Positions 1-64,000 of a DNA stretch of 64,000 nucleotides are shown piece by piece. Origin of the DNA: Prevotella sp. (GTDB taxonomy: Bacteria > Bacteroidota > Bacteroidia > Bacteroidales > Bacteroidaceae). Both the position numbers and the translations under genes were made by a program. The notes under the pieces are model-generated. The model was not told where the DNA came from, made no database searches, and was given only the letters and a program-made list of their open reading frames with translations. Position 1 is the first letter of the stretch; every line of letters starts with the position of its first letter. The stretch lies in NCBI GenBank assembly GCA_017561825.1, contig JAFZBK010000056.1, positions 62,001 to 126,000 on the forward strand. Reading direction: 5' to 3'.

Positions 1-2
1 CA

Positions 3-713
3 AAGGCAGAACTTGATGCCGAGATAGCCGAGAAAAACAAGTTATATAGTAACATCAAATCGTTGAACGAAAAGTTGTCCAAATCTGAAGAGTCTAACAA
101 GATATTACTTGGTATTCTCAAAGGTGTTAGAGATTTTATGTTTGAAACATGCGGCCAAAAGTTCAGCGAGGTTGTTCAGATGATTCTTGATCAATGGAAA
201 GCAGGCATCAAACACTTTGCAAAGGAGATGAAAGATCTCTTTCTGCAAGCAATGAGTGACGAGAAGACTATAGAAGGCCGTAAGTCATATGTAAACGATG
301 CTTTTTGGTATGCAAAACTGCTCGTTAAGACGGTTACAGACTGGAAAGGAGATAACGCTACTATCAATTCCCTACAGGATGATGCCGATCGTATTGCTGA
401 TGGAACTTGGGAGTCGTATCACCAGCAGCGCAATCTGTTTTTTGAGGCAGCAGTCAATGCTTTGGTTGAAATGGGAAATTGTCCGTCTCAGCGGCATTTG
501 AACCAAAAGCAGGCCGATGCAATCGAGGCTTTTATCAAACAAGATGGAGGTGACAGAGACCTGTTGTGCAGTGAAATTTGGGATAAAGTTAGCCCCAAGG
601 TGAATTATTATTGGCGAGACGGAACTTTCGACGCGCTTGAAGAACTGCGCACAAGAGAGCTATATGACAGAAAAGCTGCAACTTCCATTTCATATTCGTC
701 CAGACACATGTAA
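3..713 (+). CDS. C-terminal part of a coiled-coil protein, possibly mobilisation-related
   Basis: The reading frame is open from base 3, so the gene starts outside the window; a TTG at 63 is only an internal codon. The first 35 visible residues are a charged heptad-like coiled coil rich in Lys, Glu and Leu, followed by a mixed helical region with many Trp and Tyr. I do not recognise a catalytic motif. Long coiled-coil C-termini followed by such helical tails occur in MobV/Pre-type plasmid mobilisation proteins of Bacteroidota, which is the best guess but is not proven because the relaxase domain would lie upstream. Base composition looks more AT-rich than the genes after 5 kb, which fits acquired DNA. 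It ends head-to-tail against the minus-strand receptor operon, with a hairpin between. Confidence 0.6.
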   Translation, partial: KAELDAEIAEKNKLYSNIKSLNEKLSKSEESNKILLGILKGVRDFMFETCGQKFSEVVQMILDQWKAGIKHFAKEMKDLFLQAMSDEKTIEGRKSYVNDAFWYAKLLVKTVTDWKGDNATINSLQDDADRIADGTWESYHQQRNLFFEAAVNALVEMGNCPSQRHLNQKQADAIEAFIKQDGGDRDLLCSEIWDKVSPKVNYYWRDGTFDALEELRTRELYDRKAATSISYSSRHM

Positions 714-743
714 TAAGATTCAATATTTGCCTTTATGTAGAAT

Positions 744-777
744 CGCATAGTAACAACATCAAGATTATTACTATGCG
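744..777. terminator. Bidirectional hairpin between convergent genes
   Basis: CGCATAGTAA at 744-753 pairs perfectly with TTACTATGCG at 768-777 across a 14-nt loop. It lies between the end of the left-edge gene (713) and the end of the minus-strand receptor operon (784), the expected place for a shared terminator. The flanking bases are only moderately T-rich. Confidence 0.55.
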
Positions 778-783
778 CAATTT

Positions 784-942
784 CTATTCTTTGTGTCCTT
801 CGGCGAGACCGAAAAAATGCTCCTCGGCTGCGACCTCGTCCTTGTCAATGCCGGGAATGTGGAACAAGAGGGGCTGGTGAGCAATTGCGAAAATGCCCAC
901 CATAGCCCAACTCAAATCTATGTAATGATGAATAGGTTCCAT
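784..942 (-). CDS. Small 52-aa protein at the end of the receptor operon
   Basis: An ATG at 942 opens a frame of 52 codons ending in TAG at 784. The start lies one base after the stop codon of the outer-membrane receptor, a spacing typical of translational coupling. The protein begins MEPIHHYIDLSWAMVGIFAI, has a hydrophobic central stretch (about residues 10-32) that could be a short membrane segment, and ends in an acidic, His/Phe-containing tail (EEHFFGLAEGHKE). No family is recognised. The position as fourth gene after sigma, anti-sigma and receptor suggests a small accessory of the same regulatory unit. It could instead be the remnant of a larger gene, so the call is tentative. Confidence 0.45.
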   Translation of the reverse strand: MEPIHHYIDLSWAMVGIFAIAHQPLLFHIPGIDKDEVAAEEHFFGLAEGHKE

Positions 943-943
943 A

Positions 944-3499
944 TCAGAAGCGACTCTTTACTTCATTACCGGCACCTTGTCCGCGATACTTGCTCTTGGC
1001 GGGATTGAAGTTATAACGCACGGTGAGTTCGAGGTTGCGAGTGTCGAGGCGCTTGTCAAGATAGATTTCGCGAATGTCACTGTAGATGGTTGCTTTCTGG
1101 CGGATGCTGCTGAAGAGGTCGGTACAGGCCAGTTTGACGGTAAGACGGTCGTTCCAGAAGGCTTTGTAGAGGCTGATGTCGAACTGCCACGACTGGGCGA
1201 GGTGGATGTTCTCAGCATCGCCAGCCGAACGCCACGAGAAATCGGCATTGAGCCATGAGTCGAAGGGCAGGTTGATGGCATTATTGAAGCGAATGATAGT
1301 CATCGGGCTGTTCATCTTCTTGGTCTCGCCACGGTACTGCACTTCGAGGTTCTGCATCTGCGTAGCCACCATCAACTGCGGATGATACTTGCCGAAGGTG
1401 GGTGCAGCCGATACCATCAGGGAAAGGTTGTCGTAGCCTTGGGCGTTGTCCTTACGCAGCAGGGCAATGGTCGGGTCGTCCTTGTAGGATGAATAGGAGG
1501 TGATGATGTAGTCGTGGACGCGGGCATAGTCAATCATTCCCGTCAGCCATTTGTAGTTGAGTGCCAGCGATAGATTGTCGCGATACGATGGCTTCAAGTA
1601 GGGGTTGCCGCTCTCGTAGGTGTAGCGGTTAATGTACTTGACGTTGCCGCTGAGTTGGCTAAATGCCGGGCGATTGATATTACGCGAATACGAGAGTCGG
1701 GCACGCACGTTCTTCAGGGGATACATCAGCATCAACGAGGGGAAGAGGTCGCTGTAGGTACGGCTCTCGTCGCCCATCTTCACGCCGCCCTCATAGTAAC
1801 GGCTGTCGAGGTATTCGTAACGCAGTCCGGCTATGAGCGTCAGTTTGTTCAGCCGCTGCATCAGTTGGACGAAGGCCGCCGTGCTGTTTTCCTCAATCTT
1901 CGTGTCGCTGGCATCGATGATGTTTTCCACGTTGCCGAACACATCGGTACGGTGAACGTAACTGCCCTCGGCACCTATCTCCAGATTACCTTTCCAGAGC
2001 GGATGGCCAGCCACGAACTTGGCGGCATAGAGGCGGTTCTTCACGTCGTTGCGGGTGGTCACGGTGCGGTCGTCGCCCTGCGTGGCATCCTCAAGGGTTT
2101 GGCTGTCGGAGTTCTGTTTCTGCAACAGCACGTCGGCATTGGCATCGAGCGACCATTTACCTGTCTGCCCAGCATAGTAGCCACTGATGATGTGCTGGAT
2201 GTCGTCGCCGTCCACCTTACCACGTCCTGTAATCTGGTCGTTGTTCTGCTTGTCTATGAGCATGGTCGTAAAGTAGTCACTCGTCTGACTGTTGGGGCGA
2301 GAGGTTATGGTGTAGGTCATGCCGATGGAATGATTGTCGTTCAGCATGTAATTGAATCCGAGTTTCCCGGCCAGCATCTGGTTCTTGTTGTAGTAGTGCA
2401 TCAGGCTGTTCTGTTGATAGTGGCTCTGCAGGTAGGTGTCCTGTCGGCTGTCGTTGGTCTGACGGCTACGGTGGTTCTCGTATTCGGCCATACCGAAGAT
2501 GTCAAGTCCGCCCGTGCGGTAGTTCAGGTTCAGTTCCTCCAGACCATAGACGTAGTGGTTCACGCCCGCCACCGTACGGCTGTTGAAACTGAAACCCTCG
2601 CCGACGGGACGGATGGTCTTGATGCGGATGACGGCCTTGACGGTGGCGTCGTATTTGGCACCAGGTGTCATTACGACCTCCACGTCCTTGATTTGATTGC
2701 TGCTCAGTTGGTCAAGTTCGCTCTGGTTGCGCATCTGCCTGCCGTTGATGTAGATGAGCGGAGTGCCACGGCCTATAACCTCAATGCTGTTGCCATTGCG
2801 AATTACACCAGGGATATGGGCAAGGACGTCATTACCTGTACCCATCTTCGAGAGGTAGGTTCCCTCTATAGTTGTCAGCAAGGCATCGTCCTTGATTCTC
2901 ACCAACGGACGGGAACCTTTTACTTCCACACCTTTCAGCTTGTAACTGTCGGGCTGCATCCGAATTGTGCCGAGTTCTGTACTATGACAATATTTGTAAA
3001 CGGTCTTATATCCAATGAAGGAGATGCGGGCGAGGACTGGATTTGTTTCACAGGGGATGACGAAGAGACCAGCCTCGTTACTTACGCCTCCACCTATGAG
3101 AGTAGAATCAGATGGATGAAGCAGGTAAACATTGGCGTATGCAACGGGCTGACCAGTTTCGTCAATGATGGTGCCCTTGTAGCGGGATTCCGTTTTCTGT
3201 ATGCATTCCACGAAGATCTTCTTTCCTTCCTCTTCGGTACTTGTAGTGACGCGGATAGGATAGAAGCCTATCATTTGCTGGATGGCTTCGGGCAGATGCT
3301 TGTTCTTGACAGTTGTCGTGATACGAAAGTCCTCCAGTTCGTTGTAGAGGAAGTAGATGGTGTAACCCGTCTGTTGCTCACTGAGTTGTCTCAGCGCATC
3401 AGAGAGGGATGCGTTATTGTATTCACGCGATATTCGCTTCTGTGCTTGTGTACTGACAGTCAGTAGCAGGGCAAGAATGAGAGTAATATATCTGTTCAT
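944..3499 (-). CDS. Outer-membrane beta-barrel receptor with STN signalling domain
   Basis: 851 aa. A signal peptide (about 1-19) is followed by an STN-like domain (about 20-100), the periplasmic module that TonB receptors use to contact an anti-sigma factor. Next come a carboxypeptidase-regulatory-like beta-sandwich (about 108-185, G-x-I-x-D-E-x-G-x-P-V-x-Y-A-N), a plug-like region with IPGV, GRGTPLIYINGRQ and DVEVVMTPGAKYDA (about 195-300), and an aromatic-rich barrel to the end. This architecture matches the OMP_b-brl_3 family of Bacteroidota rather than a classical SusC. It is the third gene of a sigma/anti-sigma/receptor operon (9 bp after the anti-sigma gene). The likely role is uptake, or surface sensing, of an unknown ligand that feeds back on its own transcription. 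Confidence 0.85.
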   Translation of the reverse strand: MNRYITLILALLLTVSTQAQKRISREYNNASLSDALRQLSEQQTGYTIYFLYNELEDFRITTTVKNKHLPEAIQQMIGFYPIRVTTSTEEEGKKIFVECIQKTESRYKGTIIDETGQPVAYANVYLLHPSDSTLIGGGVSNEAGLFVIPCETNPVLARISFIGYKTVYKYCHSTELGTIRMQPDSYKLKGVEVKGSRPLVRIKDDALLTTIEGTYLSKMGTGNDVLAHIPGVIRNGNSIEVIGRGTPLIYINGRQMRNQSELDQLSSNQIKDVEVVMTPGAKYDATVKAVIRIKTIRPVGEGFSFNSRTVAGVNHYVYGLEELNLNYRTGGLDIFGMAEYENHRSRQTNDSRQDTYLQSHYQQNSLMHYYNKNQMLAGKLGFNYMLNDNHSIGMTYTITSRPNSQTSDYFTTMLIDKQNNDQITGRGKVDGDDIQHIISGYYAGQTGKWSLDANADVLLQKQNSDSQTLEDATQGDDRTVTTRNDVKNRLYAAKFVAGHPLWKGNLEIGAEGSYVHRTDVFGNVENIIDASDTKIEENSTAAFVQLMQRLNKLTLIAGLRYEYLDSRYYEGGVKMGDESRTYSDLFPSLMLMYPLKNVRARLSYSRNINRPAFSQLSGNVKYINRYTYESGNPYLKPSYRDNLSLALNYKWLTGMIDYARVHDYIITSYSSYKDDPTIALLRKDNAQGYDNLSLMVSAAPTFGKYHPQLMVATQMQNLEVQYRGETKKMNSPMTIIRFNNAINLPFDSWLNADFSWRSAGDAENIHLAQSWQFDISLYKAFWNDRLTVKLACTDLFSSIRQKATIYSDIREIYLDKRLDTRNLELTVRYNFNPAKSKYRGQGAGNEVKSRF

Positions 3500-3508
3500 G
3501 GCGGCTGA

Positions 3509-4150
3509 CTATTTTACGGTGATTTGATTATCGTTCAGTGTAATGTTCAGACGCTCGAACTGATTGAGGTCACTGACGACTTTTTCGATGCCCTTCTGCG
3601 GATGCCACATAAAATGGAAGCGGAGTTGTCGGGCTTCGTCATTGACAAACGTGACCTTAGCATCGTAATGAGCGGCTATCTCTGGCAGCATCTTTTCCAG
3701 TGGAATGTTGTCATAGATGATGGGCTGTGGTGTTGCGATAGTGTCGGTAGTCAGCGTATCAGCGGGAGTAACATTTGCGGACTTTGGAGTATTGATGACC
3801 TCCTCAGTCTTTGGTGTATGCTGCTGTGTGTATCTTACAATCTGAATGGCAGCAAAGGCAATACCTGACACAAGCAATACTCCGATGAAAGAGGCTGCAA
3901 TCTTCATCCAGCCAAAACTATGTTGCTGGGGCTGGATTTTTTGATTGAACTTTTGCCATGCAGCATCCACATCAATGGGCTTGTTTGCCTGATGTTGGCG
4001 ACTGCTACGTTTGGCTTCTGCCATCATGCGGTAGGTCTCACGTGTATCTTCATCACGGTTGATGATGTCTTGGATTTCCTGCTCGGTGTATGCTTCGGGG
4101 TTGTCGAGCATTTCCAATAACTGACGGATGTTGTCGTTAATCGTTTCCAT
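3509..4150 (-). CDS. FecR-like anti-sigma factor
   Basis: 213 aa. An acidic cytoplasmic N-terminus of about 75 residues would bind the sigma factor. A single membrane helix follows at about 82-105 (MKIAASFIGVLLVSGIAFAA), then a Thr/Pro-rich periplasmic linker, and a C-terminal DUF4974-like domain (YDNIPLEKMLPEIAAHYDAK to the end). DUF4974 resembles the STN fold, so it is the natural partner of the receptor's STN domain. The protein is shorter than usual FecR proteins: the FecR beta domain between membrane helix and DUF4974 seems to be missing. It begins 6 bp after the sigma gene. Role inferred: it holds the sigma factor at the membrane until the receptor is engaged. Confidence 0.8.
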   Translation of the reverse strand: METINDNIRQLLEMLDNPEAYTEQEIQDIINRDEDTRETYRMMAEAKRSSRQHQANKPIDVDAAWQKFNQKIQPQQHSFGWMKIAASFIGVLLVSGIAFAAIQIVRYTQQHTPKTEEVINTPKSANVTPADTLTTDTIATPQPIIYDNIPLEKMLPEIAAHYDAKVTFVNDEARQLRFHFMWHPQKGIEKVVSDLNQFERLNITLNDNQITVK

Positions 4151-4156
4151 ATTCTT

Positions 4157-4636
4157 TTAACGTTTGAAGTGATTTCTGATTTTCTGAATGCTTTGGGCGA
4201 GATACTTGTAGGCGGTATTCGGATTCAGACCAAGCCGACGGGCAATCTCTGCAATAGTCAGATCTTCGTCGAAACGGAGATGGAAAATGCTACGTTGTGG
4301 TTCTTCCAGTTGCTCGTCCACGAAAGCCGAAATATTGTCAATTTGTTCCTGTTGTTTGTCAATAGGTTGCTGATCAATTTCGGTTTCAATAGGCAATAGG
4401 TTCTTCACCCGCTCGTGCAGTTGCATTTGCCGTATCTCGTTCAGACAGGCATTGCGCACGGCTGTTAAAAGATAACTGTCGTTCTTGGGCGGAATGTCGC
4501 TGTCGGCAATCCGCAGGAAGATGTCCTGCACCACGTCCTCAGCCTCGCCGTCATCGCCCAACAAGACTCTGGCCAGATGAATCATCTCGCTGTAGTTCCG
4601 GCGGAAAAGCTGTTCAAGTATTCTCTTATCAAGCAT
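4157..4636 (-). CDS. ECF RNA polymerase sigma-70 factor
   Basis: 159 aa, usual ECF length. Region 2 is visible at about 8-55 (LFRRNYSEMIHLARVLLGDD, then EAEDVVQDIFLRI). Region 4 is at about 108-155, with the helix-turn-helix LTIAEIARRLGLNPNTAYKYL and the recognition-helix continuation. The linker is Gln/Asp-rich. It is the first gene of the operon with the anti-sigma and receptor genes and probably activates that operon. The predicted start at 4636 follows a leader of about 120 nt from a housekeeping-type promoter at 4762. Confidence 0.9.
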   Translation of the reverse strand: MLDKRILEQLFRRNYSEMIHLARVLLGDDGEAEDVVQDIFLRIADSDIPPKNDSYLLTAVRNACLNEIRQMQLHERVKNLLPIETEIDQQPIDKQQEQIDNISAFVDEQLEEPQRSIFHLRFDEDLTIAEIARRLGLNPNTAYKYLAQSIQKIRNHFKR

Positions 4637-4761
4637 ATCAGTCTTTTGTTATTTGCACCCCGTTTTAGGGCACTTCTATATATAAGACACTTCAGACCCC
4701 TCGTTTTTTTACGGAAACACTAACTTTTTTCATTTTTCTTGTTATAAAACTAAATTTTGTG

Positions 4762-4792
4762 CAAAGGTAATGCTTTTAGTCGTAATTGCAAT
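4762..4792 (-). promoter_or_regulatory. Promoter of the ECF sigma operon
   Basis: On the minus strand TACCTTTG (4762-4769) matches the Bacteroidota -7 element TAnnTTTG, with ATTG (4789-4792) 19 bp upstream as the -33 element. Transcription would start near 4755, giving a leader of about 120 nt. Between 4793 and the tRNA terminator at 4955 I see no gene and no strong repeat, apart from two nearby GGGTGCAA copies around 4917-4933. Confidence 0.6.
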
Positions 4793-4954
4793 TGTCGAAA
4801 AGGAAAAGTATTCTTTAGTTGGATAGAAAATCGATGACTGTTGAATAGCAATAGATCTTTTTTATGTTGGTAAACTGCAAGAAGAAGGGGGCAAGCGGTG
4901 TGTGATTTTTGAAAATGGGTGCAAATTGGGTGCAACTTTGAAATATTGTAGAAA

Positions 4955-4985
4955 ACAAAAAGGAGTCAGATTTTCTCTAACTCCT
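4955..4985 (-). terminator. Rho-independent terminator of tRNA-Asn
   Basis: On the minus strand AGGAGTTAGA pairs with TCTGACTCCT across a short A-rich loop (4961-4985), followed by TTTTTGTTTTC. It lies about 35 bp downstream of the tRNA, in the right orientation. Confidence 0.8.
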
Positions 4986-5020
4986 TGTTTTTCAATGCTA
5001 TGCAGCGATTTTGATTTTTG

Positions 5021-5094
5021 CGCTTCAGGATGGGCTTGAACCAACGACCCCCTGATTAACAGTCAGGTGCTCTAACCAACTGAGCTACTGAAGC
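5021..5094 (-). tRNA. tRNA-Asn (GTT)
   Basis: The minus strand folds as a cloverleaf. The acceptor is GCTTCAG/CTGAAGC, the D arm is GCTC...GAGC, and the anticodon stem CCTGA/TCAGG encloses the loop CTGTTAA with anticodon GTT. The T loop is TTCAAGC, with one mismatch in the T stem, and the discriminator base is G. CCA is not encoded. Promoter and terminator are both recognisable around it, so this is a single-gene transcription unit. Confidence 0.95.
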
Positions 5095-5123
5095 AGGAAA
5101 TGCATTTGTTTCGAATGCGGGTG

Positions 5124-5155
5124 CAAAGGTAATTCGTTTTTCTGAAATCACCAAA
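5124..5155 (-). promoter_or_regulatory. Promoter of tRNA-Asn
   Basis: On the minus strand TACCTTTG (5124-5131) is preceded by TTTG (5152-5155) with 20 bp between, a perfect match to the Bacteroidota housekeeping consensus. It starts about 30 bp upstream of the tRNA. Confidence 0.8.
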
Positions 5156-5236
5156 CTTTTTTGAGAAAAAATATAAGAAACGACAAAATTACGATAAATT
5201 TTGGGGGATTTTGAATGTTATCCCGAGAGAATCTTG

Positions 5237-5244
5237 TATTTTTG
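5237..5244 (+). promoter_or_regulatory. Probable -7 element for the S41 protease gene
   Basis: TATTTTTG matches TAnnTTTG, about 43 bp upstream of the chosen ATG at 5287. A good -33 element at the usual spacing is not evident; the nearest TTG is about 25 bp upstream. Confidence 0.45.
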
Positions 5245-5286
5245 TACCCGATTATTGTGCATGATTCATTTTAGTTGCATCAATCT

Positions 5287-6957
5287 ATGAAGAGAATAGT
5301 ATTGTGGATGGTGTTCTTGCTGTTGGCAGGAATGCCGATAAAGGCTCAGAATGAGCAGGATCATAACTTCGAGGTGGCGAAGAATCTGGAGATCTTCAAT
5401 GCCCTCTACCGTCAGCTGGACATGTTGTATGTGGATACGCTGGATGCTGACAAGATGGTGGGAACGGGTATCAAGGCCATGCTGCAGCGGTTGGATCCCT
5501 ATACGGTGTATTACCCGAAAGCCAGTGATTTGAAGTCGTTCCTTACTGGTAAGTATGGCGGTATTGGTGCCCTGATCCGTTATCATCTGAAGCAGAAGAC
5601 CACGGTGATTGACGAGCCGATGGGGGATACACCTGCTCAGGAGGCTGGATTGCGGAAGGGTGACATCATCCTGAGCATCGATGATACCGTGATGGTGGGC
5701 AAGGGTGTTGAGTATGTGCGCGAGCATCTGCGAGGAGAGCCTGGCACCACCTTTGCCCTGAAGATCCGTCGTCCGAGCACGAACAAGGTGATGCAGATGA
5801 AGATCACACGTCGTTCGCTGAGTGCCACGCCCACGATTCCCTATTACGGCATGCAGGGTGACGGAATAGGATATATCTGTCTGACACAGTTCACGGAGGG
5901 TTGCGCCCAAGAGGTGCGACGCGCCTTCCTGGATCTGAAGAAGCAAGGCATGCAGTCATTGGTGCTCGACCTTCGTAACAACGGTGGCGGTAGTGAGCTG
6001 GAGGCTGCCCAGCTGGTGAACATCTTCGTGCCACGAGGCATCACGGTGGCCTCTAACCGCGGTAAGCTGCGCAGGGCGAATCACGACTACCAGACAACGG
6101 TGGAACCTATCGATACAGTGATGCCGTTGGTGGTGCTGGTGAATGAGGAATCGGCTTCGGCCAGTGAGATTACAAGCGGTGCCCTGCAGGATCTCGACCG
6201 TGCCGTGATCTTGGGAACAAGAACGTACGGAAAGGGATTGGTGCAGCTGCCTGTTGACCTTCCCCATAATGCCCAGATGAAGGTGACGACCAGTCGTTAC
6301 TACATCCCCAGCGGACGTTGTATCCAGGCCATCAACTACAAGCAGGGCGAGGGCGTGTATCAGGAGCATATCCCCGATTCGCTGACGAAGGTGTTCTATA
6401 CAGCGCATGGACGACCTGTGCGGGATGGTGGTGGCATCACGCCCGACTTGGTGGTGAAATCCGACTCCCTGCCGAATATTGCGTATTATTTAGGTGTGAG
6501 CGGAAGGGATTCCACTGAGACGATGTTCGAATACGAGGTGGATTACCTGGCCAAGCACCCCAATATCGGTCTTGTATCATCGTTCGAGATTACGGATGCC
6601 GACTATGAGGACTTCAAGCAGCGGGCCATCGCCAACGGCTTCACCTATGATCCTGAGAGTAACCGTGCCATGAAGGCGCTGAAGAAGATCATGGAGTTTG
6701 AGGGTTACTACGAGGAGGCGAAGCCTGAGTTCGAAGCCTTGGAGAAGAAGCTCCAGCATGACCTTGCGCATGATCTCGACCTGCATAAGGAGACCATCAA
6801 GCGGTTGATTTCCTCGGATATCGTGGCCGCCAATTATTACCAGCGAGGAACGGTGGAATATAGTCTGAAGCACGATAAACAGATGGATGCAGCCCGTGAT
6901 TTGCTGCGCGATGAGGCGAAGTACAAACAACTTCTTGACCCGAATTATAATAAATAA
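5287..6957 (+). CDS. S41 family C-terminal processing protease
   Basis: 556 aa. The ATG at 5287 gives a signal peptide (MKRIVLWMVFLLLAGMPIKA); the TTG four codons earlier is less likely. An N-terminal helical region (about 22-85) is followed by a PDZ domain (about 90-180, with the GIGALIRY and AQEAGLRKGD features). The S41 catalytic domain carries the NEESASASE motif with the likely nucleophile near Ser291 and the general-base Lys near 316 in TYGKGLVQ. A helical C-terminal extension of about 150 residues follows. This is a Bacteroidota tail-specific protease of the CtpA/Prc type, acting in the periplasm on exported substrates. It is probably monocistronic, as rimP has its own promoter. Confidence 0.93.
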   Translation: MKRIVLWMVFLLLAGMPIKAQNEQDHNFEVAKNLEIFNALYRQLDMLYVDTLDADKMVGTGIKAMLQRLDPYTVYYPKASDLKSFLTGKYGGIGALIRYHLKQKTTVIDEPMGDTPAQEAGLRKGDIILSIDDTVMVGKGVEYVREHLRGEPGTTFALKIRRPSTNKVMQMKITRRSLSATPTIPYYGMQGDGIGYICLTQFTEGCAQEVRRAFLDLKKQGMQSLVLDLRNNGGGSELEAAQLVNIFVPRGITVASNRGKLRRANHDYQTTVEPIDTVMPLVVLVNEESASASEITSGALQDLDRAVILGTRTYGKGLVQLPVDLPHNAQMKVTTSRYYIPSGRCIQAINYKQGEGVYQEHIPDSLTKVFYTAHGRPVRDGGGITPDLVVKSDSLPNIAYYLGVSGRDSTETMFEYEVDYLAKHPNIGLVSSFEITDADYEDFKQRAIANGFTYDPESNRAMKALKKIMEFEGYYEEAKPEFEALEKKLQHDLAHDLDLHKETIKRLISSDIVAANYYQRGTVEYSLKHDKQMDAARDLLRDEAKYKQLLDPNYNK

Positions 6958-6968
6958 TGTGGAAAAAA

Positions 6969-7000
6969 TTTGGTAGTGTGCGAAATTCTTTGTAATTTTG
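6969..7000 (+). promoter_or_regulatory. Promoter of rimP-nusA-infB
   Basis: TTTG (6969-6972), 20 bp spacer, TAATTTTG (6993-7000): a full consensus Bacteroidota promoter starting just after the S41 gene's stop codon. The transcript would start near 7006, giving a leader of almost 60 nt that contains the hairpin at 7018-7040. Confidence 0.8.
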
Positions 7001-7017
7001 CACCCGTTCAGTGGAAT

Positions 7018-7040
7018 GAGGGACTCTCCGAGAGTCTCTC
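7018..7040 (+). promoter_or_regulatory. Leader hairpin upstream of rimP
   Basis: GAGGGACTCT (7018-7027) pairs with AGAGTCTCTC (7031-7040) across a CCG loop: 10 bp with one G-U. A T-rich stretch (ATTTTCATTTATATTC) follows, so it resembles a weak intrinsic terminator or attenuator placed 24 bp before the rimP start. Confidence 0.55.
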
Positions 7041-7063
7041 ATTTTCATTTATATTCAAGGTTT

Positions 7064-7531
7064 ATGATTGATAAAAGCATTGTAAAAAGTTTAGTTGAGG
7101 AGTGGCTCGATGGTAAGGAGTATTTCCTCGTGGATGTTGAGATTAGTAAGGACAACAAGATCGTTGTCGAGATTGACCATGCCGACGGGGTGTGGATTGA
7201 GGATTGTGTTGAGCTGAGCCGTTATATCGAGGATCGGCTGAACCGTGATGAAGAGGATTATGAACTGGAAGTAGGATCAGCCGGACTTGGTCAGCCGTTC
7301 AAGGTGCCCCAGCAGTATATGAACTTCGTGGGCAAGGAAGTGGAAGTGCTCGACGGTGACGGCAAGAAGGTGAAGGGTATCCTGAAGAGCGTGGATGGTA
7401 ACGACTTCGTGGTAACCGTCAGCGAGAAGGTGAAGGAGGAAGGAAAGAAACGTCCGGTACTGAAGGATGTGGATAAGTCTTTCCAGATGGATCAGGTGAA
7501 ATATACTAAATACTTAATAAGTTTCAAATAA
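7064..7531 (+). CDS. rimP: Ribosome maturation factor RimP
   Basis: 155 aa from the ATG at 7064 (MIDKSIVKSLVEEWL); the upstream in-frame TTG at 6998 lies inside the promoter. The RimP N-terminal alpha/beta domain has FLVDVEISKDNKIVVEID and YELEVGSAGLGQPF, the latter being the family signature (usually EVSSPGLDRPL). A C-terminal SH3-like domain follows (VEVLDGDGKKVKGILK). RimP assists maturation of the 30S subunit. It is the first gene of the conserved rimP-nusA-infB operon and ends 3 bp before nusA. Confidence 0.93.
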   Translation: MIDKSIVKSLVEEWLDGKEYFLVDVEISKDNKIVVEIDHADGVWIEDCVELSRYIEDRLNRDEEDYELEVGSAGLGQPFKVPQQYMNFVGKEVEVLDGDGKKVKGILKSVDGNDFVVTVSEKVKEEGKKRPVLKDVDKSFQMDQVKYTKYLISFK

Positions 7532-7534
7532 GCT

Positions 7535-8797
7535 ATGGCAGCAACAAAAAATGTAGAGACCATCAGCATGGTCGATACCTTCAGAGAGTTTACTGAGCAG
7601 AAGAAAATCGACCGCACCACCTTGGTGAGTGTGCTCGAGGACAGCTTCCGCAATGTGATTGCGAAGATCTTCGGTAGCGATGAGAACTTCGATGTCATCG
7701 TGAACCCCGACAAGGGTGACTTTGAGATTTACCGTAACCGTGTGGTGGTTGCCGACGGTGAGGTAGAGGATGAGAACAAGGAGATTTGTCTTTCTGACGC
7801 CCAGAAGATTGAAGATGACTACGAGGTGGGTGAGGATGTGTCTGAGCGCGTGGACTTTGCGAAGTTCGGACGCCGTGCCATCCTGAACCTCCGTCAGACA
7901 CTGGCCTCCAAGATTCTCGAACTGGAGCACGACAGTCTGTACAACAAGTACAAGGACCGTGTAGGACAGGTAGTGAGCGGTGAGGTCTATCAGGTATGGA
8001 AGCGCGAGGTGCTCCTCGTTGATGACGAGAACAACGAGCTGATCCTGCCGAAGTCGGAGCAGATTCCTTCCGACCAGTACCGTAAGGGTGAGACCATCCG
8101 TGCCGTCATCCATCAGGTGAACAACGAGAACAACAACCCGAAGATCATCCTGAGCCGTACCAGTCCTGAGTTCTTGAAACGACTCCTCGAGGCTGAGGTT
8201 CCTGAAATCAACGACGGTTTGATCACCATTCGTCGTGTGGCCCGTATGCCAGGAGAACGCGCAAAGATCGCCGTGGAGAGCTATGATGACCGCATCGATC
8301 CCGTAGGAGCCTGCGTGGGTGTGAAGGGTAGTCGTGTACACGGTATCGTTCGCGAGCTGTGCAACGAAAATCTTGATGTAATCAACTACACCTCCAACAC
8401 CAAGCTGTTCATCCAGCGTGCCCTGAGTCCTGCAAAGGTGTCGAGCATCGTGGTGGATGAGGAGAACCGCAAGGCAGAGGTATATCTGCGTCCTGAGGAG
8501 GTGAGTCTGGCCATCGGTCGTGGTGGTCTGAACATCAAGCTGGCCAGTATGCTGACTGAATATACCATTGACGTATTCCGCGAGGTGGATGAGAACGAGG
8601 CCGATGAGGATATCTATCTGGATGAGTTCTCTGATGAGATTGATCAGTGGGTGATCGATGCCGTGAAGGCTATCGGTTTGGATACCGCCAAGGCCGTGCT
8701 GAATGCACCGCGTGAGATGCTGGTGGAGAAAGCTGACCTGGAAGAGGAGACCGTTGATCATATGTTGAATGTATTACGAGCAGAGTTTGAACAATAA
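7535..8797 (+). CDS. nusA: Transcription termination/antitermination factor NusA
   Basis: 420 aa, normal for Bacteroidota. The RNA-polymerase-binding N-terminal domain (1-130) is followed by an S1 domain (about 135-205, GQVVSGEVYQVWKREVLLVD) and KH1/KH2 (about 225-370). KH1 includes RMPGERAKIAV, DPVGACVGVKGSRV and VRELCNENLDVI; KH2 includes RPEEVSLAIGRGGLNIKLAS. A short acidic tail ends in a helix. It binds RNA polymerase and nascent RNA, affecting pausing, termination and antitermination. In other bacteria NusA represses its own operon, which makes the leader hairpin before rimP interesting. The gap to infB is 6 bp. Confidence 0.97.
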   Translation: MAATKNVETISMVDTFREFTEQKKIDRTTLVSVLEDSFRNVIAKIFGSDENFDVIVNPDKGDFEIYRNRVVVADGEVEDENKEICLSDAQKIEDDYEVGEDVSERVDFAKFGRRAILNLRQTLASKILELEHDSLYNKYKDRVGQVVSGEVYQVWKREVLLVDDENNELILPKSEQIPSDQYRKGETIRAVIHQVNNENNNPKIILSRTSPEFLKRLLEAEVPEINDGLITIRRVARMPGERAKIAVESYDDRIDPVGACVGVKGSRVHGIVRELCNENLDVINYTSNTKLFIQRALSPAKVSSIVVDEENRKAEVYLRPEEVSLAIGRGGLNIKLASMLTEYTIDVFREVDENEADEDIYLDEFSDEIDQWVIDAVKAIGLDTAKAVLNAPREMLVEKADLEEETVDHMLNVLRAEFEQ

Positions 8798-8803
8798 GGA
8801 AGA

Positions 8804-11584
8804 ATGAGCATCAGATTAAACAAAGCAATAAGAGAGTTAAACATAGGACTTCAAACGGCAGTTGAATTCCTGGAGAAGAGAAGTGACTTAGGGGAGGTGA
8901 GAGGCGACTTGAACTTCAAGCTGAGTGACGAGCAGTATGGTGCGCTCGTTGATCAGTTCAAGAAGGACAAGGAGCAGAAAGGTCTTGCCGAGAAGCTGTA
9001 CCCCAAGAAGCAGAAGGAGAAGAAACGCCCGGAACAGAAGGAGCAGAAGGTGGAGACCGTTGTGGAGCCCAAGCAGCAGTTCCGGCCGTTGGGAAAGATC
9101 GACTTGAGCAGTCTGAACAAGAAAGCAGAACCTGTGAAGTCTGAGGCTCCTGTTCCTGCTGCCGAGCCAGAGCAGAAGGCTGCTGCCGAGAGCCCGAAGC
9201 CCGAGAAGAAAGAAGAAAAGCCCGTAGCTGTAAAGTCCGAGCCTGTTGAGCAGTCGTCAACGAAGCAGCCCGAACCTGAGGTTGTTGAGCCTGAGGTAGT
9301 AGAGCCTGAGGAAGTGCTCGCACCTGAGTCTGCTGACGAGGATCAGCAAAAGGACGTGGAGGTGTTCACACTGAAGAGCGAGAAGAAGCTGGCTCCGAAG
9401 GTGAATGTGCTGGGTAAGATCGACCTTGACTCCATCAACCAGAGCACACGTCCGAAGAAGAAGACCAAGGAGGAGAAACGTCGTGAGCGCGAGGAGAAGT
9501 CGCGCATGACTGGTGGCAATGGCGAGAAGAAGAAGCGCCAGCGCATCGGTAAGGAGAAGATCGACATCGAGGCCGTGGGCAAGATGCAGCAAGGCAACGG
9601 GAAGAACAACAACAATAACAACAACGCTCCTTCTGGTAAGAAGAACAAGAAGAAGCGCATCCAGCGACCGCTGGAGGTGAACGAGGAGGATGTGGCTCGT
9701 CAGGTAAAGGAGACACTGGCCCGTCTGACCAACAAGCAGAACCAGAACAAGAAGGGTGCCAAGTACCGTAAGGAGAAGCGCGACGCTGTTCAGGAGAAGC
9801 TCAATGAGGAGATGGCTACGCAGGCAGCTGAGAGCAAGGTGCTCAAGCTGACCGAGTTCGTTACCGTGAGCGAGCTGGCTACCATGATGAACGTGGGTGT
9901 GAACCAGGTTATCGGTACCTGTATGTCCATCGGTATCATGGTGAGTATCAACCAGCGTCTGGATGCTGAGACCATCAATATCGTGGCCGACGAGTTCGGA
10001 TTCAAGACGGAGTATGTGAGTGCAGAGGTGCAGAACGCCATTACCGAGGAGGAGGATGATGAGAACGATCTCGTTCCGCGCGCTCCGATTGTAACGGTCA
10101 TGGGACATGTTGACCATGGTAAGACCTCCTTGCTCGACCATATCCGTAACACGAACGTGATTGCCGGTGAGGCAGGTGGTATCACGCAGCATATCGGTGC
10201 GTATAACGTGGAGCTGAAGGATGGTCGTCAGATCACCTTCCTCGACACACCTGGTCACGAGGCCTTCACCGCCATGCGTGCCCGTGGTGCGCAGGTAACT
10301 GATATCGCCATCATCATCATTGCTGCCGACGACTCAGTGATGCCTACCACCAAGGAGGCTATTGCTCATGCGCAGGCTGCCAATGTGCCGATGGTGTTCG
10401 CCATCAACAAGATTGATAAGCCAGGTGCTAACCCTGACAAGATCCGTGAGGACCTGGCTAACATGAACCTGCTCGTGGAGGACTGGGGCGGTAAGTACCA
10501 GTGCCAGGAGATCAGTGCCAAGAAGGGTATTGGTGTGGATGAACTGTTGGAGAAGGTGCTGCTGGAGGCTGAGATGCTCGACCTGAAGGCGAACCCCAAC
10601 CGCAAGGCTACAGGTTCTGTTATCGAGTCATCACTCGACAAGGGTCGTGGCTATGTTTCTACCGTGCTCGTCTCAAACGGTACGCTGAAGATTGGCGACA
10701 TTGTCGTTGCCGGTACCAGTTACGGACGTATCAAGGCGATGTTCAACGAGCGTAACCAGCGCATCACTGAGGCTGGTCCTGCTGAACCCGCCATCATCCT
10801 TGGTCTGAACGGTGCTCCTACCGCTGGTGACTCATTCCATATCATGGAGACGGAGCAGGAGGCACGCGACATCACCAACAAGCGTGTGCAGTTGCAGCGT
10901 GAGCAGTCGATCCGTACCACCAAGACGCTGGGTCTTGACGATATCTCTCACCGCATCGCCTTGGGTGAGTTCCATGAGCTGAACATCATCGTGAAGGGTG
11001 ATACCGACGGTTCTATCGAGGCTTTGAGCGACTCGTTCATCAAGCTCTCTACCGAGAAGGTTCAGGTGAACGTGATCAACAAGGCCGTAGGACAGATCTC
11101 AGAGAACGACGTTATGCTGGCCAGTGCTTCTGATGCCATCATCGTGGGCTTCCAGGTTCGTCCGAGTGCAGATGCCCGTAAGCTGGCTGAGCATGAGGGA
11201 GTGGAGATCAATACCTACTCTATCATCTATGACGCCATCGATGAGGTGAAGTCAACGATGCAGGGTATGCTCGACAAGGTGAAGAAGGAGGTTGTATCTG
11301 GCGAGATCGAGGTGAAGCAGGTATTCAAGATTTCGAAGGTGGGTACCGTTGCCGGTGGTCTGGTTATCGACGGAAAGGTTCACAACAAGGACAAGGCTCG
11401 CGTAATCCGCGACGGTATTGTGATCCATACTGCACCTATCGATGCCCTGAAGCGTTACAAGGATGATGCCAAGGAAGTGGCCACAGGTCTGGAATGCGGT
11501 ATCAGTCTGGTGAACTTCAACGACATCGAGGTGGGCGACATCATCGAGACCTTCACAGAGATCGAGGTGGAGCAGAAACTGTAA
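8804..11584 (+). CDS. infB: Translation initiation factor IF-2
   Basis: 926 aa. A short N-terminal IF2_N-like helical domain (1-55) is followed by a long low-complexity linker (about 60-330), rich in Lys, Glu, Pro and Gln, with an Asn run near 268-275 and two repeats of the type [10 protein letters not shown] / [11 protein letters not shown] second IF2_N module (about 345-400) precedes the GTPase domain, with G1 GHVDHGKT near 434, G3 DTPGHEAF and G4 NKID. Beta-barrel domains II and IV follow. IF-2 loads initiator tRNA on the 30S subunit and promotes subunit joining. It is the last gene of the operon and is followed after 5 bp by a GC-rich palindromic element. Confidence 0.97.
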
Positions 11585-11589
11585 TAAAA

Positions 11590-11723
11590 GACCCACCCCT
11601 TACCCTCCCTAGAGGGAGGGGGTGATTACTCTTTCAAATGATGAATAGTAATAAGAATCCTAAAAATGAGGATTTAAAAGATACTACTCCCCTCCCTCAT
11701 AGGGAGGGGCAGGGAGGTGGGTC
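11590..11723. repeat. Composite GC-rich palindromic element, copy 1 (infB/sufB junction)
   Basis: Left arm 11590-11626 begins GACCCACCCC and contains CCCTCCC/GGGAGGG; right arm 11683-11723 is its inverted copy, ending GGAGGTGGGTC. Each arm is itself a small palindrome. The left arm is intergenic. The right arm is inside sufB and encodes [13 protein letters not shown]. The 56 bp between the arms contain the sufB start. A second element with the same design is at 13934-14063. Confidence 0.8.
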
Positions 11724-13167
11724 TAACGCGTTTGTCCGCCAGGTAGCCGAGCAGAAGTATGAGTTTGGCTTTACCACCGACGTACACACGGAAATCATAG
11801 AGAAGGGGCTGAACGAGGATATCGTTCGGCTCATCTCTGCTAAGAAGGGAGAGCCCGAGTGGATGCTCGAGTTCCGCCTGAAGGCTTTCCGTTACTGGAA
11901 GGAGCAGACGGAGCCTACATGGGGACATGTGCATGTGCCGCCCATTGACTATCAGGAGATTAGTTATTATGCTGATCCTACAGCCGGAAAATCCGGAAAA
12001 TCCGGAGAAACCGCTGGGATCGATCCCGAACTTGAGAAAACCTTCGATAAATTAGGTATTCCCCTTGAAGAGCGGTTGGCCCTGAGTGGGAATACTGCCG
12101 TGGATGCCATCATGGATTCTGTGAGCGTGAAGACCACCTTCAAGGAGAAACTCCGTGAGAAAGGCATCATCTTCTGCTCCATCGGTGAGGCCATCAAGGA
12201 GCATGGCGATCTGGTGCGCCAGTATCTCGGCACCGTGGTTCCCTATCGTGATAATTTCTATGCATCACTGAACAGCGCGGTCTTTAGCGACGGCTCGTTC
12301 GTATATATCCCCAAGGGCGTTCGTTGTCCGATGGAGCTGAGTAGCTATTTCCGCATCAATGCCCGTAATACAGGACAGTTTGAGCGTACGCTCATCGTTG
12401 CTGATGATGACTCGTACGTGAGTTACTTGGAAGGTTGTACGGCACCGATGCGCGACGAGAACCAGTTGCATGCGGCTATCGTGGAGATCATCGTGATGGA
12501 TAGGGCGGAAGTGAAGTATTCTACTGTTCAGAACTGGTACCCAGGTGATGAGCACGGAAAGGGTGGCGTATTGAACCTTGTGACGAAACGGGGTGACTTA
12601 CGTGGCGTGGATTCCAAGCTCTCTTGGACGCAGGTGGAGACAGGCTCGGCCATCACTTGGAAATATCCCTCATGTATCTTAAGGGGTGACAACGCGGTGG
12701 CTGAGTTCTATTCAGTGGCCGTGACGAACAACTACCAGGAGGCGGATACGGGTACGAAGATGATCCATATCGGTAAGAACACCAAGAGCACAATTATCTC
12801 GAAAGGAATCTCTGCCGGTCATTCACAGAATAGCTACCGCGGACTGGTTCGTGCTGCATCCACAGCCGACAATGCCCGCAACTACTCATCGTGTGACAGT
12901 CTGCTGTTAGGCAGCGACTGCGGTGCGCATACCTTTCCTTATATGGATGTGCACAACAATACGGCGATCTTCGAACATGAGGCTACCACCTCTAAGATCA
13001 GCGAGGATCAGCTCTTCTATTGTAATCAGCGCGGCATCCCCACCGAACAGGCCGTAGGACTTATCGTCAACGGTTATGCCAAGGAGGTGCTGAACAAGCT
13101 GCCAATGGAGTTTGCTGTTGAGGCTCAGAAACTGCTCTCCGTCTCTCTCGAAGGAACGGTCGGCTAA
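11638..13167 (+). CDS. sufB: Fe-S cluster assembly protein SufB
   Basis: 509 aa. SufB is the scaffold core of the SufBC2D complex that builds Fe-S clusters in the cytoplasm. From residue 30 ([20 protein letters not shown]) the protein is canonical, with the conserved [43 protein letters not shown] and the C-terminal [18 protein letters not shown]...GIPTEQA. I recall Bacteroidota homologues of about 480 aa, so the extra length lies in residues 1-29, partly encoded by the right arm of the palindromic element, and in a small in-frame nonamer repeat giving GKSGKSGE near residues 117-124. The start at 11638 or 11641 cannot be separated. It is the first gene of sufB-sufC-sufD. Confidence 0.96.
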
Positions 13168-13168
13168 G

Positions 13169-13200
13169 TCGAAATATCGAAATAACGTAATATCGAAATA
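13169..13200 (+). repeat. Four tandem octamers abutting the sufC start
   Basis: TCGAAATA, TCGAAATA, ACGTAATA, TCGAAATA occupy 13169-13200 exactly and end at the base before the sufC ATG. They fill the whole gap after the sufB stop. Confidence 0.75.
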
Positions 13201-13971
13201 ATGCTTGAAGTAAAGAATTTACACGCTAAGATCGGCGAGAAAGAGATATTGAAAGGTATTGACCTCGTGATCAATGATGGGGAAACGCATGCCATCATGG
13301 GACCGAACGGTTCAGGTAAGTCAACCCTGAGTGCTGTGCTGGTAGGAAACCCGTTGTATGAGGTGACCGAAGGTGAGGCGTGGTTCAACGGCAAGAACCT
13401 GCTGGAGATGAAACCCGAGGACCGAGCCCACGAGGGTTTGTTCCTTTCGTTCCAGTATCCCGTGGAGATCCCTGGCGTGTCGATGACGAATTTCATGCGT
13501 GCCGCCATCAACGAGAAACGCAAGTACCAGGGGTTGGAACCCATGAATGCGGCTGATTTCCTGAAGCTGATGCGTGAGAAGCGTAAGATTGTGGAACTCG
13601 ATTCCAAACTGGCCAACAGAAGTGTGAACGAGGGCTTCAGCGGTGGTGAGAAGAAACGCAACGAGATCTTCCAGATGGCTATGCTGGAGCCGAAACTCTC
13701 GATACTTGACGAGACGGATTCGGGTCTTGACGTGGATGCCATGCGTATCGTAGCTGAGGGTGTGAACAAGCTTCAGACACCTGAGACTTCTTGCATCGTT
13801 ATTACCCACTACGACCGTCTGCTGGAGATGATTCGTCCGCAGTATGTCCACGTGTTGTACCAAGGAAAGATTGTAAAGACGGGTGGTCCTGAGCTGGCTA
13901 AGCAGATTCAGGAGCATGGGTATGATTGGTTGAGACCCACCTCCAACCCCTCCCTGAATGGAGGGGAGTAG
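13201..13971 (+). CDS. sufC: SufC ATPase of the Suf complex
   Basis: 256 aa. ABC-type ATPase with Walker A GPNGSGKST (about 35-43), a Q-loop region (LSFQYPVEIPGVS), signature FSGGEKKRNEI (about 146-156), Walker B LSILDETDSGLD with the SufC-typical Glu-Thr after the Asp, and a switch His in VITHYDRLL. It powers the SufB-SufD scaffold. The last ten or so residues (TSNPSLNGGE) and the TAG stop are encoded by the left arm of the second GC-rich palindromic element, so the natural C-terminus has been replaced or extended. The stop lies upstream of the preferred sufD start at 13994. Confidence 0.96.
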   Translation: MLEVKNLHAKIGEKEILKGIDLVINDGETHAIMGPNGSGKSTLSAVLVGNPLYEVTEGEAWFNGKNLLEMKPEDRAHEGLFLSFQYPVEIPGVSMTNFMRAAINEKRKYQGLEPMNAADFLKLMREKRKIVELDSKLANRSVNEGFSGGEKKRNEIFQMAMLEPKLSILDETDSGLDVDAMRIVAEGVNKLQTPETSCIVITHYDRLLEMIRPQYVHVLYQGKIVKTGGPELAKQIQEHGYDWLRPTSNPSLNGGE

Positions 13972-14063
13972 TTACCTCTTGAATAGAAAAGACATGGACA
14001 GTAAAAAACAGACAGCAAGTGTATCTACTCCCCTCCCTCACAGGGAGGGGATGGGGGAGAGTC
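13934..14063. repeat. Composite GC-rich palindromic element, copy 2 (sufC/sufD junction)
   Basis: Left arm 13934-13973 (GACCCACCTCCAACCCCTCC at its start) and right arm 14023-14063 are inverted copies. The left arm encodes the SufC C-terminus and its stop; the right arm encodes [12 protein letters not shown] in the SufD N-terminus. Arm sequence, size (130 versus 134 bp) and part of the core (TTACYTCTTxGAATAG-like) match copy 1. Confidence 0.8.
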
Positions 14064-15376
14064 TCCAATACATAGATCTCTATACGCAGGCACGGCAAGT
14101 GATCTTTGATCATGCTGCCGAGTCGATGAATACTGTTCGTGATAAAGCATTTGAGGACTTCAAGGCTCAGGGCTTCCCGTCAAGAAAGGTGGAGCGTTAT
14201 AAATATACGGATATACCGAAACTCTTTGAGCCTGACTATGGCGTGAACCTCAATCGTCTTGAGATTCCCGTGGATCCTTATCAGGCTTTCCGCTGCGATG
14301 TTCCCAACCTCTCCACCTGGCTGTATTTCGTGGTGAATGATGCGTTCTACTCCAAGGCATTGCCCAAGAGTCATTTGCCCGAAGGTGTAATCATTGGCTC
14401 TTTGAAGGAGTATGCCACTACCGCCTATTACCACCAGCTGGCTTCGAAGGATCATGATGCGGTCACAAACCTGAATACCATGTTGGCTCAGGACGGTCTT
14501 TATGTTTATGTACCTAAGGGAGTGGTGCTGGATCACGCTGTTCAGATCATCAATATCCTTCGCTCGGATGTGGATATGATGGTGAACCGTCGTGTGCTTA
14601 TCATCCTCGAAGAAGGGGCGGAAGCGAAGTTCCTCTTCTGCGATCATGCAGCAGATGACAACCATTTCCTGACTACACAGGTCATTGAGGCTTATGTGGG
14701 CGAGAATGCTTCCTTGGATCTCTATTGTTTGGAAGAGACGCATTCCAAGAGTGTTCGTGTGAGCAATGTCTATATCGAGCAGCAGGCAAACAGTCGGGTG
14801 AACCACAACGTGATCACACTCCATAACGGTATTACCCGTAACAAGCTAGACCTCACCTTCTCTGGCGAGGGGGCTGAGTGTGACTGCTACGGTTGTGTGA
14901 TTGCTGACAAGAACCAGCATGTGGATAACAACACGCTAATCACCCACAAGGTGCCACATTGCACCTCGAATGAACTCTATAAATATGTGCTCAACGGACA
15001 GTCAACGGGTGCCTTTGCAGGTAAGGTGCTGGTGGAGCATGGGGCACAGAAGACCAGTTCGCAGATGACCAATCAGAACCTGACGGCTACCAAGGAGGCA
15101 CGGATGTACACCCAGCCCATGCTGGAGATCTATGCTGATGATGTGAAGTGTGCCCATGGCTCCACGGTGGGTCAGCTCAACGATGCGGCTCTCTTCTATA
15201 TGCGTCAGCGCGGTATCTCCTTGGAGGAGGCCACCATCCTCTTGCAGAAAGCCTTCATCAATGAGGTGATCGACAAGATGAAACTCGAACCCCTTCGCGA
15301 CCGTCTTCGCTATCTCGTGGAGAAGCGTTTCAGGGGTGAACTCAACAAGTGCGTAGGGTGTAAACTCTGTAACTAA
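13994..15376 (+). CDS. sufD: Fe-S cluster assembly protein SufD
   Basis: 460 aa from the ATG at 13994 (MDSKKQTASV). An ATG at 13958 is in frame, but it lies inside the SufC stop region and the palindrome, so it is less likely. SufD partners SufB and SufC. Visible family features are FPSRKVERYKYTDIPKLF, the SufB/D beta-helix core, and the conserved tail AALFYMRQRGISLEEATILLQKAFINEVI followed by CVGCKLCN. Residues about 11-22 ([12 protein letters not shown]) come from the palindromic element. The gap to the next gene is 15 bp, so the Kelch-AraC gene may be co-transcribed. Confidence 0.95.
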   Translation: MDSKKQTASVSTPLPHREGMGESLQYIDLYTQARQVIFDHAAESMNTVRDKAFEDFKAQGFPSRKVERYKYTDIPKLFEPDYGVNLNRLEIPVDPYQAFRCDVPNLSTWLYFVVNDAFYSKALPKSHLPEGVIIGSLKEYATTAYYHQLASKDHDAVTNLNTMLAQDGLYVYVPKGVVLDHAVQIINILRSDVDMMVNRRVLIILEEGAEAKFLFCDHAADDNHFLTTQVIEAYVGENASLDLYCLEETHSKSVRVSNVYIEQQANSRVNHNVITLHNGITRNKLDLTFSGEGAECDCYGCVIADKNQHVDNNTLITHKVPHCTSNELYKYVLNGQSTGAFAGKVLVEHGAQKTSSQMTNQNLTATKEARMYTQPMLEIYADDVKCAHGSTVGQLNDAALFYMRQRGISLEEATILLQKAFINEVIDKMKLEPLRDRLRYLVEKRFRGELNKCVGCKLCN

Positions 15377-15391
15377 TATAATCAGCTATTT

Positions 15392-17086
15392 ATGCGTAAA
15401 CTAACACGATGCCTTTTCTCAGTGTTGTTGCTGCTACCACAGACAATGACAGCATCCGAACCAGTTAAGAACGGATGTCCTGTGGTGAAATTGCAGATGG
15501 AGCAGTTGCCTGACTTGAATATCCCCCGTGCCGGTCATGTTTCGTTCATTGTGAACGGTGAAATGGTGGTCGCTGGTGGTCATACCGACGGCTTCGTGCC
15601 TACGCCTACGGCGGAATATTACAAAAATGGCAAGTGGCATACAATGCAGATGACCTATATCCATGATTTCGCGCTCTCCGTCGTGCTGAAGTCTGGTAAG
15701 GTGCTGTTAGCAGGTGGTAGTGAGCAGCCAACGGGTATAGGGCAGACCTACACGGCAGAACTCTACGATCCGCAGACGCATACTTTCATGGGGTTCGGTA
15801 ACATGCAGCGCAAACGTGCAGGATTTTCTGGGCTTGAGATAGATAGCGGACAGGTGGTCATTGCGGGCAACTGGTATCACACCGACGACATTGAACTGTT
15901 CCAAGAAAAACTAAGTGAGAAGGGCGACCATTCTCTCAGGCAGAGTTTCACCTATATCAAAGACGTGGCGGTTCAGCGCTCCTGTCCCTATATCTTCCGA
16001 ATGGCGGGAAATGACGCCTTGATTATTGGCAACTGTGGTACAAAGGGCGATTCTCTGCACACTACGATTGCGGATCGCTTGAGAGGTGATAGTGTCCATA
16101 TCCCCTTGTTTAAGACTTGGCAACCCTTGTTCACGGGTGCCCATAATGACGCGGAGAGTTTCATTGGTGACGAGGCAAAGAACGACTATACCTACCTTCT
16201 GCCTGTGCAGAACGCTACTGGTCAGGTGGCCGTAGCACGGGTATGTGGAACAGACATTAGTCTGTTGCCAACAGCCTATCCCGTTCCGATGGAAGGCATA
16301 GGGAAGAAGATATATTATTTGTATATCGTTGCTGACCGTCAGGTTGGGCGTGCTTACCTCGTAGGAGTCGAAGATGACTTCTACTCAAATGCTGAGGTTC
16401 GCTATTATGTGCTGAGCATAGACTATGTCCATCCCTCTAAAGATGGTGCACTCATGACGCTTTATTATACCGACCCCTTGCCTGTGATGCCTGGCTACCC
16501 AAGTGTGCTGACTCCTGAGGGCAATCTGTTGATGACGGGTGGACTTATCAATTCCAGCAATTTCACACCCTCAAAGAGTGTGTATCTGTTCCGTGTGGGC
16601 AGAGATCCCGTAAATGATCATGCCGGTATCAGTCGCTGGCTTGTGCCCTTGTTGATTCTTGTTGCTCTCCTGTTGGCTTGTGCATACCTTATTATTAAAT
16701 ATAGGAAGAGATGCCCGACTGCATCAATGGAACCAGAGATCTCTGATACAGATACAGCAAAGGCACTGATGGAACGTATCAGTAAGGTGATGGAAGAGCA
16801 GAAACTCTACCAGAACAGTGAACTGAAACTCCAAGATGTGGCTGCTGCCCTTGGAACCAATCGTCGTTTTATTTCCGACTGTATCAATTCTCAGGCGGGC
16901 TGTTCGTTTACCCAGTTTGTCAACACCTATCGCATTGAGCATGCCAAACGACTTCTTCTCAAGAATGTTAATCAGAAAATGGCTGATATTTATCATCAGT
17001 CGGGCTTTGCCAATGAGACAACATTTTTCCGAACTTTCAAGTCCGTTACGGGCATGACACCCAAAGAGTGGCTGAACAAGTCATAA
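15392..17086 (+). CDS. Membrane-spanning Kelch-AraC one-component regulator
   Basis: 564 aa. A signal sequence (1-21) leads to a periplasmic beta-propeller (about 35-405) with Kelch-like blades, for example GEMVVAGGHTDG, GKVLLAGGSEQPTG, GQVVIAGNW and GNLLMTGGLINSS. A single membrane helix (about 416-437, WLVPLLILVALLLACAYLII) is followed by a linker and a cytoplasmic AraC/XylS double helix-turn-helix (about 460-564, ending FANETTFFRTFKSVTGMTPKEWLNKS). There is no kinase or receiver domain, so signal and DNA binding are in one chain. It sits between sufD and a 1530-aa exported Asp-box protein, with a strong terminator after it. Control of the downstream surface-protein gene is inferred from proximity only. 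Confidence 0.85.
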   Translation: MRKLTRCLFSVLLLLPQTMTASEPVKNGCPVVKLQMEQLPDLNIPRAGHVSFIVNGEMVVAGGHTDGFVPTPTAEYYKNGKWHTMQMTYIHDFALSVVLKSGKVLLAGGSEQPTGIGQTYTAELYDPQTHTFMGFGNMQRKRAGFSGLEIDSGQVVIAGNWYHTDDIELFQEKLSEKGDHSLRQSFTYIKDVAVQRSCPYIFRMAGNDALIIGNCGTKGDSLHTTIADRLRGDSVHIPLFKTWQPLFTGAHNDAESFIGDEAKNDYTYLLPVQNATGQVAVARVCGTDISLLPTAYPVPMEGIGKKIYYLYIVADRQVGRAYLVGVEDDFYSNAEVRYYVLSIDYVHPSKDGALMTLYYTDPLPVMPGYPSVLTPEGNLLMTGGLINSSNFTPSKSVYLFRVGRDPVNDHAGISRWLVPLLILVALLLACAYLIIKYRKRCPTASMEPEISDTDTAKALMERISKVMEEQKLYQNSELKLQDVAAALGTNRRFISDCINSQAGCSFTQFVNTYRIEHAKRLLLKNVNQKMADIYHQSGFANETTFFRTFKSVTGMTPKEWLNKS

Positions 17087-17113
17087 GTCATAAAGACCAT
17101 ATCCTTTTGAGAG

Positions 17114-17151
17114 AATCGACTTACGAAACATGTTTTGTAAGTCGATTTTGT
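17114..17151 (+). terminator. Strong terminator after the Kelch-AraC gene
   Basis: AATCGACTTAC (17114-17124) pairs with GTAAGTCGATT (17137-17147) over a GAAACATGTTTT loop that can itself pair; TTTGTT follows. It separates the suf/regulator transcription unit from the Asp-box protein gene. The remaining bases to 17221 hold no clear consensus promoter, only TTTG at 17165 and TATCTTAG at 17184 with short spacing. Confidence 0.85.
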
Positions 17152-17221
17152 TAAGATGTAAGTCTTTGTAACTTTTTTTTCCCTATCTTAGCCGCAAATT
17201 AAATTAATAAATGATTAGCTT

Positions 17222-20200
17222 ATGAAACAACTTCTATTAACCATGGCGCTCATGCTGGCCTCACTGGTCAGCATGGCTGCCGACACGAAGCAGCAATATG
17301 TTCCTTCAAGTTATGGAGGATGGCAAAACTTGTCTGCCAGTGTGAACGACATTACCTGCTATACCAGCGATCCGTTGCCTATGCAGGCAGCTGTCTCTGG
17401 TAAGACAGTTCATGTATTCTGGGCTGACTGGAAACCCAATGCCCAAGGTGAATATTGCATCTACTACCGTCGCTCGACTGATGCCGGCAAGACATGGGAA
17501 GATGCACGTGCTATCGTCAAGTCCAAAAACATGTCAACAACCGATATCAACTACGTGGGCGGTAGCCTAGGTAGCAATTCCAAGTGGTTTAACGTGGATG
17601 GGAAGAACGTACAGGTTGTCACTGTTTTGAAGTCTGATGATGGCCAAAATAGTGAGTTGCTCTTGACCTACTCGACCAACTCAGGAAAAAGTTTCAAGCA
17701 ACGTGTTCTGGCAAAGGGCAACGGAAAGGGCATCGATGGCGAAGGTCATTATTATTACGGACGGCCACATGTTGTAAGCGATGGCCAGACACTGGTCATT
17801 GCCTTCCAGCATTCGCGCTACAACGGCACCTCTTATAAGACACGTGTGTTCACATCCTTTGACGGCGGCTCTACTTTCAAAGACAAGGAGATTGACAAAG
17901 TTCAGGATCTGGTTGATGTACAGGTCTCAGGCAATCGTTGGGCAGTACTTGGCAATGATATGTATTGGAATTATAACATGTGGTGGGGAAATGTATATTT
18001 CTCGACTTCTACCGATGGTGGCGCAACGGTTACGACCCAGAATATTGCACCATTAGTGAAGGATGATACCTCGTGGTGTGAACTCACTTACATGAAGGGA
18101 TTCAACGGTGCGTCATTTAACTACCACCCGCAGATGACGCTTGAGGGTAACACGATTAACGTCATTTTCCGTGGCTGTGCCAAGGAACAGGAAGGCAAGC
18201 ACCCCACCAACGACCGTGCACACACTATCTTCCGTCGCTCCACCAATGGTGGTAAGACATGGACAGATGCCATGTATATCCCAGAGACTACCGGCACGGA
18301 AGGGGCTATCGCTGCCAAGGGTAAGCACATCTATGTGTTGCAGAACCCTAACGGTCCGCTCATTCATTACTCGCACGATGGCGGCAAGACCTGGAAAAAA
18401 CAGGAACGTTGCTACTGGACTGGTCGCTATGACGGCTATTCCAATTTCTATGAACTCTACATCGCGCCCGATGATGATACAGGCCAGCATGTCTATTTGA
18501 CAGGCTGTCGTGCCTTGCTGGTGGAATCGAAGGACGGATTCCGCTCAGTTGAGCGTACCTTCAGCCTTGGTACGGAGTCGTTCTATGGTGGCAGGACAAA
18601 CAACCACTCTCTGACAGTGCTGTTAGACAGCGAAGGCACTGAGCACTGGTTCATGAACTATCAGGCACCTTATAAGAACTTCGACCCTTATTTCTGGAAT
18701 GTTGTCTATCGCCGCAATGACCCGGCCCCTGAATCTACGGGTAAGGAGATGGCATTAGACATCTCGAAGAAAGTTTATTCAGAGCTGACTGGAAAAATAG
18801 TGAATGACATAACGATTCCTATGACTCCAAGTCTTATGGCTACTCAAGAAGCCACCACCGTAGAGTGTTGGGTTCGCGTAGATGAGACGGACTATTCTTT
18901 TGAGGTAGCCAGTGTGACCAACAGCACTGTGAGCCATGCTGGAAGCAGATACTCTGGTGGCTGGTTTATCCATGCCGATAAGAGTGGTGACTATTATACC
19001 TTCTATGCAGCTTTGAGTACCGATAAATCTGTCGATGGGGTAGGAAAACAGGTTTCGGATCGTAGTCGCTATAAGATAAAAGTAAATGACAAAGGATATT
19101 GGCACCACGTAGCCATGACCTATGACTCGAAGCAGGAAAAGGATAACCTCAGATTATATATCGATGGTGTGCTCATAGATAAAGCTACCGAGAAGGGCAA
19201 GATTGCAATTGGTAATAATCCCATTGTCATCGGACGTACTTCGACTTATGGCGAAAATCAGAAGGCATTGGTTGATAACTTTGCCATTTGGAGCCGTGCC
19301 CTCACGCAAGAGGAGATACAGGCACATCTCTACAATACGCCTGATGCTAATGACGAGGATTGCCGCCTGCTGCTTACCTTCGATGGTTCGCTGCAGGATC
19401 AGAGCCAGTATCATAATGACCCTGCTCCGCTGATGGATGCCGTCCTTACGAAACACACCGCCATCAAGGCACCACATCCCGCGTTCACCATGGCAAAGGA
19501 AATGAATGGGCAGAAGGTCAGTGTGAGCGACATGACCCAAGATGGTGTGGGCTGTTGGTGGATACTTCCGTACCCTGGATATACCGATAATTACAAAACC
19601 AGCGAACAGCGCCACGTATCACAAGATTTTAGTCGTGATCCCGGCACCTATACATATACTTTGGTGGCCAAGGGAACGGGCAAATACAATGCCTATGCCT
19701 CCTCTTCTCAGACTATCACTATTGGCGGACTGAACCGTGTCTATCCTACCGTTGCCGGACAGACTGCAGGTGTGGCCCTGCATATCCTGGGTGGCTACAA
19801 ACTCACCTATAACAACCAACCACGTGTGGTACTGCATGGTGCCAGCGGTGACATTGAGGGAAAATGGCTCATAGACCGCAACTACGATGCCTCTAAGGTG
19901 ACCTCCATCGACCAACTGGCTCCTGCCGAGTTCGACCTCAGCAAGGCAGCTAAAGGGAAATACGACGTCATCGTGGGCAATGACACGCTATACAAGGCCT
20001 TCACTGTAGAGAAGGCGGGGACGCCTGACTTGTGGGTACAGGTGAACGGTCGAGACAAGATGCTGTGGAACAGGTACCAGCAATACACTATCACATACGG
20101 CAACCGTTCGAACATTCCAGCCTACAACGTGCCCTTCATCCTTGGTGTGCCACGCATGAAAGGCAATGTGGATGTGTTCTTCGACTTCGACATCAGTGGC

Positions 20201-21814
20201 ATCAGCCCCTATCTCGACGATAGCGGACAAGCCTTGGCCAAACAGGCTACCGACTACATGATGACCTACGACCCACAGACGGGCGATTCCATTATGTGTT
20301 ATATGCTGCTAATACCTTACATCGGCCCGAACAGCACCGGCAACAAGTCATTCCGCATCCGCTACAAGACACCCGCCGGCGGCAACGCGGATCTCGACGA
20401 GGTCAACATGTACTATATGATCCAGGAACCATGGGGCATGGAGCGAGAGACAGCTAATGCCCGCCCAAGGCGACTCTACTCTTTGGAACAGATGGAGTGT
20501 ATGGCCAAGAGCTTCGGACAACAGCTGCTGGAAGACGGCGTCGTGGGTCAGATACCTGTTGCGGGCTGTATCTACAATGCAGGCAAGACAGTGGTCGTGG
20601 GCGCCATGGACATCTATGACCGCAACTCCGACGGCTGGGTTAACTTCGGCAAGAACTTCGGCAGTGCGGCGCTCAGTTGTGGTGCCGACATCTCTGGTGT
20701 GGGTGCTGTGGGTAAATGTATGTTCATTATTGGTTCGATGTGTTGGAGTGCGATGAATACCTACTGGAACCGTGAGGACTGTCTGAAAGGCCCCGCCGAC
20801 AAGAAGAAGTCACGTGCAATGGGTAGCTACGATCCGAATGAGATGATCGGTCCTGCAGGCTATGATGACAAAGCCCATTACATCAAACCCATACACAACA
20901 TGGCCTACACCATTACCTTCGAGAACAAGTCAAGTGCTACGGCTCCGGCACATGAGGTGTTTATCACTGATGTACTCGACAAAAAGAAGTATGATCTCTC
21001 AACCTTCTCGTTCACTGGCTTCGGCTGGGCCGATAATTCATATACTGTTGGCGGCAGCAAGACCACGGAGTTCTCACGTGATATCAGTTATAATGTAAAG
21101 GGACAGGACATCCTGGTGCGTGTCACAGGACAGTTTGACAAGAGTACAGGTACTATTCGCTGGAGTTTTGTTTCGCTGAATAAGAATGGCAGCGAGATCG
21201 ATGATCCCGAACTTGGCTTCCTCCTGCCCAACAATGCCAAAGGCGTTGGTGAGGGCTTCGTCAGTTTCGTTGTGGAGCACAAGGCAAATCCCGCCAACGC
21301 TTCGACCATCAAGAACAAGGCTACCATCGTCTTTGATGCCAATGATCCGATTGTGACCAATAACTACGTGAACACCTTCGATACCGACTATCCGACATCG
21401 AAGATTACTAAGGTGACTGAGAAGAAGAGTAAGTTGACGGTGACTGTAAGCGGTTCGGATGCGACATCTGGCATTGGTGCTTACCGTATTTATGCTTTCA
21501 AGAACGATGGTGCAGCAGAATTGGTGGCTACAATCACTTCGGGCAAGACGGCAACCTTTGCCTGTGATGCAGGTACGAAGTATGGTCTGTGTGTCATCGC
21601 TACCGACAATGTTGGTTGGGATGAGGCGAAGGACATGAAGCCCGAGGTTGAAGTATCTACCACCGGAACGGGCATCAGTACGACCCTTATGGATGATCCT
21701 GTAAACAATGAATTCATCGACTTGCAAGGTCGTCATGTCAAGGATCCGACAGCCCCAGGCATCTATATTCAGAACGGCAAGAAAGTACTCATCAAGAAAT
21801 TGGTTCAAGAATAA
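17222..21814 (+). CDS. Large exported Asp-box/LamG multidomain protein
   Basis: 1530 aa. A signal peptide (1-19) precedes an N-terminal beta-propeller (about 30-500) with at least six Asp boxes of the S-x-D-x-G-x-T-W type (STDAGKTW, STNSGKSF, SFDGGSTF, STNGGKTW, SHDGGKTW). This is the fold of sialidases and related BNR proteins, but I could not find a full sialidase active site, so catalysis is uncertain. A LamG/concanavalin-like domain follows (about 535-715, VECWVRVDE, WHHVAMTYD, LRLYIDG). Then come Ig-like and unassigned regions, a Gly/Ala-rich hydrophobic stretch (about 1098-1180), a DUF7619-like domain from DPNEMIGPAGY (about 1200-1390), and a sorting-like tail, IDLQGRHV...APGIYIQNGKKVLIKK. 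It is probably displayed on the cell surface. A hairpin lies 23 bp after the stop. Confidence 0.8.
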   Translation: MKQLLLTMALMLASLVSMAADTKQQYVPSSYGGWQNLSASVNDITCYTSDPLPMQAAVSGKTVHVFWADWKPNAQGEYCIYYRRSTDAGKTWEDARAIVKSKNMSTTDINYVGGSLGSNSKWFNVDGKNVQVVTVLKSDDGQNSELLLTYSTNSGKSFKQRVLAKGNGKGIDGEGHYYYGRPHVVSDGQTLVIAFQHSRYNGTSYKTRVFTSFDGGSTFKDKEIDKVQDLVDVQVSGNRWAVLGNDMYWNYNMWWGNVYFSTSTDGGATVTTQNIAPLVKDDTSWCELTYMKGFNGASFNYHPQMTLEGNTINVIFRGCAKEQEGKHPTNDRAHTIFRRSTNGGKTWTDAMYIPETTGTEGAIAAKGKHIYVLQNPNGPLIHYSHDGGKTWKKQERCYWTGRYDGYSNFYELYIAPDDDTGQHVYLTGCRALLVESKDGFRSVERTFSLGTESFYGGRTNNHSLTVLLDSEGTEHWFMNYQAPYKNFDPYFWNVVYRRNDPAPESTGKEMALDISKKVYSELTGKIVNDITIPMTPSLMATQEATTVECWVRVDETDYSFEVASVTNSTVSHAGSRYSGGWFIHADKSGDYYTFYAALSTDKSVDGVGKQVSDRSRYKIKVNDKGYWHHVAMTYDSKQEKDNLRLYIDGVLIDKATEKGKIAIGNNPIVIGRTSTYGENQKALVDNFAIWSRALTQEEIQAHLYNTPDANDEDCRLLLTFDGSLQDQSQYHNDPAPLMDAVLTKHTAIKAPHPAFTMAKEMNGQKVSVSDMTQDGVGCWWILPYPGYTDNYKTSEQRHVSQDFSRDPGTYTYTLVAKGTGKYNAYASSSQTITIGGLNRVYPTVAGQTAGVALHILGGYKLTYNNQPRVVLHGASGDIEGKWLIDRNYDASKVTSIDQLAPAEFDLSKAAKGKYDVIVGNDTLYKAFTVEKAGTPDLWVQVNGRDKMLWNRYQQYTITYGNRSNIPAYNVPFILGVPRMKGNVDVFFDFDISGISPYLDDSGQALAKQATDYMMTYDPQTGDSIMCYMLLIPYIGPNSTGNKSFRIRYKTPAGGNADLDEVNMYYMIQEPWGMERETANARPRRLYSLEQMECMAKSFGQQLLEDGVVGQIPVAGCIYNAGKTVVVGAMDIYDRNSDGWVNFGKNFGSAALSCGADISGVGAVGKCMFIIGSMCWSAMNTYWNREDCLKGPADKKKSRAMGSYDPNEMIGPAGYDDKAHYIKPIHNMAYTITFENKSSATAPAHEVFITDVLDKKKYDLSTFSFTGFGWADNSYTVGGSKTTEFSRDISYNVKGQDILVRVTGQFDKSTGTIRWSFVSLNKNGSEIDDPELGFLLPNNAKGVGEGFVSFVVEHKANPANASTIKNKATIVFDANDPIVTNNYVNTFDTDYPTSKITKVTEKKSKLTVTVSGSDATSGIGAYRIYAFKNDGAAELVATITSGKTATFACDAGTKYGLCVIATDNVGWDEAKDMKPEVEVSTTGTGISTTLMDDPVNNEFIDLQGRHVKDPTAPGIYIQNGKKVLIKKLVQE

Positions 21815-21836
21815 TCTGAATAAGTCCATTAAACAG

Positions 21837-21866
21837 AGAATCGCTATCAACAATGGTAGCGATTCT
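21837..21866 (+). terminator. Hairpin after the Asp-box protein gene
   Basis: AGAATCGCTA (21837-21846) pairs with TAGCGATTCT (21857-21866). The tail TATAACC is not T-rich, so termination may be weak. The hairpin lies just upstream of the likely GTG start of the next gene, which helps exclude longer start choices for that gene. Confidence 0.6.
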
Positions 21867-21875
21867 TATAACCGC

Positions 21876-22493
21876 GTGACACTCTGCCCTGACTGGAAGT
21901 ACCGTTGGGTGTATGAGGTGCCGATGCTGAAGAATCCCAGCATCCTGTTCGATGTTTACAAGGTGCTGGGCATTAGTTTCGGCATTGTGTGGTTGTTTAA
22001 TGTGCTGCTCATCGGTTGTGAGGAAGGCTATACCCTCAAGAGTTTGTGGGGCGTGACCTCCGGCTTCCTTGTGCTGATGAGTGTGTTCCTGGTTATTGGC
22101 TACATTGCTTATGTCATCGTGGCTTGGTCTTATGGCTGGAAATACGTTGTGCTCTTCACGCTAGACGAGAAAGAGGTGGTTCATCAGCAGATGTCCCGTC
22201 AGGTAAAAAAGGCAACCGTCCTTGGTGCCTTGACGGCAATGGTTGGTGCAGCAGCGGGCAAGCCAGGTGTGGTGGGTACGGGCATCCTCGCCGCCTCACG
22301 CTCAACCTCTACCTCCGTCCTCGCCGATGTGGACCGTATTATTCCTTGTCGTCGTCTCCACCTTATTAAGGTCAACCAACTGCTGAACAAGAACCGCGTA
22401 TTCGTGCCCGACGAGGACTTCGATTTCGTTTACGATTTCCTCTGTCAACACTGCACCAAGGCTCAAATCAAAAGAGATAATTATGCGAGATAG
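21876..22493 (+). CDS. Two-helix inner-membrane protein of unknown function
   Basis: About 205 aa if translation starts at GTG 21876 (VTLCPDWKYRWVYE). The frame is open further upstream, back to an ATG at 21708 inside the preceding gene, but that would put a strong hairpin in the coding sequence. Two membrane helices are seen (about 30-50 and 57-80 from the GTG). A cytoplasmic part follows with a Gly/Ala-rich stretch (KKATVLGALTAMVGAAAGKPG), then TSTSVLADVDRIIPCRRLHLIKVNQLL and a short tail. I recognise the general layout of a conserved hypothetical membrane protein but no function. The start is the main uncertainty. Confidence 0.65.
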   Translation: MTLCPDWKYRWVYEVPMLKNPSILFDVYKVLGISFGIVWLFNVLLIGCEEGYTLKSLWGVTSGFLVLMSVFLVIGYIAYVIVAWSYGWKYVVLFTLDEKEVVHQQMSRQVKKATVLGALTAMVGAAAGKPGVVGTGILAASRSTSTSVLADVDRIIPCRRLHLIKVNQLLNKNRVFVPDEDFDFVYDFLCQHCTKAQIKRDNYAR

Positions 22494-22623
22494 GATCATC
22501 CTTGTGTGAGTTTTAGGGGATATCGGTTGTCTAAGGGCGCGAAAAAGTCGTAATCATAATAATAAAATTGTGTTTTTGTTGTAGTTTTTGTGATATTGTG
22601 AATCGTTGTCTCGATATTTTTTG

Positions 22624-22631
22624 TATATTTG
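22624..22631 (+). promoter_or_regulatory. -7 element before the small exported protein gene
   Basis: TATATTTG at 22624-22631 matches TAnnTTTG, 30 bp upstream of the ATG at 22662. No convincing -33 element at 19-21 bp. Confidence 0.45.
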
Positions 22632-22661
22632 CAACATATTACTAACCAAAACATTTCGAAG

Positions 22662-23009
22662 ATGAAGAAATTACTATTATTAACCATGTTGTTCTTTTCG
22701 GCTTTGACGATGATGGCCGACGATGAACAAAAAATTGATGCGACTAAGATCTCCAAGATTACCTTCAATGGCGATGATGTGATCATCACTTTCAATGATG
22801 GAACATCAACAAAGACATACGACATGTCGAAGGTGACACTTGACTTCACGAATGCTACGAGTATAGAAGAGCGCATGAGGCTTTCAGAAGAGCAGGGTTT
22901 AGAGGGCAAGCCCGTCTATGACCTTGACGGTAAGCTGGTCGGCCGAAGTGCAGCTACCCTCAAGAAGGGCGTCTATATCATTGACAAGAAGAAGGTTGTT
23001 GTAGAATAG
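22662..23009 (+). CDS. Small exported protein with sorting-like tail
   Basis: 115 aa from the ATG at 22662. The signal peptide is MKKLLLLTMLFFSALTMMA. The mature part begins DDEQKIDATKISKITFNGDD and contains a short beta-rich repeat (ITFNGDDVIITFNDG) followed by a helix. It ends in YDLDGKLVGRSAATLKKGVY and a Lys-rich close, the same kind of tail as the large exported proteins nearby. It resembles a stand-alone tail module of those proteins. No function is recognised. It is followed after 13 bp by another exported protein gene that has a real Shine-Dalgarno site. Confidence 0.7.
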   Translation: MKKLLLLTMLFFSALTMMADDEQKIDATKISKITFNGDDVIITFNDGTSTKTYDMSKVTLDFTNATSIEERMRLSEEQGLEGKPVYDLDGKLVGRSAATLKKGVYIIDKKKVVVE

Positions 23010-23022
23010 AAAGGAGGGAACC

Positions 23023-26000
23023 ATGATGAAACATTTATCTATTTCAGTTCTGTTGCTCCTCGTGTCTGTCTGTGCCTTTGGACAAACTGGTAAGAATGCC
23101 GTGAAGAGGGACGGTTACACCAACCAGGTACTGATTGGCCTGACCGACGGTGCAGTGAAATACTACAACACCGGTGATCTGGAGAGTATCGACTTCAACA
23201 ATGGTGAGGTGACCTTCAAGCACCATGCGGGCAACGATATCTACAAGAACCTGATTTCGGGTATGCGATTCCTCAAGGCAGAGCCGGTGACACCAATGAC
23301 AGAGGAAGAGTTGAGTAATCTTTACGGTGATCTGGTGGCGAGGATGCTGGCGCTTGCTTATAACCCCAAAAGCAGTGTCAATGATATAGACCGTATCGAC
23401 TATCTGCTCGAAACGCTCAGCCGACAGCAGGCCGCAGAAGCAGAAACCCGTGGTGTTTGGTCGCAGGCAAAGTCGATTGTGGATTTCGGCTTAGTGCTGA
23501 GGGATGCCAATAAGCTTCACCGTTGCACAGTGATCGGTGCAATGTCGAAATTTGGTATTAAGAGTAAGAACGACCGTCAGCGCATCTGGCGAGACATCAT
23601 GGATGCCGATGTGCTGCCCTTTGAGTACCGCACCTCTTGCGACCAGTTCTGGAAGTCATACTCTATGGGTGAGCTCGATTTTTACGCCAAAGAAATCTAC
23701 AAAGCCATCATGGACCATGCTGTCCAGTCAGCAGCTTCACCCACGGAAAAACTGGCTACCGAGATGGCCGCCAATGGCATGCGCCATATAGACTTGACAC
23801 TCGCCGTAGCTCCTAAGCTCATAGAGGCTGGTGCCAACATCGTCTTTGCATTTGGTGATGACTTGATCCAAACCTCGAAGCTCGCTTACGATTTCTTTGA
23901 GACAAACGGGAAGGTGGTCTTTGAATTGGTGGAAGGCAACCTTACTGCCGAGACCTTCATAGATGCCTGTAACAACAACTTGAAACTGCTGGCAGATGGT
24001 CTAACGGAAGTCGTGCCTGACGGAGCAGATCTTGCAGGGATCCTGGCGGATGCCACGGCCGAGCAGGTGAAACAGCTGAACCAGGAGATCAACGATGCCA
24101 TCAAGATGGCGGGTCATGAAAAGCTCAGTCCGTCAGACGTGGCCTTCTTCGTGGACCGCATGAAAAACGTTCTCAAGATAGACTGGAAGCCAGACTTCTT
24201 GGATGAGGACTATGTCAGCAAGGACAAAACGTATTTCCATATCACATCCCAACCGAACAAGACATACGTCTTCCATTACTATGATGCCGACGATAATCTC
24301 TTGTGGGGCGGTAGATGCTCGATTGATCCCAAGTATATGTATGTGCAGGTCAATGTCCTTGATCCCAAATGCGACTTGTTGCGCAATCCCAAGAATGTCG
24401 GTGATATCGTTGTGATTCCGTTCGTTGAGGGATATCAGAGTATTTCCTTGGGCTCTTCTACTTCAGGTGATGTGAAATTCAAGCTGTTCAGTCTGAAGAA
24501 CGAGACAATCGATGATGTGTTCGCATACCATGATACCACCGTGGGCTACTCCCATTATTATAACGCTGACTATCAACTCTCATTCACAGAGCATAGTGAA
24601 GGGCATTACATCAGTGTTTCTAAGTATTATAATGGGTCATATCGCGAATGTTTCTCTGGTCCTTATACGGCAGATGGATCCAGGATGGGAATAACAGTTA
24701 GTTATCTCCCGAGCAAGGTCGAAGACGAAGAGAATCCTTTCGACAAGACAGGAATGTTTGTAGGAGATTTCTACGTCATTCCATACAATAAGACGGATGA
24801 TGGCTTCAGCTTGGACTTCCCAGGACTGCCGTTGTCATTCTGGAAGCCGGTTAATATCGATGGCGTCTGGTGGACAGAAGACGCTTTGGGTAAATTCAGG
24901 ATCAGCGATGGCGGATGGAGTTATTATGACTATGTGAATGATGGTTTGGAAGATTGGCAGACAATGGGTCTTTTCTATGTCGATCAGTCTAAGAAGATGG
25001 TTACGTATAGGGTTACACAGACAGCAAGAAGCACTCAAATAATCACGCTTCCCTCATCTGCAGAGTTCCAGGTTGAATTAAAGAAAAATTATACGGCTCC
25101 ATTTACGTTAGAAGAAAAAAATGGTATCGTGTATCTGAGGTTTAAGTTGTTTGATTATGAGTTTGTCTTGGTAAGAGACAGGAACGTAGATCCGAATCAA
25201 GTGGTTGAATTGGAAACCGTGGACAAAACGGGAGATCCGGGAGACAGGAAGATGAAAATTGTATGGAATGAAAGGTCAGACAGATTTGAAATAAAGGGAA
25301 GGGCTCTTAAAGACATTGAAGTAGAGTGTGAGCAGGACTTTATTCATATCCAAGAACCTGATATTTACGGCAGTAGCGTCATGATTAACTTTAGGGCTGA
25401 CATGAATCCGCAGCAAAAGGTACGTACGGCTCTCATCACAGTAAAGGCCACAAGGGCTGACGGTACAAAGGGAGTTGCGTCGATGACGGTTGCACAGGAA
25501 CCAGGACTTGGACCTGACTTGATCGAATCTGTCCTTATCGATGCAAAATTCCCCTCGTCGAAAACGATTGAGGAATACCGTTCTCACAAAAATGGAGAAA
25601 TCGTTACACAAGAACATGATAGATTATATTATAAGGATACTTCGTCTTATATAGATTTCATAGGTAATTTTGATTTGACGAATGGGAAATCAACCTATAC
25701 AATATCACCGCTATCAAATGGTGCTCATTTTGAATTGTCAAGAAAGTATTCAAGGAGTGCATATAAAGTATCATTTGATCTATATGAGGGGTTCAATGAA
25801 GGCAAGGCCACTAATTTTGTACTTAATTATGAGGTTTATGATGAAAACAATGTACTGGTAGGTCAACATGTCCTCAAAGCCTCAGAAATACCAATCAGAC
25901 AACCTGATTATACGAGTTCAAGTAGAAGTAGGACTTGGATCAGCAATGCTGATACTGGTATTGGTTATACCATTAGTGAGAATAGCGGCAGTGTGTATTA

Positions 26001-26124
26001 CGACCTCGGGGATGGAGGTTACAGAAAGTACACCTATAAATACATCCCAGGCAGTGAAGATGAAATCTACCTGCAAATAGGTTGGAAGGGTGGCCGTGAC
26101 CCCTATGGTTTCTTCGAGGAATAG
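23023..26124 (+). CDS. Large exported protein with BACON-like domain
   Basis: 1033 aa with signal peptide (about 1-21, ending FGQ). An AGGAGGG site at 23012-23018, 4 bp before the start, is a rare clear Shine-Dalgarno sequence here. Residues 25-85 (NQVLIGLTDGAVKYYNTGDL, ESIDFNNGEVTF) resemble the beta motif of the small protein upstream. A long helical region (about 90-390) precedes beta-rich repeats (about 400-730). A BACON-like all-beta domain covers about 745-830, with IEVECEQDFIHIQ and SMTVAQEPG. A C-terminal beta domain follows. The 3' third is more AT-rich than the 5' part. I recognise no enzyme; it could be a surface adhesin or binding protein. Confidence 0.7.
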   Translation: MMKHLSISVLLLLVSVCAFGQTGKNAVKRDGYTNQVLIGLTDGAVKYYNTGDLESIDFNNGEVTFKHHAGNDIYKNLISGMRFLKAEPVTPMTEEELSNLYGDLVARMLALAYNPKSSVNDIDRIDYLLETLSRQQAAEAETRGVWSQAKSIVDFGLVLRDANKLHRCTVIGAMSKFGIKSKNDRQRIWRDIMDADVLPFEYRTSCDQFWKSYSMGELDFYAKEIYKAIMDHAVQSAASPTEKLATEMAANGMRHIDLTLAVAPKLIEAGANIVFAFGDDLIQTSKLAYDFFETNGKVVFELVEGNLTAETFIDACNNNLKLLADGLTEVVPDGADLAGILADATAEQVKQLNQEINDAIKMAGHEKLSPSDVAFFVDRMKNVLKIDWKPDFLDEDYVSKDKTYFHITSQPNKTYVFHYYDADDNLLWGGRCSIDPKYMYVQVNVLDPKCDLLRNPKNVGDIVVIPFVEGYQSISLGSSTSGDVKFKLFSLKNETIDDVFAYHDTTVGYSHYYNADYQLSFTEHSEGHYISVSKYYNGSYRECFSGPYTADGSRMGITVSYLPSKVEDEENPFDKTGMFVGDFYVIPYNKTDDGFSLDFPGLPLSFWKPVNIDGVWWTEDALGKFRISDGGWSYYDYVNDGLEDWQTMGLFYVDQSKKMVTYRVTQTARSTQIITLPSSAEFQVELKKNYTAPFTLEEKNGIVYLRFKLFDYEFVLVRDRNVDPNQVVELETVDKTGDPGDRKMKIVWNERSDRFEIKGRALKDIEVECEQDFIHIQEPDIYGSSVMINFRADMNPQQKVRTALITVKATRADGTKGVASMTVAQEPGLGPDLIESVLIDAKFPSSKTIEEYRSHKNGEIVTQEHDRLYYKDTSSYIDFIGNFDLTNGKSTYTISPLSNGAHFELSRKYSRSAYKVSFDLYEGFNEGKATNFVLNYEVYDENNVLVGQHVLKASEIPIRQPDYTSSSRSRTWISNADTGIGYTISENSGSVYYDLGDGGYRKYTYKYIPGSEDEIYLQIGWKGGRDPYGFFEE

Positions 26125-26166
26125 CGCAATGTCAGGAATGTAATCATCTAACTTTTGATCATTTCA

Positions 26167-26198
26167 TTTGGATAATAGGATTTAATTCCCTACTTTTG
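26167..26198 (+). promoter_or_regulatory. Promoter of sufS
   Basis: TTTG (26167-26170), 20 bp, TACTTTTG (26191-26198): full consensus. It lies 200 bp upstream of sufS, so the transcript would carry the entire inverted heptamer element at 26226-26346 in its leader. Confidence 0.75.
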
Positions 26199-26225
26199 CA
26201 GCCGAAAAGAGATTCGGGGAAGGAT

Positions 26226-26346
26226 TCGAGGAAGGAGGAAGGAGGAACGAGGAACGAGATTTGTTTCAAGTACAAGTGGTTTTGTATATGAATACTGTAT
26301 CTCAGTTACATTTCTCGTTCCTCGTTCCTCCTTCCTCGTTCCTCGA
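26226..26346. repeat. Palindromic element with inverted heptamer arms (sufS leader)
   Basis: Arm 26226-26259 consists of GAGGAAG/GAGGAAC heptamers; arm 26313-26346 is CTCGTTC/CTCCTTC heptamers. The two are complementary at 33 of 34 positions, around a 53-nt core. At the inner edge of the right arm the box TATCTCAGTTACATTTCTC (26298-26316) recurs in other elements of the window. No gene lies in 26125-26399. Confidence 0.9.
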
Positions 26347-26399
26347 AAATAACAAATGATATAAAATTCGCCTAATTAGTCAAATTCGTAGCGAACAAA

Positions 26400-27641
26400 A
26401 TGAATACAAAGGTGCGTGAAGACTTCCCGATCCTATCAAGGGAGGTATATGGAAAGCCGTTAGTATATCTGGATAACGCGGCCACCACACAGAAACCGCT
26501 CTGTGTGCTGGATGCCATGCGTGATGAGTATCTCAATGTGAATGCCAATGTACACAGGGGTGTTCACTACTTGTCGCAGCAGGCTACCGACCTCCATGAG
26601 GCAGCCCGTGAGCAAGTGCGCCAGTTTATCCATGCCGCCAAGACCGAAGAGATTATCTTCACCCGTGGAACCACCGAGGCCATCAACTTGGTGGCAAGTG
26701 CGTTCTGCGAGTCGCAGATGAAGGAAGGCGATGAGGTGCTGGTCACAGAGATGGAACATCATTCCAATATTGTACCCTGGCAGTTGCAGGCCATGAAACG
26801 GGGCATCGTGGTAAAACACCTGCCCATCACCGATGACGGTCAGCTCAATATCTCACTTCTCACCTCTCACCTCTCACCTCTCACCAAGCTTATCAGCTTG
26901 GCTCACGTTAGCAACGTCTTAGGCACGGTGAATCCCGTGAAGGAGATCATCCAGATGGCTCATGAGCGTGGTATCCCTGTATTGGTGGATGGTGCCCAAA
27001 GTGCTCCGCATTTCCAAGTGGATGTGCAGGACATGGATTGTGATTTCTTCGCCTTCAGCGGTCATAAGATGTACGGCCCCACAGGTATAGGTGTTCTCTA
27101 TGGCAAAGAGGAGTGGCTGGAGAAACTGCCGCCGTATCAGGGTGGGGGAGAGATGATTGACAAGGTGACGTGGGAGAAGACAACCTTCGAACGACTGCCT
27201 TTTAAGTTCGAGGCGGGCACCCCTGATTTCGTGGCTACCCACGGACTGGCCAAAGCCATCGAGTATATCCATTCCCTCGGCTTTGAGGCCATCCAACAGC
27301 ATGAGCAGGAACTCACCCGCTATTGCATGGAACAACTCCAAACCATCCCCGATATCCATATTTATGGGCTCCAACTAAATTGTCAATTGCCAATTGTCAA
27401 TTGTCAATTAGCAAGGGACGCCGTGGTTAGTTTCAATGTCGGCTCCATCCATCATCTCGACATGGGTACCTTACTCGACCGTTTAGGCATTGCCGTCCGT
27501 ACAGGTCATCACTGTGCACAACCGCTGATGGATCGTTTGGGCATCACAGGCACTGTCCGTGCTTCCTTCGCCCTTTACAATACGAAGGAAGAAATAGATG
27601 CACTTGTGACTGGCATCCGTCGTGTGGCCCAGATGTTCTAA
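26400..27641 (+). CDS. sufS: Cysteine desulfurase SufS
   Basis: 413 aa. Class-V aminotransferase fold; it delivers persulfide sulfur from cysteine to the SufBCD scaffold. The family start is seen in VREDFPILSREVYGKPLVYLDNAATTQKP. PLP-binding Lys223 lies in SGHKMYGPTG, and the catalytic Cys372 in RTGHHCAQP. Two places depart from homologues as I remember them: SLLTSHLSPLTKL (about 151-163) and LQLNCQLPIVNCQLA (about 325-340). Both are encoded exactly by 7-bp tandem arrays. The gene has its own promoter and is 11 kb away from sufBCD, to which it is usually adjacent in Bacteroidota. It ends 4 bp into the convergent small gene. Confidence 0.96.
   Translation: MNTKVREDFPILSREVYGKPLVYLDNAATTQKPLCVLDAMRDEYLNVNANVHRGVHYLSQQATDLHEAAREQVRQFIHAAKTEEIIFTRGTTEAINLVASAFCESQMKEGDEVLVTEMEHHSNIVPWQLQAMKRGIVVKHLPITDDGQLNISLLTSHLSPLTKLISLAHVSNVLGTVNPVKEIIQMAHERGIPVLVDGAQSAPHFQVDVQDMDCDFFAFSGHKMYGPTGIGVLYGKEEWLEKLPPYQGGGEMIDKVTWEKTTFERLPFKFEAGTPDFVATHGLAKAIEYIHSLGFEAIQQHEQELTRYCMEQLQTIPDIHIYGLQLNCQLPIVNCQLARDAVVSFNVGSIHHLDMGTLLDRLGIAVRTGHHCAQPLMDRLGITGTVRASFALYNTKEEIDALVTGIRRVAQMF
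26852..26885. repeat. Heptamer array inside sufS (CTCACCT)
   Basis: CTCACTT, CTCACCT, CTCACCT, CTCACCT, CTCACC in tandem, within codons for LLTSHLSPLT. Preceded by ATATCTC, similar to the box at other arrays. Confidence 0.9.
27379..27409. repeat. Heptamer array inside sufS (ATTGTCA)
   Basis: ATTGTCA, ATTGCCA, ATTGTCA, ATTGTCA, ATT in tandem, encoding NCQLPIVNCQL. Because 7 is not a multiple of 3, the peptide repeats only every three units. Confidence 0.9.
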
Positions 27642-27928
27642 GCGAGCTGCTGACGACATTTCCTGACGGCCACGATCAGCCATACAAGTGCGGCTGCACG
27701 CAACGGGAAAGCATAGCCTACAGGCATTACTCCTAAGAAGAAGGCTGTCTGTGCCTCAATCAACGACCAAGTCTGACGCATATTCAACTCCCGCTCCAAT
27801 ACCTGTGCGTAGTATTGGCGGAGCAAGTTAACCGGACGGTTCACCATCTCAACGATTCGATTTAGCTTGTCGGCGATAAAATGACTGCCGAATGGGGCGG
27901 TCAGTATCATTTCTTTGTTATTAATCAT
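27638..27928 (-). CDS. Small conserved hypothetical membrane-associated protein
   Basis: 96 aa from the ATG at 27928 (MINNKEMILTAPFGSH); an upstream in-frame start at 28045 would run through the heptamer array and is rejected. The N-terminal half is polar and helical (FIADKLNRIVEMVNRPVNLL). The C-terminal half is hydrophobic (TAFFLGVMPVGYAFPLRAAA, then LVWLIVAVRKC), consistent with one or two membrane helices. I do not know a function. It converges with sufS, the stops overlapping by 4 bp. Confidence 0.65.
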   Translation of the reverse strand: MINNKEMILTAPFGSHFIADKLNRIVEMVNRPVNLLRQYYAQVLERELNMRQTWSLIEAQTAFFLGVMPVGYAFPLRAAALVWLIVAVRKCRQQLA

Positions 27929-27944
27929 ATTCTTTTTGTTTTTA

Positions 27945-28007
27945 GAAGCAAGAGGCAAGAAGCAAGAGGTAAGAGATGATAATCTCGTTCCCTCGTTCTC
28001 TCGTTTT
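27945..28007. repeat. Head-to-head heptamer arrays between two divergent genes
   Basis: GAAGCAA, GAGGCAA, GAAGCAA, GAGGTAA (27945-27972) meet CTCGTTC-type units (27984-28007) of the opposite strand sense, with only about 11 bp between. They lie directly upstream of the small minus-strand gene and 90 bp before rnhB. A -7-like CAAAATTA/TAATTTTG (27021-relative 28021-28028) on the minus strand could serve the small gene. Confidence 0.75.
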
Positions 28008-28094
28008 TTGTTTCGACACTGCAAAATTATTATCCTTTTGTGCACAATAAGTTCACAAACCGTACGTTTTTAGTCAAAAAGGGTTAAAGAGTTC

Positions 28095-28766
28095 ATGTTA
28101 GAAAGTCATTATTACCAAGGAAAGGTGGAAGCCGGTTGCGATGAGGCAGGCCGTGGCTGTCTGGCAGGAAGCGTGTATGCTGCCGCCGTGATCTTCCCCG
28201 AGGATTATCAGAATGAGGCGTTGAACGACTCCAAGCAGCTCACCGACAAGCGCCGGCACGAGCTGCGCGAAGTGATTCAACGGGATGCTATCGCCTGGGC
28301 AGTAGGTATTGTTACCCCTGCCGAGATCGACAAGATCAATATCCTCAATGCCTCTATTCTTGCCATGCATCGTGCCTTGGATCAGCTGAAGGTACGACCA
28401 GAGGCCATTATCGTGGATGGAAACCGCTTCAAGCCATATAGAGACCCCCTCCCTGCTCCCCCTGAAGGGGGAGTGCAATTACCTTCGTCTCCTTCCCTCA
28501 TTCCCTACACCACAATTGTCAAAGGCGATGCCAAGTACCTCTCCATCGCCGCCGCCAGCATCCTGGCCAAGACCTACCGTGATGACTACATGGATGTGCT
28601 GGCCGAGGAGTATCCGCAATACGACTGGAAGAGCAACAAGGGCTATCCCACCAAGAAACACCGTGAGGCCATCAAACTATACGGCACCACACCCTATCAC
28701 CGCCTGTCCTATAATCTTTTGGGCGATACCCAACTCTCACTAAACTTTGATTTCCCCGAGAAATAA
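28095..28766 (+). CDS. rnhB: Ribonuclease HII with in-frame palindrome insertion
   Basis: 223 aa. RNase HII cleaves the RNA strand of RNA-DNA hybrids and removes misincorporated ribonucleotides. Visible features are the catalytic D16-E17 in [11 protein letters not shown], a second acidic residue in [11 protein letters not shown] (about 109-119), [21 protein letters not shown] and [18 protein letters not shown]. Between NRFKPY and [13 protein letters not shown], where homologues have only a few residues, lies [20 protein letters not shown], encoded by a GC-rich palindrome arm and a short pyrimidine repeat. The insertion falls in a loop between conserved blocks and keeps all catalytic residues, so the enzyme is probably active. 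The C-terminus is intact. Confidence 0.94.
28443..28482. repeat. GC-rich palindrome arm inside rnhB
   Basis: Starts GACCCCCTCCCTGCTCCCCC, contains CTCCCCC..GGGGGAG, and ends CAATTAC. It aligns with the left arms at 11590 and 13934 (GACCCACC...TTAC). Encodes roughly [13 protein letters not shown] in frame. Confidence 0.75.
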
Positions 28767-28780
28767 GGGTGCAATATGTA

Positions 28781-28887
28781 GGAGTGTGGAGGGTGGAGTG
28801 AGATATGTTTAGAGTTCATGGCCAATGGAATAAAATTCTGTATCTCATTACTATTCTCCCTCCTCCCTTCTCCTTCCTCTCTCCTCG
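28781..28887. repeat. Palindromic element with heptamer arms before the WYL regulator
   Basis: Left array GGAGTGT, GGAGGGT, GGAGTGA (28781-28801); right array CTCCCTC, CTCCCTT, CTCCTTC, CTCTCTC (28856-28883) and CTCG. The box TATCTCATTACTATTCTC at 28841-28858 adjoins the right array. It fills most of the 128-bp gap between rnhB and the regulator and ends 8 bp before the chosen start codon. Confidence 0.85.
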
Positions 28888-28894
28888 TAAAAAT

Positions 28895-29794
28895 ATGAGA
28901 CATTCAAATTTAGAACGCGAACTTGACCTGATGCTCCTCCTGGCAGGCAACAGAGGTTATCGGGTGGAGGATATCTGTGAACGACTGGATATTTCCCGCC
29001 GGAACTTCTATTATTATATGGAGTTCTTTCGCGACTGCGGCTTTATCGTGAACAAGGAAGGCGGTTTGTATAGCATTGATCGTGAGTCGCCCTTTTTCAA
29101 ACGACTCATCGAACGGGTGTCGTTTACCGAAGCAGAACAGATCGTGCTGCGACGACTGATTGAGAAGGTGGATGAGAAGAATGCCGTGGTGGAGAAGCTG
29201 AAGGAGAAGTTAGGTGGAGGAATGGATTTCCAGATATTGAACGACAGTCGCACCAACGACCAGCAGGCCTTCATCATCAGTCAGCTGCACGAGGCCATCA
29301 AGTACAAGCAAATGGCGGTGCTCAAAGGGTATTCGTCACCCCATGGCCGCACCAAGCGCGACCGCTTAGTGGAACCCTTCCTGCTGATGAACGGCAACAA
29401 CGAGGTACGCTGCTATGAACCTGCCTCAGGCATGAACAAAACTTTCAAGGTAGCCCGTATCCAACAAGTGGAACTATTGTCAGAGAACTGGCAGCACGAA
29501 ACTGAGCACCGACAGATGTACACGGATATCTTCATGTTCAGTGATGAACAACGACTGCCCGTGAAGCTGCGTATGGGAACGCTCTCACACAACCTGATGA
29601 TTGAGGAGTATCCGCTGTCAGAACCTTTGTTTGAGCAGGAGGATACCAATCACTGGCTCCTTTCCATGGATGTGTGCAGTTATGCGGGCATCGGTCGTTT
29701 CGTCCTTGGTCTCTTTGAAGACATCGAAGTTTTAGGATCTCAGGAGTTCAAGGAGTATTTGAAGGAGAAGATCCAGGGTTATCAAATAGGATGA
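28895..29794 (+). CDS. HTH-WYL transcriptional regulator
   Basis: 299 aa from the ATG at 28895 (MRHSNLERELDLMLLLAG); a longer frame from 28805 would translate the repeat and is rejected. The N-terminal HTH_11-type winged helix (about 1-65) has YRVEDICERLDISRRNFYYY. The linker has FTEAEQIVLRRLIEKV. A WYL domain (about 145-290) has QLHEAIKYKQMAVLKGYSSP, the basic HGRTKRDRLVEPFLL and the WCX-like C-terminus RMGTLSHNLMIEEYPLSEPL. WYL regulators bind nucleic-acid-derived or other small ligands and often control stress or defence genes; the target here is unknown. Confidence 0.88.
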   Translation: MRHSNLERELDLMLLLAGNRGYRVEDICERLDISRRNFYYYMEFFRDCGFIVNKEGGLYSIDRESPFFKRLIERVSFTEAEQIVLRRLIEKVDEKNAVVEKLKEKLGGGMDFQILNDSRTNDQQAFIISQLHEAIKYKQMAVLKGYSSPHGRTKRDRLVEPFLLMNGNNEVRCYEPASGMNKTFKVARIQQVELLSENWQHETEHRQMYTDIFMFSDEQRLPVKLRMGTLSHNLMIEEYPLSEPLFEQEDTNHWLLSMDVCSYAGIGRFVLGLFEDIEVLGSQEFKEYLKEKIQGYQIG

Positions 29795-29818
29795 TTTTAA
29801 AAAGCCGTTTCAATTTGC

Positions 29819-29884
29819 GTATAGGCGACAGATCGTTTGCCTATAGGCGCACGATCGTTTGGGTATAGGCAAACGATGGTAAAG
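29819..29884. repeat. Three tandem 22-bp repeats
   Basis: Units at 29819-29840, 29841-29862 and 29863-29884 share KTATAGGCRMACGATSGTWW. Adjacent units read as the partial palindrome ATCGTTTGCCTATAGGC. They start 25 bp after the regulator's stop. The whole interval 29795-30353 contains no gene. Confidence 0.85.
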
Positions 29885-29960
29885 CGGCACTTTCATCCCT
29901 TATTCCTTATGGTATTACCCTAGTAAGTCCTAAAATAATGCCCTCCAAAACCATACAAAT

Positions 29961-29990
29961 GGTTACATGGTTACAGCTGTAACCGTAACC
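29961..29990. repeat. GGTTAC dyad, copy 1
   Basis: 30 bp with four half-sites in the order GGTTAC, GGTTAC, GTAACC, GTAACC around a central AGCT. A second copy, 29 of 30 identical, lies exactly 120 bp downstream. Confidence 0.85.
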
Positions 29991-30080
29991 GCGCAGAGGT
30001 AAACAATTTGTTGTATTATTATATAAGATATTGATTATTATGTAATTATAACAATAGTATTCTTTTCTGTAGAATAAAAA

Positions 30081-30110
30081 GGTTACATGGTTACAGTTGT
30101 AACCGTAACC
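30081..30110. repeat. GGTTAC dyad, copy 2
   Basis: Same 30-bp dyad with AGTT in the centre. The 90 bp between the two copies is very AT-rich. Confidence 0.85.
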
Positions 30111-30136
30111 GTTTACTGAAAAAATAAGGTTTTTTC

Positions 30137-30185
30137 TTTTGCATTTTGCTCGCTTATCCGTACCTCTGGCTCCGCCGAAGGTACT
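30137..30185 (+). repeat. Promoter-like 49-bp repeat, copy 1
   Basis: Contains TTTTGCATTTTGCTCGCTTA, TACCTCTG at promoter spacing, and the hairpin GTACCT..GGC..GCC..AGGTAC. Confidence 0.8.
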
Positions 30186-30219
30186 TTCGCTCGAAAATGA
30201 AAAAGAAAATGAACTTTCT

Positions 30220-30268
30220 TTTTGCATTTTGCTCGCTTATTCGTACCTCTGGCTTCGCCGAAGGTACT
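30220..30268 (+). repeat. Promoter-like 49-bp repeat, copy 2
   Basis: Differs from copy 1 at only two positions. TTTG (30221-30224) and TACCTCTG (30244-30251) are 19 bp apart, as in a real promoter, with a T-to-C change in the -7 motif. Confidence 0.8.
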
Positions 30269-30299
30269 CCGTCTCGGCAATAAAAATATATGAATTTAT

Positions 30300-30330
30300 T
30301 TTGTATTGCTCTCAACTTTTCGTACCTTTG
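30300..30330 (+). promoter_or_regulatory. Promoter of the first M6 protease gene
   Basis: TTTG (30300-30303), 19 bp, TACCTTTG (30323-30330), 24 bp before the ATG at 30354. It resembles the two upstream 49-bp repeats in layout (TTTTG..TTGCTC..TCGTACCT). Confidence 0.8.
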
Positions 30331-30353
30331 TACCGAGTTCTAAAATCAGTATT

Positions 30354-32471
30354 ATGAAAAAGCATTTTTTCATCATTCTTTTATGGGTGTGTTCAATGAC
30401 TGCGTGGGCTGTTCCTGCTCAGCGCGGATTGTGGCGAGTGATTCATTTGTCAGATGGTTCTACGGTAAGGGTGGAGCTGCGGGGTGACGAGTATAAGCAT
30501 TGGTGGGAGGATTCCCTGGGATGTAGATATTTGCGAGGAGGGAGGAGTGTGGAGAGAGGAGGGAGAAATGAAACTAAGATATGGGAATTGGTAAAAGAGA
30601 ATAAGGAATTGGTATCTAGAACTAAAAGAAAAGGAAGCAGAGCACGAAAGTATTCTCGCTCCACACTCCACACTCCTCCCTCCTCGACTCCCTCCTCCTT
30701 CAAGGGTCTCATCATCTTAGCTGAGTTTGCTGACCGTTCCTTTCAGGAGGCACATGCGACGGAGCTTTATCGGCGCATAGCGAACGAAGAGGGGTTTGTG
30801 CATGAACTGGGCTTTCATGGCAGTGTTCACGACTATTTCAAGGACCAGAGTGAAGGTCGGTTCCTGCTGGATTTCGATGTGGTAGGACCGGTCAGGCTCT
30901 CCATGAATTATGCCTATTATGGTGAGAATGATGCTGACGGACAGGACCTGCGAGCAGGAGAGATGGTGGCAGAGGCTTGTAAGCTGGCAGCGAAAGAGGT
31001 GGATTATGCCGATTACGACTGGGACGGTGATAGTGAAGTGGAGCAGGTAGTAGTGCTCTTTGCCGGACAAGGGGAACACTGCTGTGAAGATGCAGCAACC
31101 ATCTGGCCTCATGAGTTCGCTTTGGAAGCAGGCGACTATGGTCATACGCTGAAAATCGACGGGGTAACCATCTCCACCTACGCCTGCTGCTCAGAGCTGG
31201 GTCTTGATGGCCACATCGACGGCATCGGCACGCTCTGTCATGAGTTCTCTCACTGCTTGGGCATTCCCGACATGTACGATACGGAGGACAATGGCTGCTT
31301 CGGCATGTCACGTTGGGACATCATGGACTACGGTTGTTACAACGGTAACGGCTTTACGCCCTGCGGCTATACCAGTTATGAACGGATGATCTGCGGATGG
31401 AAGCAACCTATAATCCTCACCAACGAAAGGGAGGTGAGTAACATGCAGCCTTTGTCGGATAACGGAAACAGCTATATTATATACAATAGGAACAGTCCTT
31501 ACGAATACTACCTGTTGGAAAACCGTCAGCAGGTAGGGTGGGACAGGGCCTTGCCGGGCAGCGGACTGCTTGTGCTGCATGTGGATGAGAATGAGGAGGC
31601 GTGGATGGAGAACAGGGTGAACACCGATCCCGACCATCCCCGTTGTACCATCTTCCATGCCGATAACGATCTCTCGCAGCTATGTGGCGATCCTTATCCT
31701 TATAACGGCAACGACAGTCTGACGGTCTTCTCCACCCCCGCCGCCACCTTGTATAACAAGAGCGAAAGGGGTGATCTATACATGCCCATGGCCATCACGG
31801 ACATCACCCAGCAGACAAACGGTAATGTGTCTTTTCATTTCCGTCCTACCATAGGAATCCTGACAGATCCTGCTGACGGAGTAGTCTTCTATGAACAGTT
31901 CAGCGGTTGCAACGGGAAAGGAGGAAACGACGGCAGATGGGGAGGCAGCATCGCCTTGGCGCAGTTTGTTCCTGATCATGATGGGTGGGAGAGTGCGAAG
32001 TGCTATGGAGCCAACCAATGCGCGAAGTTCGGTACCACCTCCGCTCATGGCATGGCCGTCACCCCAGCGATTTACCTGAACGGCGAATATGAACTCTCCT
32101 TCCTGGCTGCCCCTTGGAACGATGAAGAGAACTTCATGTGGCTGGATGTGGAAAGCGGAACGGCCACCGTGGCGGATCATCTCTTCGACAGGATGAAGAA
32201 CCAGCAGTGGAATGAACATCATACCACGCTTACTGGTCATGGCTGGGTAAAGCTGCTGTTCTACGGAAACAACAAACGCTTCTTCCTCGACGAGGTGATG
32301 ATCAGGAAGAAGGGAGGGATAGCAACGGGCGGAGCGAAGCTCCTAAAGGATAAAGGACAAATGATAAATGGTAAAGGATATGCGGGGTGGTACACGATAG
32401 ACGGGAGGAAGCTCAATGGAATGCCCATGAAGGGTGTGTATATCATAGATGGTCGTAAGGTACTGAGATAA
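30354..32471 (+). CDS. Exported M6-family metalloprotease, paralogue 1
   Basis: 705 aa from the ATG at 30354. Signal peptide MKKHFFIILLWVCSMTAWAV. A short N-terminal domain (GSTVRVELRGDEYKHWWEDS) is interrupted by about 55 residues encoded by a heptamer-armed element (about 60-115). The M6 catalytic domain follows, with zinc motif HEFSHCLGIPDMYD near residue 296 and the downstream Met turn in SRWDIMDYG. An MAM/concanavalin-like C-terminal domain (about 505-660, VFYEQFSGCNGKGGNDGRWG) and a sorting-like tail (GWYTIDGRKLN...KGVYIIDGRKV) end it. It is likely secreted or surface-bound and degrades extracellular protein. A paralogue on the opposite strand at 48.3-50.1 kb mirrors it. Confidence 0.9.
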   Translation: MKKHFFIILLWVCSMTAWAVPAQRGLWRVIHLSDGSTVRVELRGDEYKHWWEDSLGCRYLRGGRSVERGGRNETKIWELVKENKELVSRTKRKGSRARKYSRSTLHTPPSSTPSSFKGLIILAEFADRSFQEAHATELYRRIANEEGFVHELGFHGSVHDYFKDQSEGRFLLDFDVVGPVRLSMNYAYYGENDADGQDLRAGEMVAEACKLAAKEVDYADYDWDGDSEVEQVVVLFAGQGEHCCEDAATIWPHEFALEAGDYGHTLKIDGVTISTYACCSELGLDGHIDGIGTLCHEFSHCLGIPDMYDTEDNGCFGMSRWDIMDYGCYNGNGFTPCGYTSYERMICGWKQPIILTNEREVSNMQPLSDNGNSYIIYNRNSPYEYYLLENRQQVGWDRALPGSGLLVLHVDENEEAWMENRVNTDPDHPRCTIFHADNDLSQLCGDPYPYNGNDSLTVFSTPAATLYNKSERGDLYMPMAITDITQQTNGNVSFHFRPTIGILTDPADGVVFYEQFSGCNGKGGNDGRWGGSIALAQFVPDHDGWESAKCYGANQCAKFGTTSAHGMAVTPAIYLNGEYELSFLAAPWNDEENFMWLDVESGTATVADHLFDRMKNQQWNEHHTTLTGHGWVKLLFYGNNKRFFLDEVMIRKKGGIATGGAKLLKDKGQMINGKGYAGWYTIDGRKLNGMPMKGVYIIDGRKVLR
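30534..30697. repeat. Heptamer-armed element inside the first M6 protease gene
   Basis: Left arm from 30534 (CGAGGAGGGAGGAGTGTGGA) is complementary without mismatch over 21 bp to 30666-30686, and the pairing extends inward with a few mismatches. The box at the left inner edge (minus strand, 30563-30581) reads TATCTTAGTTTCATTTCTC. The core encodes WELVKENKELVSRTKRKGSR. The same core, about 93% identical over some 94 bp, occurs in the second M6 gene. Confidence 0.85.
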
Positions 32472-32473
32472 AC

Positions 32474-32505
32474 AAAGAGGGCACTTCATGCGAAGTGCCC
32501 TCTTT
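32474..32505. terminator. Bidirectional terminator
   Basis: AAAGAGGGCACTTC (32474-32487) pairs perfectly with GAAGTGCCCTCTTT (32492-32505), loop ATGC. It serves the M6 gene on plus and the lipoprotein operon on minus. Confidence 0.92.
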
Positions 32506-32533
32506 ATAATGATTGAATCAAAGAGATTCGTTA

Positions 32534-33046
32534 TTACTCTGTGAAACCACTGTGCTTGGTTCCTTCCACACGGTAGTGGTCGAAGCCATACTTAGCAGGA
32601 TAGTTGTCGTCGGTGAACGAGATCTCAAACACAATACTGTCGGTAGGCATTCCGTGCAGGTTCTTAGCAGCACCGAGCAGGATCTTACCGTTCTTCACCT
32701 CAGCCTGACCAGAACCAGCGGCATCGTAGTCAACAGCGCCACTACTGAAAGTCTTGGCATTGTAGTCGATGTTTACCAGGAACTGGAATTGCCAGTAGCT
32801 CTTCTGGTCGTCGAGCCACATCTGCGTGGTACTGTTATCAGCCTTATTGTAGGTATAGATGGTACCGTCGGTCCATTCATCAAGCACAGTGCCGTTAGCA
32901 TCGACAGCATACCACATGACATCCCAGTAGCCGCACATGTCTTGAATGTTTGTGCCGCCCGGTTCCTCATCGGTCTCTACATCACAGGCTGTGAACCCCC
33001 ACGCAAGGGTTAGAGCCATGGCTATCATTGAAATATATTTCTTCAT
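32534..33046 (-). CDS. Lipocalin-like surface lipoprotein
   Basis: 170 aa. Lipoprotein signal with lipobox FTAC (Cys near 21), followed by an acidic stretch of the kind used for surface export in Bacteroidota (DVETDEEPGG). The rest is an all-beta region (GYWDVMWYAVDANGTVLDEW, TQMWLDDQKSYWQFQFLVNIDY) similar in pattern to lipid-binding/lipocalin-like proteins found at the end of SusCD operons. It is the last gene of operon 1 and probably a ligand-binding accessory of the SusCD pair. Confidence 0.7.
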   Translation of the reverse strand: MKKYISMIAMALTLAWGFTACDVETDEEPGGTNIQDMCGYWDVMWYAVDANGTVLDEWTDGTIYTYNKADNSTTQMWLDDQKSYWQFQFLVNIDYNAKTFSSGAVDYDAAGSGQAEVKNGKILLGAAKNLHGMPTDSIVFEISFTDDNYPAKYGFDHYRVEGTKHSGFTE

Positions 33047-33057
33047 AATCGTTGCTG

Positions 33058-33804
33058 TTAGTCTTTATTCAATACTACATCAATTAAAATAGAGCCGGCG
33101 TATGACAGGTTGTAGCTGATCTGGCCAGTTTCGGGGTCATAGACACCATTATCAATGTAGTCGAGTCCGTCACCCCAACCTTTCACATAGCTTGACAGCA
33201 GTGTGATGGTGTTGTCGGGATTCAGGCAGACATACCCCGTCATGGCGTAGCTGTTACCATAGCCACGGATCTGCTCATACCAACCGCCGAAGAGGTCGTT
33301 GCAATAGAAGATGCCCGGTACATACTCTGTGAATTTGATGCCCACGCACTCACTGGTATTGCCGTAGTAAGCAGCACGGTCGGCAAATGTGAGCTTGTTC
33401 TTACCGTACAAGGTGGCACCCATGTCGGTTGAGTATGTTCCAGCGATAGAAGCGGTTACTGAGGGGTCGTAAACCACAACAGTACGGTTGACGCTGGCCG
33501 AGAAACCATCCTTGTTGATGGCAGAATAGGAAATGTCGTAGAAACCAACCTTGTTGGGATCAACGTCATTGGCACCCTTCACGATAACGTTTGAGGTATA
33601 GTCCTGACCAGCCAGTGTTGCCTTGCAACCTGGGTCGGTGAAGGTGCTGCCGATGGGCACGAGCATCATTTCGTCGCCCTGCAGTTCCAGATTCACGTAA
33701 TAGGTGAGACGTGAGTCGGTCAGTTCGTCATTGTCGTCATTACATGATGTAAAGCCGATTGCAGACAAGCAGAGCATCAAGCTATATAGAAATATCTTTT
33801 TCAT
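33058..33804 (-). CDS. SusE-position lipoprotein with Ig-like domain (DUF5012-like)
   Basis: 248 aa from the ATG at 33804 (MKKIFLYSLMLCLSAIGFTS), with lipobox FTSC and an acidic CNDDNDELTDS surface-export-like stretch. A bacterial Ig-like DUF5011/5012 domain (about 40-120, IGSTFTDPGCKATLAGQDYT and VGFYDISYSAINKDGFSAS) is followed by a second beta domain (about 125-248) rich in aromatic residues. The position after susD suggests a surface glycan- or peptide-binding protein. It lies 11 bp upstream of the last gene of the operon. Confidence 0.75.
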   Translation of the reverse strand: MKKIFLYSLMLCLSAIGFTSCNDDNDELTDSRLTYYVNLELQGDEMMLVPIGSTFTDPGCKATLAGQDYTSNVIVKGANDVDPNKVGFYDISYSAINKDGFSASVNRTVVVYDPSVTASIAGTYSTDMGATLYGKNKLTFADRAAYYGNTSECVGIKFTEYVPGIFYCNDLFGGWYEQIRGYGNSYAMTGYVCLNPDNTITLLSSYVKGWGDGLDYIDNGVYDPETGQISYNLSYAGSILIDVVLNKD

Positions 33805-33814
33805 AATCAATTCT

Positions 33815-33832
33815 ATTATCAATTATCAATTA
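33815..33832. repeat. Heptamer array in the susD/lipoprotein gap of operon 1
   Basis: ATTATCA, ATTATCA, ATTA on plus, i.e. TAATTGATAATTGATAAT in coding orientation. It sits between the susD stop (33833) and the next start (33804). Operon 2 carries the same unit at the same place. Confidence 0.8.
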
Positions 33833-35332
33833 TTACTTAGTGTCCCAGAAAACACGATCACTGATAGAGGCCACAGCAGGTGTGTTCTTGTTGTAGCGAC
33901 GAGCATTGCTGGGATAAGGCATACGCTTGCAGAGACCACCTCCGCTGATGAAGTTGACACCAGGGTTGATGAAGTCACCAGCGTTGTAAGTAGTGGCGTT
34001 CTCGTAGATGCTCTGTGCACTCATAGAAGACAGCTTGGGAACATCGGTACGGCGTGCTTCTGACCAAGCCTCCATGTGGTTGCGATAGAAGAAGGCCACC
34101 CACTTCTGCATGTAGAGCAGTGTGAGCTTGTCGTTGGTGCTTGCCTGTGCATCCCAGCTGGTCTTGCTGGCTGCGAGGAAGTCGGCAGCACCATCAATGC
34201 CACGAGATGCGAAGTCGGCAGCAACAGCAGCCTCATAAGCAGCCTTGGCAGCACCATCGTTATTGTTGAAGCGCAGTTGAACCTCTGCGATGAGGAACTG
34301 CAGTTCGCTCTGTGTGAACAGATATACCGGCATAGCCTTGGCGGGAGCGCGGTTGATGTTGCTCACATAGTCGTCGTTGTAGTTAGAGCCTAAGCCAGTC
34401 CACTCACCCATCTTGGTCTTGCAACCGGGCAGCTGACCCACATACTCGTTGTACTTGGCGCTGATCTCCAGACCGTAGGCGGCACGTGGATCGGATGTAG
34501 CATTATAGTAGCTCACAAGGGGATAGGCAGCACAGAGGTTCTTCGTACCTGCGAGTGTTCCCTCGTAGAAGATGGCACCCCATGGGTTGCGCTGACCAGC
34601 AGCATCGGTATAAACGTTCCATGCTACATCGCCAGTGAAGAAGTTGCCTGCGTTGACAAGAGCCTGAGCCTTGCTGCTGTATTCGCTTGCACCACCATCG
34701 ATGAGGCGCATGTACATACGGAGACGCAATGCATTGGCGTAGCCTTTCCACTGGTTGACGTTCTTGTTCAGCAGCGGATCGGTAACGGTCATGGGCTCAC
34801 CGGTGAGGGCTGCCTCTGCCTCGTCGAGTTCCTTCAGCACACCTTCATAGACAACCTTACCATCGTCCCATGCAGGCATAGCGTTGGCGCTACCCTGAAG
34901 GGCTTCGGTGTAAGGAGCCTTGTCGATATTGTCAACAAGCAGCTGGAAAGCCTGTGCGCGGAGCACCTTGGCTGCGAAGACATCAGAAGTACTTGTTGTC
35001 TTGGAGATGACATCCTCCACATCCTCAAGTGCACCAGCATACAGCGTGCTGTAGCAGCGGTTGAAGAGGTCGGTAGCCTCGTCGATCTCTAATTCGGCCA
35101 GTTTGTTATACTGGTTGGCGGTAGGCATCTGATCCCAGTATTGGACGAAGAAGCCCGCATAGTTGAACATCTGGTCGCCCACGGCATCGGCAATAGCATT
35201 CTCAATGGCAGGAAAAACCAGATCTGCCGACACATCGCTGGGCGATGGGTAGTTCGGGTTGTCGTTGATGTCCAGATCACAGCTGGCAAACATCATCAGA
35301 CCCGCAGCGGCAAATAAATATATCTTTTTCAT
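33833..35332 (-). CDS. SusD-like surface lipoprotein (SusD-like_2 type)
   Basis: 499 aa. Lipobox FASC near residue 18. The N-terminus (NDNPNYPSPSDVSADLVFPA, ENAIADAVGDQMFNYAGFFV, QYWDQMPTANQYNKL) is typical of the SusD-like_2 subgroup. TPR-type helices are spread through the protein, and it ends with the conserved RMPYPSNARRYNKNTP. SusD covers its SusC transporter as a lid and binds the substrate at the cell surface. It lies 24 bp downstream of susC. This subgroup is often found in operons without glycoside hydrolases, which fits here. Confidence 0.92.
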   Translation of the reverse strand: MKKIYLFAAAGLMMFASCDLDINDNPNYPSPSDVSADLVFPAIENAIADAVGDQMFNYAGFFVQYWDQMPTANQYNKLAELEIDEATDLFNRCYSTLYAGALEDVEDVISKTTSTSDVFAAKVLRAQAFQLLVDNIDKAPYTEALQGSANAMPAWDDGKVVYEGVLKELDEAEAALTGEPMTVTDPLLNKNVNQWKGYANALRLRMYMRLIDGGASEYSSKAQALVNAGNFFTGDVAWNVYTDAAGQRNPWGAIFYEGTLAGTKNLCAAYPLVSYYNATSDPRAAYGLEISAKYNEYVGQLPGCKTKMGEWTGLGSNYNDDYVSNINRAPAKAMPVYLFTQSELQFLIAEVQLRFNNNDGAAKAAYEAAVAADFASRGIDGAADFLAASKTSWDAQASTNDKLTLLYMQKWVAFFYRNHMEAWSEARRTDVPKLSSMSAQSIYENATTYNAGDFINPGVNFISGGGLCKRMPYPSNARRYNKNTPAVASISDRVFWDTK

Positions 35333-35356
35333 ACTTTCGTTTCCTTTCTTCTCTTT

Positions 35357-38300
35357 TTAGAATTTAATATTGACGTTGAAACCGAACTTGCGTGAGCTTG
35401 GGTTAGCTGAGTACTCACCGAAGTTACCACTCAGGTCGTTACCAAATGAGCTAAGCTCAGGATCGACGAACGTATTAGAGGACGGTGTCCAAAGGAAGAG
35501 GTTGTTGCCGAAAGCCGACACCTTCACACCTGTGAGGAACGTACCGGCCAGCCATTTCTTGGGAAGATCCCAGGAGAGCACAACCGAACGCAGTTTCACG
35601 TACGACTTGTCGAGCAGGAAGTCTGCATCGCGATCCCATCCACCGTTGTTCCAGAAGTTGTAGATCTGTGTCGGTGTGAGCGGGATGTTGTTCTCGCTAT
35701 AGGTTCCGTCGCCGTTGTCAATAACAGAGTTGGGTACAACGAACGGGTTACGATCGTTATAGGCTGTCTGCATAGCGTTACCCGTGAAGTAGCTGATGTC
35801 TGCTGTACGAGAGAAGAGCAGACCACCCTTGCGGATATCGAAGTCGATACCGAGGCTCACGCCCTTGTACCTCAATGTGGTGCCGAGGCCCATCTGATAC
35901 TTGTAGTTCATGGTTCCGATCTTCTCCAGCTCATCGCTTACCACAGGAATACCCTGTGCGTTCACGATAACGTGGCCTTGCGGATCACGCTTTGCGCGGT
36001 ATGCCTTGAAGACACCCATCTCCTCGCCCTCGATGGCGTAGAGACCGGTACCGCCGCTGAAGCCGTAGATGTTCACCTCGCCGCCTAACTCCTCAGGCAG
36101 TGAAACCACCTTGTTCTTGTTCTTGGTGTAGTTCCAGTTCAAGCTCCATTCAAAGTCCTTTGTGCGGATAGGAACGACTGTAACGAGGGCTTCGATACCC
36201 TTGTTGCTCACCTTACCCAGGTTGGTGTTCATGGCTGTGTAGCCAGAAGCGGGATCCATAGCCAGCGAGAAGATCTGCTTGTCGGAGGTACGGTCGTAGT
36301 AGCTCACGTCGAATGAGAAGCGGTTCTGCAGGAAGGCCATGTTCAAACCGATCTCAGCCTCAGTGGTCATCTCAGGACTCAGGTCGATGCTACCCAGTGT
36401 GTTACCTGCAGAGTAGGCGTTGGTACCCACCTTGGTGAAGGGGAAGGCACTGCTGGCCCAGCCGCTAGTGTTGGCTGCAGCCTGTGCATATACAGAGTTG
36501 GTCATATAAACGGAAGCATCGTTACCTGTCTTACCCCAGGCAGCGCGCAGCTTACCGTAGTTGATGATCTTCTTCAGATCGTCGTTGAACAGCTCGGAGA
36601 AGATCCAGCTGACGGTAACACCGGGATAGAAGAACGAGCGGTTCTCCTTTGGCAGGGTTGATGACCAGTCGTTACGTCCGGTGAGTGTCAGATAAACCAT
36701 GTTCTTCCAAGCCACTTCAGCCTGTGCATAGATGCCATAGAGGCGGCGTTTCCACTGATACTGCTCCACGGTAGGAATCTCGCTGGAGTTGGTGATATCG
36801 TAGAACGTCGGGATTGTCAGGTTTTCAACAGAGGCATACAGGTAGCTGTAGCGACGTTCGTTGCCGTTGAAACCTGCGATGGTGTTGAAGTTGAAATCGT
36901 TGTATGGCATGTTGAACGTTACGAAGAAGTCCTGGTTGATCTCGCGCTGGCGGCGGGTCTGCTGTGTAGCACTACCCTTAGCACCTGCGATGGTAGAGGC
37001 ATCTTCGTTGTAGGTACCAGCAAAGAGGCTCTCCAGGTTGGGCTGACCGTTGTTGCGGTGTCCGGTCTGAGTGTCGAGACCGAAGCGGTAGGTAGCCCTG
37101 AAGTACTTCAGGAAGTCGTAGTCGAGCTGCAGCTTGCCATAGAAACGCTCGCTCTCATACTTGCTCTCGTAGTTCTCCAGTACCCAGTAGGGGTTCGTGA
37201 TACCGTAAGGGGTATAGTAGTAACCCGGTGTGTTGAACGGATTCGTCAGGTCCTTCATCTCAGCGATACTGATGTCGCGCGGTGTCTGCATCATGGCATT
37301 GTACATAGATGCTCCACCCTGACCTGTGGTTACGAATGAGTTCTTCTGATAAGCGTAGTTCAGCGCAGTGCTGATGGTGAGGTCTTTCACCTTATGACTG
37401 CCGTTAGCTGTAAAGGTGTACTTTGTATAGCTATCGGAGTTGGTGGGGATGATACCGTCATCGTGAATCTGCGACAGGCTGACATAGAAATTGTCGTTTG
37501 CTGTAGCGTTGCTGAATGCCACGCTGTTGTTGTAGCGGAAACCTGTGTCGAAGAAATCCTTCAGGTTGTTCTTGATGGCTACATACGACTTCATGTTCTG
37601 TGAGTTGTCGTAGATAGCACCGTAGCGGAGCATAGAGCCATCGAACTTCGGACCCCAGGATCCGTTCTCGTCGTCGGTCTTGTTACCATACCAACCCATA
37701 CCGAAGTCGTTCTGTGACTGCGGCAGACGAAGAACGCTTTCCCACTGCAGACCACCGTTGTACTCTACGCCAATGCCCTTCTGTGCGCGTCCGGTCTTGG
37801 TGGTGATAAGGATCACACCGTTGGCAGCGCGGCTACCATAAAGCGCGGTAGCGGCAGCACCTTTCAGGATGGTCATGTTCTCCACGTCGTCGGGGTTCAC
37901 GGCGTTGGCACCGTTACCGAAGTCGTACTGGTTGTTCAGGTGGTCGCTACTGACAACAGCAGTGTTGGTCATGGGCACACCGTCAATCACGTACAGAGGC
38001 TGGTTAGAGCCGTTCAATGAACTGATACCACGGATAATTACCGAGTTTGAAGCACCCGGGTCGGTAGATGTTGTGCTGATCTGTACACCAGCCACCTTAC
38101 CAGCCAACGACGACATGATGTCGTTCGTACGTGTTTCGGCAATCTCATCACCGTTCAGTGCTGTTGCCGAGTAACCCAGTGCCTTGGCTGAGCGTTTGAT
38201 ACCCATGGCAGTCACCACGATCTCGTCCAGGTTTGTGTCGCCGCTGCGCAATACAATGCGCATGTTCGACTTGGCCACCACTTCCACCGGTTCCATACCG

Positions 38301-38527
38301 ACATAGGAGATGACGAGCACTTTCTTTCCTTCTGGACAAGTAATGGTGAACGATCCGTTGGAGTCGGTCACAGTACCCTCATTGGTTCCGGAAACGCGGA
38401 TGGTGGCACCGATGACCGGTTCTCCGTCATCCTGAGATATTACGGTTCCCGTAACTCTCGTTTGGGCAAAGAGTCCTCCTACACATAGGAAGAGGCTTGC
38501 CAAAACCATCATTAGTCTTTTTTCCAT
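35357..38527 (-). CDS. SusC-like TonB-dependent transporter 1
   Basis: 1056 aa. Signal peptide (1-21), N-terminal carboxypeptidase-regulatory-like domain (about 24-95, VTGTVISQDDGEPVIGATIR), TonB-box/plug start LDEIVVTAMGIKRSAKALGY, plug (about 110-225) with the SusC signature SLNGSNQPLYVIDGVPM and the GAAATALYGSRAANGVILIT block, then a 22-strand barrel ending FGFNVNIKF. With SusD it imports large ligands across the outer membrane. It is the first gene of a four-gene minus-strand operon; operon 2 diverges from it across 384 bp. Confidence 0.96.
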   Translation of the reverse strand: MEKRLMMVLASLFLCVGGLFAQTRVTGTVISQDDGEPVIGATIRVSGTNEGTVTDSNGSFTITCPEGKKVLVISYVGMEPVEVVAKSNMRIVLRSGDTNLDEIVVTAMGIKRSAKALGYSATALNGDEIAETRTNDIMSSLAGKVAGVQISTTSTDPGASNSVIIRGISSLNGSNQPLYVIDGVPMTNTAVVSSDHLNNQYDFGNGANAVNPDDVENMTILKGAAATALYGSRAANGVILITTKTGRAQKGIGVEYNGGLQWESVLRLPQSQNDFGMGWYGNKTDDENGSWGPKFDGSMLRYGAIYDNSQNMKSYVAIKNNLKDFFDTGFRYNNSVAFSNATANDNFYVSLSQIHDDGIIPTNSDSYTKYTFTANGSHKVKDLTISTALNYAYQKNSFVTTGQGGASMYNAMMQTPRDISIAEMKDLTNPFNTPGYYYTPYGITNPYWVLENYESKYESERFYGKLQLDYDFLKYFRATYRFGLDTQTGHRNNGQPNLESLFAGTYNEDASTIAGAKGSATQQTRRQREINQDFFVTFNMPYNDFNFNTIAGFNGNERRYSYLYASVENLTIPTFYDITNSSEIPTVEQYQWKRRLYGIYAQAEVAWKNMVYLTLTGRNDWSSTLPKENRSFFYPGVTVSWIFSELFNDDLKKIINYGKLRAAWGKTGNDASVYMTNSVYAQAAANTSGWASSAFPFTKVGTNAYSAGNTLGSIDLSPEMTTEAEIGLNMAFLQNRFSFDVSYYDRTSDKQIFSLAMDPASGYTAMNTNLGKVSNKGIEALVTVVPIRTKDFEWSLNWNYTKNKNKVVSLPEELGGEVNIYGFSGGTGLYAIEGEEMGVFKAYRAKRDPQGHVIVNAQGIPVVSDELEKIGTMNYKYQMGLGTTLRYKGVSLGIDFDIRKGGLLFSRTADISYFTGNAMQTAYNDRNPFVVPNSVIDNGDGTYSENNIPLTPTQIYNFWNNGGWDRDADFLLDKSYVKLRSVVLSWDLPKKWLAGTFLTGVKVSAFGNNLFLWTPSSNTFVDPELSSFGNDLSGNFGEYSANPSSRKFGFNVNIKF

Positions 38528-38630
38528 AAATAATCACTCGTTAATAAATATAATTAAAAAACTCTCTCTTATATAATAAATAATAATGTATTATAACGTA
38601 TAATACGTCCACACGTCATATATTAAAACA

Positions 38631-38661
38631 CAAAAGTAAACGTTTTTTCATTATTCACAAA
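38631..38661 (-). promoter_or_regulatory. Promoter of SusCD operon 1
   Basis: On minus: TTTG (38658-38661), 19 bp, TACTTTTG (38631-38638), about 100 bp before the start. The leader contains a near-perfect AT palindrome around GTATTATAACGTATAATAC (38589-38607). Confidence 0.7.
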
Positions 38662-38817
38662 ACAAATTGTCAAAAAAGTAAAAGAAATGTTTCAAATTTA
38701 ACACTTTTGCAGGCAAAGACCTTCTTTCTGCCATCGAAGAAACACGTTGGATAGAAAGAAATACATCGGGAAATATCATATTTTTTTCATAAAAACTGCA
38801 ATTTTTCTACAGAATGC

Positions 38818-38848
38818 TTGGTGTATAACAAAAATATTCTTATATTTG
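38818..38848 (+). promoter_or_regulatory. Promoter of SusCD operon 2
   Basis: TTG (38818-38820), 20 bp, TATATTTG (38841-38848), 63 bp before the ATG at 38912. The intergenic region 38528-38911 holds only the two divergent promoters; no small gene is evident. Confidence 0.7.
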
Positions 38849-38911
38849 CAAATTGTAACAATAGGGATTATTTATTTTTTTGTATTAATAATAACTAACG
38901 AGAGGATTTTT

Positions 38912-41900
38912 ATGGAAAAAAGATTAACAATGATCTTGGCCTGCCTATTCCTGTCTATTGGAATGGCGCTGGCTCAAACTAAGGTCAATGGTACCGTAGT
39001 ATCTCAGGAAGACGGAGAGCCGGTTATCGGTGCATCTGTCTTGGTTGTAGGTACTCAGATGGGCACCGTGACCGACGCTAACGGACGTTTCTCTTTGACA
39101 TGTCCTGAAGGCAAGCAGACGTTGCGTATCACATATGTGGGTATGGAGCCTATTGAGGTGAGTGCCCGTCCGAACATGCGCATCGTGCTGACCAGTGACT
39201 CGAAGAGTTTGGACGAGGTGATTATCGTGGCTTATGGTACGCAGCGCCGCGAGGCAAAGACAGGTTCTATCACGACTGTCGCTGGCGGCGAGATTGCTGA
39301 CATCCCTGCCACATCGCTCGACAAGATGCTGGGTGGTAAGTTAGCCGGTGTGATGATTACGCAGCAATCAGGTCAGCCTGGTTCTTCGTCAAGCATCCGT
39401 ATCCGTGGTACCAGCTCTATCAATGCTGGTAACAACCCGTTGTACGTAGTTGACGGTATTCCAATCATGAGTGGTGACGATAGCGAAATGGTGAACACTT
39501 CTAACCCCATCGCTACTATCAACCCCGATGATATCGAGTCGATTACGGTATTGAAGGACGCTGCTGCCGCCTCTGTTTACGGTAGTCGTGCTGCCAATGG
39601 TGTGATCCTTATTAACACCAAGTCGGGTAAGGAAGGAAAGAGTCAGTTTACTGTTCGTGCCAAGTATGGTATTTCTTCTTTGGCTAACGACAATGATTTC
39701 GGTATCATGAATGGTCAGGAACTGCTGCAGTATCAGCGCGACGCCGTCATCAATGCCGGTAAGGATCCTGACAACCCCACTGCAGGTGCCAACTACTATC
39801 GTCCCTACGAGCTGCTGAGTCGTGATCAGACCAACTGGATGGATCACTTCACCCGTCAGGGCAAGACTCAGGAATATGAGGTGACGATGGCTGGTGGTTC
39901 TGCCAAGACCAAGTACTACAACTCATTGCAGTATCACAAGACCGACGGTATCTACTATGGTATCGACTTCAAGCGTATGCAGGGTCGTGTGAACGTGGAT
40001 CACGAGATTCTTTCAAATCTGAAGACCGGAACCCGTATCAACCTGGGTTACACCAAGTCGAACGACGTGCCTATGCAGTCGCTCTACTACTCTAACCCTG
40101 CCTTCGCAGGTATGACTATCCTGCCTTGGACTCCGAAGTATAACGACAAGGGTGACTTCAACTCGAACATCCCCGAGAACTCCAACTCCAACCCGCGTGC
40201 TACTGCTGCTTACGACGATCAGTGGCAGAAGACATACTTCCTCAACGGTAGCATCTACCTGGAGTGGAAGCCTATCAAGCAGCTGACCCTGAAGACCACC
40301 AATGCTGCCGAGCTCAAGTTCATTGAGAGCCGCCGCTACTGGTCACAGGAAGCTCACAACTACGCTTCGGGTTATCCTGAACTGCAGATGATTGACAGTC
40401 AGCGCCGCAGTCTTACCACCTCAAATACAGCTACATGGGAAGACACCTACGCTGAGCTGCACAATGTACGTCTGCTGCTCGGTCAGGAGGCCAACCACTA
40501 CCACTATCAGTATTTGTACTCAATGGGTGTGAACCTGAATCCTCAGATTCCATACCTTTCTTCTGGTGATACATCACAGTATCCTGTTGAGGACTACTAT
40601 ATGAACCGCACCATGCTTTCATATTTCAGCATCCTTGACTACAACTTCGATTCTCGCTACTATCTGCAGGCTTCTATCCGTACGGATGGTTCATCACGTT
40701 TCGGACAGAACAAGCAGTGGGGTACCTTCTGGTCGGTTGGTGCTTCTTGGAACGCCCACAACGAGGCCTTCCTGAAGGATGTCAACTGGCTCGACGTTGC
40801 CAAGCTGCGTGTTAGCTATGGTGTTAACGGTAATGATAACATCGCCGACTACCAGCAGTATGGTACCTATACCTCTTCTATTTATAATGGTGTAACCGGT
40901 CTGCGTCCATCAACACCTGCCAACCCCGACCTGTCATGGGAGAAGAACTACGCTTGGAACTTCGGTCTTGACTTCCGCTTCCTGAAGCGTTTCTCTGGCA
41001 GTATCGACTTCTACACCCGTAAGACCACAGACATGTTGCTCGAAATGCCGCAGTCATCTACCTCTGGTTTCAACTCTGCTACCACCAACGTTGGTTCAAT
41101 GCGCAACAAGGGTGTTGAGTTCCAGCTTGATGCTGACCTCATCAACAAGGGCGACTTCAAGTGGACGCTCGGCTTTAACATCGCTCACAACAAGTCGGAA
41201 ATCTTGGAGCTGACTGGTCAGGGACCTGATGAGGATGGCAATCCCGAGATGATGGCTTACTCTGAGGACGGTCGTCTGCGCCACATCGTAGGTGAGAAGC
41301 TCTTCACCTTCTGGCTGAAGGACTACGCCGGTGTGAACCCCGTTAACGGTGAGGCCCTGTGGCGCACCAAGGACGGTGAGCTGACCAACAACTACAACGA
41401 CGCAGCTTATGTAAAGAGCGGCAGTCCTGAGCCTTCCTTCACAGGCGGTGTTAACACCACTTTGAGCTGGAAGGGTCTGCAACTGAGCGTTGTTGGTGAA
41501 TTCAAGGGCGGTAACAAGGTGATGATCATCGAGAACCGCTACTTGACCTCCGATGGTGCCCAGATGTCGATGAACCAGCAGAAGGGTGCCCTCAACTACT
41601 GGAAGAAGCCGGGCGATACAGGTTGCAACCCGAAGCCCATTGCTGGTAATGCTACCAACTCTAACCACTTCACAACGAACCGCTGGATTGAGAAGGGCGA
41701 CTACTTCCGTATCAAGGACATTACCCTGTCGTACGAGCTTCCTCATACGCTGCTGAACAAGGTGGGCTTGAAGTCAACCCGCGTTTATGCCAGCGGTCTG
41801 AACGTTTACACCTTCCACGATGTCAACTTCTGGGATCCCGAGCGTGGCATCGACGGTCTGGGCTATGGTATCTATCCCGTCTCTAAATCGTTTATCGTAG

Positions 41901-41920
41901 GTCTTGACCTGACTTTCTAA
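38912..41920 (+). CDS. SusC-like TonB-dependent transporter 2
   Basis: 1002 aa from the ATG at 38912; an upstream frame from 38747 runs through the promoter. The signal peptide and beta domain (KVNGTVVSQEDGEPVIGASV) are closely similar to transporter 1. The TonB box is LDEVIIVAYGTQRREAKTGS. The plug has TSSINAGNNPLYVVDGIPIM and DAAAASVYGSRAANGVILIN, and the barrel ends VGLDLTF. It imports a ligand with the downstream SusD. N-terminal likeness to transporter 1 but different plug and barrel sequences suggest related regulation with different ligands. Confidence 0.96.
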   Translation: MEKRLTMILACLFLSIGMALAQTKVNGTVVSQEDGEPVIGASVLVVGTQMGTVTDANGRFSLTCPEGKQTLRITYVGMEPIEVSARPNMRIVLTSDSKSLDEVIIVAYGTQRREAKTGSITTVAGGEIADIPATSLDKMLGGKLAGVMITQQSGQPGSSSSIRIRGTSSINAGNNPLYVVDGIPIMSGDDSEMVNTSNPIATINPDDIESITVLKDAAAASVYGSRAANGVILINTKSGKEGKSQFTVRAKYGISSLANDNDFGIMNGQELLQYQRDAVINAGKDPDNPTAGANYYRPYELLSRDQTNWMDHFTRQGKTQEYEVTMAGGSAKTKYYNSLQYHKTDGIYYGIDFKRMQGRVNVDHEILSNLKTGTRINLGYTKSNDVPMQSLYYSNPAFAGMTILPWTPKYNDKGDFNSNIPENSNSNPRATAAYDDQWQKTYFLNGSIYLEWKPIKQLTLKTTNAAELKFIESRRYWSQEAHNYASGYPELQMIDSQRRSLTTSNTATWEDTYAELHNVRLLLGQEANHYHYQYLYSMGVNLNPQIPYLSSGDTSQYPVEDYYMNRTMLSYFSILDYNFDSRYYLQASIRTDGSSRFGQNKQWGTFWSVGASWNAHNEAFLKDVNWLDVAKLRVSYGVNGNDNIADYQQYGTYTSSIYNGVTGLRPSTPANPDLSWEKNYAWNFGLDFRFLKRFSGSIDFYTRKTTDMLLEMPQSSTSGFNSATTNVGSMRNKGVEFQLDADLINKGDFKWTLGFNIAHNKSEILELTGQGPDEDGNPEMMAYSEDGRLRHIVGEKLFTFWLKDYAGVNPVNGEALWRTKDGELTNNYNDAAYVKSGSPEPSFTGGVNTTLSWKGLQLSVVGEFKGGNKVMIIENRYLTSDGAQMSMNQQKGALNYWKKPGDTGCNPKPIAGNATNSNHFTTNRWIEKGDYFRIKDITLSYELPHTLLNKVGLKSTRVYASGLNVYTFHDVNFWDPERGIDGLGYGIYPVSKSFIVGLDLTF

Positions 41921-41962
41921 GTGAAGGATTGAAGAATAGAAAATTGTAAAATAGAAGAATAT

Positions 41963-43390
41963 ATGAAAAAGACTATTATAGGATTGGCTTTGATTGCCAT
42001 GGCCAGCACGTTCACTGCTTGTAACGACTACCTTACCGAGGAGCCGTTGATGAAGCAGAGCAACGAGCTTACGTATTCTACATTTGACGGCCTAAACCAG
42101 GCTGGAGCTGCTCTTTACTCAATGATGCAGAGCGCAAGCTGGTATGACGGACAGTTCGTCCTTCAGTCCGAGCTTCGAGCAGGCAATGCCAAGAACCCGA
42201 TTTCAATACCTGGTTCTGGTCGCTATCGCAACGATACCCAGTGGAACTACAACGAAAGCTCCACATCATCACTCTGGACTTATGCCTACTATACCATTTC
42301 GTGGGCGAACAATATCTTGAACCATCTCGACGATGCTGACAAGGGTGATGCTTCCGATCAGGATGTGAACAACCTGAAGGCTGAGGCTCTCTTTATCCGT
42401 GCCCTCTGTCACTTCGACCTCGTGATCACTTACGCACAGCCTTACCTGACTGGCAATGGCGGTCCTGGCGTACCTGTGATCCTCGTTACCGAGAACGGAC
42501 AGCCTGCACGTAACACTATCAAGGAGGTGTACGATCAGGTGGTGGCTGACCTGCAGGAGGCTGAGAGCCTGATGAGCGACAGCTATTCACGCAGTGGTGT
42601 TGACGATGCTGCTGCATCAGTCAGCAAGCCCGCTATTCAGGGTCTGCTCTCACGTGTATATCTCTACATGGGTGAATGGCAGAAGTCTGCCGACTATGCT
42701 ACAAAGGTTATCAACAGCGGCAAGTTCTCACTGGCTAAAGGTAATGACTACCTCAGCATGTTCACGGCTGCTACTGCTCCCAAGGGTGGCGAGATCATCT
42801 TCGAGGTATATGGTTCGAAGAAGAACGACTATTGGGATGAGTCAGGTTGGACTCACCTTTCTTACATTACCAGTTGGGGTAATGGTGACGACGGCTCTGG
42901 TGACGTTTGCGCCACCACAGACCTGGTGAGCCTCTATGAGGATGGCGACCTCCGTCTGCAGCTGTTCACCAAGAACGAGAACGACTGGCTCACCGTGAAG
43001 TTTGCTGGTAAGGCTGGTGCCGTTCCTCGTGAGACCAACGTCCCCATCATCCGTCTCTCTGAGATGTATCTGAACCGTGCCGAGGCTATCTCTAACGGTG
43101 CTTCAATCAGTGGAGTAACTGCACGCGGTGACTTGGAGACCATTGCTGCCGCACGTAACGCCACAGTGCCTGGAACATTCAACGTATTCGACGAGCGCCG
43201 CAAGGAGCTGCAGTTCGAAGGACACATTGTTTATGACTATGCACGTACAATGAAGGCGCTCACCCGTACAGACTTCGACGGCACAGTGAACCAGAACATC
43301 CCTGCTGCTCCTGACTACCATTGGGCTATGCCTATCCCCAAGCGCGAAATGGATGCTAACCCCAACATGACGCAGAATACGGGATACTAA
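41963..43390 (+). CDS. SusD/RagB-family surface lipoprotein
   Basis: 475 aa. Lipobox FTAC near residue 20, CNDYLTEEP start. The classical SusD order is seen: LKAEALFIRALCHFDLVITY, NTIKEVYDQVVADLQEAESL, GLLSRVYLYMGEWQKSADYA and RLSEMYLNRAEAISNG, ending with FDERRKELQFEGHIVYDYAR. It forms the substrate lid of transporter 2. The 42-bp gap to susC carries an A-rich imperfect heptamer pattern. Confidence 0.94.
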   Translation: MKKTIIGLALIAMASTFTACNDYLTEEPLMKQSNELTYSTFDGLNQAGAALYSMMQSASWYDGQFVLQSELRAGNAKNPISIPGSGRYRNDTQWNYNESSTSSLWTYAYYTISWANNILNHLDDADKGDASDQDVNNLKAEALFIRALCHFDLVITYAQPYLTGNGGPGVPVILVTENGQPARNTIKEVYDQVVADLQEAESLMSDSYSRSGVDDAAASVSKPAIQGLLSRVYLYMGEWQKSADYATKVINSGKFSLAKGNDYLSMFTAATAPKGGEIIFEVYGSKKNDYWDESGWTHLSYITSWGNGDDGSGDVCATTDLVSLYEDGDLRLQLFTKNENDWLTVKFAGKAGAVPRETNVPIIRLSEMYLNRAEAISNGASISGVTARGDLETIAAARNATVPGTFNVFDERRKELQFEGHIVYDYARTMKALTRTDFDGTVNQNIPAAPDYHWAMPIPKREMDANPNMTQNTGY

Positions 43391-43393
43391 TCA

Positions 43394-43428
43394 ATTGATA
43401 ATTGATAATTGATAATTGATAATTGAAA
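43394..43428. repeat. Heptamer array in the susD/lipoprotein gap of operon 2
   Basis: ATTGATA four times, then ATTGAAA (43394-43428), between the susD stop and the next start. Same unit, orientation and place as in operon 1. Confidence 0.9.
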
Positions 43429-43441
43429 ATTTATATAGATT

Positions 43442-44317
43442 ATGAAGATATTCAAATTAACATACGGACTGATGGCTGCTGGGGCACTTATGTTGGCTTC
43501 CTGCAACCTCAACGAGTATCCCGAATTCGATGATGCTAATGCCTTTGTAGCTATTCAGCAGTCATCGGCATCGATTTCCGAGAACGGTGGGGTTGTGGAG
43601 ATACCAGTCATGCTCACATCACTCAGCGGCATCTCGGGATCTGTCGACTTTACGATTACGCCCGCTGAAACAGCAGGCTCCGTTGAGGGAACTCACTTTC
43701 GACTTGCTAATGAGTCAAAGACGCTTTCCTTCTCCAAGGACGCGCCTACTCAGTACATCAAGATTGAACCCATCGACAATGATACGTTCGGTGGTGATAC
43801 CAAGTTCACCATTGAGCTGACTAATCCGCAGGGTGTCACTCTCGGTGCGAACAAAAAATGTCAGGTAACTGTTGAGGACGATGAGCACCCACTCGCATTT
43901 ATCTTGGGTACAATGAACGCTCTGGGTTACGACTACTTCTCTGGCGGTGCCGAGGAAGAGTGGACGGCTACCTTCGAGAAAGATCCTACAGACTTGAGTA
44001 AGGTTTGGATCTATAACATCTGCTCAGGCGGTTGTAGCTTACCTGTCTATGGTATTGTTAACGAGGACAAGACGGAGATTCGCATCCCCGTAGGTCAGAC
44101 TACTGCCAACACCTCTTCTTACGATGTGATTCTGGAAGGCTTCCGCGACAATGGTGAGACCGATATTCCTAACGGTGACTACATCGTAGGTAGGATTACA
44201 GAAAGCGGTACCATCGTCATCTCTGACTGGTTCGGAGCACACGCCTATAATGCTGGTACTACTACCAGCGCTGGTTGGTATGCTATCGAAATGGGTGGAA
44301 TATTCAAGAAACAATAA
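43442..44317 (+). CDS. Calx-beta-domain surface lipoprotein
   Basis: 291 aa. Lipobox LASC (Cys near 21). Residues about 35-150 form a Calx-beta-like domain (IQQSSASISENGGVVEIPVM, SGSVDFTITPAETAGSVEGT, GDTKFTIELTNPQGVTLG, CQVTVEDDEHP). A second beta domain (about 155-291) follows, similar in layout to the small lipocalin-like lipoprotein of operon 1. It is in the SusE position, so a surface ligand-binding role is likely. Confidence 0.8.
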   Translation: MKIFKLTYGLMAAGALMLASCNLNEYPEFDDANAFVAIQQSSASISENGGVVEIPVMLTSLSGISGSVDFTITPAETAGSVEGTHFRLANESKTLSFSKDAPTQYIKIEPIDNDTFGGDTKFTIELTNPQGVTLGANKKCQVTVEDDEHPLAFILGTMNALGYDYFSGGAEEEWTATFEKDPTDLSKVWIYNICSGGCSLPVYGIVNEDKTEIRIPVGQTTANTSSYDVILEGFRDNGETDIPNGDYIVGRITESGTIVISDWFGAHAYNAGTTTSAGWYAIEMGGIFKKQ

Positions 44318-44340
44318 ACCATTAATAAACACGTAGAATT

Positions 44341-45975
44341 ATGAAGAAACTGATATATAGTTTAGCAATGGTTCTTGTGGGATTGGTCAGTTGTACAACG
44401 TTCGACGATCCCGTAACAGAGAACTATGGTGCTGGTCCCAGCATTGATGTGAACATCACGCCGGGTGTGCAGACCGACTCCGCGTTTACCATTACAATTA
44501 CGCCGGGTGCCGGCGCAGCTTACTATGCCTACGTCATCGACAAGAACGACGAGCCCGAGCAGCTTGATTCGGCCGTACTCTTCAAGGGTGGCTACGGTAA
44601 TACCGTCGTGAAGGTGGCCGACCAGCCAAGCACGACTCTCACCATCACGGATGCTGCTCCGAACTCCACCTATCAGGTGTATGCCGTTGCCGGTAGCGAC
44701 AAGGGTATCGTGGGTAACATCGTTGTGAAGAGCATCACGACAACTGATCAATTTAATCCGACTCCCAAGACCATAGCAAGGGATGCTGATAATGCTGCTG
44801 TTCAGCTGAAGTTCAGCGAAGCTATCACACGTGGTGATGGTGCCGTGACCGCTAAGTACTACAAGGAGTGGGACATCATGAACCCCGTAGAGATTCCTGA
44901 AGAGGACATCCATGTAGCAGTAGAGCAGAATGCCGTGATCTTCGGTGCAACTAAGATCCCCGCAGGTGCTTATGTATGCTACTCGTATGCCGCTGGTGCT
45001 TTCTTGGATGCAAAGGGTAATCCTTGTGCTGCCTTGAACAGTGGTCTCGATTTGAACAAGGGTGCATTTGTAGGTGCTTGGGTTCACAAGACCAACAAGC
45101 CTTTCGCTATCGAAGATGAGTGGGTAACAGCTCCTGAGAATGGTTCACTGGTTGGTAAGGTAGAGGATTTCAAGGGTGAGATTACCTTCCCGTTCAATAT
45201 CTATCGCAGTGAAGAAACAGTGGAGAAGGGCGACCTGAGCGTTACATTTACAAACGCTAACCGCTCGGCCACCTACAACCTGGCTCCCGAAGACTGGAGT
45301 ATTGCAGAGAACAAGATCAACTTCGTGCTGCCTGCTGCAGCTCAGCCTGTAGGTGGTGATATCATCACAGTAAATGTTGTTGCTGGTGCCGTTGCTGATG
45401 TGTGTGGTAACCTGAACGAAGCATTCTCAAGCACAACCTCTTGGAAGTTCTTTGCTCCGACTGTGGATATGATTCTGGGTACGTTCGACTTCATCTACTA
45501 CTCTGCTTATGATGAAGAGCCACAGGCTTACGATGGCGGTCCTATCACGATCACAGAGAATCCTGCAGAGGAGAACGGCTTGATTATCAAGGGCCTCTTC
45601 AGTGACTTAGTTGAAGGTTCAGAGCTTGAGGGTTATTATGATCTGACTTCAGGTAAGTTGTATATCTATGCTTACCAGGTTCTGGGTCTTTACACAACGT
45701 CAAAGGGTTCTGTCTATGGTCTGATTACCTATAGCCAGAGTGGTAAGGAAGCAATTGAGTTTACCATCAATGCAGACGGTACAATTACTTCTACAGACTT
45801 AGGTATCGTGGCTTGTGACGAAACCTTTGAGAATGCGCTCGGCTGGTTGGAGAAAGCTTCTATTGCCGCATTCACCCCGAAGGCTGCTGAAGCTGCAGCA
45901 AAGAAGAAGGCTGCTTCAAGAGCAAAGAAGATGAGTGTACGTGTAAAGGCTCCCCAAAAGCACGTTAGCAAGTAA
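44341..45975 (+). CDS. Surface lipoprotein with beta domains and Lys/Ala-rich tail
   Basis: 544 aa. Lipobox LVSC (Cys near 18). Beta-sandwich domains follow: a fibronectin/Ig-like domain at about 30-135 (STLTITDAAPNSTYQVYAVA), then a Big-like domain with the calcium-style ending KIPAGAYVCYSYAAGAFLDA and a second one with VGGDIITVNVVAGAVADVCG. A further beta domain runs to about 510. The protein ends in an unusual positively charged tail (FTPKAAEAAAKKKAASRAKK and on), which no other gene in the window has. It is the last gene of operon 2, before a strong terminator. Confidence 0.75.
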   Translation: MKKLIYSLAMVLVGLVSCTTFDDPVTENYGAGPSIDVNITPGVQTDSAFTITITPGAGAAYYAYVIDKNDEPEQLDSAVLFKGGYGNTVVKVADQPSTTLTITDAAPNSTYQVYAVAGSDKGIVGNIVVKSITTTDQFNPTPKTIARDADNAAVQLKFSEAITRGDGAVTAKYYKEWDIMNPVEIPEEDIHVAVEQNAVIFGATKIPAGAYVCYSYAAGAFLDAKGNPCAALNSGLDLNKGAFVGAWVHKTNKPFAIEDEWVTAPENGSLVGKVEDFKGEITFPFNIYRSEETVEKGDLSVTFTNANRSATYNLAPEDWSIAENKINFVLPAAAQPVGGDIITVNVVAGAVADVCGNLNEAFSSTTSWKFFAPTVDMILGTFDFIYYSAYDEEPQAYDGGPITITENPAEENGLIIKGLFSDLVEGSELEGYYDLTSGKLYIYAYQVLGLYTTSKGSVYGLITYSQSGKEAIEFTINADGTITSTDLGIVACDETFENALGWLEKASIAAFTPKAAEAAAKKKAASRAKKMSVRVKAPQKHVSK

Positions 45976-45990
45976 TTAAAACGCTATAAG

Positions 45991-46036
45991 GTCCTCTTTC
46001 TTCTCTGTCATGTGCAGGGAGAAAGGGGACTTTTTG
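45991..46036 (+). terminator. Terminator of SusCD operon 2
   Basis: GTCCTCTTTCTTCTCTG (45991-46007) pairs with CAGGGAGAAAGGGGAC (46015-46030) with small bulges, followed by TTTTT. It lies 15 bp after the operon and 25 bp before the C10 protease start, so the protease would need its own promoter or read-through. Confidence 0.88.
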
Positions 46037-46060
46037 GGCTTATACATTTTTAAAGAAAGA

Positions 46061-47638
46061 ATGAATACGAAAAAGATTGTTTTGTTTTTAACCGCACTGC
46101 TGCCCGTAGCATTACAGGCGGCAGAGGTTAGTCAGGAGCGTGCAGCTGCTACTGCTAAGGCTATCATGGCTGAACGTGTAGCGGACTTTCAAGGTGAGGT
46201 GAAGACGGTGAAGACCATCTGGTATGAAGGTCAGAAGGCCTACTACGTGGTGCAGTTCGCACCCGCAGGATGGACTGTCATCTCGGCAGATGACCAGTCG
46301 GATCCGCTCATCGGTTATAGCCCTGACAGTATCTTCCCCGATGAGAAAGACATGTCGGAGAATATGCAGGGACTGATGAATTGGTACAGCGACCAGGTGG
46401 TGCGCAATGCACGCTTCACTGGTCCTCGTCATCGTGGATGGGAAGAGTTGTCAAGACCCGTAGAAACACGTAGTGGTAGTGTTACTGCCGCCTCTGGCAA
46501 AGTGGAACCGCTGATCAAGGTAAACTGGAACCAAACGGGTTCTTACCAGAAGTATTGTCCTAAGACCAATGATGGACAGGCTGTGGTAGGCTGTGTGGCC
46601 GTAGGTATGGCTCAAGCCATGAGCGTAGCGAAGTGGCCGGATCGTCCTGTTGGCGAATATGGCTATACCCACTCTATCTACGGTTCTATTTATGTCAATT
46701 TTGACAATGAACCCGACTACAACTGGGATGCGATTCTCAGTGGTGCTAACGGCAAGGATGACGTGGCCCGCCTGCTCTATCATTGCGGTGTGGCTGTGAA
46801 GATGGACTATGGTGTAGGTGGTTCTGGCTCGCAGACATCGTATGTGGCTAGTGCCCTGACACGCTACTTCAAGTACCCGCAATCGGTGAAGTACTATAGT
46901 CGTGACGGCTGGGACGATGAAGACTGGCGCGACATGATTATCACCGAATTACAGGAAGGTCGTGCTGTTGTCTATAGCGGAAGTGATCCCAAGAAGAATT
47001 ATGGACATTGCTTTAACCTGGATGGATTCGATGGCACATCAGCTTTCCACGTGAACTGGGGATGGGGCAGTGCTGGTAATGGATACTTTCAATTGAATGG
47101 TTTGAAGGATGCCCATATGGATATGAACTACACCACTGGACAGGGCATTGTCATTGGTGTTCGTCCCCCGTCGGACAAACCGAGTAATATCTATCTGTCA
47201 GGCAATACCATCCAGGCTATGCAGCCTGCTGGCACTGCGGTGGGTACTATTACTGTTGAGAGTGAGGCTGAGAATCCCATCTACGAGTTTAAGGTGATTG
47301 GTGAATATAATGTGATTTTCCACACGAATATGCCTGCACCGTTCAAGGTGGAAGGAGGCCAGCTTGTCACCACCGAGGAACTGACGGGAGAAAAAGAAGA
47401 GTACAATATTGATATTACGGCCACGAACATGAATAATCAGGCTTCAGTGACCCGTCATTTCACCATTCATGTCACTTCTTCGACTGGCATCAGTGTTCTT
47501 GAAACCACTCCTGCAGTTGTCTCAGAGGAGTATTACAATTTGGAAGGTATGCGTCTGGACAAGCCTCAAGGTCTGAGTGTCGTTCGTCAGCGCATGAGCG
47601 ACGGCAGTACACGTACAATGAAGAAAATCCAAAGATAA
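46061..47638 (+). CDS. C10 (streptopain-type) cysteine protease
   Basis: 525 aa from the ATG at 46061 (MNTKKIVLFLTALLPVALQA signal peptide). A Spi-like inhibitory propeptide (about 25-120, YYVVQFAPAGWTVISADDQS, PLIGYSPDS) precedes the mature C10 domain. The catalytic Cys is near 178 in AVVGCVAVGMAQ and the His near 316 in YGHCFNLDGFDG, followed by FHVNWGWGSAGNGYFQL. A C-terminal beta domain and a sorting-like region with EEYYNLEGMRLDKPQGLSVV end it. As in other C10 proteases the propeptide would be cleaved off outside the cell. It lies between SusCD operon 2 and an M6 protease. Confidence 0.93.
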   Translation: MNTKKIVLFLTALLPVALQAAEVSQERAAATAKAIMAERVADFQGEVKTVKTIWYEGQKAYYVVQFAPAGWTVISADDQSDPLIGYSPDSIFPDEKDMSENMQGLMNWYSDQVVRNARFTGPRHRGWEELSRPVETRSGSVTAASGKVEPLIKVNWNQTGSYQKYCPKTNDGQAVVGCVAVGMAQAMSVAKWPDRPVGEYGYTHSIYGSIYVNFDNEPDYNWDAILSGANGKDDVARLLYHCGVAVKMDYGVGGSGSQTSYVASALTRYFKYPQSVKYYSRDGWDDEDWRDMIITELQEGRAVVYSGSDPKKNYGHCFNLDGFDGTSAFHVNWGWGSAGNGYFQLNGLKDAHMDMNYTTGQGIVIGVRPPSDKPSNIYLSGNTIQAMQPAGTAVGTITVESEAENPIYEFKVIGEYNVIFHTNMPAPFKVEGGQLVTTEELTGEKEEYNIDITATNMNNQASVTRHFTIHVTSSTGISVLETTPAVVSEEYYNLEGMRLDKPQGLSVVRQRMSDGSTRTMKKIQR

Positions 47639-47647
47639 TATTAGAAG

Positions 47648-48334
47648 ATGATGAAAAGATTATTTGTTTTCTTTGTGTTCATGCAGGCTGCCCTGCTCAC
47701 AGTGATGGCTCAGAAATATGAGCCCAACACGAAGTGGCCTTACCTGTATGAGGAATTTATCCCTGGAACCATCTTCTTCGAAGGTAACCAGAAATCAACT
47801 GCCGACATGAACATACATCTCTGGGGCAATGTGCTCCACTATGTCAAGGCTGATGGAAAGATATACCAAAGCGATGAGAAGAAGGTTGTCCGTGTGGAGA
47901 TCGGCAGTGATGCTTATATCTATGTTGATCATCAGCTGAATCGCATCATTGCGAATCAGGGTACCAACCTGTTGCTGAAGCTAACCAAGGGTGATTTTGA
48001 CGCTATGCGTTCCAGTGGAGGTGGTGCCTATGGCTCCAGTCTTAACTCTTCTTCTGCCCGCGATTTGTCGTCACTGGGCTTCGATCTTGGTGGTCTTGAC
48101 CACCCGGAACTGGGTCTGATGCTGCAAGAGAAGAAGGATGGGCGCACCATTCCCCTTGTAGAGCAGTACTCTTTCATCATTGGCGACCAGCAGATAGAGG
48201 CCACCAAGAAAGGTGTTGAGAAATTCATGGGTGACACTCGTGCCGACGCTTTGAAGCAATTCTTGAAAGAGAACAAGATCAAGTGGAAGAGCGAAGAATC
48301 TCTGCAGCAATTGCTGGTCTTCCTCTCCAAGTAA
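47648..48334 (+). CDS. Exported protein of unknown function
   Basis: 228 aa (or 227 from the second ATG). Signal peptide ending VMAQ near 22. The mature part starts KYEPNTKWPYLYEEFIPGTI and is beta-rich to about 120, with a Gly/Ser-rich hinge (SSGGGAYGSSLNSSSARDLS) and a helical C-terminus (VEKFMGDTRADALKQFLKEN). I do not recognise the family. It follows the C10 protease by 9 bp and is probably co-transcribed, so a chaperone, inhibitor or accessory role for the protease is possible. It converges on the second M6 gene, with 8 bp between stops. Confidence 0.75.
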   Translation: MMKRLFVFFVFMQAALLTVMAQKYEPNTKWPYLYEEFIPGTIFFEGNQKSTADMNIHLWGNVLHYVKADGKIYQSDEKKVVRVEIGSDAYIYVDHQLNRIIANQGTNLLLKLTKGDFDAMRSSGGGAYGSSLNSSSARDLSSLGFDLGGLDHPELGLMLQEKKDGRTIPLVEQYSFIIGDQQIEATKKGVEKFMGDTRADALKQFLKENKIKWKSEESLQQLLVFLSK

Positions 48335-48342
48335 AGCCCATT

Positions 48343-50133
48343 CTATGGCTGGTTTACCAGTATCTTCTTCCCGTCAATGATGTAAATACCTTTGGGAAGA
48401 ACTTGGGGATCAGTTCCCATGAGAACACCTTGCAGACTATAGATAGGAGTCTGTGAGGTGTTTTTTATGACTTGTCGGATTCCTGATGGTTCGCCTTCCC
48501 TTTGGTAGAACTGGAAGGATATCGTGTTGTCGAGTTTCTTCTTGATATGTTTGATGGCCACCTGCAGTTGCTTGTTGCCCATCCGGTCTTCATGGAAGAG
48601 ATCAGTGGCAGGACTGGAGGTGGTGGTAAGGCTGTCGTTGAAGAGGTAAGGGTAGGCATCGCCTGCCGTTCCAAACTTCACCTTACCGTTGTCAGCTTGC
48701 ACCACGGAGCAACGTTCGTGATCGTTAGTGTATTCCTTGTCGTATTGATCATAGTAGGTGCTGTAGGAGTTCACAACATTCCACAACCACACATACGGGT
48801 TGTAGTCGATGTGCGTGATGAGTAGTCCTGAGCTTGGCAGACTCTTGTCCCATCCTGTCTTCTGACGGTTCTCCAGCATGTAATATTCATCGGGGTGGGC
48901 ACTGTTATATATAATATAGGTTTCGCCACCCTCACTGATAGCCTGCATGCTGGAAATGGTTGTATCCTTATCAAGGACGATAGGCTGTTGCCAGCCGCAG
49001 AACATCTTCTCGTAAGCCGTGAAGCCCGCTGGTTGGAAGCCGTCACCGTTATACGAACCAAGATCCATCACATCCCAGTATCCCATACCGTAGTTCTTCA
49101 GGTCAGTGTCGTACATGTCGGGCAACCCTAAGCAATGTCCGAACTCATGACAGAGGGTGCCGATGCCGTCAATCCGTGAGCCGCTACTGAGCTCAGGTGA
49201 GCAAGCATAAGTGTTGATGCGCACCTTGTCAAGACGTAGCGTCTTGCCGTAATCTGTTTCTACCAGTTCCCATTCATGGGGCCAGATGGTATTCTTGCCC
49301 CCGCCGTTGGCCTCGCCTTGTCCTGCATAGATTACCACCACCTGTTCTACATAGCCGTCATGGTTCCAGTCGTAGTCAGAGAAATCAACTTCGTCATCTA
49401 CTAACTTACAAGCCTCAATGATCATCTCGTCGGGGTGGGCATCATAGTCGTCTGGTCCTACATTTTTTCCGTAGTACTCATAGTCGTTGCTCACGGTTAC
49501 GGGTCCTATGACATCAAATGTCAGGTCGAGCATCCCACCACTTTGGTCGCGGAAATAGTCGCTTACACAACCTTTAAATCCTCTCTCGCCGAATCCTCTT
49601 TCGTTTGCTATCTGGTCGAACAAATCACGGTCGTTCTCGTCTCTGAACTGCTTGTTGGCAAACTCCACGAGGATGATGATGCCCTTGCGGGGACCAATGT
49701 AGGGGGAAGAGTGGAGGGCGGAGAGGTTCGAAGAGAGTGGAGGGAGGAGGGTGGAGGGAGAATACTTTTGTGCTCTGCTTCCTTTTCTTTTGGTTCTAGA
49801 TAGCAATTTCTTATTCTCTTTTACCAATTCCCATACCTCAGTATCATTTCTCTCTCCACTCTCCACACTCCTCTCTCCTCTAATCTGATACTTATTCCCT
49901 AAAGAGTCCTCCCACCAATGACAGCGTTCGTCACCACGTAGCTCCACCCTTACCTGACTGCCATCAGACGAAGTGATGGTTTGCCATTGTCCGCGTCGGG
50001 CAGGAATGGCAAGCATGCTGGCACAACACAGGGTTGCGAGGATGAGATATAGTGATTTCCTTGTGTCAGCCCATCCTTGGATGACGGTCATAAGAAATAG
50101 AAGGAGTAATCCGACTTGTTTTGGTTGCCTCAT
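48343..50133 (-). CDS. Exported M6-family metalloprotease, paralogue 2
   Basis: 596 aa from the ATG at 50133; a start at 50178 is excluded because the promoter overlaps it. Two hydrophobic segments at the N-terminus (about 5-20 and 28-47) suggest a long signal region or a later start. The prodomain has SQVRVELRGDERCHWWEDSL. It is interrupted by the element-encoded stretch that includes RSVESGERND, WELVKENKKLLSRTKRKGSR and a Ser/Pro/Leu-rich segment. The M6 zinc motif HEFGHCLGLPDMYD is near residue 330. There is no MAM-like domain, so it is shorter than paralogue 1. The tail is IYSLQGVLMGTDPQVLPKGI and continues YIIDGKK, sorting-like. The two paralogues point toward each other around the SusCD operons. 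Confidence 0.9.
   Translation of the reverse strand: MRQPKQVGLLLLFLMTVIQGWADTRKSLYLILATLCCASMLAIPARRGQWQTITSSDGSQVRVELRGDERCHWWEDSLGNKYQIRGERSVESGERNDTEVWELVKENKKLLSRTKRKGSRAQKYSPSTLLPPLSSNLSALHSSPYIGPRKGIIILVEFANKQFRDENDRDLFDQIANERGFGERGFKGCVSDYFRDQSGGMLDLTFDVIGPVTVSNDYEYYGKNVGPDDYDAHPDEMIIEACKLVDDEVDFSDYDWNHDGYVEQVVVIYAGQGEANGGGKNTIWPHEWELVETDYGKTLRLDKVRINTYACSPELSSGSRIDGIGTLCHEFGHCLGLPDMYDTDLKNYGMGYWDVMDLGSYNGDGFQPAGFTAYEKMFCGWQQPIVLDKDTTISSMQAISEGGETYIIYNSAHPDEYYMLENRQKTGWDKSLPSSGLLITHIDYNPYVWLWNVVNSYSTYYDQYDKEYTNDHERCSVVQADNGKVKFGTAGDAYPYLFNDSLTTTSSPATDLFHEDRMGNKQLQVAIKHIKKKLDNTISFQFYQREGEPSGIRQVIKNTSQTPIYSLQGVLMGTDPQVLPKGIYIIDGKKILVNQP
49701..49880. repeat. Heptamer-armed element inside the second M6 protease gene
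   Basis: Plus-strand left arm 49701-49762 (GTGGAGG, GGAGGGA types), right arm 49850-49880 (CTCTCCA, CTCTCCA, CACTCCT, CTCTCCT). The box TACCTCAGTATCATTTCTC is at 49834-49852. The core is about 93% identical to that in paralogue 1, in the same reading frame and place. Confidence 0.85.
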
Positions 50134-50155
50134 ATCTTGGTCGTAAATTCTTGTG

Positions 50156-50186
50156 CAAAAATAGGAAAATCCCATCATATTTCAAA
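50156..50186 (-). promoter_or_regulatory. Promoter of the second M6 protease gene
   Basis: On minus: TTTG (50183-50186), 19 bp, TATTTTTG (50156-50163). Transcription would start near 50149, only about 15 nt before the ATG at 50133, which fixes the start choice. Confidence 0.75.
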
Positions 50187-50310
50187 ATCTTTCGATAAAA
50201 TCTGTCTCAATGATACATTTAGAAATATAATGGTTACGAATTCAATAGTATTTTTGGAAATGAGTGTGTAAATTTGCAGGTGTAAAAGACTAACCCTACT
50301 TGTAAAAAAT

Positions 50311-51459
50311 ATGAAAAAGATTATCATAGGGATTCTCATGGTAGTGTCCGTGCAGGTTCATGCCCAATGGACGGGTACATGGGCGGCGGCAGCAGAGTTC
50401 ACCGGTCCTGGAGATATGCCAGCCAGTACCCTTGCCAACCGCTCTCTTCGTGAAATCATCCATGTCTCCATTGGAGGTAGTGAGTTGCGTTTGAAGTTGT
50501 CAAACGAGTTCAGTAAGGAACCTGTGGAGATCCGTTCCCTTTACATCGCTGATGCGCTGGAAGGATGGGAGATACAGACCAAGACTGCAAAGTTTGTCAC
50601 TTTTGGCGGAAAGAAGAATGTAACCATTGAGCCTGGCAAGGCACTATATTCGGATGTGATCAAGTATTCCCTGAAGCCATTGCAGCGGTTGTCGATAACG
50701 ATCAACTACGGTGAAGGTGTTCCCGTGAATGCCACCTCTCATCGTGGCTCCCGCACCACCTCGTATATCATCCCCGGCATTTCCAAGCCCAAGAGCAACT
50801 TTGCCGAGGGCGAGAAAGTGGATCATTGGTACAATATCGCAGCACTTGAAGTGAAAGGAGATGCTCCTTGCATAGCTGTGTTAGGTAACTCAATTACCGA
50901 TGGTCGTGGCAGTACCACTAATAAGCAGAACCGCTGGCCAGACTTCCTCGCAGAAGCCTTGAACGGTCAGGTGGGTGTACTGAATTTAGGTATTGGCGGC
51001 AACAGTGTTGTTGAGGGTGGCTTGAGTGAGCCCGCTTCAAAACGCTTCGATCGTGACATCCTTCAGCAGAGTGGTGTAAATACGTTGATTATCTTCCAAG
51101 GTGTGAACGATATCGGTAACAGTCGTCATGTGGAGCAGACCACCAACCGACTGGTTAATGCGTATGAACGTTTCATCAAGGAGGCGAAGGAGAAAGGGAT
51201 GAAGGTCTTTCTGGCCACGATCACGCCTTTCAAGGGCAATGGCTACTATTCCTTCTATCATGAGGCAGCCCGCCAGTATGTCAACAACTGGATTAGGAAA
51301 TGCGAGAAAGTCGATGGAATCATTGATTTTGACGAACTCGTACGAGATCCTAACGACCCCGAACAGCTGTTGAAAAAGTATTCGGAGGACGGTCTTCATC
51401 TGACTCCCGCAGGCTATGAAGCCATGGGGAATTATGCAGCCTTGTTAATTGAGGAATGA
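50311..51459 (+). CDS. Exported SGNH/GDSL-family esterase
   Basis: 382 aa with signal peptide (1-19, ending VHAQ). An N-terminal beta domain (about 20-180, WTGTWAAAAEFTGPGDMPAS, HRGSRTTSYIIPG) precedes the SGNH hydrolase domain. Block I is VLGNSITDGRGS with the nucleophile Ser near 194; the Gly block is LNLGIGGNSV, the Asn block is FQGVNDIGNS, and the catalytic Asp/His pair is in DGLHLTPAGYEAMG near 360. It probably removes acetyl or other ester groups from plant polysaccharides. It is the first of three genes with a GPH transporter and GH43, and has a -7-like TAAATTTG at 50269-50276. Confidence 0.9.
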   Translation: MKKIIIGILMVVSVQVHAQWTGTWAAAAEFTGPGDMPASTLANRSLREIIHVSIGGSELRLKLSNEFSKEPVEIRSLYIADALEGWEIQTKTAKFVTFGGKKNVTIEPGKALYSDVIKYSLKPLQRLSITINYGEGVPVNATSHRGSRTTSYIIPGISKPKSNFAEGEKVDHWYNIAALEVKGDAPCIAVLGNSITDGRGSTTNKQNRWPDFLAEALNGQVGVLNLGIGGNSVVEGGLSEPASKRFDRDILQQSGVNTLIIFQGVNDIGNSRHVEQTTNRLVNAYERFIKEAKEKGMKVFLATITPFKGNGYYSFYHEAARQYVNNWIRKCEKVDGIIDFDELVRDPNDPEQLLKKYSEDGLHLTPAGYEAMGNYAALLIEE

Positions 51460-51512
51460 GGAATGTGGAATGAGATAATTGAACAAAGTTAAATAATTAA
51501 TAAACTATTTTT

Positions 51513-52919
51513 ATGGAATCATTTTCTAATACGCAAGAAGCGAATGGCTTCTACAAACTATCTTGGCTGCAGCGCATCGGCTTCGGCTCAGGCGACCTAG
51601 CCCAGAACCTTATTTTCCAGACGGTAGCAACCTACCTGATGATTTACCTTACTACGGTATTAAAAATCAATGCTGCCTTTGTCAGTGGACTGATCCTCAC
51701 GGTTCGACTCATTGACTGTTTCTGGAGTCCTGTAGTGGGGCGATACATTGACAATCGCAATCCGAAATTAGGTAAGTATCGTGCTTATCTTCTCTACGGC
51801 GGTATTCCTCTTACTGTTGCCGCCTGTCTGTTGATGCTTCCTCAGGCTGCTACATGGTCTATGCCTATGAAGATGATCTATGCCGCTCTTAGTTATACTG
51901 TGCTGAGCATGATCTATTCAGTAGTGAACATACCATACGGCTCGATCATGGCCAGTATGACTCGTGACAACGACGAGGTGCTTATCCTTACTTCTACTCG
52001 TATGGTATGTGCCAACTTAGGTCAGATCATTGTTCAGGCTGGCTTCCCCATCGGACTCGCTATGTGTGTTCATTCGGCTATCGACTGGAACCAGGCTACC
52101 TTCATGGCTATCGGTACTATTCCTGCTTTCATCATCTTGCCTTCTCTGCCAGCATTGAAGAAATGGCTGGGTAAGAAGGGACTGTATTATACCCTTCTCG
52201 CTATCGGCTTAGTTGGATTTGCCATCTTGTTCACCATCGGTAAGTTCTTCGATGTGCAGAACTATAATACATTGGTTCAGACCGCAAAGGTGATGACTGG
52301 TGTTGGTCTGCTCGTAGGTTCACTGATGTGGGCACTTGTTCCTGAGGTCATCACAGAGGCTGAGTATCGTACAGGCAACAGACCTGCTGCAACAGTGAAT
52401 GCGCTTGCAGGTGTTGCTTTCAAGGCTGGTTTCTCTATTGCTGGTTGGATCACCCCGTTGGTTATGGGATGGATTGGCTTCAACTTTGCCAGCGAAGAGT
52501 CGGCTTTGCCTACTAGTCCGATGGCATGGTTTACGGTGACATGCGTGTTTGCTATCGTCGGCTTCTTCCTCTTGATGCTTTGCTTCATGGGTAGCAAGGA
52601 GAATATCACCACCACACCTGAGAAACCTGTTTCATTCGGCGAGATGTGGCAGGAGTTCAAGGCAAACAAGTGCTTGCAGCTGGTGCTTGGCATCTTCGTA
52701 GTAGTGTTCCTGGCATCCTTCATCAGCGCACCTGTAAATGCCTACTATCCGAAACTGGCCAACTACTCAGCCATTGCGCAGAATGCTATCCTTATATTCA
52801 CTACCATCATTCCTGCCATCCTTCTTGTTGTTGTAGGATACCTTATTTATAAGTATCCTCTTACTGATGAGAAACTTGACGATATGAACACTGAGATCGA
52901 GGCTCGTGCAAAGAAATAA
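51513..52919 (+). CDS. GPH-family sugar:cation symporter
   Basis: 468 aa, 12 predicted membrane helices. Family features are the N-terminal IGFGSGDLAQNLIFQTVATY, VRLIDCFWSPVVGRYIDNRN (the MelB/XynP cation and sugar site region), SVVNIPYGSIMASMTRDNDE and the mid-loop EVITEAEYRTGNRPAA. This family imports di- and oligosaccharides such as xylobiosides through the inner membrane. It sits between an SGNH esterase and a cytoplasmic GH43, with 53 and 22 bp gaps, so it likely brings in decorated xylo-oligosaccharides. Confidence 0.9.
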   Translation: MESFSNTQEANGFYKLSWLQRIGFGSGDLAQNLIFQTVATYLMIYLTTVLKINAAFVSGLILTVRLIDCFWSPVVGRYIDNRNPKLGKYRAYLLYGGIPLTVAACLLMLPQAATWSMPMKMIYAALSYTVLSMIYSVVNIPYGSIMASMTRDNDEVLILTSTRMVCANLGQIIVQAGFPIGLAMCVHSAIDWNQATFMAIGTIPAFIILPSLPALKKWLGKKGLYYTLLAIGLVGFAILFTIGKFFDVQNYNTLVQTAKVMTGVGLLVGSLMWALVPEVITEAEYRTGNRPAATVNALAGVAFKAGFSIAGWITPLVMGWIGFNFASEESALPTSPMAWFTVTCVFAIVGFFLLMLCFMGSKENITTTPEKPVSFGEMWQEFKANKCLQLVLGIFVVVFLASFISAPVNAYYPKLANYSAIAQNAILIFTTIIPAILLVVVGYLIYKYPLTDEKLDDMNTEIEARAKK

Positions 52920-52941
52920 TAATAACTAAAAATAAAAAACA

Positions 52942-53943
52942 ATGAAAGCAAGATATCTTTTTCCTCAAGATTACATGGCCGACCCTGCGGCCCACGTGTT
53001 TAACGGACGCCTATACGTCTATCCCAGCCACGACTGGGAGGCTGGTGCAGCCTTCGATGATGACGGCGGTCATTTCCAGATGAAAGACTATCACGTTCTT
53101 TCGTTGGATGACGTGATGGAAGGTGATGTTACCGATCATGGAGTTGTCCTCGATGTGAAGGATGTACCTTGGGCAGAGAAGCAGATGTGGGATAGCGATG
53201 TGGTGGAGAAAGACGGCAAGTACTACCTCATCTTCTCAGCCAAGGATTACAATGGTGTGTTCCATCTTGGCGTAGCAATCGCCGAGCGTCCTGAGGGTCC
53301 GTTCATTCCGCAGGAACATCCCATTCGCGGTGCTTACAGCATAGATCCCTGTATGTTCAAAGACGATGATGGACAGATCTATTGCTACTATGGCGGTTTG
53401 TGGGGTGGACAACTGCAGTGGAATGTGGCACCCCAGAAGGTGTTGAAGGAAGGTGTGGACCTTGGTCCCGCCCCCGATCGTAAGACGCAGCTCTTCACGG
53501 CTCCTGATATGCCAGCTCTGCCCAGTCTGATGGCTCGCATGAGTGATGACCTCCTGCAGTTTGCCGAGGCTCCACGCCCTGTGCTCATTGTCGATAAGGA
53601 TGGACAACCCCTGAAGGCAGGTGATCCTCATCGTTTTTTCGAGGCCAGCTGGATGCACAAGTACAACGGTAAGTACTACTTCAGCTACTCTACTGGCGAC
53701 AGTCATTATCTCTGCTATGCTATTGGTGACAATCCTTACGGCCCCTTCACCTATCAGGGTGTGATCTTGGAGCCTGTTGTGGGCTGGACCACCCACCATT
53801 GTATTGTGGAGTACAAAGGCAAGTGGTATCTGTTCCATCACGACTGCGTACCCTCTAACGACATCACCCATCTGCGTTCCCTGAAAGTCATGCCACTGGA
53901 GTATGATGAGGAAGGAAACATCAAGACCATGGTGAGCGAGTAA
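52942..53943 (+). CDS. Intracellular GH43 glycosidase (beta-xylosidase/arabinofuranosidase)
   Basis: 333 aa with no signal peptide, so cytoplasmic. A five-bladed beta-propeller typical of GH43: base Asp14 in YMADPAAHVFNGRLYVYPSH, the pKa-modulating Asp in YSIDPCMFKDDDGQIYCYYG (near 135) and the acid Glu likely in FFEASWMHKYNGKYYFSYS (near 234). It would release xylose or arabinose from short oligosaccharides that the upstream transporter imports. The exact subfamily specificity cannot be read from sequence alone. Confidence 0.9.
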   Translation: MKARYLFPQDYMADPAAHVFNGRLYVYPSHDWEAGAAFDDDGGHFQMKDYHVLSLDDVMEGDVTDHGVVLDVKDVPWAEKQMWDSDVVEKDGKYYLIFSAKDYNGVFHLGVAIAERPEGPFIPQEHPIRGAYSIDPCMFKDDDGQIYCYYGGLWGGQLQWNVAPQKVLKEGVDLGPAPDRKTQLFTAPDMPALPSLMARMSDDLLQFAEAPRPVLIVDKDGQPLKAGDPHRFFEASWMHKYNGKYYFSYSTGDSHYLCYAIGDNPYGPFTYQGVILEPVVGWTTHHCIVEYKGKWYLFHHDCVPSNDITHLRSLKVMPLEYDEEGNIKTMVSE

Positions 53944-54017
53944 CAGGTTTTTTGGAAATTATACAACAATAAACATCAGTCACCAAATCCTATTCTTCGT
54001 TAATCAACGTCAAAGGA

Positions 54018-54049
54018 TTGGTGTATGTCGATGGAATCGCTTATATTTG
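54018..54049 (+). promoter_or_regulatory. Promoter of the carboxypeptidase-regulatory-like gene
   Basis: TTG (54018-54020), 21 bp, TATATTTG (54042-54049), 17 bp before the ATG at 54067. Confidence 0.65.
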
Positions 54050-54066
54050 CATCATAATTTGCAAAT

Positions 54067-54639
54067 ATGCGTAAAAAGGTTGTAATCATAGGGATAAGAA
54101 GAACGGGCATTAGTATAACACTGATGCTCGCTCTTCTTGTTTTCCCCACCTTCCTCATGGCACAAGAGAAGGGGGTGGCAACCGACTCGCTTGTCGATAA
54201 GAAAACTAAACATCGTGTGATCTGGGTGGCGGATGTTGAATCCAGACGACCGCTGAGGAATGTGACGATCCAATTGGACCGTCGTACGGAAAAGGTGCAG
54301 ACGGAGTGGGGTGGAAGGTTCATATTGAAAAACGATAGCTTTCAGACCATGACGCTCACACATCCCAGCTACCTCACCCGCGTCATTGAACAGAAAGAGG
54401 GAGTGCCCGACACGATCTTCCTCTTGCCCTCAGGACAGCAGCTGGCCGAAGTGTTGGTTATCGGACATGCACCCAAACCTGCTGTAACCGCGGAGGATGT
54501 GCGTAAATATGCTGCAGAAAACTATACTCCTTCCGGCAGCAGTGGAGTCTCGTTCGATTTTTTCGATTTGATCGATGTAAAAGGACGAAAACACAAGAAA
54601 CGGGCGAAGAAGATGAAGGAGATCATGGAGGACTATTAA
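54067..54639 (+). CDS. Exported carboxypeptidase-regulatory-like domain protein
   Basis: 190 aa. A signal peptide or anchor (about 10-33, ending FLMAQ) is followed by a carboxypeptidase-regulatory-like beta-sandwich (about 48-125, VADVESRRPLRNVTIQLDRR, WGGRFILKNDSFQTMTLTHP). A C-terminal region, partly basic, follows (GRKHKKRAKKMKEIM). This beta domain is common at the N-terminus of Bacteroidota receptors, but here it stands alone. No function is assigned. The stop overlaps that of recO on the other strand by 3-4 bp. Confidence 0.75.
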   Translation: MRKKVVIIGIRRTGISITLMLALLVFPTFLMAQEKGVATDSLVDKKTKHRVIWVADVESRRPLRNVTIQLDRRTEKVQTEWGGRFILKNDSFQTMTLTHPSYLTRVIEQKEGVPDTIFLLPSGQQLAEVLVIGHAPKPAVTAEDVRKYAAENYTPSGSSGVSFDFFDLIDVKGRKHKKRAKKMKEIMEDY

Positions 54640-55361
54640 CCCCAAGTCTCTTTCATTACTCCTAACGACTTCAGTTCAGGGAAGTCGGGAACATGCAGAC
54701 GATAATAAGTAATAAGGACATCGATGATGCGGTTACGGTCATCATGACTCATCTTAAACAAGTGCATCGACTCATAGTTCATGCGCATCAGGGTACTGAT
54801 ACGACTGGAGTCCTCCTGGTTGAGGAAATCGGAATGTAAGGGGGCATGGGCAGTGAATGAGGCGGCACGCATATCAAAGTAGTCACCCGACTGATAATCC
54901 TCGATGTTCGGAAAGAAACCGATGAACCTGCTCATGCGCATCATGAAGACCAGATGGAAGTTGGCGAACGATTCCTTGCAGCCATCGAGCCACAGGATGC
55001 TGTGTTCCAAATAGGCAAAGAGGGCTTCGTTCTGCTGTTCGCCACGGGTACTGTAATACAAAAACTCTGCTAAGAACAGGGCGATGCTGAGCTTATAAGG
55101 ATCGAAAGGGATGGAAGAGTAGGAAACAGCCATCCGTGCATCTCTGAGATGCTGCAGCTGTGCTTTAGGACGGATATCCAGCTCCACCTCAAGGATGTTC
55201 AGCGGTTGGAAATATTGCTTCTTCAGTTTTCCTTTTGCAGTCTTGGGGATGTGGGTAACGATAGAAACCCTACCGTCACTCTCAGTAAACAGATCGATGA
55301 TCATCTTCTGCTCACCATATTTCAAAACCCTGAGCACAATTGCCCTCGTCTTTGTTATCAT
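54636..55361 (-). CDS. recO: DNA repair protein RecO
   Basis: 241 aa from the ATG at 55361 (MITKTRAIVLRVLKYGEQKM). N-terminal OB fold (1-80: IDLFTESDGRVSIVTHIPKT, FQPLNILEVELDIRPKAQL) and helical C-terminal domain (FLAEFLYYSTRGEQQNEALF, FANFHLVFMMRMSRFIGFFP). RecO with RecR loads RecA on SSB-coated DNA. The usual C-terminal zinc ribbon cysteines are absent, as is common in this phylum. The -7 element lies only 5 bp before the ATG, so the mRNA may be leaderless. Confidence 0.92.
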   Translation of the reverse strand: MITKTRAIVLRVLKYGEQKMIIDLFTESDGRVSIVTHIPKTAKGKLKKQYFQPLNILEVELDIRPKAQLQHLRDARMAVSYSSIPFDPYKLSIALFLAEFLYYSTRGEQQNEALFAYLEHSILWLDGCKESFANFHLVFMMRMSRFIGFFPNIEDYQSGDYFDMRAASFTAHAPLHSDFLNQEDSSRISTLMRMNYESMHLFKMSHDDRNRIIDVLITYYRLHVPDFPELKSLGVMKETWG

Positions 55362-55366
55362 GTCTG

Positions 55367-55374
55367 CAAAAGTA
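55367..55374 (-). promoter_or_regulatory. -7 element of recO
   Basis: TACTTTTG on minus, ending 5 bp before the start codon. No good -33 element is evident at the normal distance. Confidence 0.5.
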
Positions 55375-55413
55375 GTAAAAATCAGGCGATAAGAGAAAAA
55401 ATCCGTGAGAAAA

Positions 55414-55445
55414 TTTGCAGGATACAAATAATTAGCGTACCTTTG
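55414..55445 (+). promoter_or_regulatory. Promoter of tRNA-Glu/rpsT
   Basis: TTTG (55414-55417), 20 bp, TACCTTTG (55438-55445): full consensus, 20 bp before the tRNA. Confidence 0.85.
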
Positions 55446-55465
55446 CACCCGCTTTCAGAGCAAAC

Positions 55466-55537
55466 GGTCCCTTCGTCTATCGGTTAGGACGAGAGATTTT
55501 CATTCTCTAAAGAGGAGTTCGACTCTCCTAGGGACTA
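55466..55537 (+). tRNA. tRNA-Glu (TTC)
   Basis: Cloverleaf: acceptor GGTCCCT/AGGGACT, D arm GTCT...GGAC, anticodon stem AGAGA/TCTCT with loop TTTTCAT (anticodon TTC), T arm AGGAG-TTCGACT-CTCCT, discriminator A. CCA is not encoded. No terminator separates it from rpsT, so the tRNA may be processed from a transcript that also carries rpsT. Confidence 0.95.
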
Positions 55538-55695
55538 CAATCCGTCATCGCGCAGGGATGCGCTAACGAGAGATTCCCATGTGGTGCTTTCGTGACAAGG
55601 TGCCGGAGGGTCCGCAAGGATCCGCAAGGGCAGCAGAGATTGTGTAAGACCCAGCTTGAGAAAATTAAAGATTAAACATTAAACATTAAAAAAAG
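55538..55695 (+). promoter_or_regulatory. Leader region of rpsT, with heptamer array
   Basis: 158 bp without a gene between tRNA-Glu and rpsT. The first part is GC-rich with self-pairing potential (CGCGCAGGGATGCGC) and the tandem GTCCGCAAGGATCCGCAAGG around 55609-55629. The last part (55664-55691) is ATTAAAG, ATTAAAC, ATTAAAC, ATTAAAA heptamers ending just before the ATG. A ribosomal-protein leader structure is possible but not shown. Confidence 0.55.
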
Positions 55696-55950
55696 ATGGC
55701 AAATCACAAATCATCCATGAAGAGAATTCGTCAGACAAAGACGAGAACGTTGCACAACCGCTATTATGCCAAGACAATGCGTAATGCCGTACGTAAACTG
55801 CGTGCAATGACAGACAAAGAAGAGGCAATCAAACTGTATCCCAGCGTACAGAAGATGCTGGATAAGCTGGCTAAGACCAACGTTATCCACAAGAACAAGG
55901 CTGCAAACTTGAAGTCAAGTCTCTGCAAGCACATCAATAAACTGGGATAA
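55696..55950 (+). CDS. rpsT: Ribosomal protein S20
   Basis: 84 aa, the normal length. [20 protein letters not shown] is the family start. Strongly basic helices continue to [13 protein letters not shown]. It binds 16S rRNA early in 30S assembly. It probably shares a transcript with the upstream tRNA-Glu and has its own terminator. Confidence 0.97.
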
Positions 55951-55971
55951 TACATAGGATCCAAGGAATTG

Positions 55972-56010
55972 ACGGGGCCACATCTACGGATGAGGTCCCG
56001 TTTCTTTTTA
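55972..56010 (+). terminator. Terminator of rpsT
   Basis: ACGGGGCC (55972-55979) pairs with GGTCCCGT (55994-56001) with one G-U, followed by TTCTTTTTAT. Confidence 0.82.
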
Positions 56011-56070
56011 TGCTAATCTCCTTCCTCTTTGCTCCTTTCTTCTTCCTCGTTTTTTTTGTTTTTTTATCAT

Positions 56071-56109
56071 CTAAATACTTTAGTATTTAGGTTTTTTTTC
56101 GTACCTTTG
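56071..56109 (+). promoter_or_regulatory. gyrB promoter with inverted repeat
   Basis: TACCTTTG (56102-56109), 26 bp before the gyrB start. Just upstream is the near-perfect inverted repeat CTAAATACT-TT-AGTATTTAG (56071-56090), followed by GTTTTTTTTC. The dyad covers the -33 region, so it may be an operator; the T run also lets it act as a terminator. Confidence 0.65.
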
Positions 56110-56135
56110 CATACCATATAAGCAAATAACTAGAA

Positions 56136-58103
56136 ATGGAAGAAATTCAGAACAACGGAAATTATTCTGCGAGTAACATCCAGGTCCTTGAAGGCTTGGA
56201 GGCAGTACGTAAGCGTCCTGCCATGTATATCGGTGACATCAGCGAGAAAGGTCTGCACCATCTGGTGAACGAAACGGTGGATAACTCCATCGATGAGGCG
56301 ATGGCAGGCTATTGTACGCATATTGAGGTGACCATCAACGAAGATAACTCCATCACGGTACAAGATAACGGTCGTGGTATCCCTGTGGATGAACACGAGA
56401 AGATGCATAAGTCGGCCTTGGAGGTGGTGATGACTGTGCTACACGCCGGTGGTAAGTTCGACAAGGGCTCTTACAAGGTGTCAGGCGGTTTGCACGGAGT
56501 GGGTGTGAGCTGTGTGAACGCCCTTTCATCACACATGCTGTCACAGGTATATCGTGACGGAAAGATCTACCAGCAGGAATACGAGAAGGGTAAGCCCCTG
56601 TATCCTGTCAAGGTGGTAGGAGAAACGGAGCTCAGAGGAACGCGTCAGCAGTTCTGGCCAGATCCCACCATATTCACCACCACGGTGTATCAATGGGACA
56701 TTATCGCACGCCGTATGCGCGAGTTGGCATTCCTGAATGCGGGCATCACCATTACCTTGGTGGATCTGCGTCCTAATGAGGAAGGGAAGACCAAGAAGGA
56801 GGTGTTCCATGCGCAGGAAGGACTGAAGGAGTTCGTGCGCTACGTGGATCGCCATCGTACACATCTCTTTGATGATGTAATCTATTTGAAGACAGAGAAG
56901 CAGGGTATTCCCATTGAGGTGGCTGTGATGTACAACACCGACTACAGCGAGAATATCCATTCGTACGTGAACAATATCAATACAATCGAGGGTGGTACGC
57001 ACCTGACGGGTTTCCGTATGGCACTCACCCGTACGCTGAAGAGCTACGCCGATGGTGATCCTTCTATCTCGAAGCAGATCGAGAAGGCAAAGATCGAGAT
57101 TGCCGGAGAGGACTTCCGCGAAGGTCTTACGGCCGTAATCTCCATCAAGGTGGCAGAGCCGCAGTTTGAGGGTCAGACCAAGACGAAGCTGGGTAACAGC
57201 GAGGTGGCTGGTGCCGTTCAGCAGGCTGTAGGTGAGGCGTTGGCAAACTATCTGGAGGAGCATCCGAAGGAGGCCAAGCAGATCTGCGACAAGGTGATTC
57301 TTGCTGCTACGGCTCGTATCGCTGCCCGTAAGGCTCGTGAAAGCGTGCAGCGTAAGAACCCGATGAGTGGTGGTGGACTGCCAGGTAAGTTAGCAGACTG
57401 CTCGAACAAGGATCCGAAGGAATGCGAGATCTTCCTCGTGGAGGGTGACTCCGCAGGTGGCTCCGCCAAGCAGGGTCGTGACCGCTATACACAGGCTATC
57501 CTCCCGCTGCGTGGTAAAATCCTCAATGTGGAGAAGGTTCAGTGGCATCGTGTGTTCGAGGCTGAGTCAGTAATGAACATCATCCAGAGTATCGGCGTTC
57601 GCTTTGGTGTTGACGGCGAAGGTGACCGTGAGGCAAACATCGACAAACTGCGCTACGACAAGATCATCATCATGACCGATGCCGACGTCGATGGTTCTCA
57701 CATCGACACTCTGATCATGACACTCTTCTACCGCTTCATGCCGAAGGTGATCCAGGAAGGTCATCTGTATATCGCTACGCCACCTCTTTATAAATGTACC
57801 TATAAGAAGGTGAGCGAGTACTGCTATACGGAACAGCAACGACAGGCGTTTATTGACAAGTATGTGGCAGGCGACGAAAACAGTAACCAGTTGCATACAC
57901 AGCGCTACAAAGGTTTGGGTGAGATGAATCCAGAACAGTTGTGGGAGACCACCATGGATCCGTCAACACGACTGCTGAAGCAGGTTACCATCGAGAATGC
58001 TGCTGAGGCGGACGAGATATTCTCCATGCTCATGGGCGATGATGTGGAACCGCGCCGCGAGTTCATCGAACAAAACGCTACTTACGCGAACATCGATGCT
58101 TAA
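56136..58103 (+). CDS. gyrB: DNA gyrase subunit B
   Basis: 655 aa. GHKL ATPase domain (QVLEGLEAVRKRPAMYIGDI, VDNSIDEAMAGYC, VQDNGRGIPVD, GGKFDKGSYKVSGGLHGVGV), transducer domain (QTKTKLGNSEVAGAVQQAVG), and TOPRIM domain with EIFLVEGDSAGGSAKQGRDR, PLRGKILNVEK and DADVDGSHI. The C-terminal end has RYKGLGEMNPEQLWETTMDP. It lacks the insertion seen in E. coli GyrB, consistent with Bacteroidota. GyrB with GyrA introduces negative supercoils. ATP- and supercoiling-dependent control could act at the promoter dyad. Confidence 0.97.
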   Translation: MEEIQNNGNYSASNIQVLEGLEAVRKRPAMYIGDISEKGLHHLVNETVDNSIDEAMAGYCTHIEVTINEDNSITVQDNGRGIPVDEHEKMHKSALEVVMTVLHAGGKFDKGSYKVSGGLHGVGVSCVNALSSHMLSQVYRDGKIYQQEYEKGKPLYPVKVVGETELRGTRQQFWPDPTIFTTTVYQWDIIARRMRELAFLNAGITITLVDLRPNEEGKTKKEVFHAQEGLKEFVRYVDRHRTHLFDDVIYLKTEKQGIPIEVAVMYNTDYSENIHSYVNNINTIEGGTHLTGFRMALTRTLKSYADGDPSISKQIEKAKIEIAGEDFREGLTAVISIKVAEPQFEGQTKTKLGNSEVAGAVQQAVGEALANYLEEHPKEAKQICDKVILAATARIAARKARESVQRKNPMSGGGLPGKLADCSNKDPKECEIFLVEGDSAGGSAKQGRDRYTQAILPLRGKILNVEKVQWHRVFEAESVMNIIQSIGVRFGVDGEGDREANIDKLRYDKIIIMTDADVDGSHIDTLIMTLFYRFMPKVIQEGHLYIATPPLYKCTYKKVSEYCYTEQQRQAFIDKYVAGDENSNQLHTQRYKGLGEMNPEQLWETTMDPSTRLLKQVTIENAAEADEIFSMLMGDDVEPRREFIEQNATYANIDA

Positions 58104-58108
58104 ATACC

Positions 58109-58144
58109 AAGACCGCAGATGCCTCGCGCACTGCGGTCTTTTTT
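58109..58144 (+). terminator. Terminator of gyrB
   Basis: AAGACCGCA (58109-58117) pairs with TGCGGTCTT (58132-58140), then TTTTG. Four bases later the heptamer-armed element begins. Confidence 0.9.
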
Positions 58145-58147
58145 GAG

Positions 58148-58241
58148 GTGAGAGGCAAGAGAATAGATTCTGAGATGATGGCAATAAGAAATAGGTTTCG
58201 TATGCAAGCAGGAATGCTATTCTCTTGCTTCTTGCCTCTTT
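58148..58241. repeat. Heptamer-armed element at the 5' end of the GH95 gene
   Basis: The left arm GAGAGGCAAGAGAATA (58149-58164) is complementary to TATTCTCTTGC...CTCTT at 58219-58241 once one 7-bp unit (TTCTTGC) is looped out. The box (minus strand, 58159-58177) reads CATCTCAGAATCTATTCTC. The right arm encodes the hydrophobic signal-peptide core. Confidence 0.8.
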
Positions 58242-60601
58242 TTGCTGGCGCTCAGGAGCAGTGTGCCATGCGGTTGTGGTATGATCAGCCCGCACACTTC
58301 TTCGAGGAGTCGTTGCCCATTGGCAATGGAAAGATGGGAGCCCTGCTCTATGGTGGGGTGGATACAGATTCGCTGTACCTGAATGATATCACGTTGTGGA
58401 CAGGACAGCCTGTTGACCGCAACGAGGATGAGGGTGCCTCGAAGTGGGTGCCTGTGATTCGTGAGGCGCTGTTCAACGAGGATTATGCCAAGGCCGACTC
58501 CCTTCAACGTCATCTGCAGGGGCACGACTCGCAGTTCTACCAGCCCTTGGGGATGATCTATATAAAGGATAATAACCCGGGAACTGTAAGCGGGTATTAT
58601 CGTTCATTGAGCCTGGATAGTGCGCTTTCTACGGTTACTTATTTTCGTAACGGGGTGCAATATACCAGAGAATATCTGGCCTCCAATCCCGATAAGGTGA
58701 TTGCCGTACATCTCACTGCCAATCATAGCGCATCTATTAACTGTAGTATCTCCTTATCTTCACAGGTGCCGCATCGAATTAAGGCGAGCAACAAACAACT
58801 CACCATGTTAGGACATGCCATTGGTGATGAGAAGAACAGCATTCATTTCTGTTCCATCCTCCGTGTGGATCATCAAGGGGGAGCAGTAACGGTGACTGAT
58901 TCCACCTTGCTGCTTCGTGATGTGGATGAGGCAACCATCTATCTGGTGAACGAGACGAGCTTCAACGGTTTCGACAAACATCCTGTCAAGGAAGGTGCTG
59001 ACTATCTCAACAAAGCCACGGATGAGGCTTGGCATTTGGTGAACTGTACGTGGGAGGAGATTCGTGAACGACATATCAATGATTATCGACAATTCTTCTC
59101 ACGGGTGGAGCTAGCATTTGATGGAGCTAAGTATGATAGTCAGCGGACTACCGCACAGCAGTTAAAGGACTATACCGACAGAAAGGAAAAGAACCCATAT
59201 CTGGAAACACTGTATTTCCAATATGGTCGTTACCTCCTCATCAGCTGCTCACGTACCCCAGGCGTTCCTGCAAACCTGCAGGGATTATGGGCACCGCAAA
59301 AATGGTCGCCTTGGCGAGGGAACTACACAGTGAACATCAACCTCGAAGAGAACTACTGGCCCGCCTTTGTTGCCAATCTTGCTGAGATGGCAGCACCATT
59401 AGATGACTTCATCCAAGCGCTCTCCACAAACGGAGCTTTCACGGCAAAGAACTACTATGGGATTCATGAGGGATGGTGCAGCAGTCATAACTCTGATATC
59501 TGGGCCATGACGAATCCTGTAGGTGCCAAACATGGTGTTCCAATGTGGGCGAACTGGAACTTAGGTGGCGCATGGCTGGTGAATACCTTATGGGAGAGAT
59601 ACTTGTTTACACAGGATGAGAGCTATCTGAGAAACACTGCTTATCCGTTGATGAAGGGTGCAGCGGAGTTCTGTATGGCCTGGCTCATAGAGAATCCGAA
59701 GAAACCTGGTGAGCTGATTACAGCTCCCAGCACATCTCCTGAGAATGAGTATATCACTGATAAAGGGTATCGTGGCACGACATGCTATGGAGGCACGGCA
59801 GATTTGGCCATCATCCGCGAACTGCTCACCAATACCATCAGTGCCCGAAACATCCTCCATCCGCATCCAACAGAAGAGGAGATCCATACACCTTATTATA
59901 TTGGTCTCGCTCAGAGTCTCCAACATCTGCATCCTTACACCATCGGACACATGGGGGATCTCAATGAGTGGTATTACGACTGGGATGACACGGATTTCAA
60001 GCACCGTCATCAGAGTCATCTGATTGGTCTCTACCCTGGGAACCATATCTCTCACCTCTCACCTCAAACCTCTCACCTCTTAAAAGCTTGTGAACGCTCT
60101 TTAGAGCTCAAGGGTGATGAGACCACAGGATGGAGCACGGGATGGCGCATTAATCTGTGGGCACGACTGAAGAATGGTGAGAAGGCGTATCAGATCTATC
60201 GTAAGCTGCTTACTGCTGTGGCACCTGAGCATGATAACACCCCCAACTACAGTCATGGTGGCGGTACCTATCCGAACCTCTTTGACGCGCATCCTCCCTT
60301 CCAGATCGATGGCAACTTCGGCGGAACGGCTGGTGTATGCGAGATGTTGGTACAGAGCACATCCGACCATCGTATTGAACTCCTTCCTGCCACACCGTTG
60401 GCATGGTCGTCAGGAAAGGTGAAAGGTATCTGTGCCCGTGGCGGTTATGTGGTGGATATGGTATGGAAGGAGGGTCGTGTGGTACAGGCTACCATCAAGA
60501 ACCTGACTTCCCAGAAACGCAGTGTGACACTTGTGGCCAATGGAAAAGAGCAGCAAGTGAAGATAAAAGGTAATAGTATTAAGATGATCCGTTTAAAATA
60601 G
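58175..60601 (+). CDS. GH95 family alpha-L-fucosidase/galactosidase, exported
   Basis: 808 aa from the ATG at 58175. The signal peptide (about 1-30, ending FAGAQE) is encoded largely by a repeat element. The GH95 N-terminal domain has MRLWYDQPAHFFEESLPIGN, GKMGALLYGGVDTDSLYLND and TLWTGQP. The (alpha/alpha)6 catalytic barrel follows, with PANLQGLWAPQKWSPWRGNY, TVNINLEENYWPAFVANLAE, PSTSPENEYI and HMGDLNEWYYDWDDTDFKHR. A C-terminal beta domain has IDGNFGGTAGVCEMLVQS and LPATPLAWSSGKVKGICARG. GH95 enzymes act on alpha-1,2-linked L-fucose or L-galactose on xyloglucan or host glycans. A CTCACCT heptamer array (60051-60080) encodes ISHLSPQTSHLL inside the catalytic region. An AraC gene follows 6 bp later. 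Confidence 0.92.
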   Translation: MMAIRNRFRMQAGMLFSCFLPLFAGAQEQCAMRLWYDQPAHFFEESLPIGNGKMGALLYGGVDTDSLYLNDITLWTGQPVDRNEDEGASKWVPVIREALFNEDYAKADSLQRHLQGHDSQFYQPLGMIYIKDNNPGTVSGYYRSLSLDSALSTVTYFRNGVQYTREYLASNPDKVIAVHLTANHSASINCSISLSSQVPHRIKASNKQLTMLGHAIGDEKNSIHFCSILRVDHQGGAVTVTDSTLLLRDVDEATIYLVNETSFNGFDKHPVKEGADYLNKATDEAWHLVNCTWEEIRERHINDYRQFFSRVELAFDGAKYDSQRTTAQQLKDYTDRKEKNPYLETLYFQYGRYLLISCSRTPGVPANLQGLWAPQKWSPWRGNYTVNINLEENYWPAFVANLAEMAAPLDDFIQALSTNGAFTAKNYYGIHEGWCSSHNSDIWAMTNPVGAKHGVPMWANWNLGGAWLVNTLWERYLFTQDESYLRNTAYPLMKGAAEFCMAWLIENPKKPGELITAPSTSPENEYITDKGYRGTTCYGGTADLAIIRELLTNTISARNILHPHPTEEEIHTPYYIGLAQSLQHLHPYTIGHMGDLNEWYYDWDDTDFKHRHQSHLIGLYPGNHISHLSPQTSHLLKACERSLELKGDETTGWSTGWRINLWARLKNGEKAYQIYRKLLTAVAPEHDNTPNYSHGGGTYPNLFDAHPPFQIDGNFGGTAGVCEMLVQSTSDHRIELLPATPLAWSSGKVKGICARGGYVVDMVWKEGRVVQATIKNLTSQKRSVTLVANGKEQQVKIKGNSIKMIRLK
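60051..60080. repeat. Heptamer array inside the GH95 gene
   Basis: CTCACCT, CTCACCT, CAAACCT, CTCACCT, CT in frame after ATATCT. Same unit as in sufS and in the DUF3109 gene. Confidence 0.88.
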
Positions 60602-60607
60602 AAGAAG

Positions 60608-61480
60608 ATGATGAACATTACTGAGCTGACCATTAACAATGTGAGGGCATCCTATAAAGGGAGCTTCCTCAATAACGACCTGGTGCTGATTGATGAGCTG
60701 GCCAAGTTGCCGCTTCCCAATGAGCCAAGACGTACCCGTTGCATCATTCTCGGTTTGTGTCTGAAGGGGAAGGCACAGTATTCCGTGGATACCATCGACC
60801 ATACCGTGCAGCCCAATGATGTGATTCTCATCAACGAAGGACTGGTGCTCGACAACTATATGCTGAGTCCTGATTTCAGTGGTATCGGTATCCTGATGTC
60901 GTCTGATTTCTTCCATGAGATCATCCAGGGCATCCACGAGCTATCATCCCTGTTCCTCTTCTCGCGCACCCATCCTGTGCTTACCTTGAACCATATCGAG
61001 GTGAAGAACATCGAGTTCTACTTCCGCGCACTCAAATACAAGGTGGATGAGAAGAATCATCATTTCCGTACCGATGTGGTGCGTTCGCTGATGATGACGA
61101 TGATCTATGATATCAGTAATGCCATCTATCGCTTGCAGCAGATAAACGACAAACGTCAGACACGTGCTGAGGCTATCTTCACCTCGTTTATCCGACTCGT
61201 GGAGGAGAACTTCCGTCATGAACGCAGGGTGAGCTGGTATGGTGAACAACTGTGTATCACACCTAAATATCTCTCCGAGACCGTGAAGCAGATAAGTAGG
61301 CGAACACCTAATGAGTGGATAGATAACTTCGTCACCCTCGAGGTACGCGTATTACTTAAGAACTCCACCATGAGCATCAAGGAGATTGCGCAGACCATGA
61401 ACTTCCCGAACCAGTCGTTCCTTGGGAAGTATTTCAAGGAACATGTGGGAATGTCGCCAAGTGATTATCGAAAGAAGTAA
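60608..61480 (+). CDS. AraC-family transcriptional regulator
   Basis: 290 aa. Cupin-like N-terminal ligand/sensing domain (about 20-130, GKAQYSVDTIDHTVQPNDVI, LSPDFSGIGILMSSDFFHEI), helical linker, then a C-terminal AraC double HTH (about 185-290) with VSWYGEQLCITPKYLSETVK and MSIKEIAQTMNFPNQSFLGK. It ends FKEHVGMSPSDYRKK. It follows GH95 by 6 bp and may be co-transcribed and regulate glycan use, though its targets are not known. It is a soluble cytoplasmic protein, unlike the Kelch-AraC regulator. Confidence 0.9.
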   Translation: MMNITELTINNVRASYKGSFLNNDLVLIDELAKLPLPNEPRRTRCIILGLCLKGKAQYSVDTIDHTVQPNDVILINEGLVLDNYMLSPDFSGIGILMSSDFFHEIIQGIHELSSLFLFSRTHPVLTLNHIEVKNIEFYFRALKYKVDEKNHHFRTDVVRSLMMTMIYDISNAIYRLQQINDKRQTRAEAIFTSFIRLVEENFRHERRVSWYGEQLCITPKYLSETVKQISRRTPNEWIDNFVTLEVRVLLKNSTMSIKEIAQTMNFPNQSFLGKYFKEHVGMSPSDYRKK

Positions 61481-61489
61481 CAAGTAATT

Positions 61490-62140
61490 TTACAGAGCAT
61501 TCTCAGCAATGTCACATAGCTCCTTATACCATTCTTCACCAAAACGACGGATAAGGGGATCACGCAAGAAACGATAGACGGGGATCTTCAGTTCCCGTCC
61601 TTTTTTTCTCGCACCTTCACAGATCTTCCAGCGGTTGTAGTTCAATCCAACCAGTCCGTTGGAGAACTGTTTTACACGGATAGGGTAGAGGGCACAACTG
61701 ATGGGCTTAACAAAGAGGTGAGAGGTGAGGGGTGAGAGGTGAGAATTGGCTGATGCCTTGTTTCTGGCGGCTTTCTCCAACATACAAAGCCAACAGGGAT
61801 TTGTACTCCCCTCGCCCTTTGGAGAGGGGAAGGGGGTGAGGCTCGCAAATACACATTCCTTGCCATTCACAATACTTGTCACCAAATCTCCTTCCTGATC
61901 CGTATAGGCCACGCCCTGCTTGTCGATAACTGCCTGTGCGGAGGCTGACAGGTCTTGCCACACCTCATCCAACATTCCTTCAATCTCCATCACCTCATCC
62001 AAGGTAACAGGTGCTCCTGCATCACCTTCCACGCAGCATATTCCATGACAATCAGTGAGGTCACAGCAGAAGTACTCAGTGAAGATGTCACTGGAAACAA
62101 GTACGTCACCAATTTGTATGATGGGAGGAAGGTTGTTCAA
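61490..62140 (-). CDS. DUF3109 family cysteine-rich protein with two in-frame insertions
   Basis: 216 aa. No ATG is available near the family start (IIQIGDVLVSSDIFTEYFCC), so translation probably starts at TTG 62140, whose first base is the first base of the heptamer array. Family features: CCDLTDCHGICCVEGDAGAP, AYTDQEGDLVTSIVNGKECV, KPISCALYPIRVKQFSNGLV and GLNYNRWKICEGA. The Cys pattern suggests a metal or Fe-S site; the function is not known to me. Between KECVFA and VKPISC, two foreign segments are present: SLTPFPSPKGEGST (GC-rich palindrome) and NSHLSPLTSHLF (heptamer array). They leave the Cys residues CWLCMLEKA between them. Confidence 0.88.
   Translation of the reverse strand: MNNLPPIIQIGDVLVSSDIFTEYFCCDLTDCHGICCVEGDAGAPVTLDEVMEIEGMLDEVWQDLSASAQAVIDKQGVAYTDQEGDLVTSIVNGKECVFASLTPFPSPKGEGSTNPCWLCMLEKAARNKASANSHLSPLTSHLFVKPISCALYPIRVKQFSNGLVGLNYNRWKICEGARKKGRELKIPVYRFLRDPLIRRFGEEWYKELCDIAENAL
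61715..61742. repeat. Heptamer array inside the DUF3109 gene
   Basis: GAGGTGA, GAGGTGA, GGGGTGA, GAGGTGA on plus; in coding sense CTCACCT units encoding SHLSPLTSHL. Confidence 0.9.
61804..61844. repeat. GC-rich palindrome arm inside the DUF3109 gene
   Basis: TACTCCCCTCGCCCTTTGGA start, continuing GAGGGGAAGGGGGTGAGGCTC. It aligns with the right arms at 11683 and 14023. The coding strand gives LTPFPSPKGEGST, like the [10 protein letters not shown] of SufB and SufD. Confidence 0.78.
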
Positions 62141-62209
62141 TTGAAAATTGAGAATTGAGAATTGAAAATTAAGAATTAAGAATTGAAAATTAAGAATTAA
62201 GAGGTGAGA
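62140..62209. repeat. Ten heptamers filling the ung/DUF3109 gap
   Basis: ATTGAAA, ATTGAGA, ATTGAGA, ATTGAAA, ATTAAGA, ATTAAGA, ATTGAAA, ATTAAGA, ATTAAGA, GGTGAGA, ending one base before the ung stop codon. The array is the entire intergenic space. Confidence 0.92.
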
Positions 62210-62875
62210 TTACCATTGTATGGGGGTGATGCCGTTTTGCTCCAAGTAGGCATTGCACTGCGAGAAGTGATGGTTACCGAACCATCCACCACGGTTAGCA
62301 GATAGTGGCGAGGGGTGAACGGATTCGAGTACCAGGTTCTTCTGCTTGTCAATCATATAGGCCTTTCCTCTGGCATAACCGCCCCAGAGCAGATAGACAA
62401 GGTGCTCACGTTCCGTGGCCAAGGCCTTGATGGCCGCATCCGTGAAGGTCTGCCATCCTAAACGTGCATGACTGTTTGCCATGTGTGCTCTCACCGTCAG
62501 CGTGGCATTGAGCAGCAGTACCCCTTGTTCTGCCCAACGAGTAAGATTTCCGCTTAAAGGGATGGGTGTTCCTATATCGTCTTGTATCTCCTTGAAGATG
62601 TTCTGCAGCGAGGGTGGGAACATCACGCCGTCGTTTACGGAGAAGCTCAAGCCGTGAGCCTGTCCTGGCTCATGATAGGGATCCTGACCGATGATCACCA
62701 CCTTTACCTTGTCGAAAGGACAGAGGTTGAAAGCATTGAAGATCAGTCGTCCCGGTGGGTAGCAGGTGGTTGTCTGGTATTCCTGTCTTACCCACTGGGT
62801 CAGCTGCGAGAAATACGGCTTCTCAAACTCATCTTGCAGATGCCGCTTCCACGAATCTTCAATCTGTACGTTCAT
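62210..62875 (-). CDS. ung: Uracil-DNA glycosylase
   Basis: 221 aa, family length. Water-activating motif VVIIGQDPYHEPGQAHGLSF with Asp65, the Asn motif GVLLLNATLTVRAHMANSH, and the minor-groove loop VHPSPLSANRGGWFG near 187. It removes uracil from DNA as the first step in base excision repair. It is flanked on both sides by pure heptamer arrays that make up the intergenic spaces. Confidence 0.97.
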   Translation of the reverse strand: MNVQIEDSWKRHLQDEFEKPYFSQLTQWVRQEYQTTTCYPPGRLIFNAFNLCPFDKVKVVIIGQDPYHEPGQAHGLSFSVNDGVMFPPSLQNIFKEIQDDIGTPIPLSGNLTRWAEQGVLLLNATLTVRAHMANSHARLGWQTFTDAAIKALATEREHLVYLLWGGYARGKAYMIDKQKNLVLESVHPSPLSANRGGWFGNHHFSQCNAYLEQNGITPIQW

Positions 62876-62880
62876 GATGT

Positions 62881-62915
62881 CTTGCCTCTTGCCTCTTGCT
62901 TCTTGCCTCTTGCCT
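62881..62915. repeat. Five heptamers filling the gap upstream of ung
   Basis: CTTGCCT, CTTGCCT, CTTGCTT, CTTGCCT, CTTGCCT occupy 62881-62915 exactly, ending at the base before the stop codon of the next minus-strand gene. Confidence 0.92.
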
Positions 62916-64000
62916 CTATTTTATCAGATTTCCGAGAATGTCACGGGAAAGCTCTCTCGTAATGGTTCGGGTGGCAGCAGAAGTGGCATTCTTCACCACC
63001 TTCTCCTTCGCAGAAGTCTTACTCTTGGTCTTCTTACCCGAAACCGTATTACTTACATAAGTGCCAAGAATGGTGGCCAGGGTAGAGGTAACGGCCGTCA
63101 TTACAGCCTTCCACACCTTTCCCATCATACCCGCTTTCTTCTTCTCGGTCTTGCCACCCTTTGTCTCCTTCTCTAACGACTTAGCCTCTTCTTCCTGTAC
63201 CAAGGCTTGCTCTTCGGCTTCCTTCATCAGGATCTCGTAGGCACTCTCGCGATCAACAGGGGTGTCGTACTTACCGTAGATATAGCTCTGCTTGATGATA
63301 TCGAGACGCTGTCCTTCAGTGATGGCACCAATCTGTGACAACGGGAACAAGATCTTCGCACGTTCCACGATGCTGGGCGCACCCTTCTCATCGAGGAAGC
63401 TTACCAGTGCCTCACCAGTTTCGAGGTTCATGATGGCCTCGTCGGTCTTGAATGCAGGATTCGGACGGAAGGTGTCAGCAGCGGTCTTCACAGCCTTCTG
63501 ATCCTTCGGGGTATAGGCACGCAGGGCATGCTGCACGCGGTTACCTAACTGTCCGAGGATGTTTTCGGGGATGTCGGAAGGACTCTGGGTGATGAAATAG
63601 ATACCCACACCCTTTGAACGAATCAGACGGATTACCTGCTCAATCTTGTCGAGCAATGCCTTCGAAGTATCTTCGAACAGCATGTGGGCCTCATCGAAGA
63701 AGAACACGAGCTTCGGCAGCGGCAGGTCACCTACTTCAGGTAAAGTGGAGTATAGCTCACTCATCAACCACAAGAGATAGGTGGAGTAGAGCTTAGGCTG
63801 CATCATCAGCTTGTCAGCTGCCAGCACATTCATCACACCCTTACCGCCTTCTGTCTGCATCAGGTCGTGGATATCAAACGAAGGTTCACCAAAGAACTGA
63901 TTAGCCCCCTGTGCTTCCAACTGCAGCAACGCTCTTTGGATGGCACCGATGGTGGCAGAGGTAACAAAGCCGTACTTGGTGGTATATTCCTTGGCGTTCT
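62916..64000 (-). CDS. HerA-like DUF853 ATPase, C-terminal part
   Basis: The frame is open to the window edge, so at least 360 residues are visible and the N-terminus with the Walker A motif lies outside. Seen: [33 protein letters not shown], Walker [21 protein letters not shown], then [20 protein letters not shown] and [20 protein letters not shown]. These match the DUF853/YjgR HerA-related helicase family. After about residue 230 a Lys/Glu-rich linker and a small hydrophobic helical segment ([20 protein letters not shown]) precede a basic tail. The biological role of the family is unclear; DNA pumping or translocation is inferred from the HerA-FtsK likeness. Confidence 0.9.

Follow-up and report, generated by a model that had tools for sequence, protein, structure and literature searches.

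Heterocystous cyanobacteria carry short tandemly repeated repetitive sequences, which have a period of 7 and are dispersed. REPIN/RAYT elements, in turn, are dispersed short hairpins. The Prevotella arrays described here share period and dispersal with the cyanobacterial sequences, although these belong to another phylum. The abundance of heptanucleotide repeats in bacteria and the idea of a 7-nt polymerase contact are credited to Mrazek et al. 2007, as cited in PMC4679880 and PMC4692102; the available parts of these two papers give a proposed cause for the heptanucleotide excess, and no test of it was found in them. Like the heptanucleotide long simple-sequence repeats reported there, for which slippage has been proposed, the Prevotella arrays are 7-nt tandem repeats, above chance and phylogenetically patchy. 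Unlike them, as far as these citing papers portray them, the Prevotella arrays are mostly imperfect, have their units rewritten at conserved sites, reach into conserved genes and form hairpin stems.

Several individual families have been described. For Xanthomonas (GGGAATC) and Nostoc (GGGGA(C/T)T), the available parts of PMC4692102, which also mentions heptanucleotides of Calothrix, report that most heptamer arrays are flanked by the same genes in two species. They show extensive length and sequence variation as well as inverted pairs, as do the arrays in Prevotella, but consist of one G-rich unit type, studied for G-quadruplexes, whereas Prevotella has dozens of linked units. The TAACTGA repeats of Beggiatoaceae, found also in some Cyanobacteria and five Bacteroidetes (PMC4679880, in part), are again heptamers directly before start codons; there the unit is fixed and related heptamers are rarely repeated, while in Prevotella the unit itself varies. 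TAACTGA is absent among the 18 commonest unit classes of the genome studied here and of its sister species G118. Within the same phylum, the BrickBuilt MITE of Porphyromonas gingivalis is a small repeated element that combines tandem repeats with inverted-repeat ends (PMC4596501, in part). Its 23-nt repeat lies inside the element; in the Prevotella hairpin introduced below, the arms themselves consist of 7-nt repeats, which vary between copies.

The window, a 64,000-nt stretch of Prevotella sp. DNA, contains 17 period-7 arrays when an array is defined by at least 17 of 21 bases being identical to the base one lag further on. At lags 14 and 21 the same test gives 8 and 3 arrays, at each remaining lag between 4 and 13 it gives 0-1, and in each of 100 local Markov-1 resamples none at lag 7, which places the arrays among heptanucleotide long simple-sequence repeats in the sense of a 7-nt tandem unit above chance. 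TRF agrees with the lag test on the arrays of the window, and an Rfam search at gathering threshold returned two tRNAs and nothing else. The arrays are mostly imperfect, with about 4-9 units, and occupy the following places.

13169..13200, plus strand: period-8 array TCGAAATA, found by TRF; in G118 this gap contains an AAAATTG array.
26225..26347, no strand: hairpin element with purine arm 26225-26264 (GAGGAAC/GAGGAAG) and pyrimidine arm 26308-26347.
About 26256-26317, no strand: core of this hairpin, overlapping the arms at their inner ends.
26847..26890, plus strand: CTCACCT array (SufS loop 1) inside a SufS-like aminotransferase class V gene (26400-27641).
27375..27415, plus strand: CAATTGT array (SufS loop 2) in the same gene; G118 has mostly CAACTGT.
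27944..28005, no strand: period-7 GAAGCAA/GAGGCAA array (27944-27977) facing the period-8 array CTCGTTCC (27984-28005).
28781..28888, no strand: hairpin element with arms GGAGTGT/GGAGGGT and CTCCCTC and a divergent core with GATATG and CTGTATCTCATTACTATTCTC; at this place G118 carries a hairpin whose arms differ.
30534..30687, no strand: inverted heptamer arms GAGGAGG and CTCACTC inside an M6-peptidase-like gene (30306-32471).
32343..32375, plus strand: TAAAGGA array close to the end of this M6-peptidase-like ORF.
33811..33842, minus strand: AATTGAT-type array between two minus-strand genes, AATTGA being the sense strand.
43388..43436, plus strand: AATTGAT array filling the gap from the stop codon of a SusD-like gene to the next start.
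49721..49882, no strand: inverted heptamer arms GGAGGGA and CTCTCTC inside a second M6-peptidase-like gene (48343-50178, minus strand).
51447..51477, plus strand: GAGGAAT array overlapping the end of a GDSL-lipase ORF.
55659..55694, plus strand: ATTAAAC array immediately before the start of ribosomal protein S20; ATTAAAA/ATTAAAG in G118 and G203.
58145..58238, no strand: inverted heptamer-like arms GAGGTGAGAGGCAAGAG and CTCTTGCTTCTTGCCTC; in G203 a long GAAGCAA array occupies this place.
60049..60080, plus strand: CTCACCT array inside a GH95-like gene.
61712..61748, minus strand: array inside a DUF3109 gene, sense CTCACCT.
62136..62202, plus strand: AATTGAG/AATTAAG array occupying the whole gap that separates the DUF3109 gene from the UDG-family gene, with the AATTGA strand antisense to both.
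62877..62919, plus strand: CTTGCCT array filling the UDG-HerA gap.

This census bears out the original prediction, in which 14 of 15 numbered places have period 7 and 12 pass the 17/21 test; 28856 is detected by TRF and at lag 14 only, and 28781, with three units, was judged by eye. The heptamer arms it described in both M6 genes are real (30534/30653 and 49721/49850), and two arrays have to be added to its list, 32343-32375 and 51447-51477. The proposed lag-7 autocorrelation check, run on samples, shows an excess at lag 7 in the genus, with 44 against 18 at lag 8 and 12 at lag 9. Contrary to the original claim, the period is not strict: two places in the window (13169-13200 and 27984-28005) have period 8, a sample of the same genome holds 7 arrays at lag 8 beside 87 at lag 7, and period-8 arrays with a TTCAATT core exist, so that 7 is a preference rather than a rule.

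The distribution is patchy. Arrays are plentiful in the genome of the window and in some of its genus-mates, and of 20 further ones 7 show none in the stretches that were sampled. The remainder of the window's contig is poorer, with 3 arrays in 68 kb, and outside the family there is no lag-7 excess, with 2 arrays in 250 kb of other families.

Are the units independent words that share only their length? That the period is conserved while the units change, as first proposed, is supported; the units themselves are related by one-base steps. We found that 104 arrays fall into 41 unit classes against 88 expected (in a sample enriched for AATTGA), and all 41 classes are one base away from another class, compared with 26.5 of 41 in controls. 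In G118, whose sample was not chosen for arrays, 48 arrays fall into 20 unit classes against 46. The unit make-up differs across 18 genomes, those with at least 5 pattern matches (AATTGA versus CTCACC matches, chi-square 393). The AATTGA and CTCACC counts show a weak positive correlation across 36 genomes (Spearman 0.38); overall array load, and not unit choice, accounts for part of the variation. Within the 104 arrays, adjacent units are slightly more alike than all pairs (0.887 versus 0.869 after trimming, standard error of the difference 0.004); without trimming, array ends exaggerate the decay with distance (0.80 to 0.56).

Orthologous sites allow the fate of single arrays to be followed. 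In SufS loop 1 the unit is TCTCACC here, TCTCATC in G118 and CTATCAA in G025. The eight highest lag-7 identities (0.74, 0.71, 0.71, 0.55, 0.55, 0.53, 0.53, 0.47) all belong to 45-nt loops and the remaining 22 of 30 species stay at or below 0.37, giving graded intermediates between array and non-array; over all 30 species the mean is 0.336 at lag 7 and equally at lag 9. This array has the same length as many array-free homologues. SufS loop 2 provides one clear length step, in that loci L149 and L153 differ by exactly 21 nt, or three units. The DUF3109 array has four units in four species: CTCACCT here, CTCAATT/CTCCATT in G203, NTCAATT in G118 and TTCACTC in G405; the loop is shorter in four array-free relatives (the place was recovered in 8 of 12 loci). 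An operon gap on contig C2 shows TTTCAAT against TTTGAAC. Other sites do not follow this pattern: the arrays at 51447 and 62136 are without a matching array in G118, and the UDG-HerA gap is short and array-free in G203, G238, G287, G421 and G014 and of similar length in G118, where only an array-like remnant is found.

Several array sites have lasted longer than the units in them, and from species to species the unit is a different one in an unchanged register. Place and register of some orthologous arrays are maintained although most or all copies of the unit are altered, and differences between two arrays share a unit column, an observation that is partly circular since both are arrays. Unit change with the register maintained, and in SufS loop 1 the length as well, is the trace that a length-measuring copying process would leave. 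The suggestion of such a mechanism is supported as far as the same places hold different units in a maintained register across species, and fails where it took the units to be independent words. In-place rewriting of a unit and its copying from elsewhere are not separated by the present data.

The view that the arrays are not copies of one element needs a correction, because some of them, the purine arrays, are the stems of a dispersed hairpin element with a conserved core of about 56 nt. The core has 4 matches in the genome of the window and 27 in G118, and a profile search raises these to 7 and 33. After 33 loci were reduced to 30 distinct copies (two loci duplicated others; L275 yielded a copy already in L267, which holds two, and one G118 copy was left out), an arm is more complementary to its own partner than to arms of other copies (0.78 versus 0.65, reached in 0 of 5000 permutations). 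The arm units vary between copies, yet match within most of the 30, and at 26225/26308 the arms are 93% complementary over 40 nt, so that the element shows the terminal inverted repeats of a MITE. This core-based set replaced an earlier pairing of purine and pyrimidine arms, which gave 6 pairs with a threshold that splits arms.

A dispersed hairpin with a conserved core raises the possibility of a mobile element family, in which a transposase or reverse transcriptase relocates ready-made arrays or armed hairpins, which then decay. The units common to arrays of one genome, and new arrays that are unlike their site at five picked sites, would fit. We still consider this explanation unlikely. The AATT arrays are not flanked by a shared motif, each 8-mer occurring in at most 4 of 52, and in-register unit change at old sites is left unexplained. 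The genome of the window and G118 have one PF00078 reverse transcriptase match each, while array-rich G007, G018, G022, G027 and G033 are without a match and G027 is also without one to Y1_Tnp (PF01797), several genomes in these searches being drafts of 79-94% completeness. The genome of the window has one weak Y1_Tnp match (E 6e-5). Hairpin-richest G118 is not among the matches listed for Y1_Tnp (73 of 120 genomes), which, together with arms that are tandem arrays of varying unit, separates the hairpin from REPIN/RAYT elements. Both enzyme families look dispensable for the arrays; as necessary engines they are not supported, and pattern counts for two units, compared among 36 genomes that have or lack them, gave p 0.31 and 0.35. 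No enzyme for array formation was found among these two families. Classical local slippage, with each array arising in place from a chance 7-nt duplication and no exchange between loci, is in line with what Mrazek 2007, as cited in PMC4679880 (in part), suggested for long simple-sequence repeats, with the graded intermediates of SufS loop 1 and with the slightly greater likeness of neighbouring units. It would, however, produce units about as varied as local sequence, whereas they are few, related and species-specific. At five hand-picked clean sites (six comparisons with diverged relatives) the new unit matches the array-free side no better than random windows do, the fraction at least as good being 0.27 to 0.99. 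Slippage of this purely local kind thus seems distinctly improbable.

Arrays could instead be bound by a factor, protein or RNA, whose footprint measures 7 nt, and be preserved for a regulatory function such as control of translation start. This draws on orientation: where AATTGA-type arrays fill stop-to-start gaps, AATTGA is the sense strand in 18 of 20 cases in the genome of the window (from 51 AT arrays), by 6 to 0 in G118 (from 9) and by 3 to 1 at other genus loci (from 11). These figures supersede a cruder count of 26 to 4 and 6 to 0, in which a bias of the ORF caller is possible. The Beggiatoaceae TAACTGA repeats, too, precede start codons (PMC4679880, in part). But stop codons and A-richness alone could give this orientation, orthologous arrays before the same gene carry different units, 32 of 107 arrays lie within ORFs by a crude caller, and many relatives have few or no matches; we regard such a role as very improbable. 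That the arrays are an assembly artefact of a metagenome-assembled genome might be suspected from a draft of 69 contigs and 88% completeness, and from array matches lying no further than about 110 bases from the first base of contigs C40, C29 and C13. The idea is refuted by orthologous arrays recurring in independent assemblies and is practically negligible; the one-contig genomes G141, G016 and G069 also have a few (1, 2 and 2 arrays in 80, 40 and 40 kb), and a fourth, G024, has none in 40 kb.

The reading we prefer, with a probability of roughly 0.55, is that the arrays belong to the heptanucleotide long simple-sequence repeats, that slippage and template switching rewrite them in a 7-nt register, and that loci exchange units. 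Replication or repair would make, lengthen and rewrite them. Rewriting may proceed by transient misalignment on a neighbouring unit with the length kept and, in hairpins, by misalignment against the opposite arm. Ectopic template switching would spread units between loci of one genome, as the few favoured units per species and new arrays unlike their host sequence lead us to infer. Selection would act as a filter, leaving arrays in intergenic gaps and tolerant protein loops and AATTGA sense in stop-to-start gaps. The array at 60049 counts against this reading, since G118 and G203 have at its place an array-free sequence, alike in both and 27 nt longer, a difference that simple slippage does not yield; so do the equal means of SufS loop 1 at lags 7 and 9 and the sites where G118 lacks a matching array. 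A bolder and doubtful extension of this rewriting model is that all arrays within a genome act as templates for one another, as a self-templating population in which any array or hairpin arm can rewrite another by template switching in 7-nt register and a putative lineage-specific replication or repair factor sets the 7. If so, sites would persist while their unit drifts as a genome-wide sequence cloud, and rewriting without length change would cause no frameshift in conserved genes.

For heptamer tandem repeats in Prevotella no description was found in the open-licence literature, which for such repeats in Bacteroidetes yielded PMC4679880 alone, and PMC12699852 makes no mention of heptanucleotide, heptamer or 7 bp. 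With the heptanucleotide excess and the polymerase-contact idea already in print, what would be new is confined to the group and the dynamics, namely in-register turnover and matched-arm hairpins in the Prevotella group. The genus has array-rich species beside others in which few or no arrays were found, conserved sites that allow a stepwise comparison of units, and a matched-arm hairpin. Together these open the question of which process copies DNA seven bases at a time to comparison and experiment. The genus also shows a route by which repeats can enter conserved proteins with the reading frame intact.

Counting as an array any stretch where 17 or more of 21 bases are identical to the base 7 positions further along, we find 17 arrays at lag 7 in the window, 8 at lag 14 and 3 at lag 21, with 0 or 1 at each of the remaining lags from 4 to 13. 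None appeared at lag 7 in any of 100 resamples that kept the local first-order statistics. The arrays of the original prediction are therefore real, but their period is not strictly 7 bp throughout, since 13169-13200 and 27984-28005 have period 8. They are unevenly spread, with only 3 in the other 68 kb of the contig. Period-8 arrays sharing the TTCAATT core of the period-7 family also occur in three extracted loci (L010 7472, L011 13623, L022 1997).

In 400 kb of the same genome, sampled near AATTGA-type hits, which inflates array counts, there are 87 lag-7 arrays; apart from multiples of 7, no lag exceeds 16 (lag 22). A syntenic 328-kb stretch of the sister species G118, picked without regard to arrays, holds 48 at lag 7, 9 at lag 8, 8 at lag 9 and 15 at lag 22. 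The lag-7 excess that had been predicted for complete Prevotella genomes is seen in samples of the genus, one 20-kb piece from each of 20 genomes, with a few pieces lying on contigs already known to carry hits (44 arrays versus 18 at lag 8 and 12 at lag 9; none at lag 7 in 7 pieces), but not in other families of the order, where 250 kb from 20 genomes, several pieces being short, gave 2 arrays. The pattern AATTGANAATTGANAATTGA has 172 matches in the window's genome, overlaps counted, 0 to 123 per genome in 35 genus-mates, and is present in 3 of 24 genomes from other families. Among the matches listed from public genomes, long AATTGAN arrays occur in Bacteroidales, Cyanobacteria, Planctomycetota, Acidobacteria, Desulfobacteraceae and others. 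At 116 such loci, leaving aside arrays with four or more AATTGA, there are 189 further lag-7 arrays versus 36 at lag 8. Of these loci, 77 carry at least one. Period 7 is thus wider than the Prevotella group, in agreement with the heptanucleotide-repeat literature.

An excess of heptanucleotide repeats and the idea of a polymerase contact have been published (PMC4679880 and PMC4692102). PMC4692102 describes in Xanthomonas variable heptamer arrays at conserved sites, also as inverted pairs, and the Prevotella arrays share both traits. No description for the Prevotella group was found in the open-licence literature. As far as we have seen, four aspects are new: the one-base network of units, the in-register turnover of units within conserved genes, a hairpin whose matched arms are interchangeable and, for the Prevotella group, the stop-to-start orientation.

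The network emerges when units are sorted into classes. The 104 arrays of the window and 20 loci of its genome fall into 41 classes, against a mean of 88 and a minimum of 81 for 104 A+T-matched genomic 7-mers (500 draws), and all 41 have a one-base neighbour class (control mean 26.5, maximum 35; 200 draws). Class numbers are likewise reduced in G118 (48 arrays, 20 classes, control 46), on contig C11 of the window's genome (20, 13, 20) and in that genome without AATT arrays (43, 26, 42). One-step neighbours exist there for 17/20, 9/13 and 25/26 classes, with control maxima of 17, 8 and 20, the G118 count taken alone being at the edge of the control range. Across 18 genomes with at least 5 matches each, the AATTGA:CTCACC ratio spans 123:0 to 0:14; over 36 genomes the two counts correlate weakly and positively (Spearman 0.38).

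At fixed sites the unit changes between species. The SufS-like gene (26400-27641) is an aminotransferase class V gene by Pfam, which we take to encode SufS, an important protein. Its loop 1 (array 26847-26890) is 45 nt long in all 8 species with lag-7 identity of at least 0.47, with units TCTCACC in the window, TCTCATC in G118 and CTATCAA in G025, and imperfect, graded arrays in 5 further species. The other 22 of 30 species show identities of at most 0.37, many with 45 nt and some longer, and the 30-species mean at lag 7 (0.336) equals that at lag 9. In loop 2 (array 27375-27415) lag 7 is prominent in this mean (0.317 vs at most 0.243 at other lags); in four control stretches of the gene no species reaches 0.6. 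Units of loop 2 vary among several species, L149 and L153 differ in length by exactly 21 nt, and the loop hosts palindromic inserts in L150 and L167 and heptamer arrays in other species. The inserts there are short, in-frame palindromes of the AAAGGGAC..GTCCC/TTCC type.

For the DUF3109 gene (array 61712-61748), 8 of 12 loci gave a row: the unit is CTCACCT in the window, CTCAATT/CTCCATT in G203, NTCAATT in G118 and TTCACTC in G405, and the loop is short and array-free in G287, G238, G421 and G014. An operon gap on contig C2 reads TTTCAAT here and TTTGAAC in G118; the ATTAAAN array of the S20 leader (55659-55694) is kept in 3 species. Gain or loss is seen at the UDG-HerA gap (62877), where 5 relatives with a short gap lack the CTTGCCT array, and in the GH95-like gene (60049), where G118 and G203 have in common a longer array-free sequence. 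The GDSL-lipase ORF end (51447), the DUF3109-UDG gap (62136) and several C2 sites changed between species without a corresponding array. At 5 picked sites no local seed was found, the unit being no closer to the array-free side than to random windows.

Of 107 arrays of the window's genome, a crude ORF caller places 32 within ORFs, although 89% of the sequence is coding. A stricter test, in which the array had to follow a long ORF's stop codon and precede the ATG of a long ORF, retained 20 of 51 AT arrays, most of which end within a few bases of stop and start. AATTGA is the sense strand in 18 and the reverse in 2 (p 0.0004), with 6 to 0 in G118 and 3 to 1 at other genus loci. Inside ORFs, TTCAATT as sense strand is a product of the ORF definition rather than evidence, because such arrays must lack stops.

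In the hairpin element, purine-rich and pyrimidine-rich arrays are opposed around a conserved core, which reads TATGnTTCAAGTACAAGTGGTTTTGTATATGAATACTnTATCTCAGTACTATTCTC from 23 copies. BLAST finds the core 4 times in the window's genome, 27 times in G118 and not in 10 others; a sequence profile run on 120 genomes finds 7 and 33, one strong match elsewhere (G080) and weak partial ones in G131 and G066 (E 0.003, 0.009). Arm units vary among copies (GGAGTG(T/A), GGAGGAA, GAGGAAC, GAAGCAA, period-8 GGTGGCGC), and arms match better within a copy than between copies (0.78 vs 0.65; 30 copies, 0 of 5000 permutations), some copies being poorly matched, down to 0.23.

Two other kinds of repeat were noted. 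Lag-22 arrays (18, of several kinds, in 532 kb scanned) include operator-like sets of 2-3 palindromes; a repeat of about 70 nt lies within or adjoining heptamer arrays, as if these were its landing places.

Other repeats (window and extracted loci)
Window 29814-29877: palindromes spaced at 22 bp (TTCCCAACGTGGGAA and GATCGTTTGCCTATAGGCGCAC families, here and in the next six)
L009 6729-6801: 22-bp-phased palindromes
L010 18528-18600: 22-bp-phased palindromes
L012 11202-11271: 22-bp-phased palindromes
L018 15108-15178: 22-bp-phased palindromes
L020 6475-6538: 22-bp-phased palindromes
L024 2818-2882: 22-bp-phased palindromes
L015 13398: repeat of about 70 nt, GGAGCAGCGAGTGCCAATATGCTCGCATGATTGGCCGAGTCGTGAC
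L027 17102: the same repeat
G118 stretch facing position 20854 of contig C2 of the window's genome: the same repeat

How could units change at constant length? Single 7-nt gains or losses would disrupt the reading frame and are ill-suited to such change in conserved genes. Such change is consistent with transient misalignment, where the strands would realign after a base has been copied from the adjacent unit, or alternatively with in-register conversion of one array by another. In the hairpin, copying might run across the two arms, which their matching fits. No rewriting enzyme was found. Several array-rich genomes lack matches to reverse transcriptases or to Y1 transposases, though their assemblies are incomplete. 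G118 (L205 7332-8621, contig C24; PADLOC RT_UG26, E 1e-161) and the window's genome (G000:C50:575-1201) have one reverse transcriptase apiece, and such an enzyme looks dispensable for the arrays of other genomes. Species-specific units, together with the lack of local seeds, favour an exchange of units between loci, and what is constant in these arrays is the 7-nt register.
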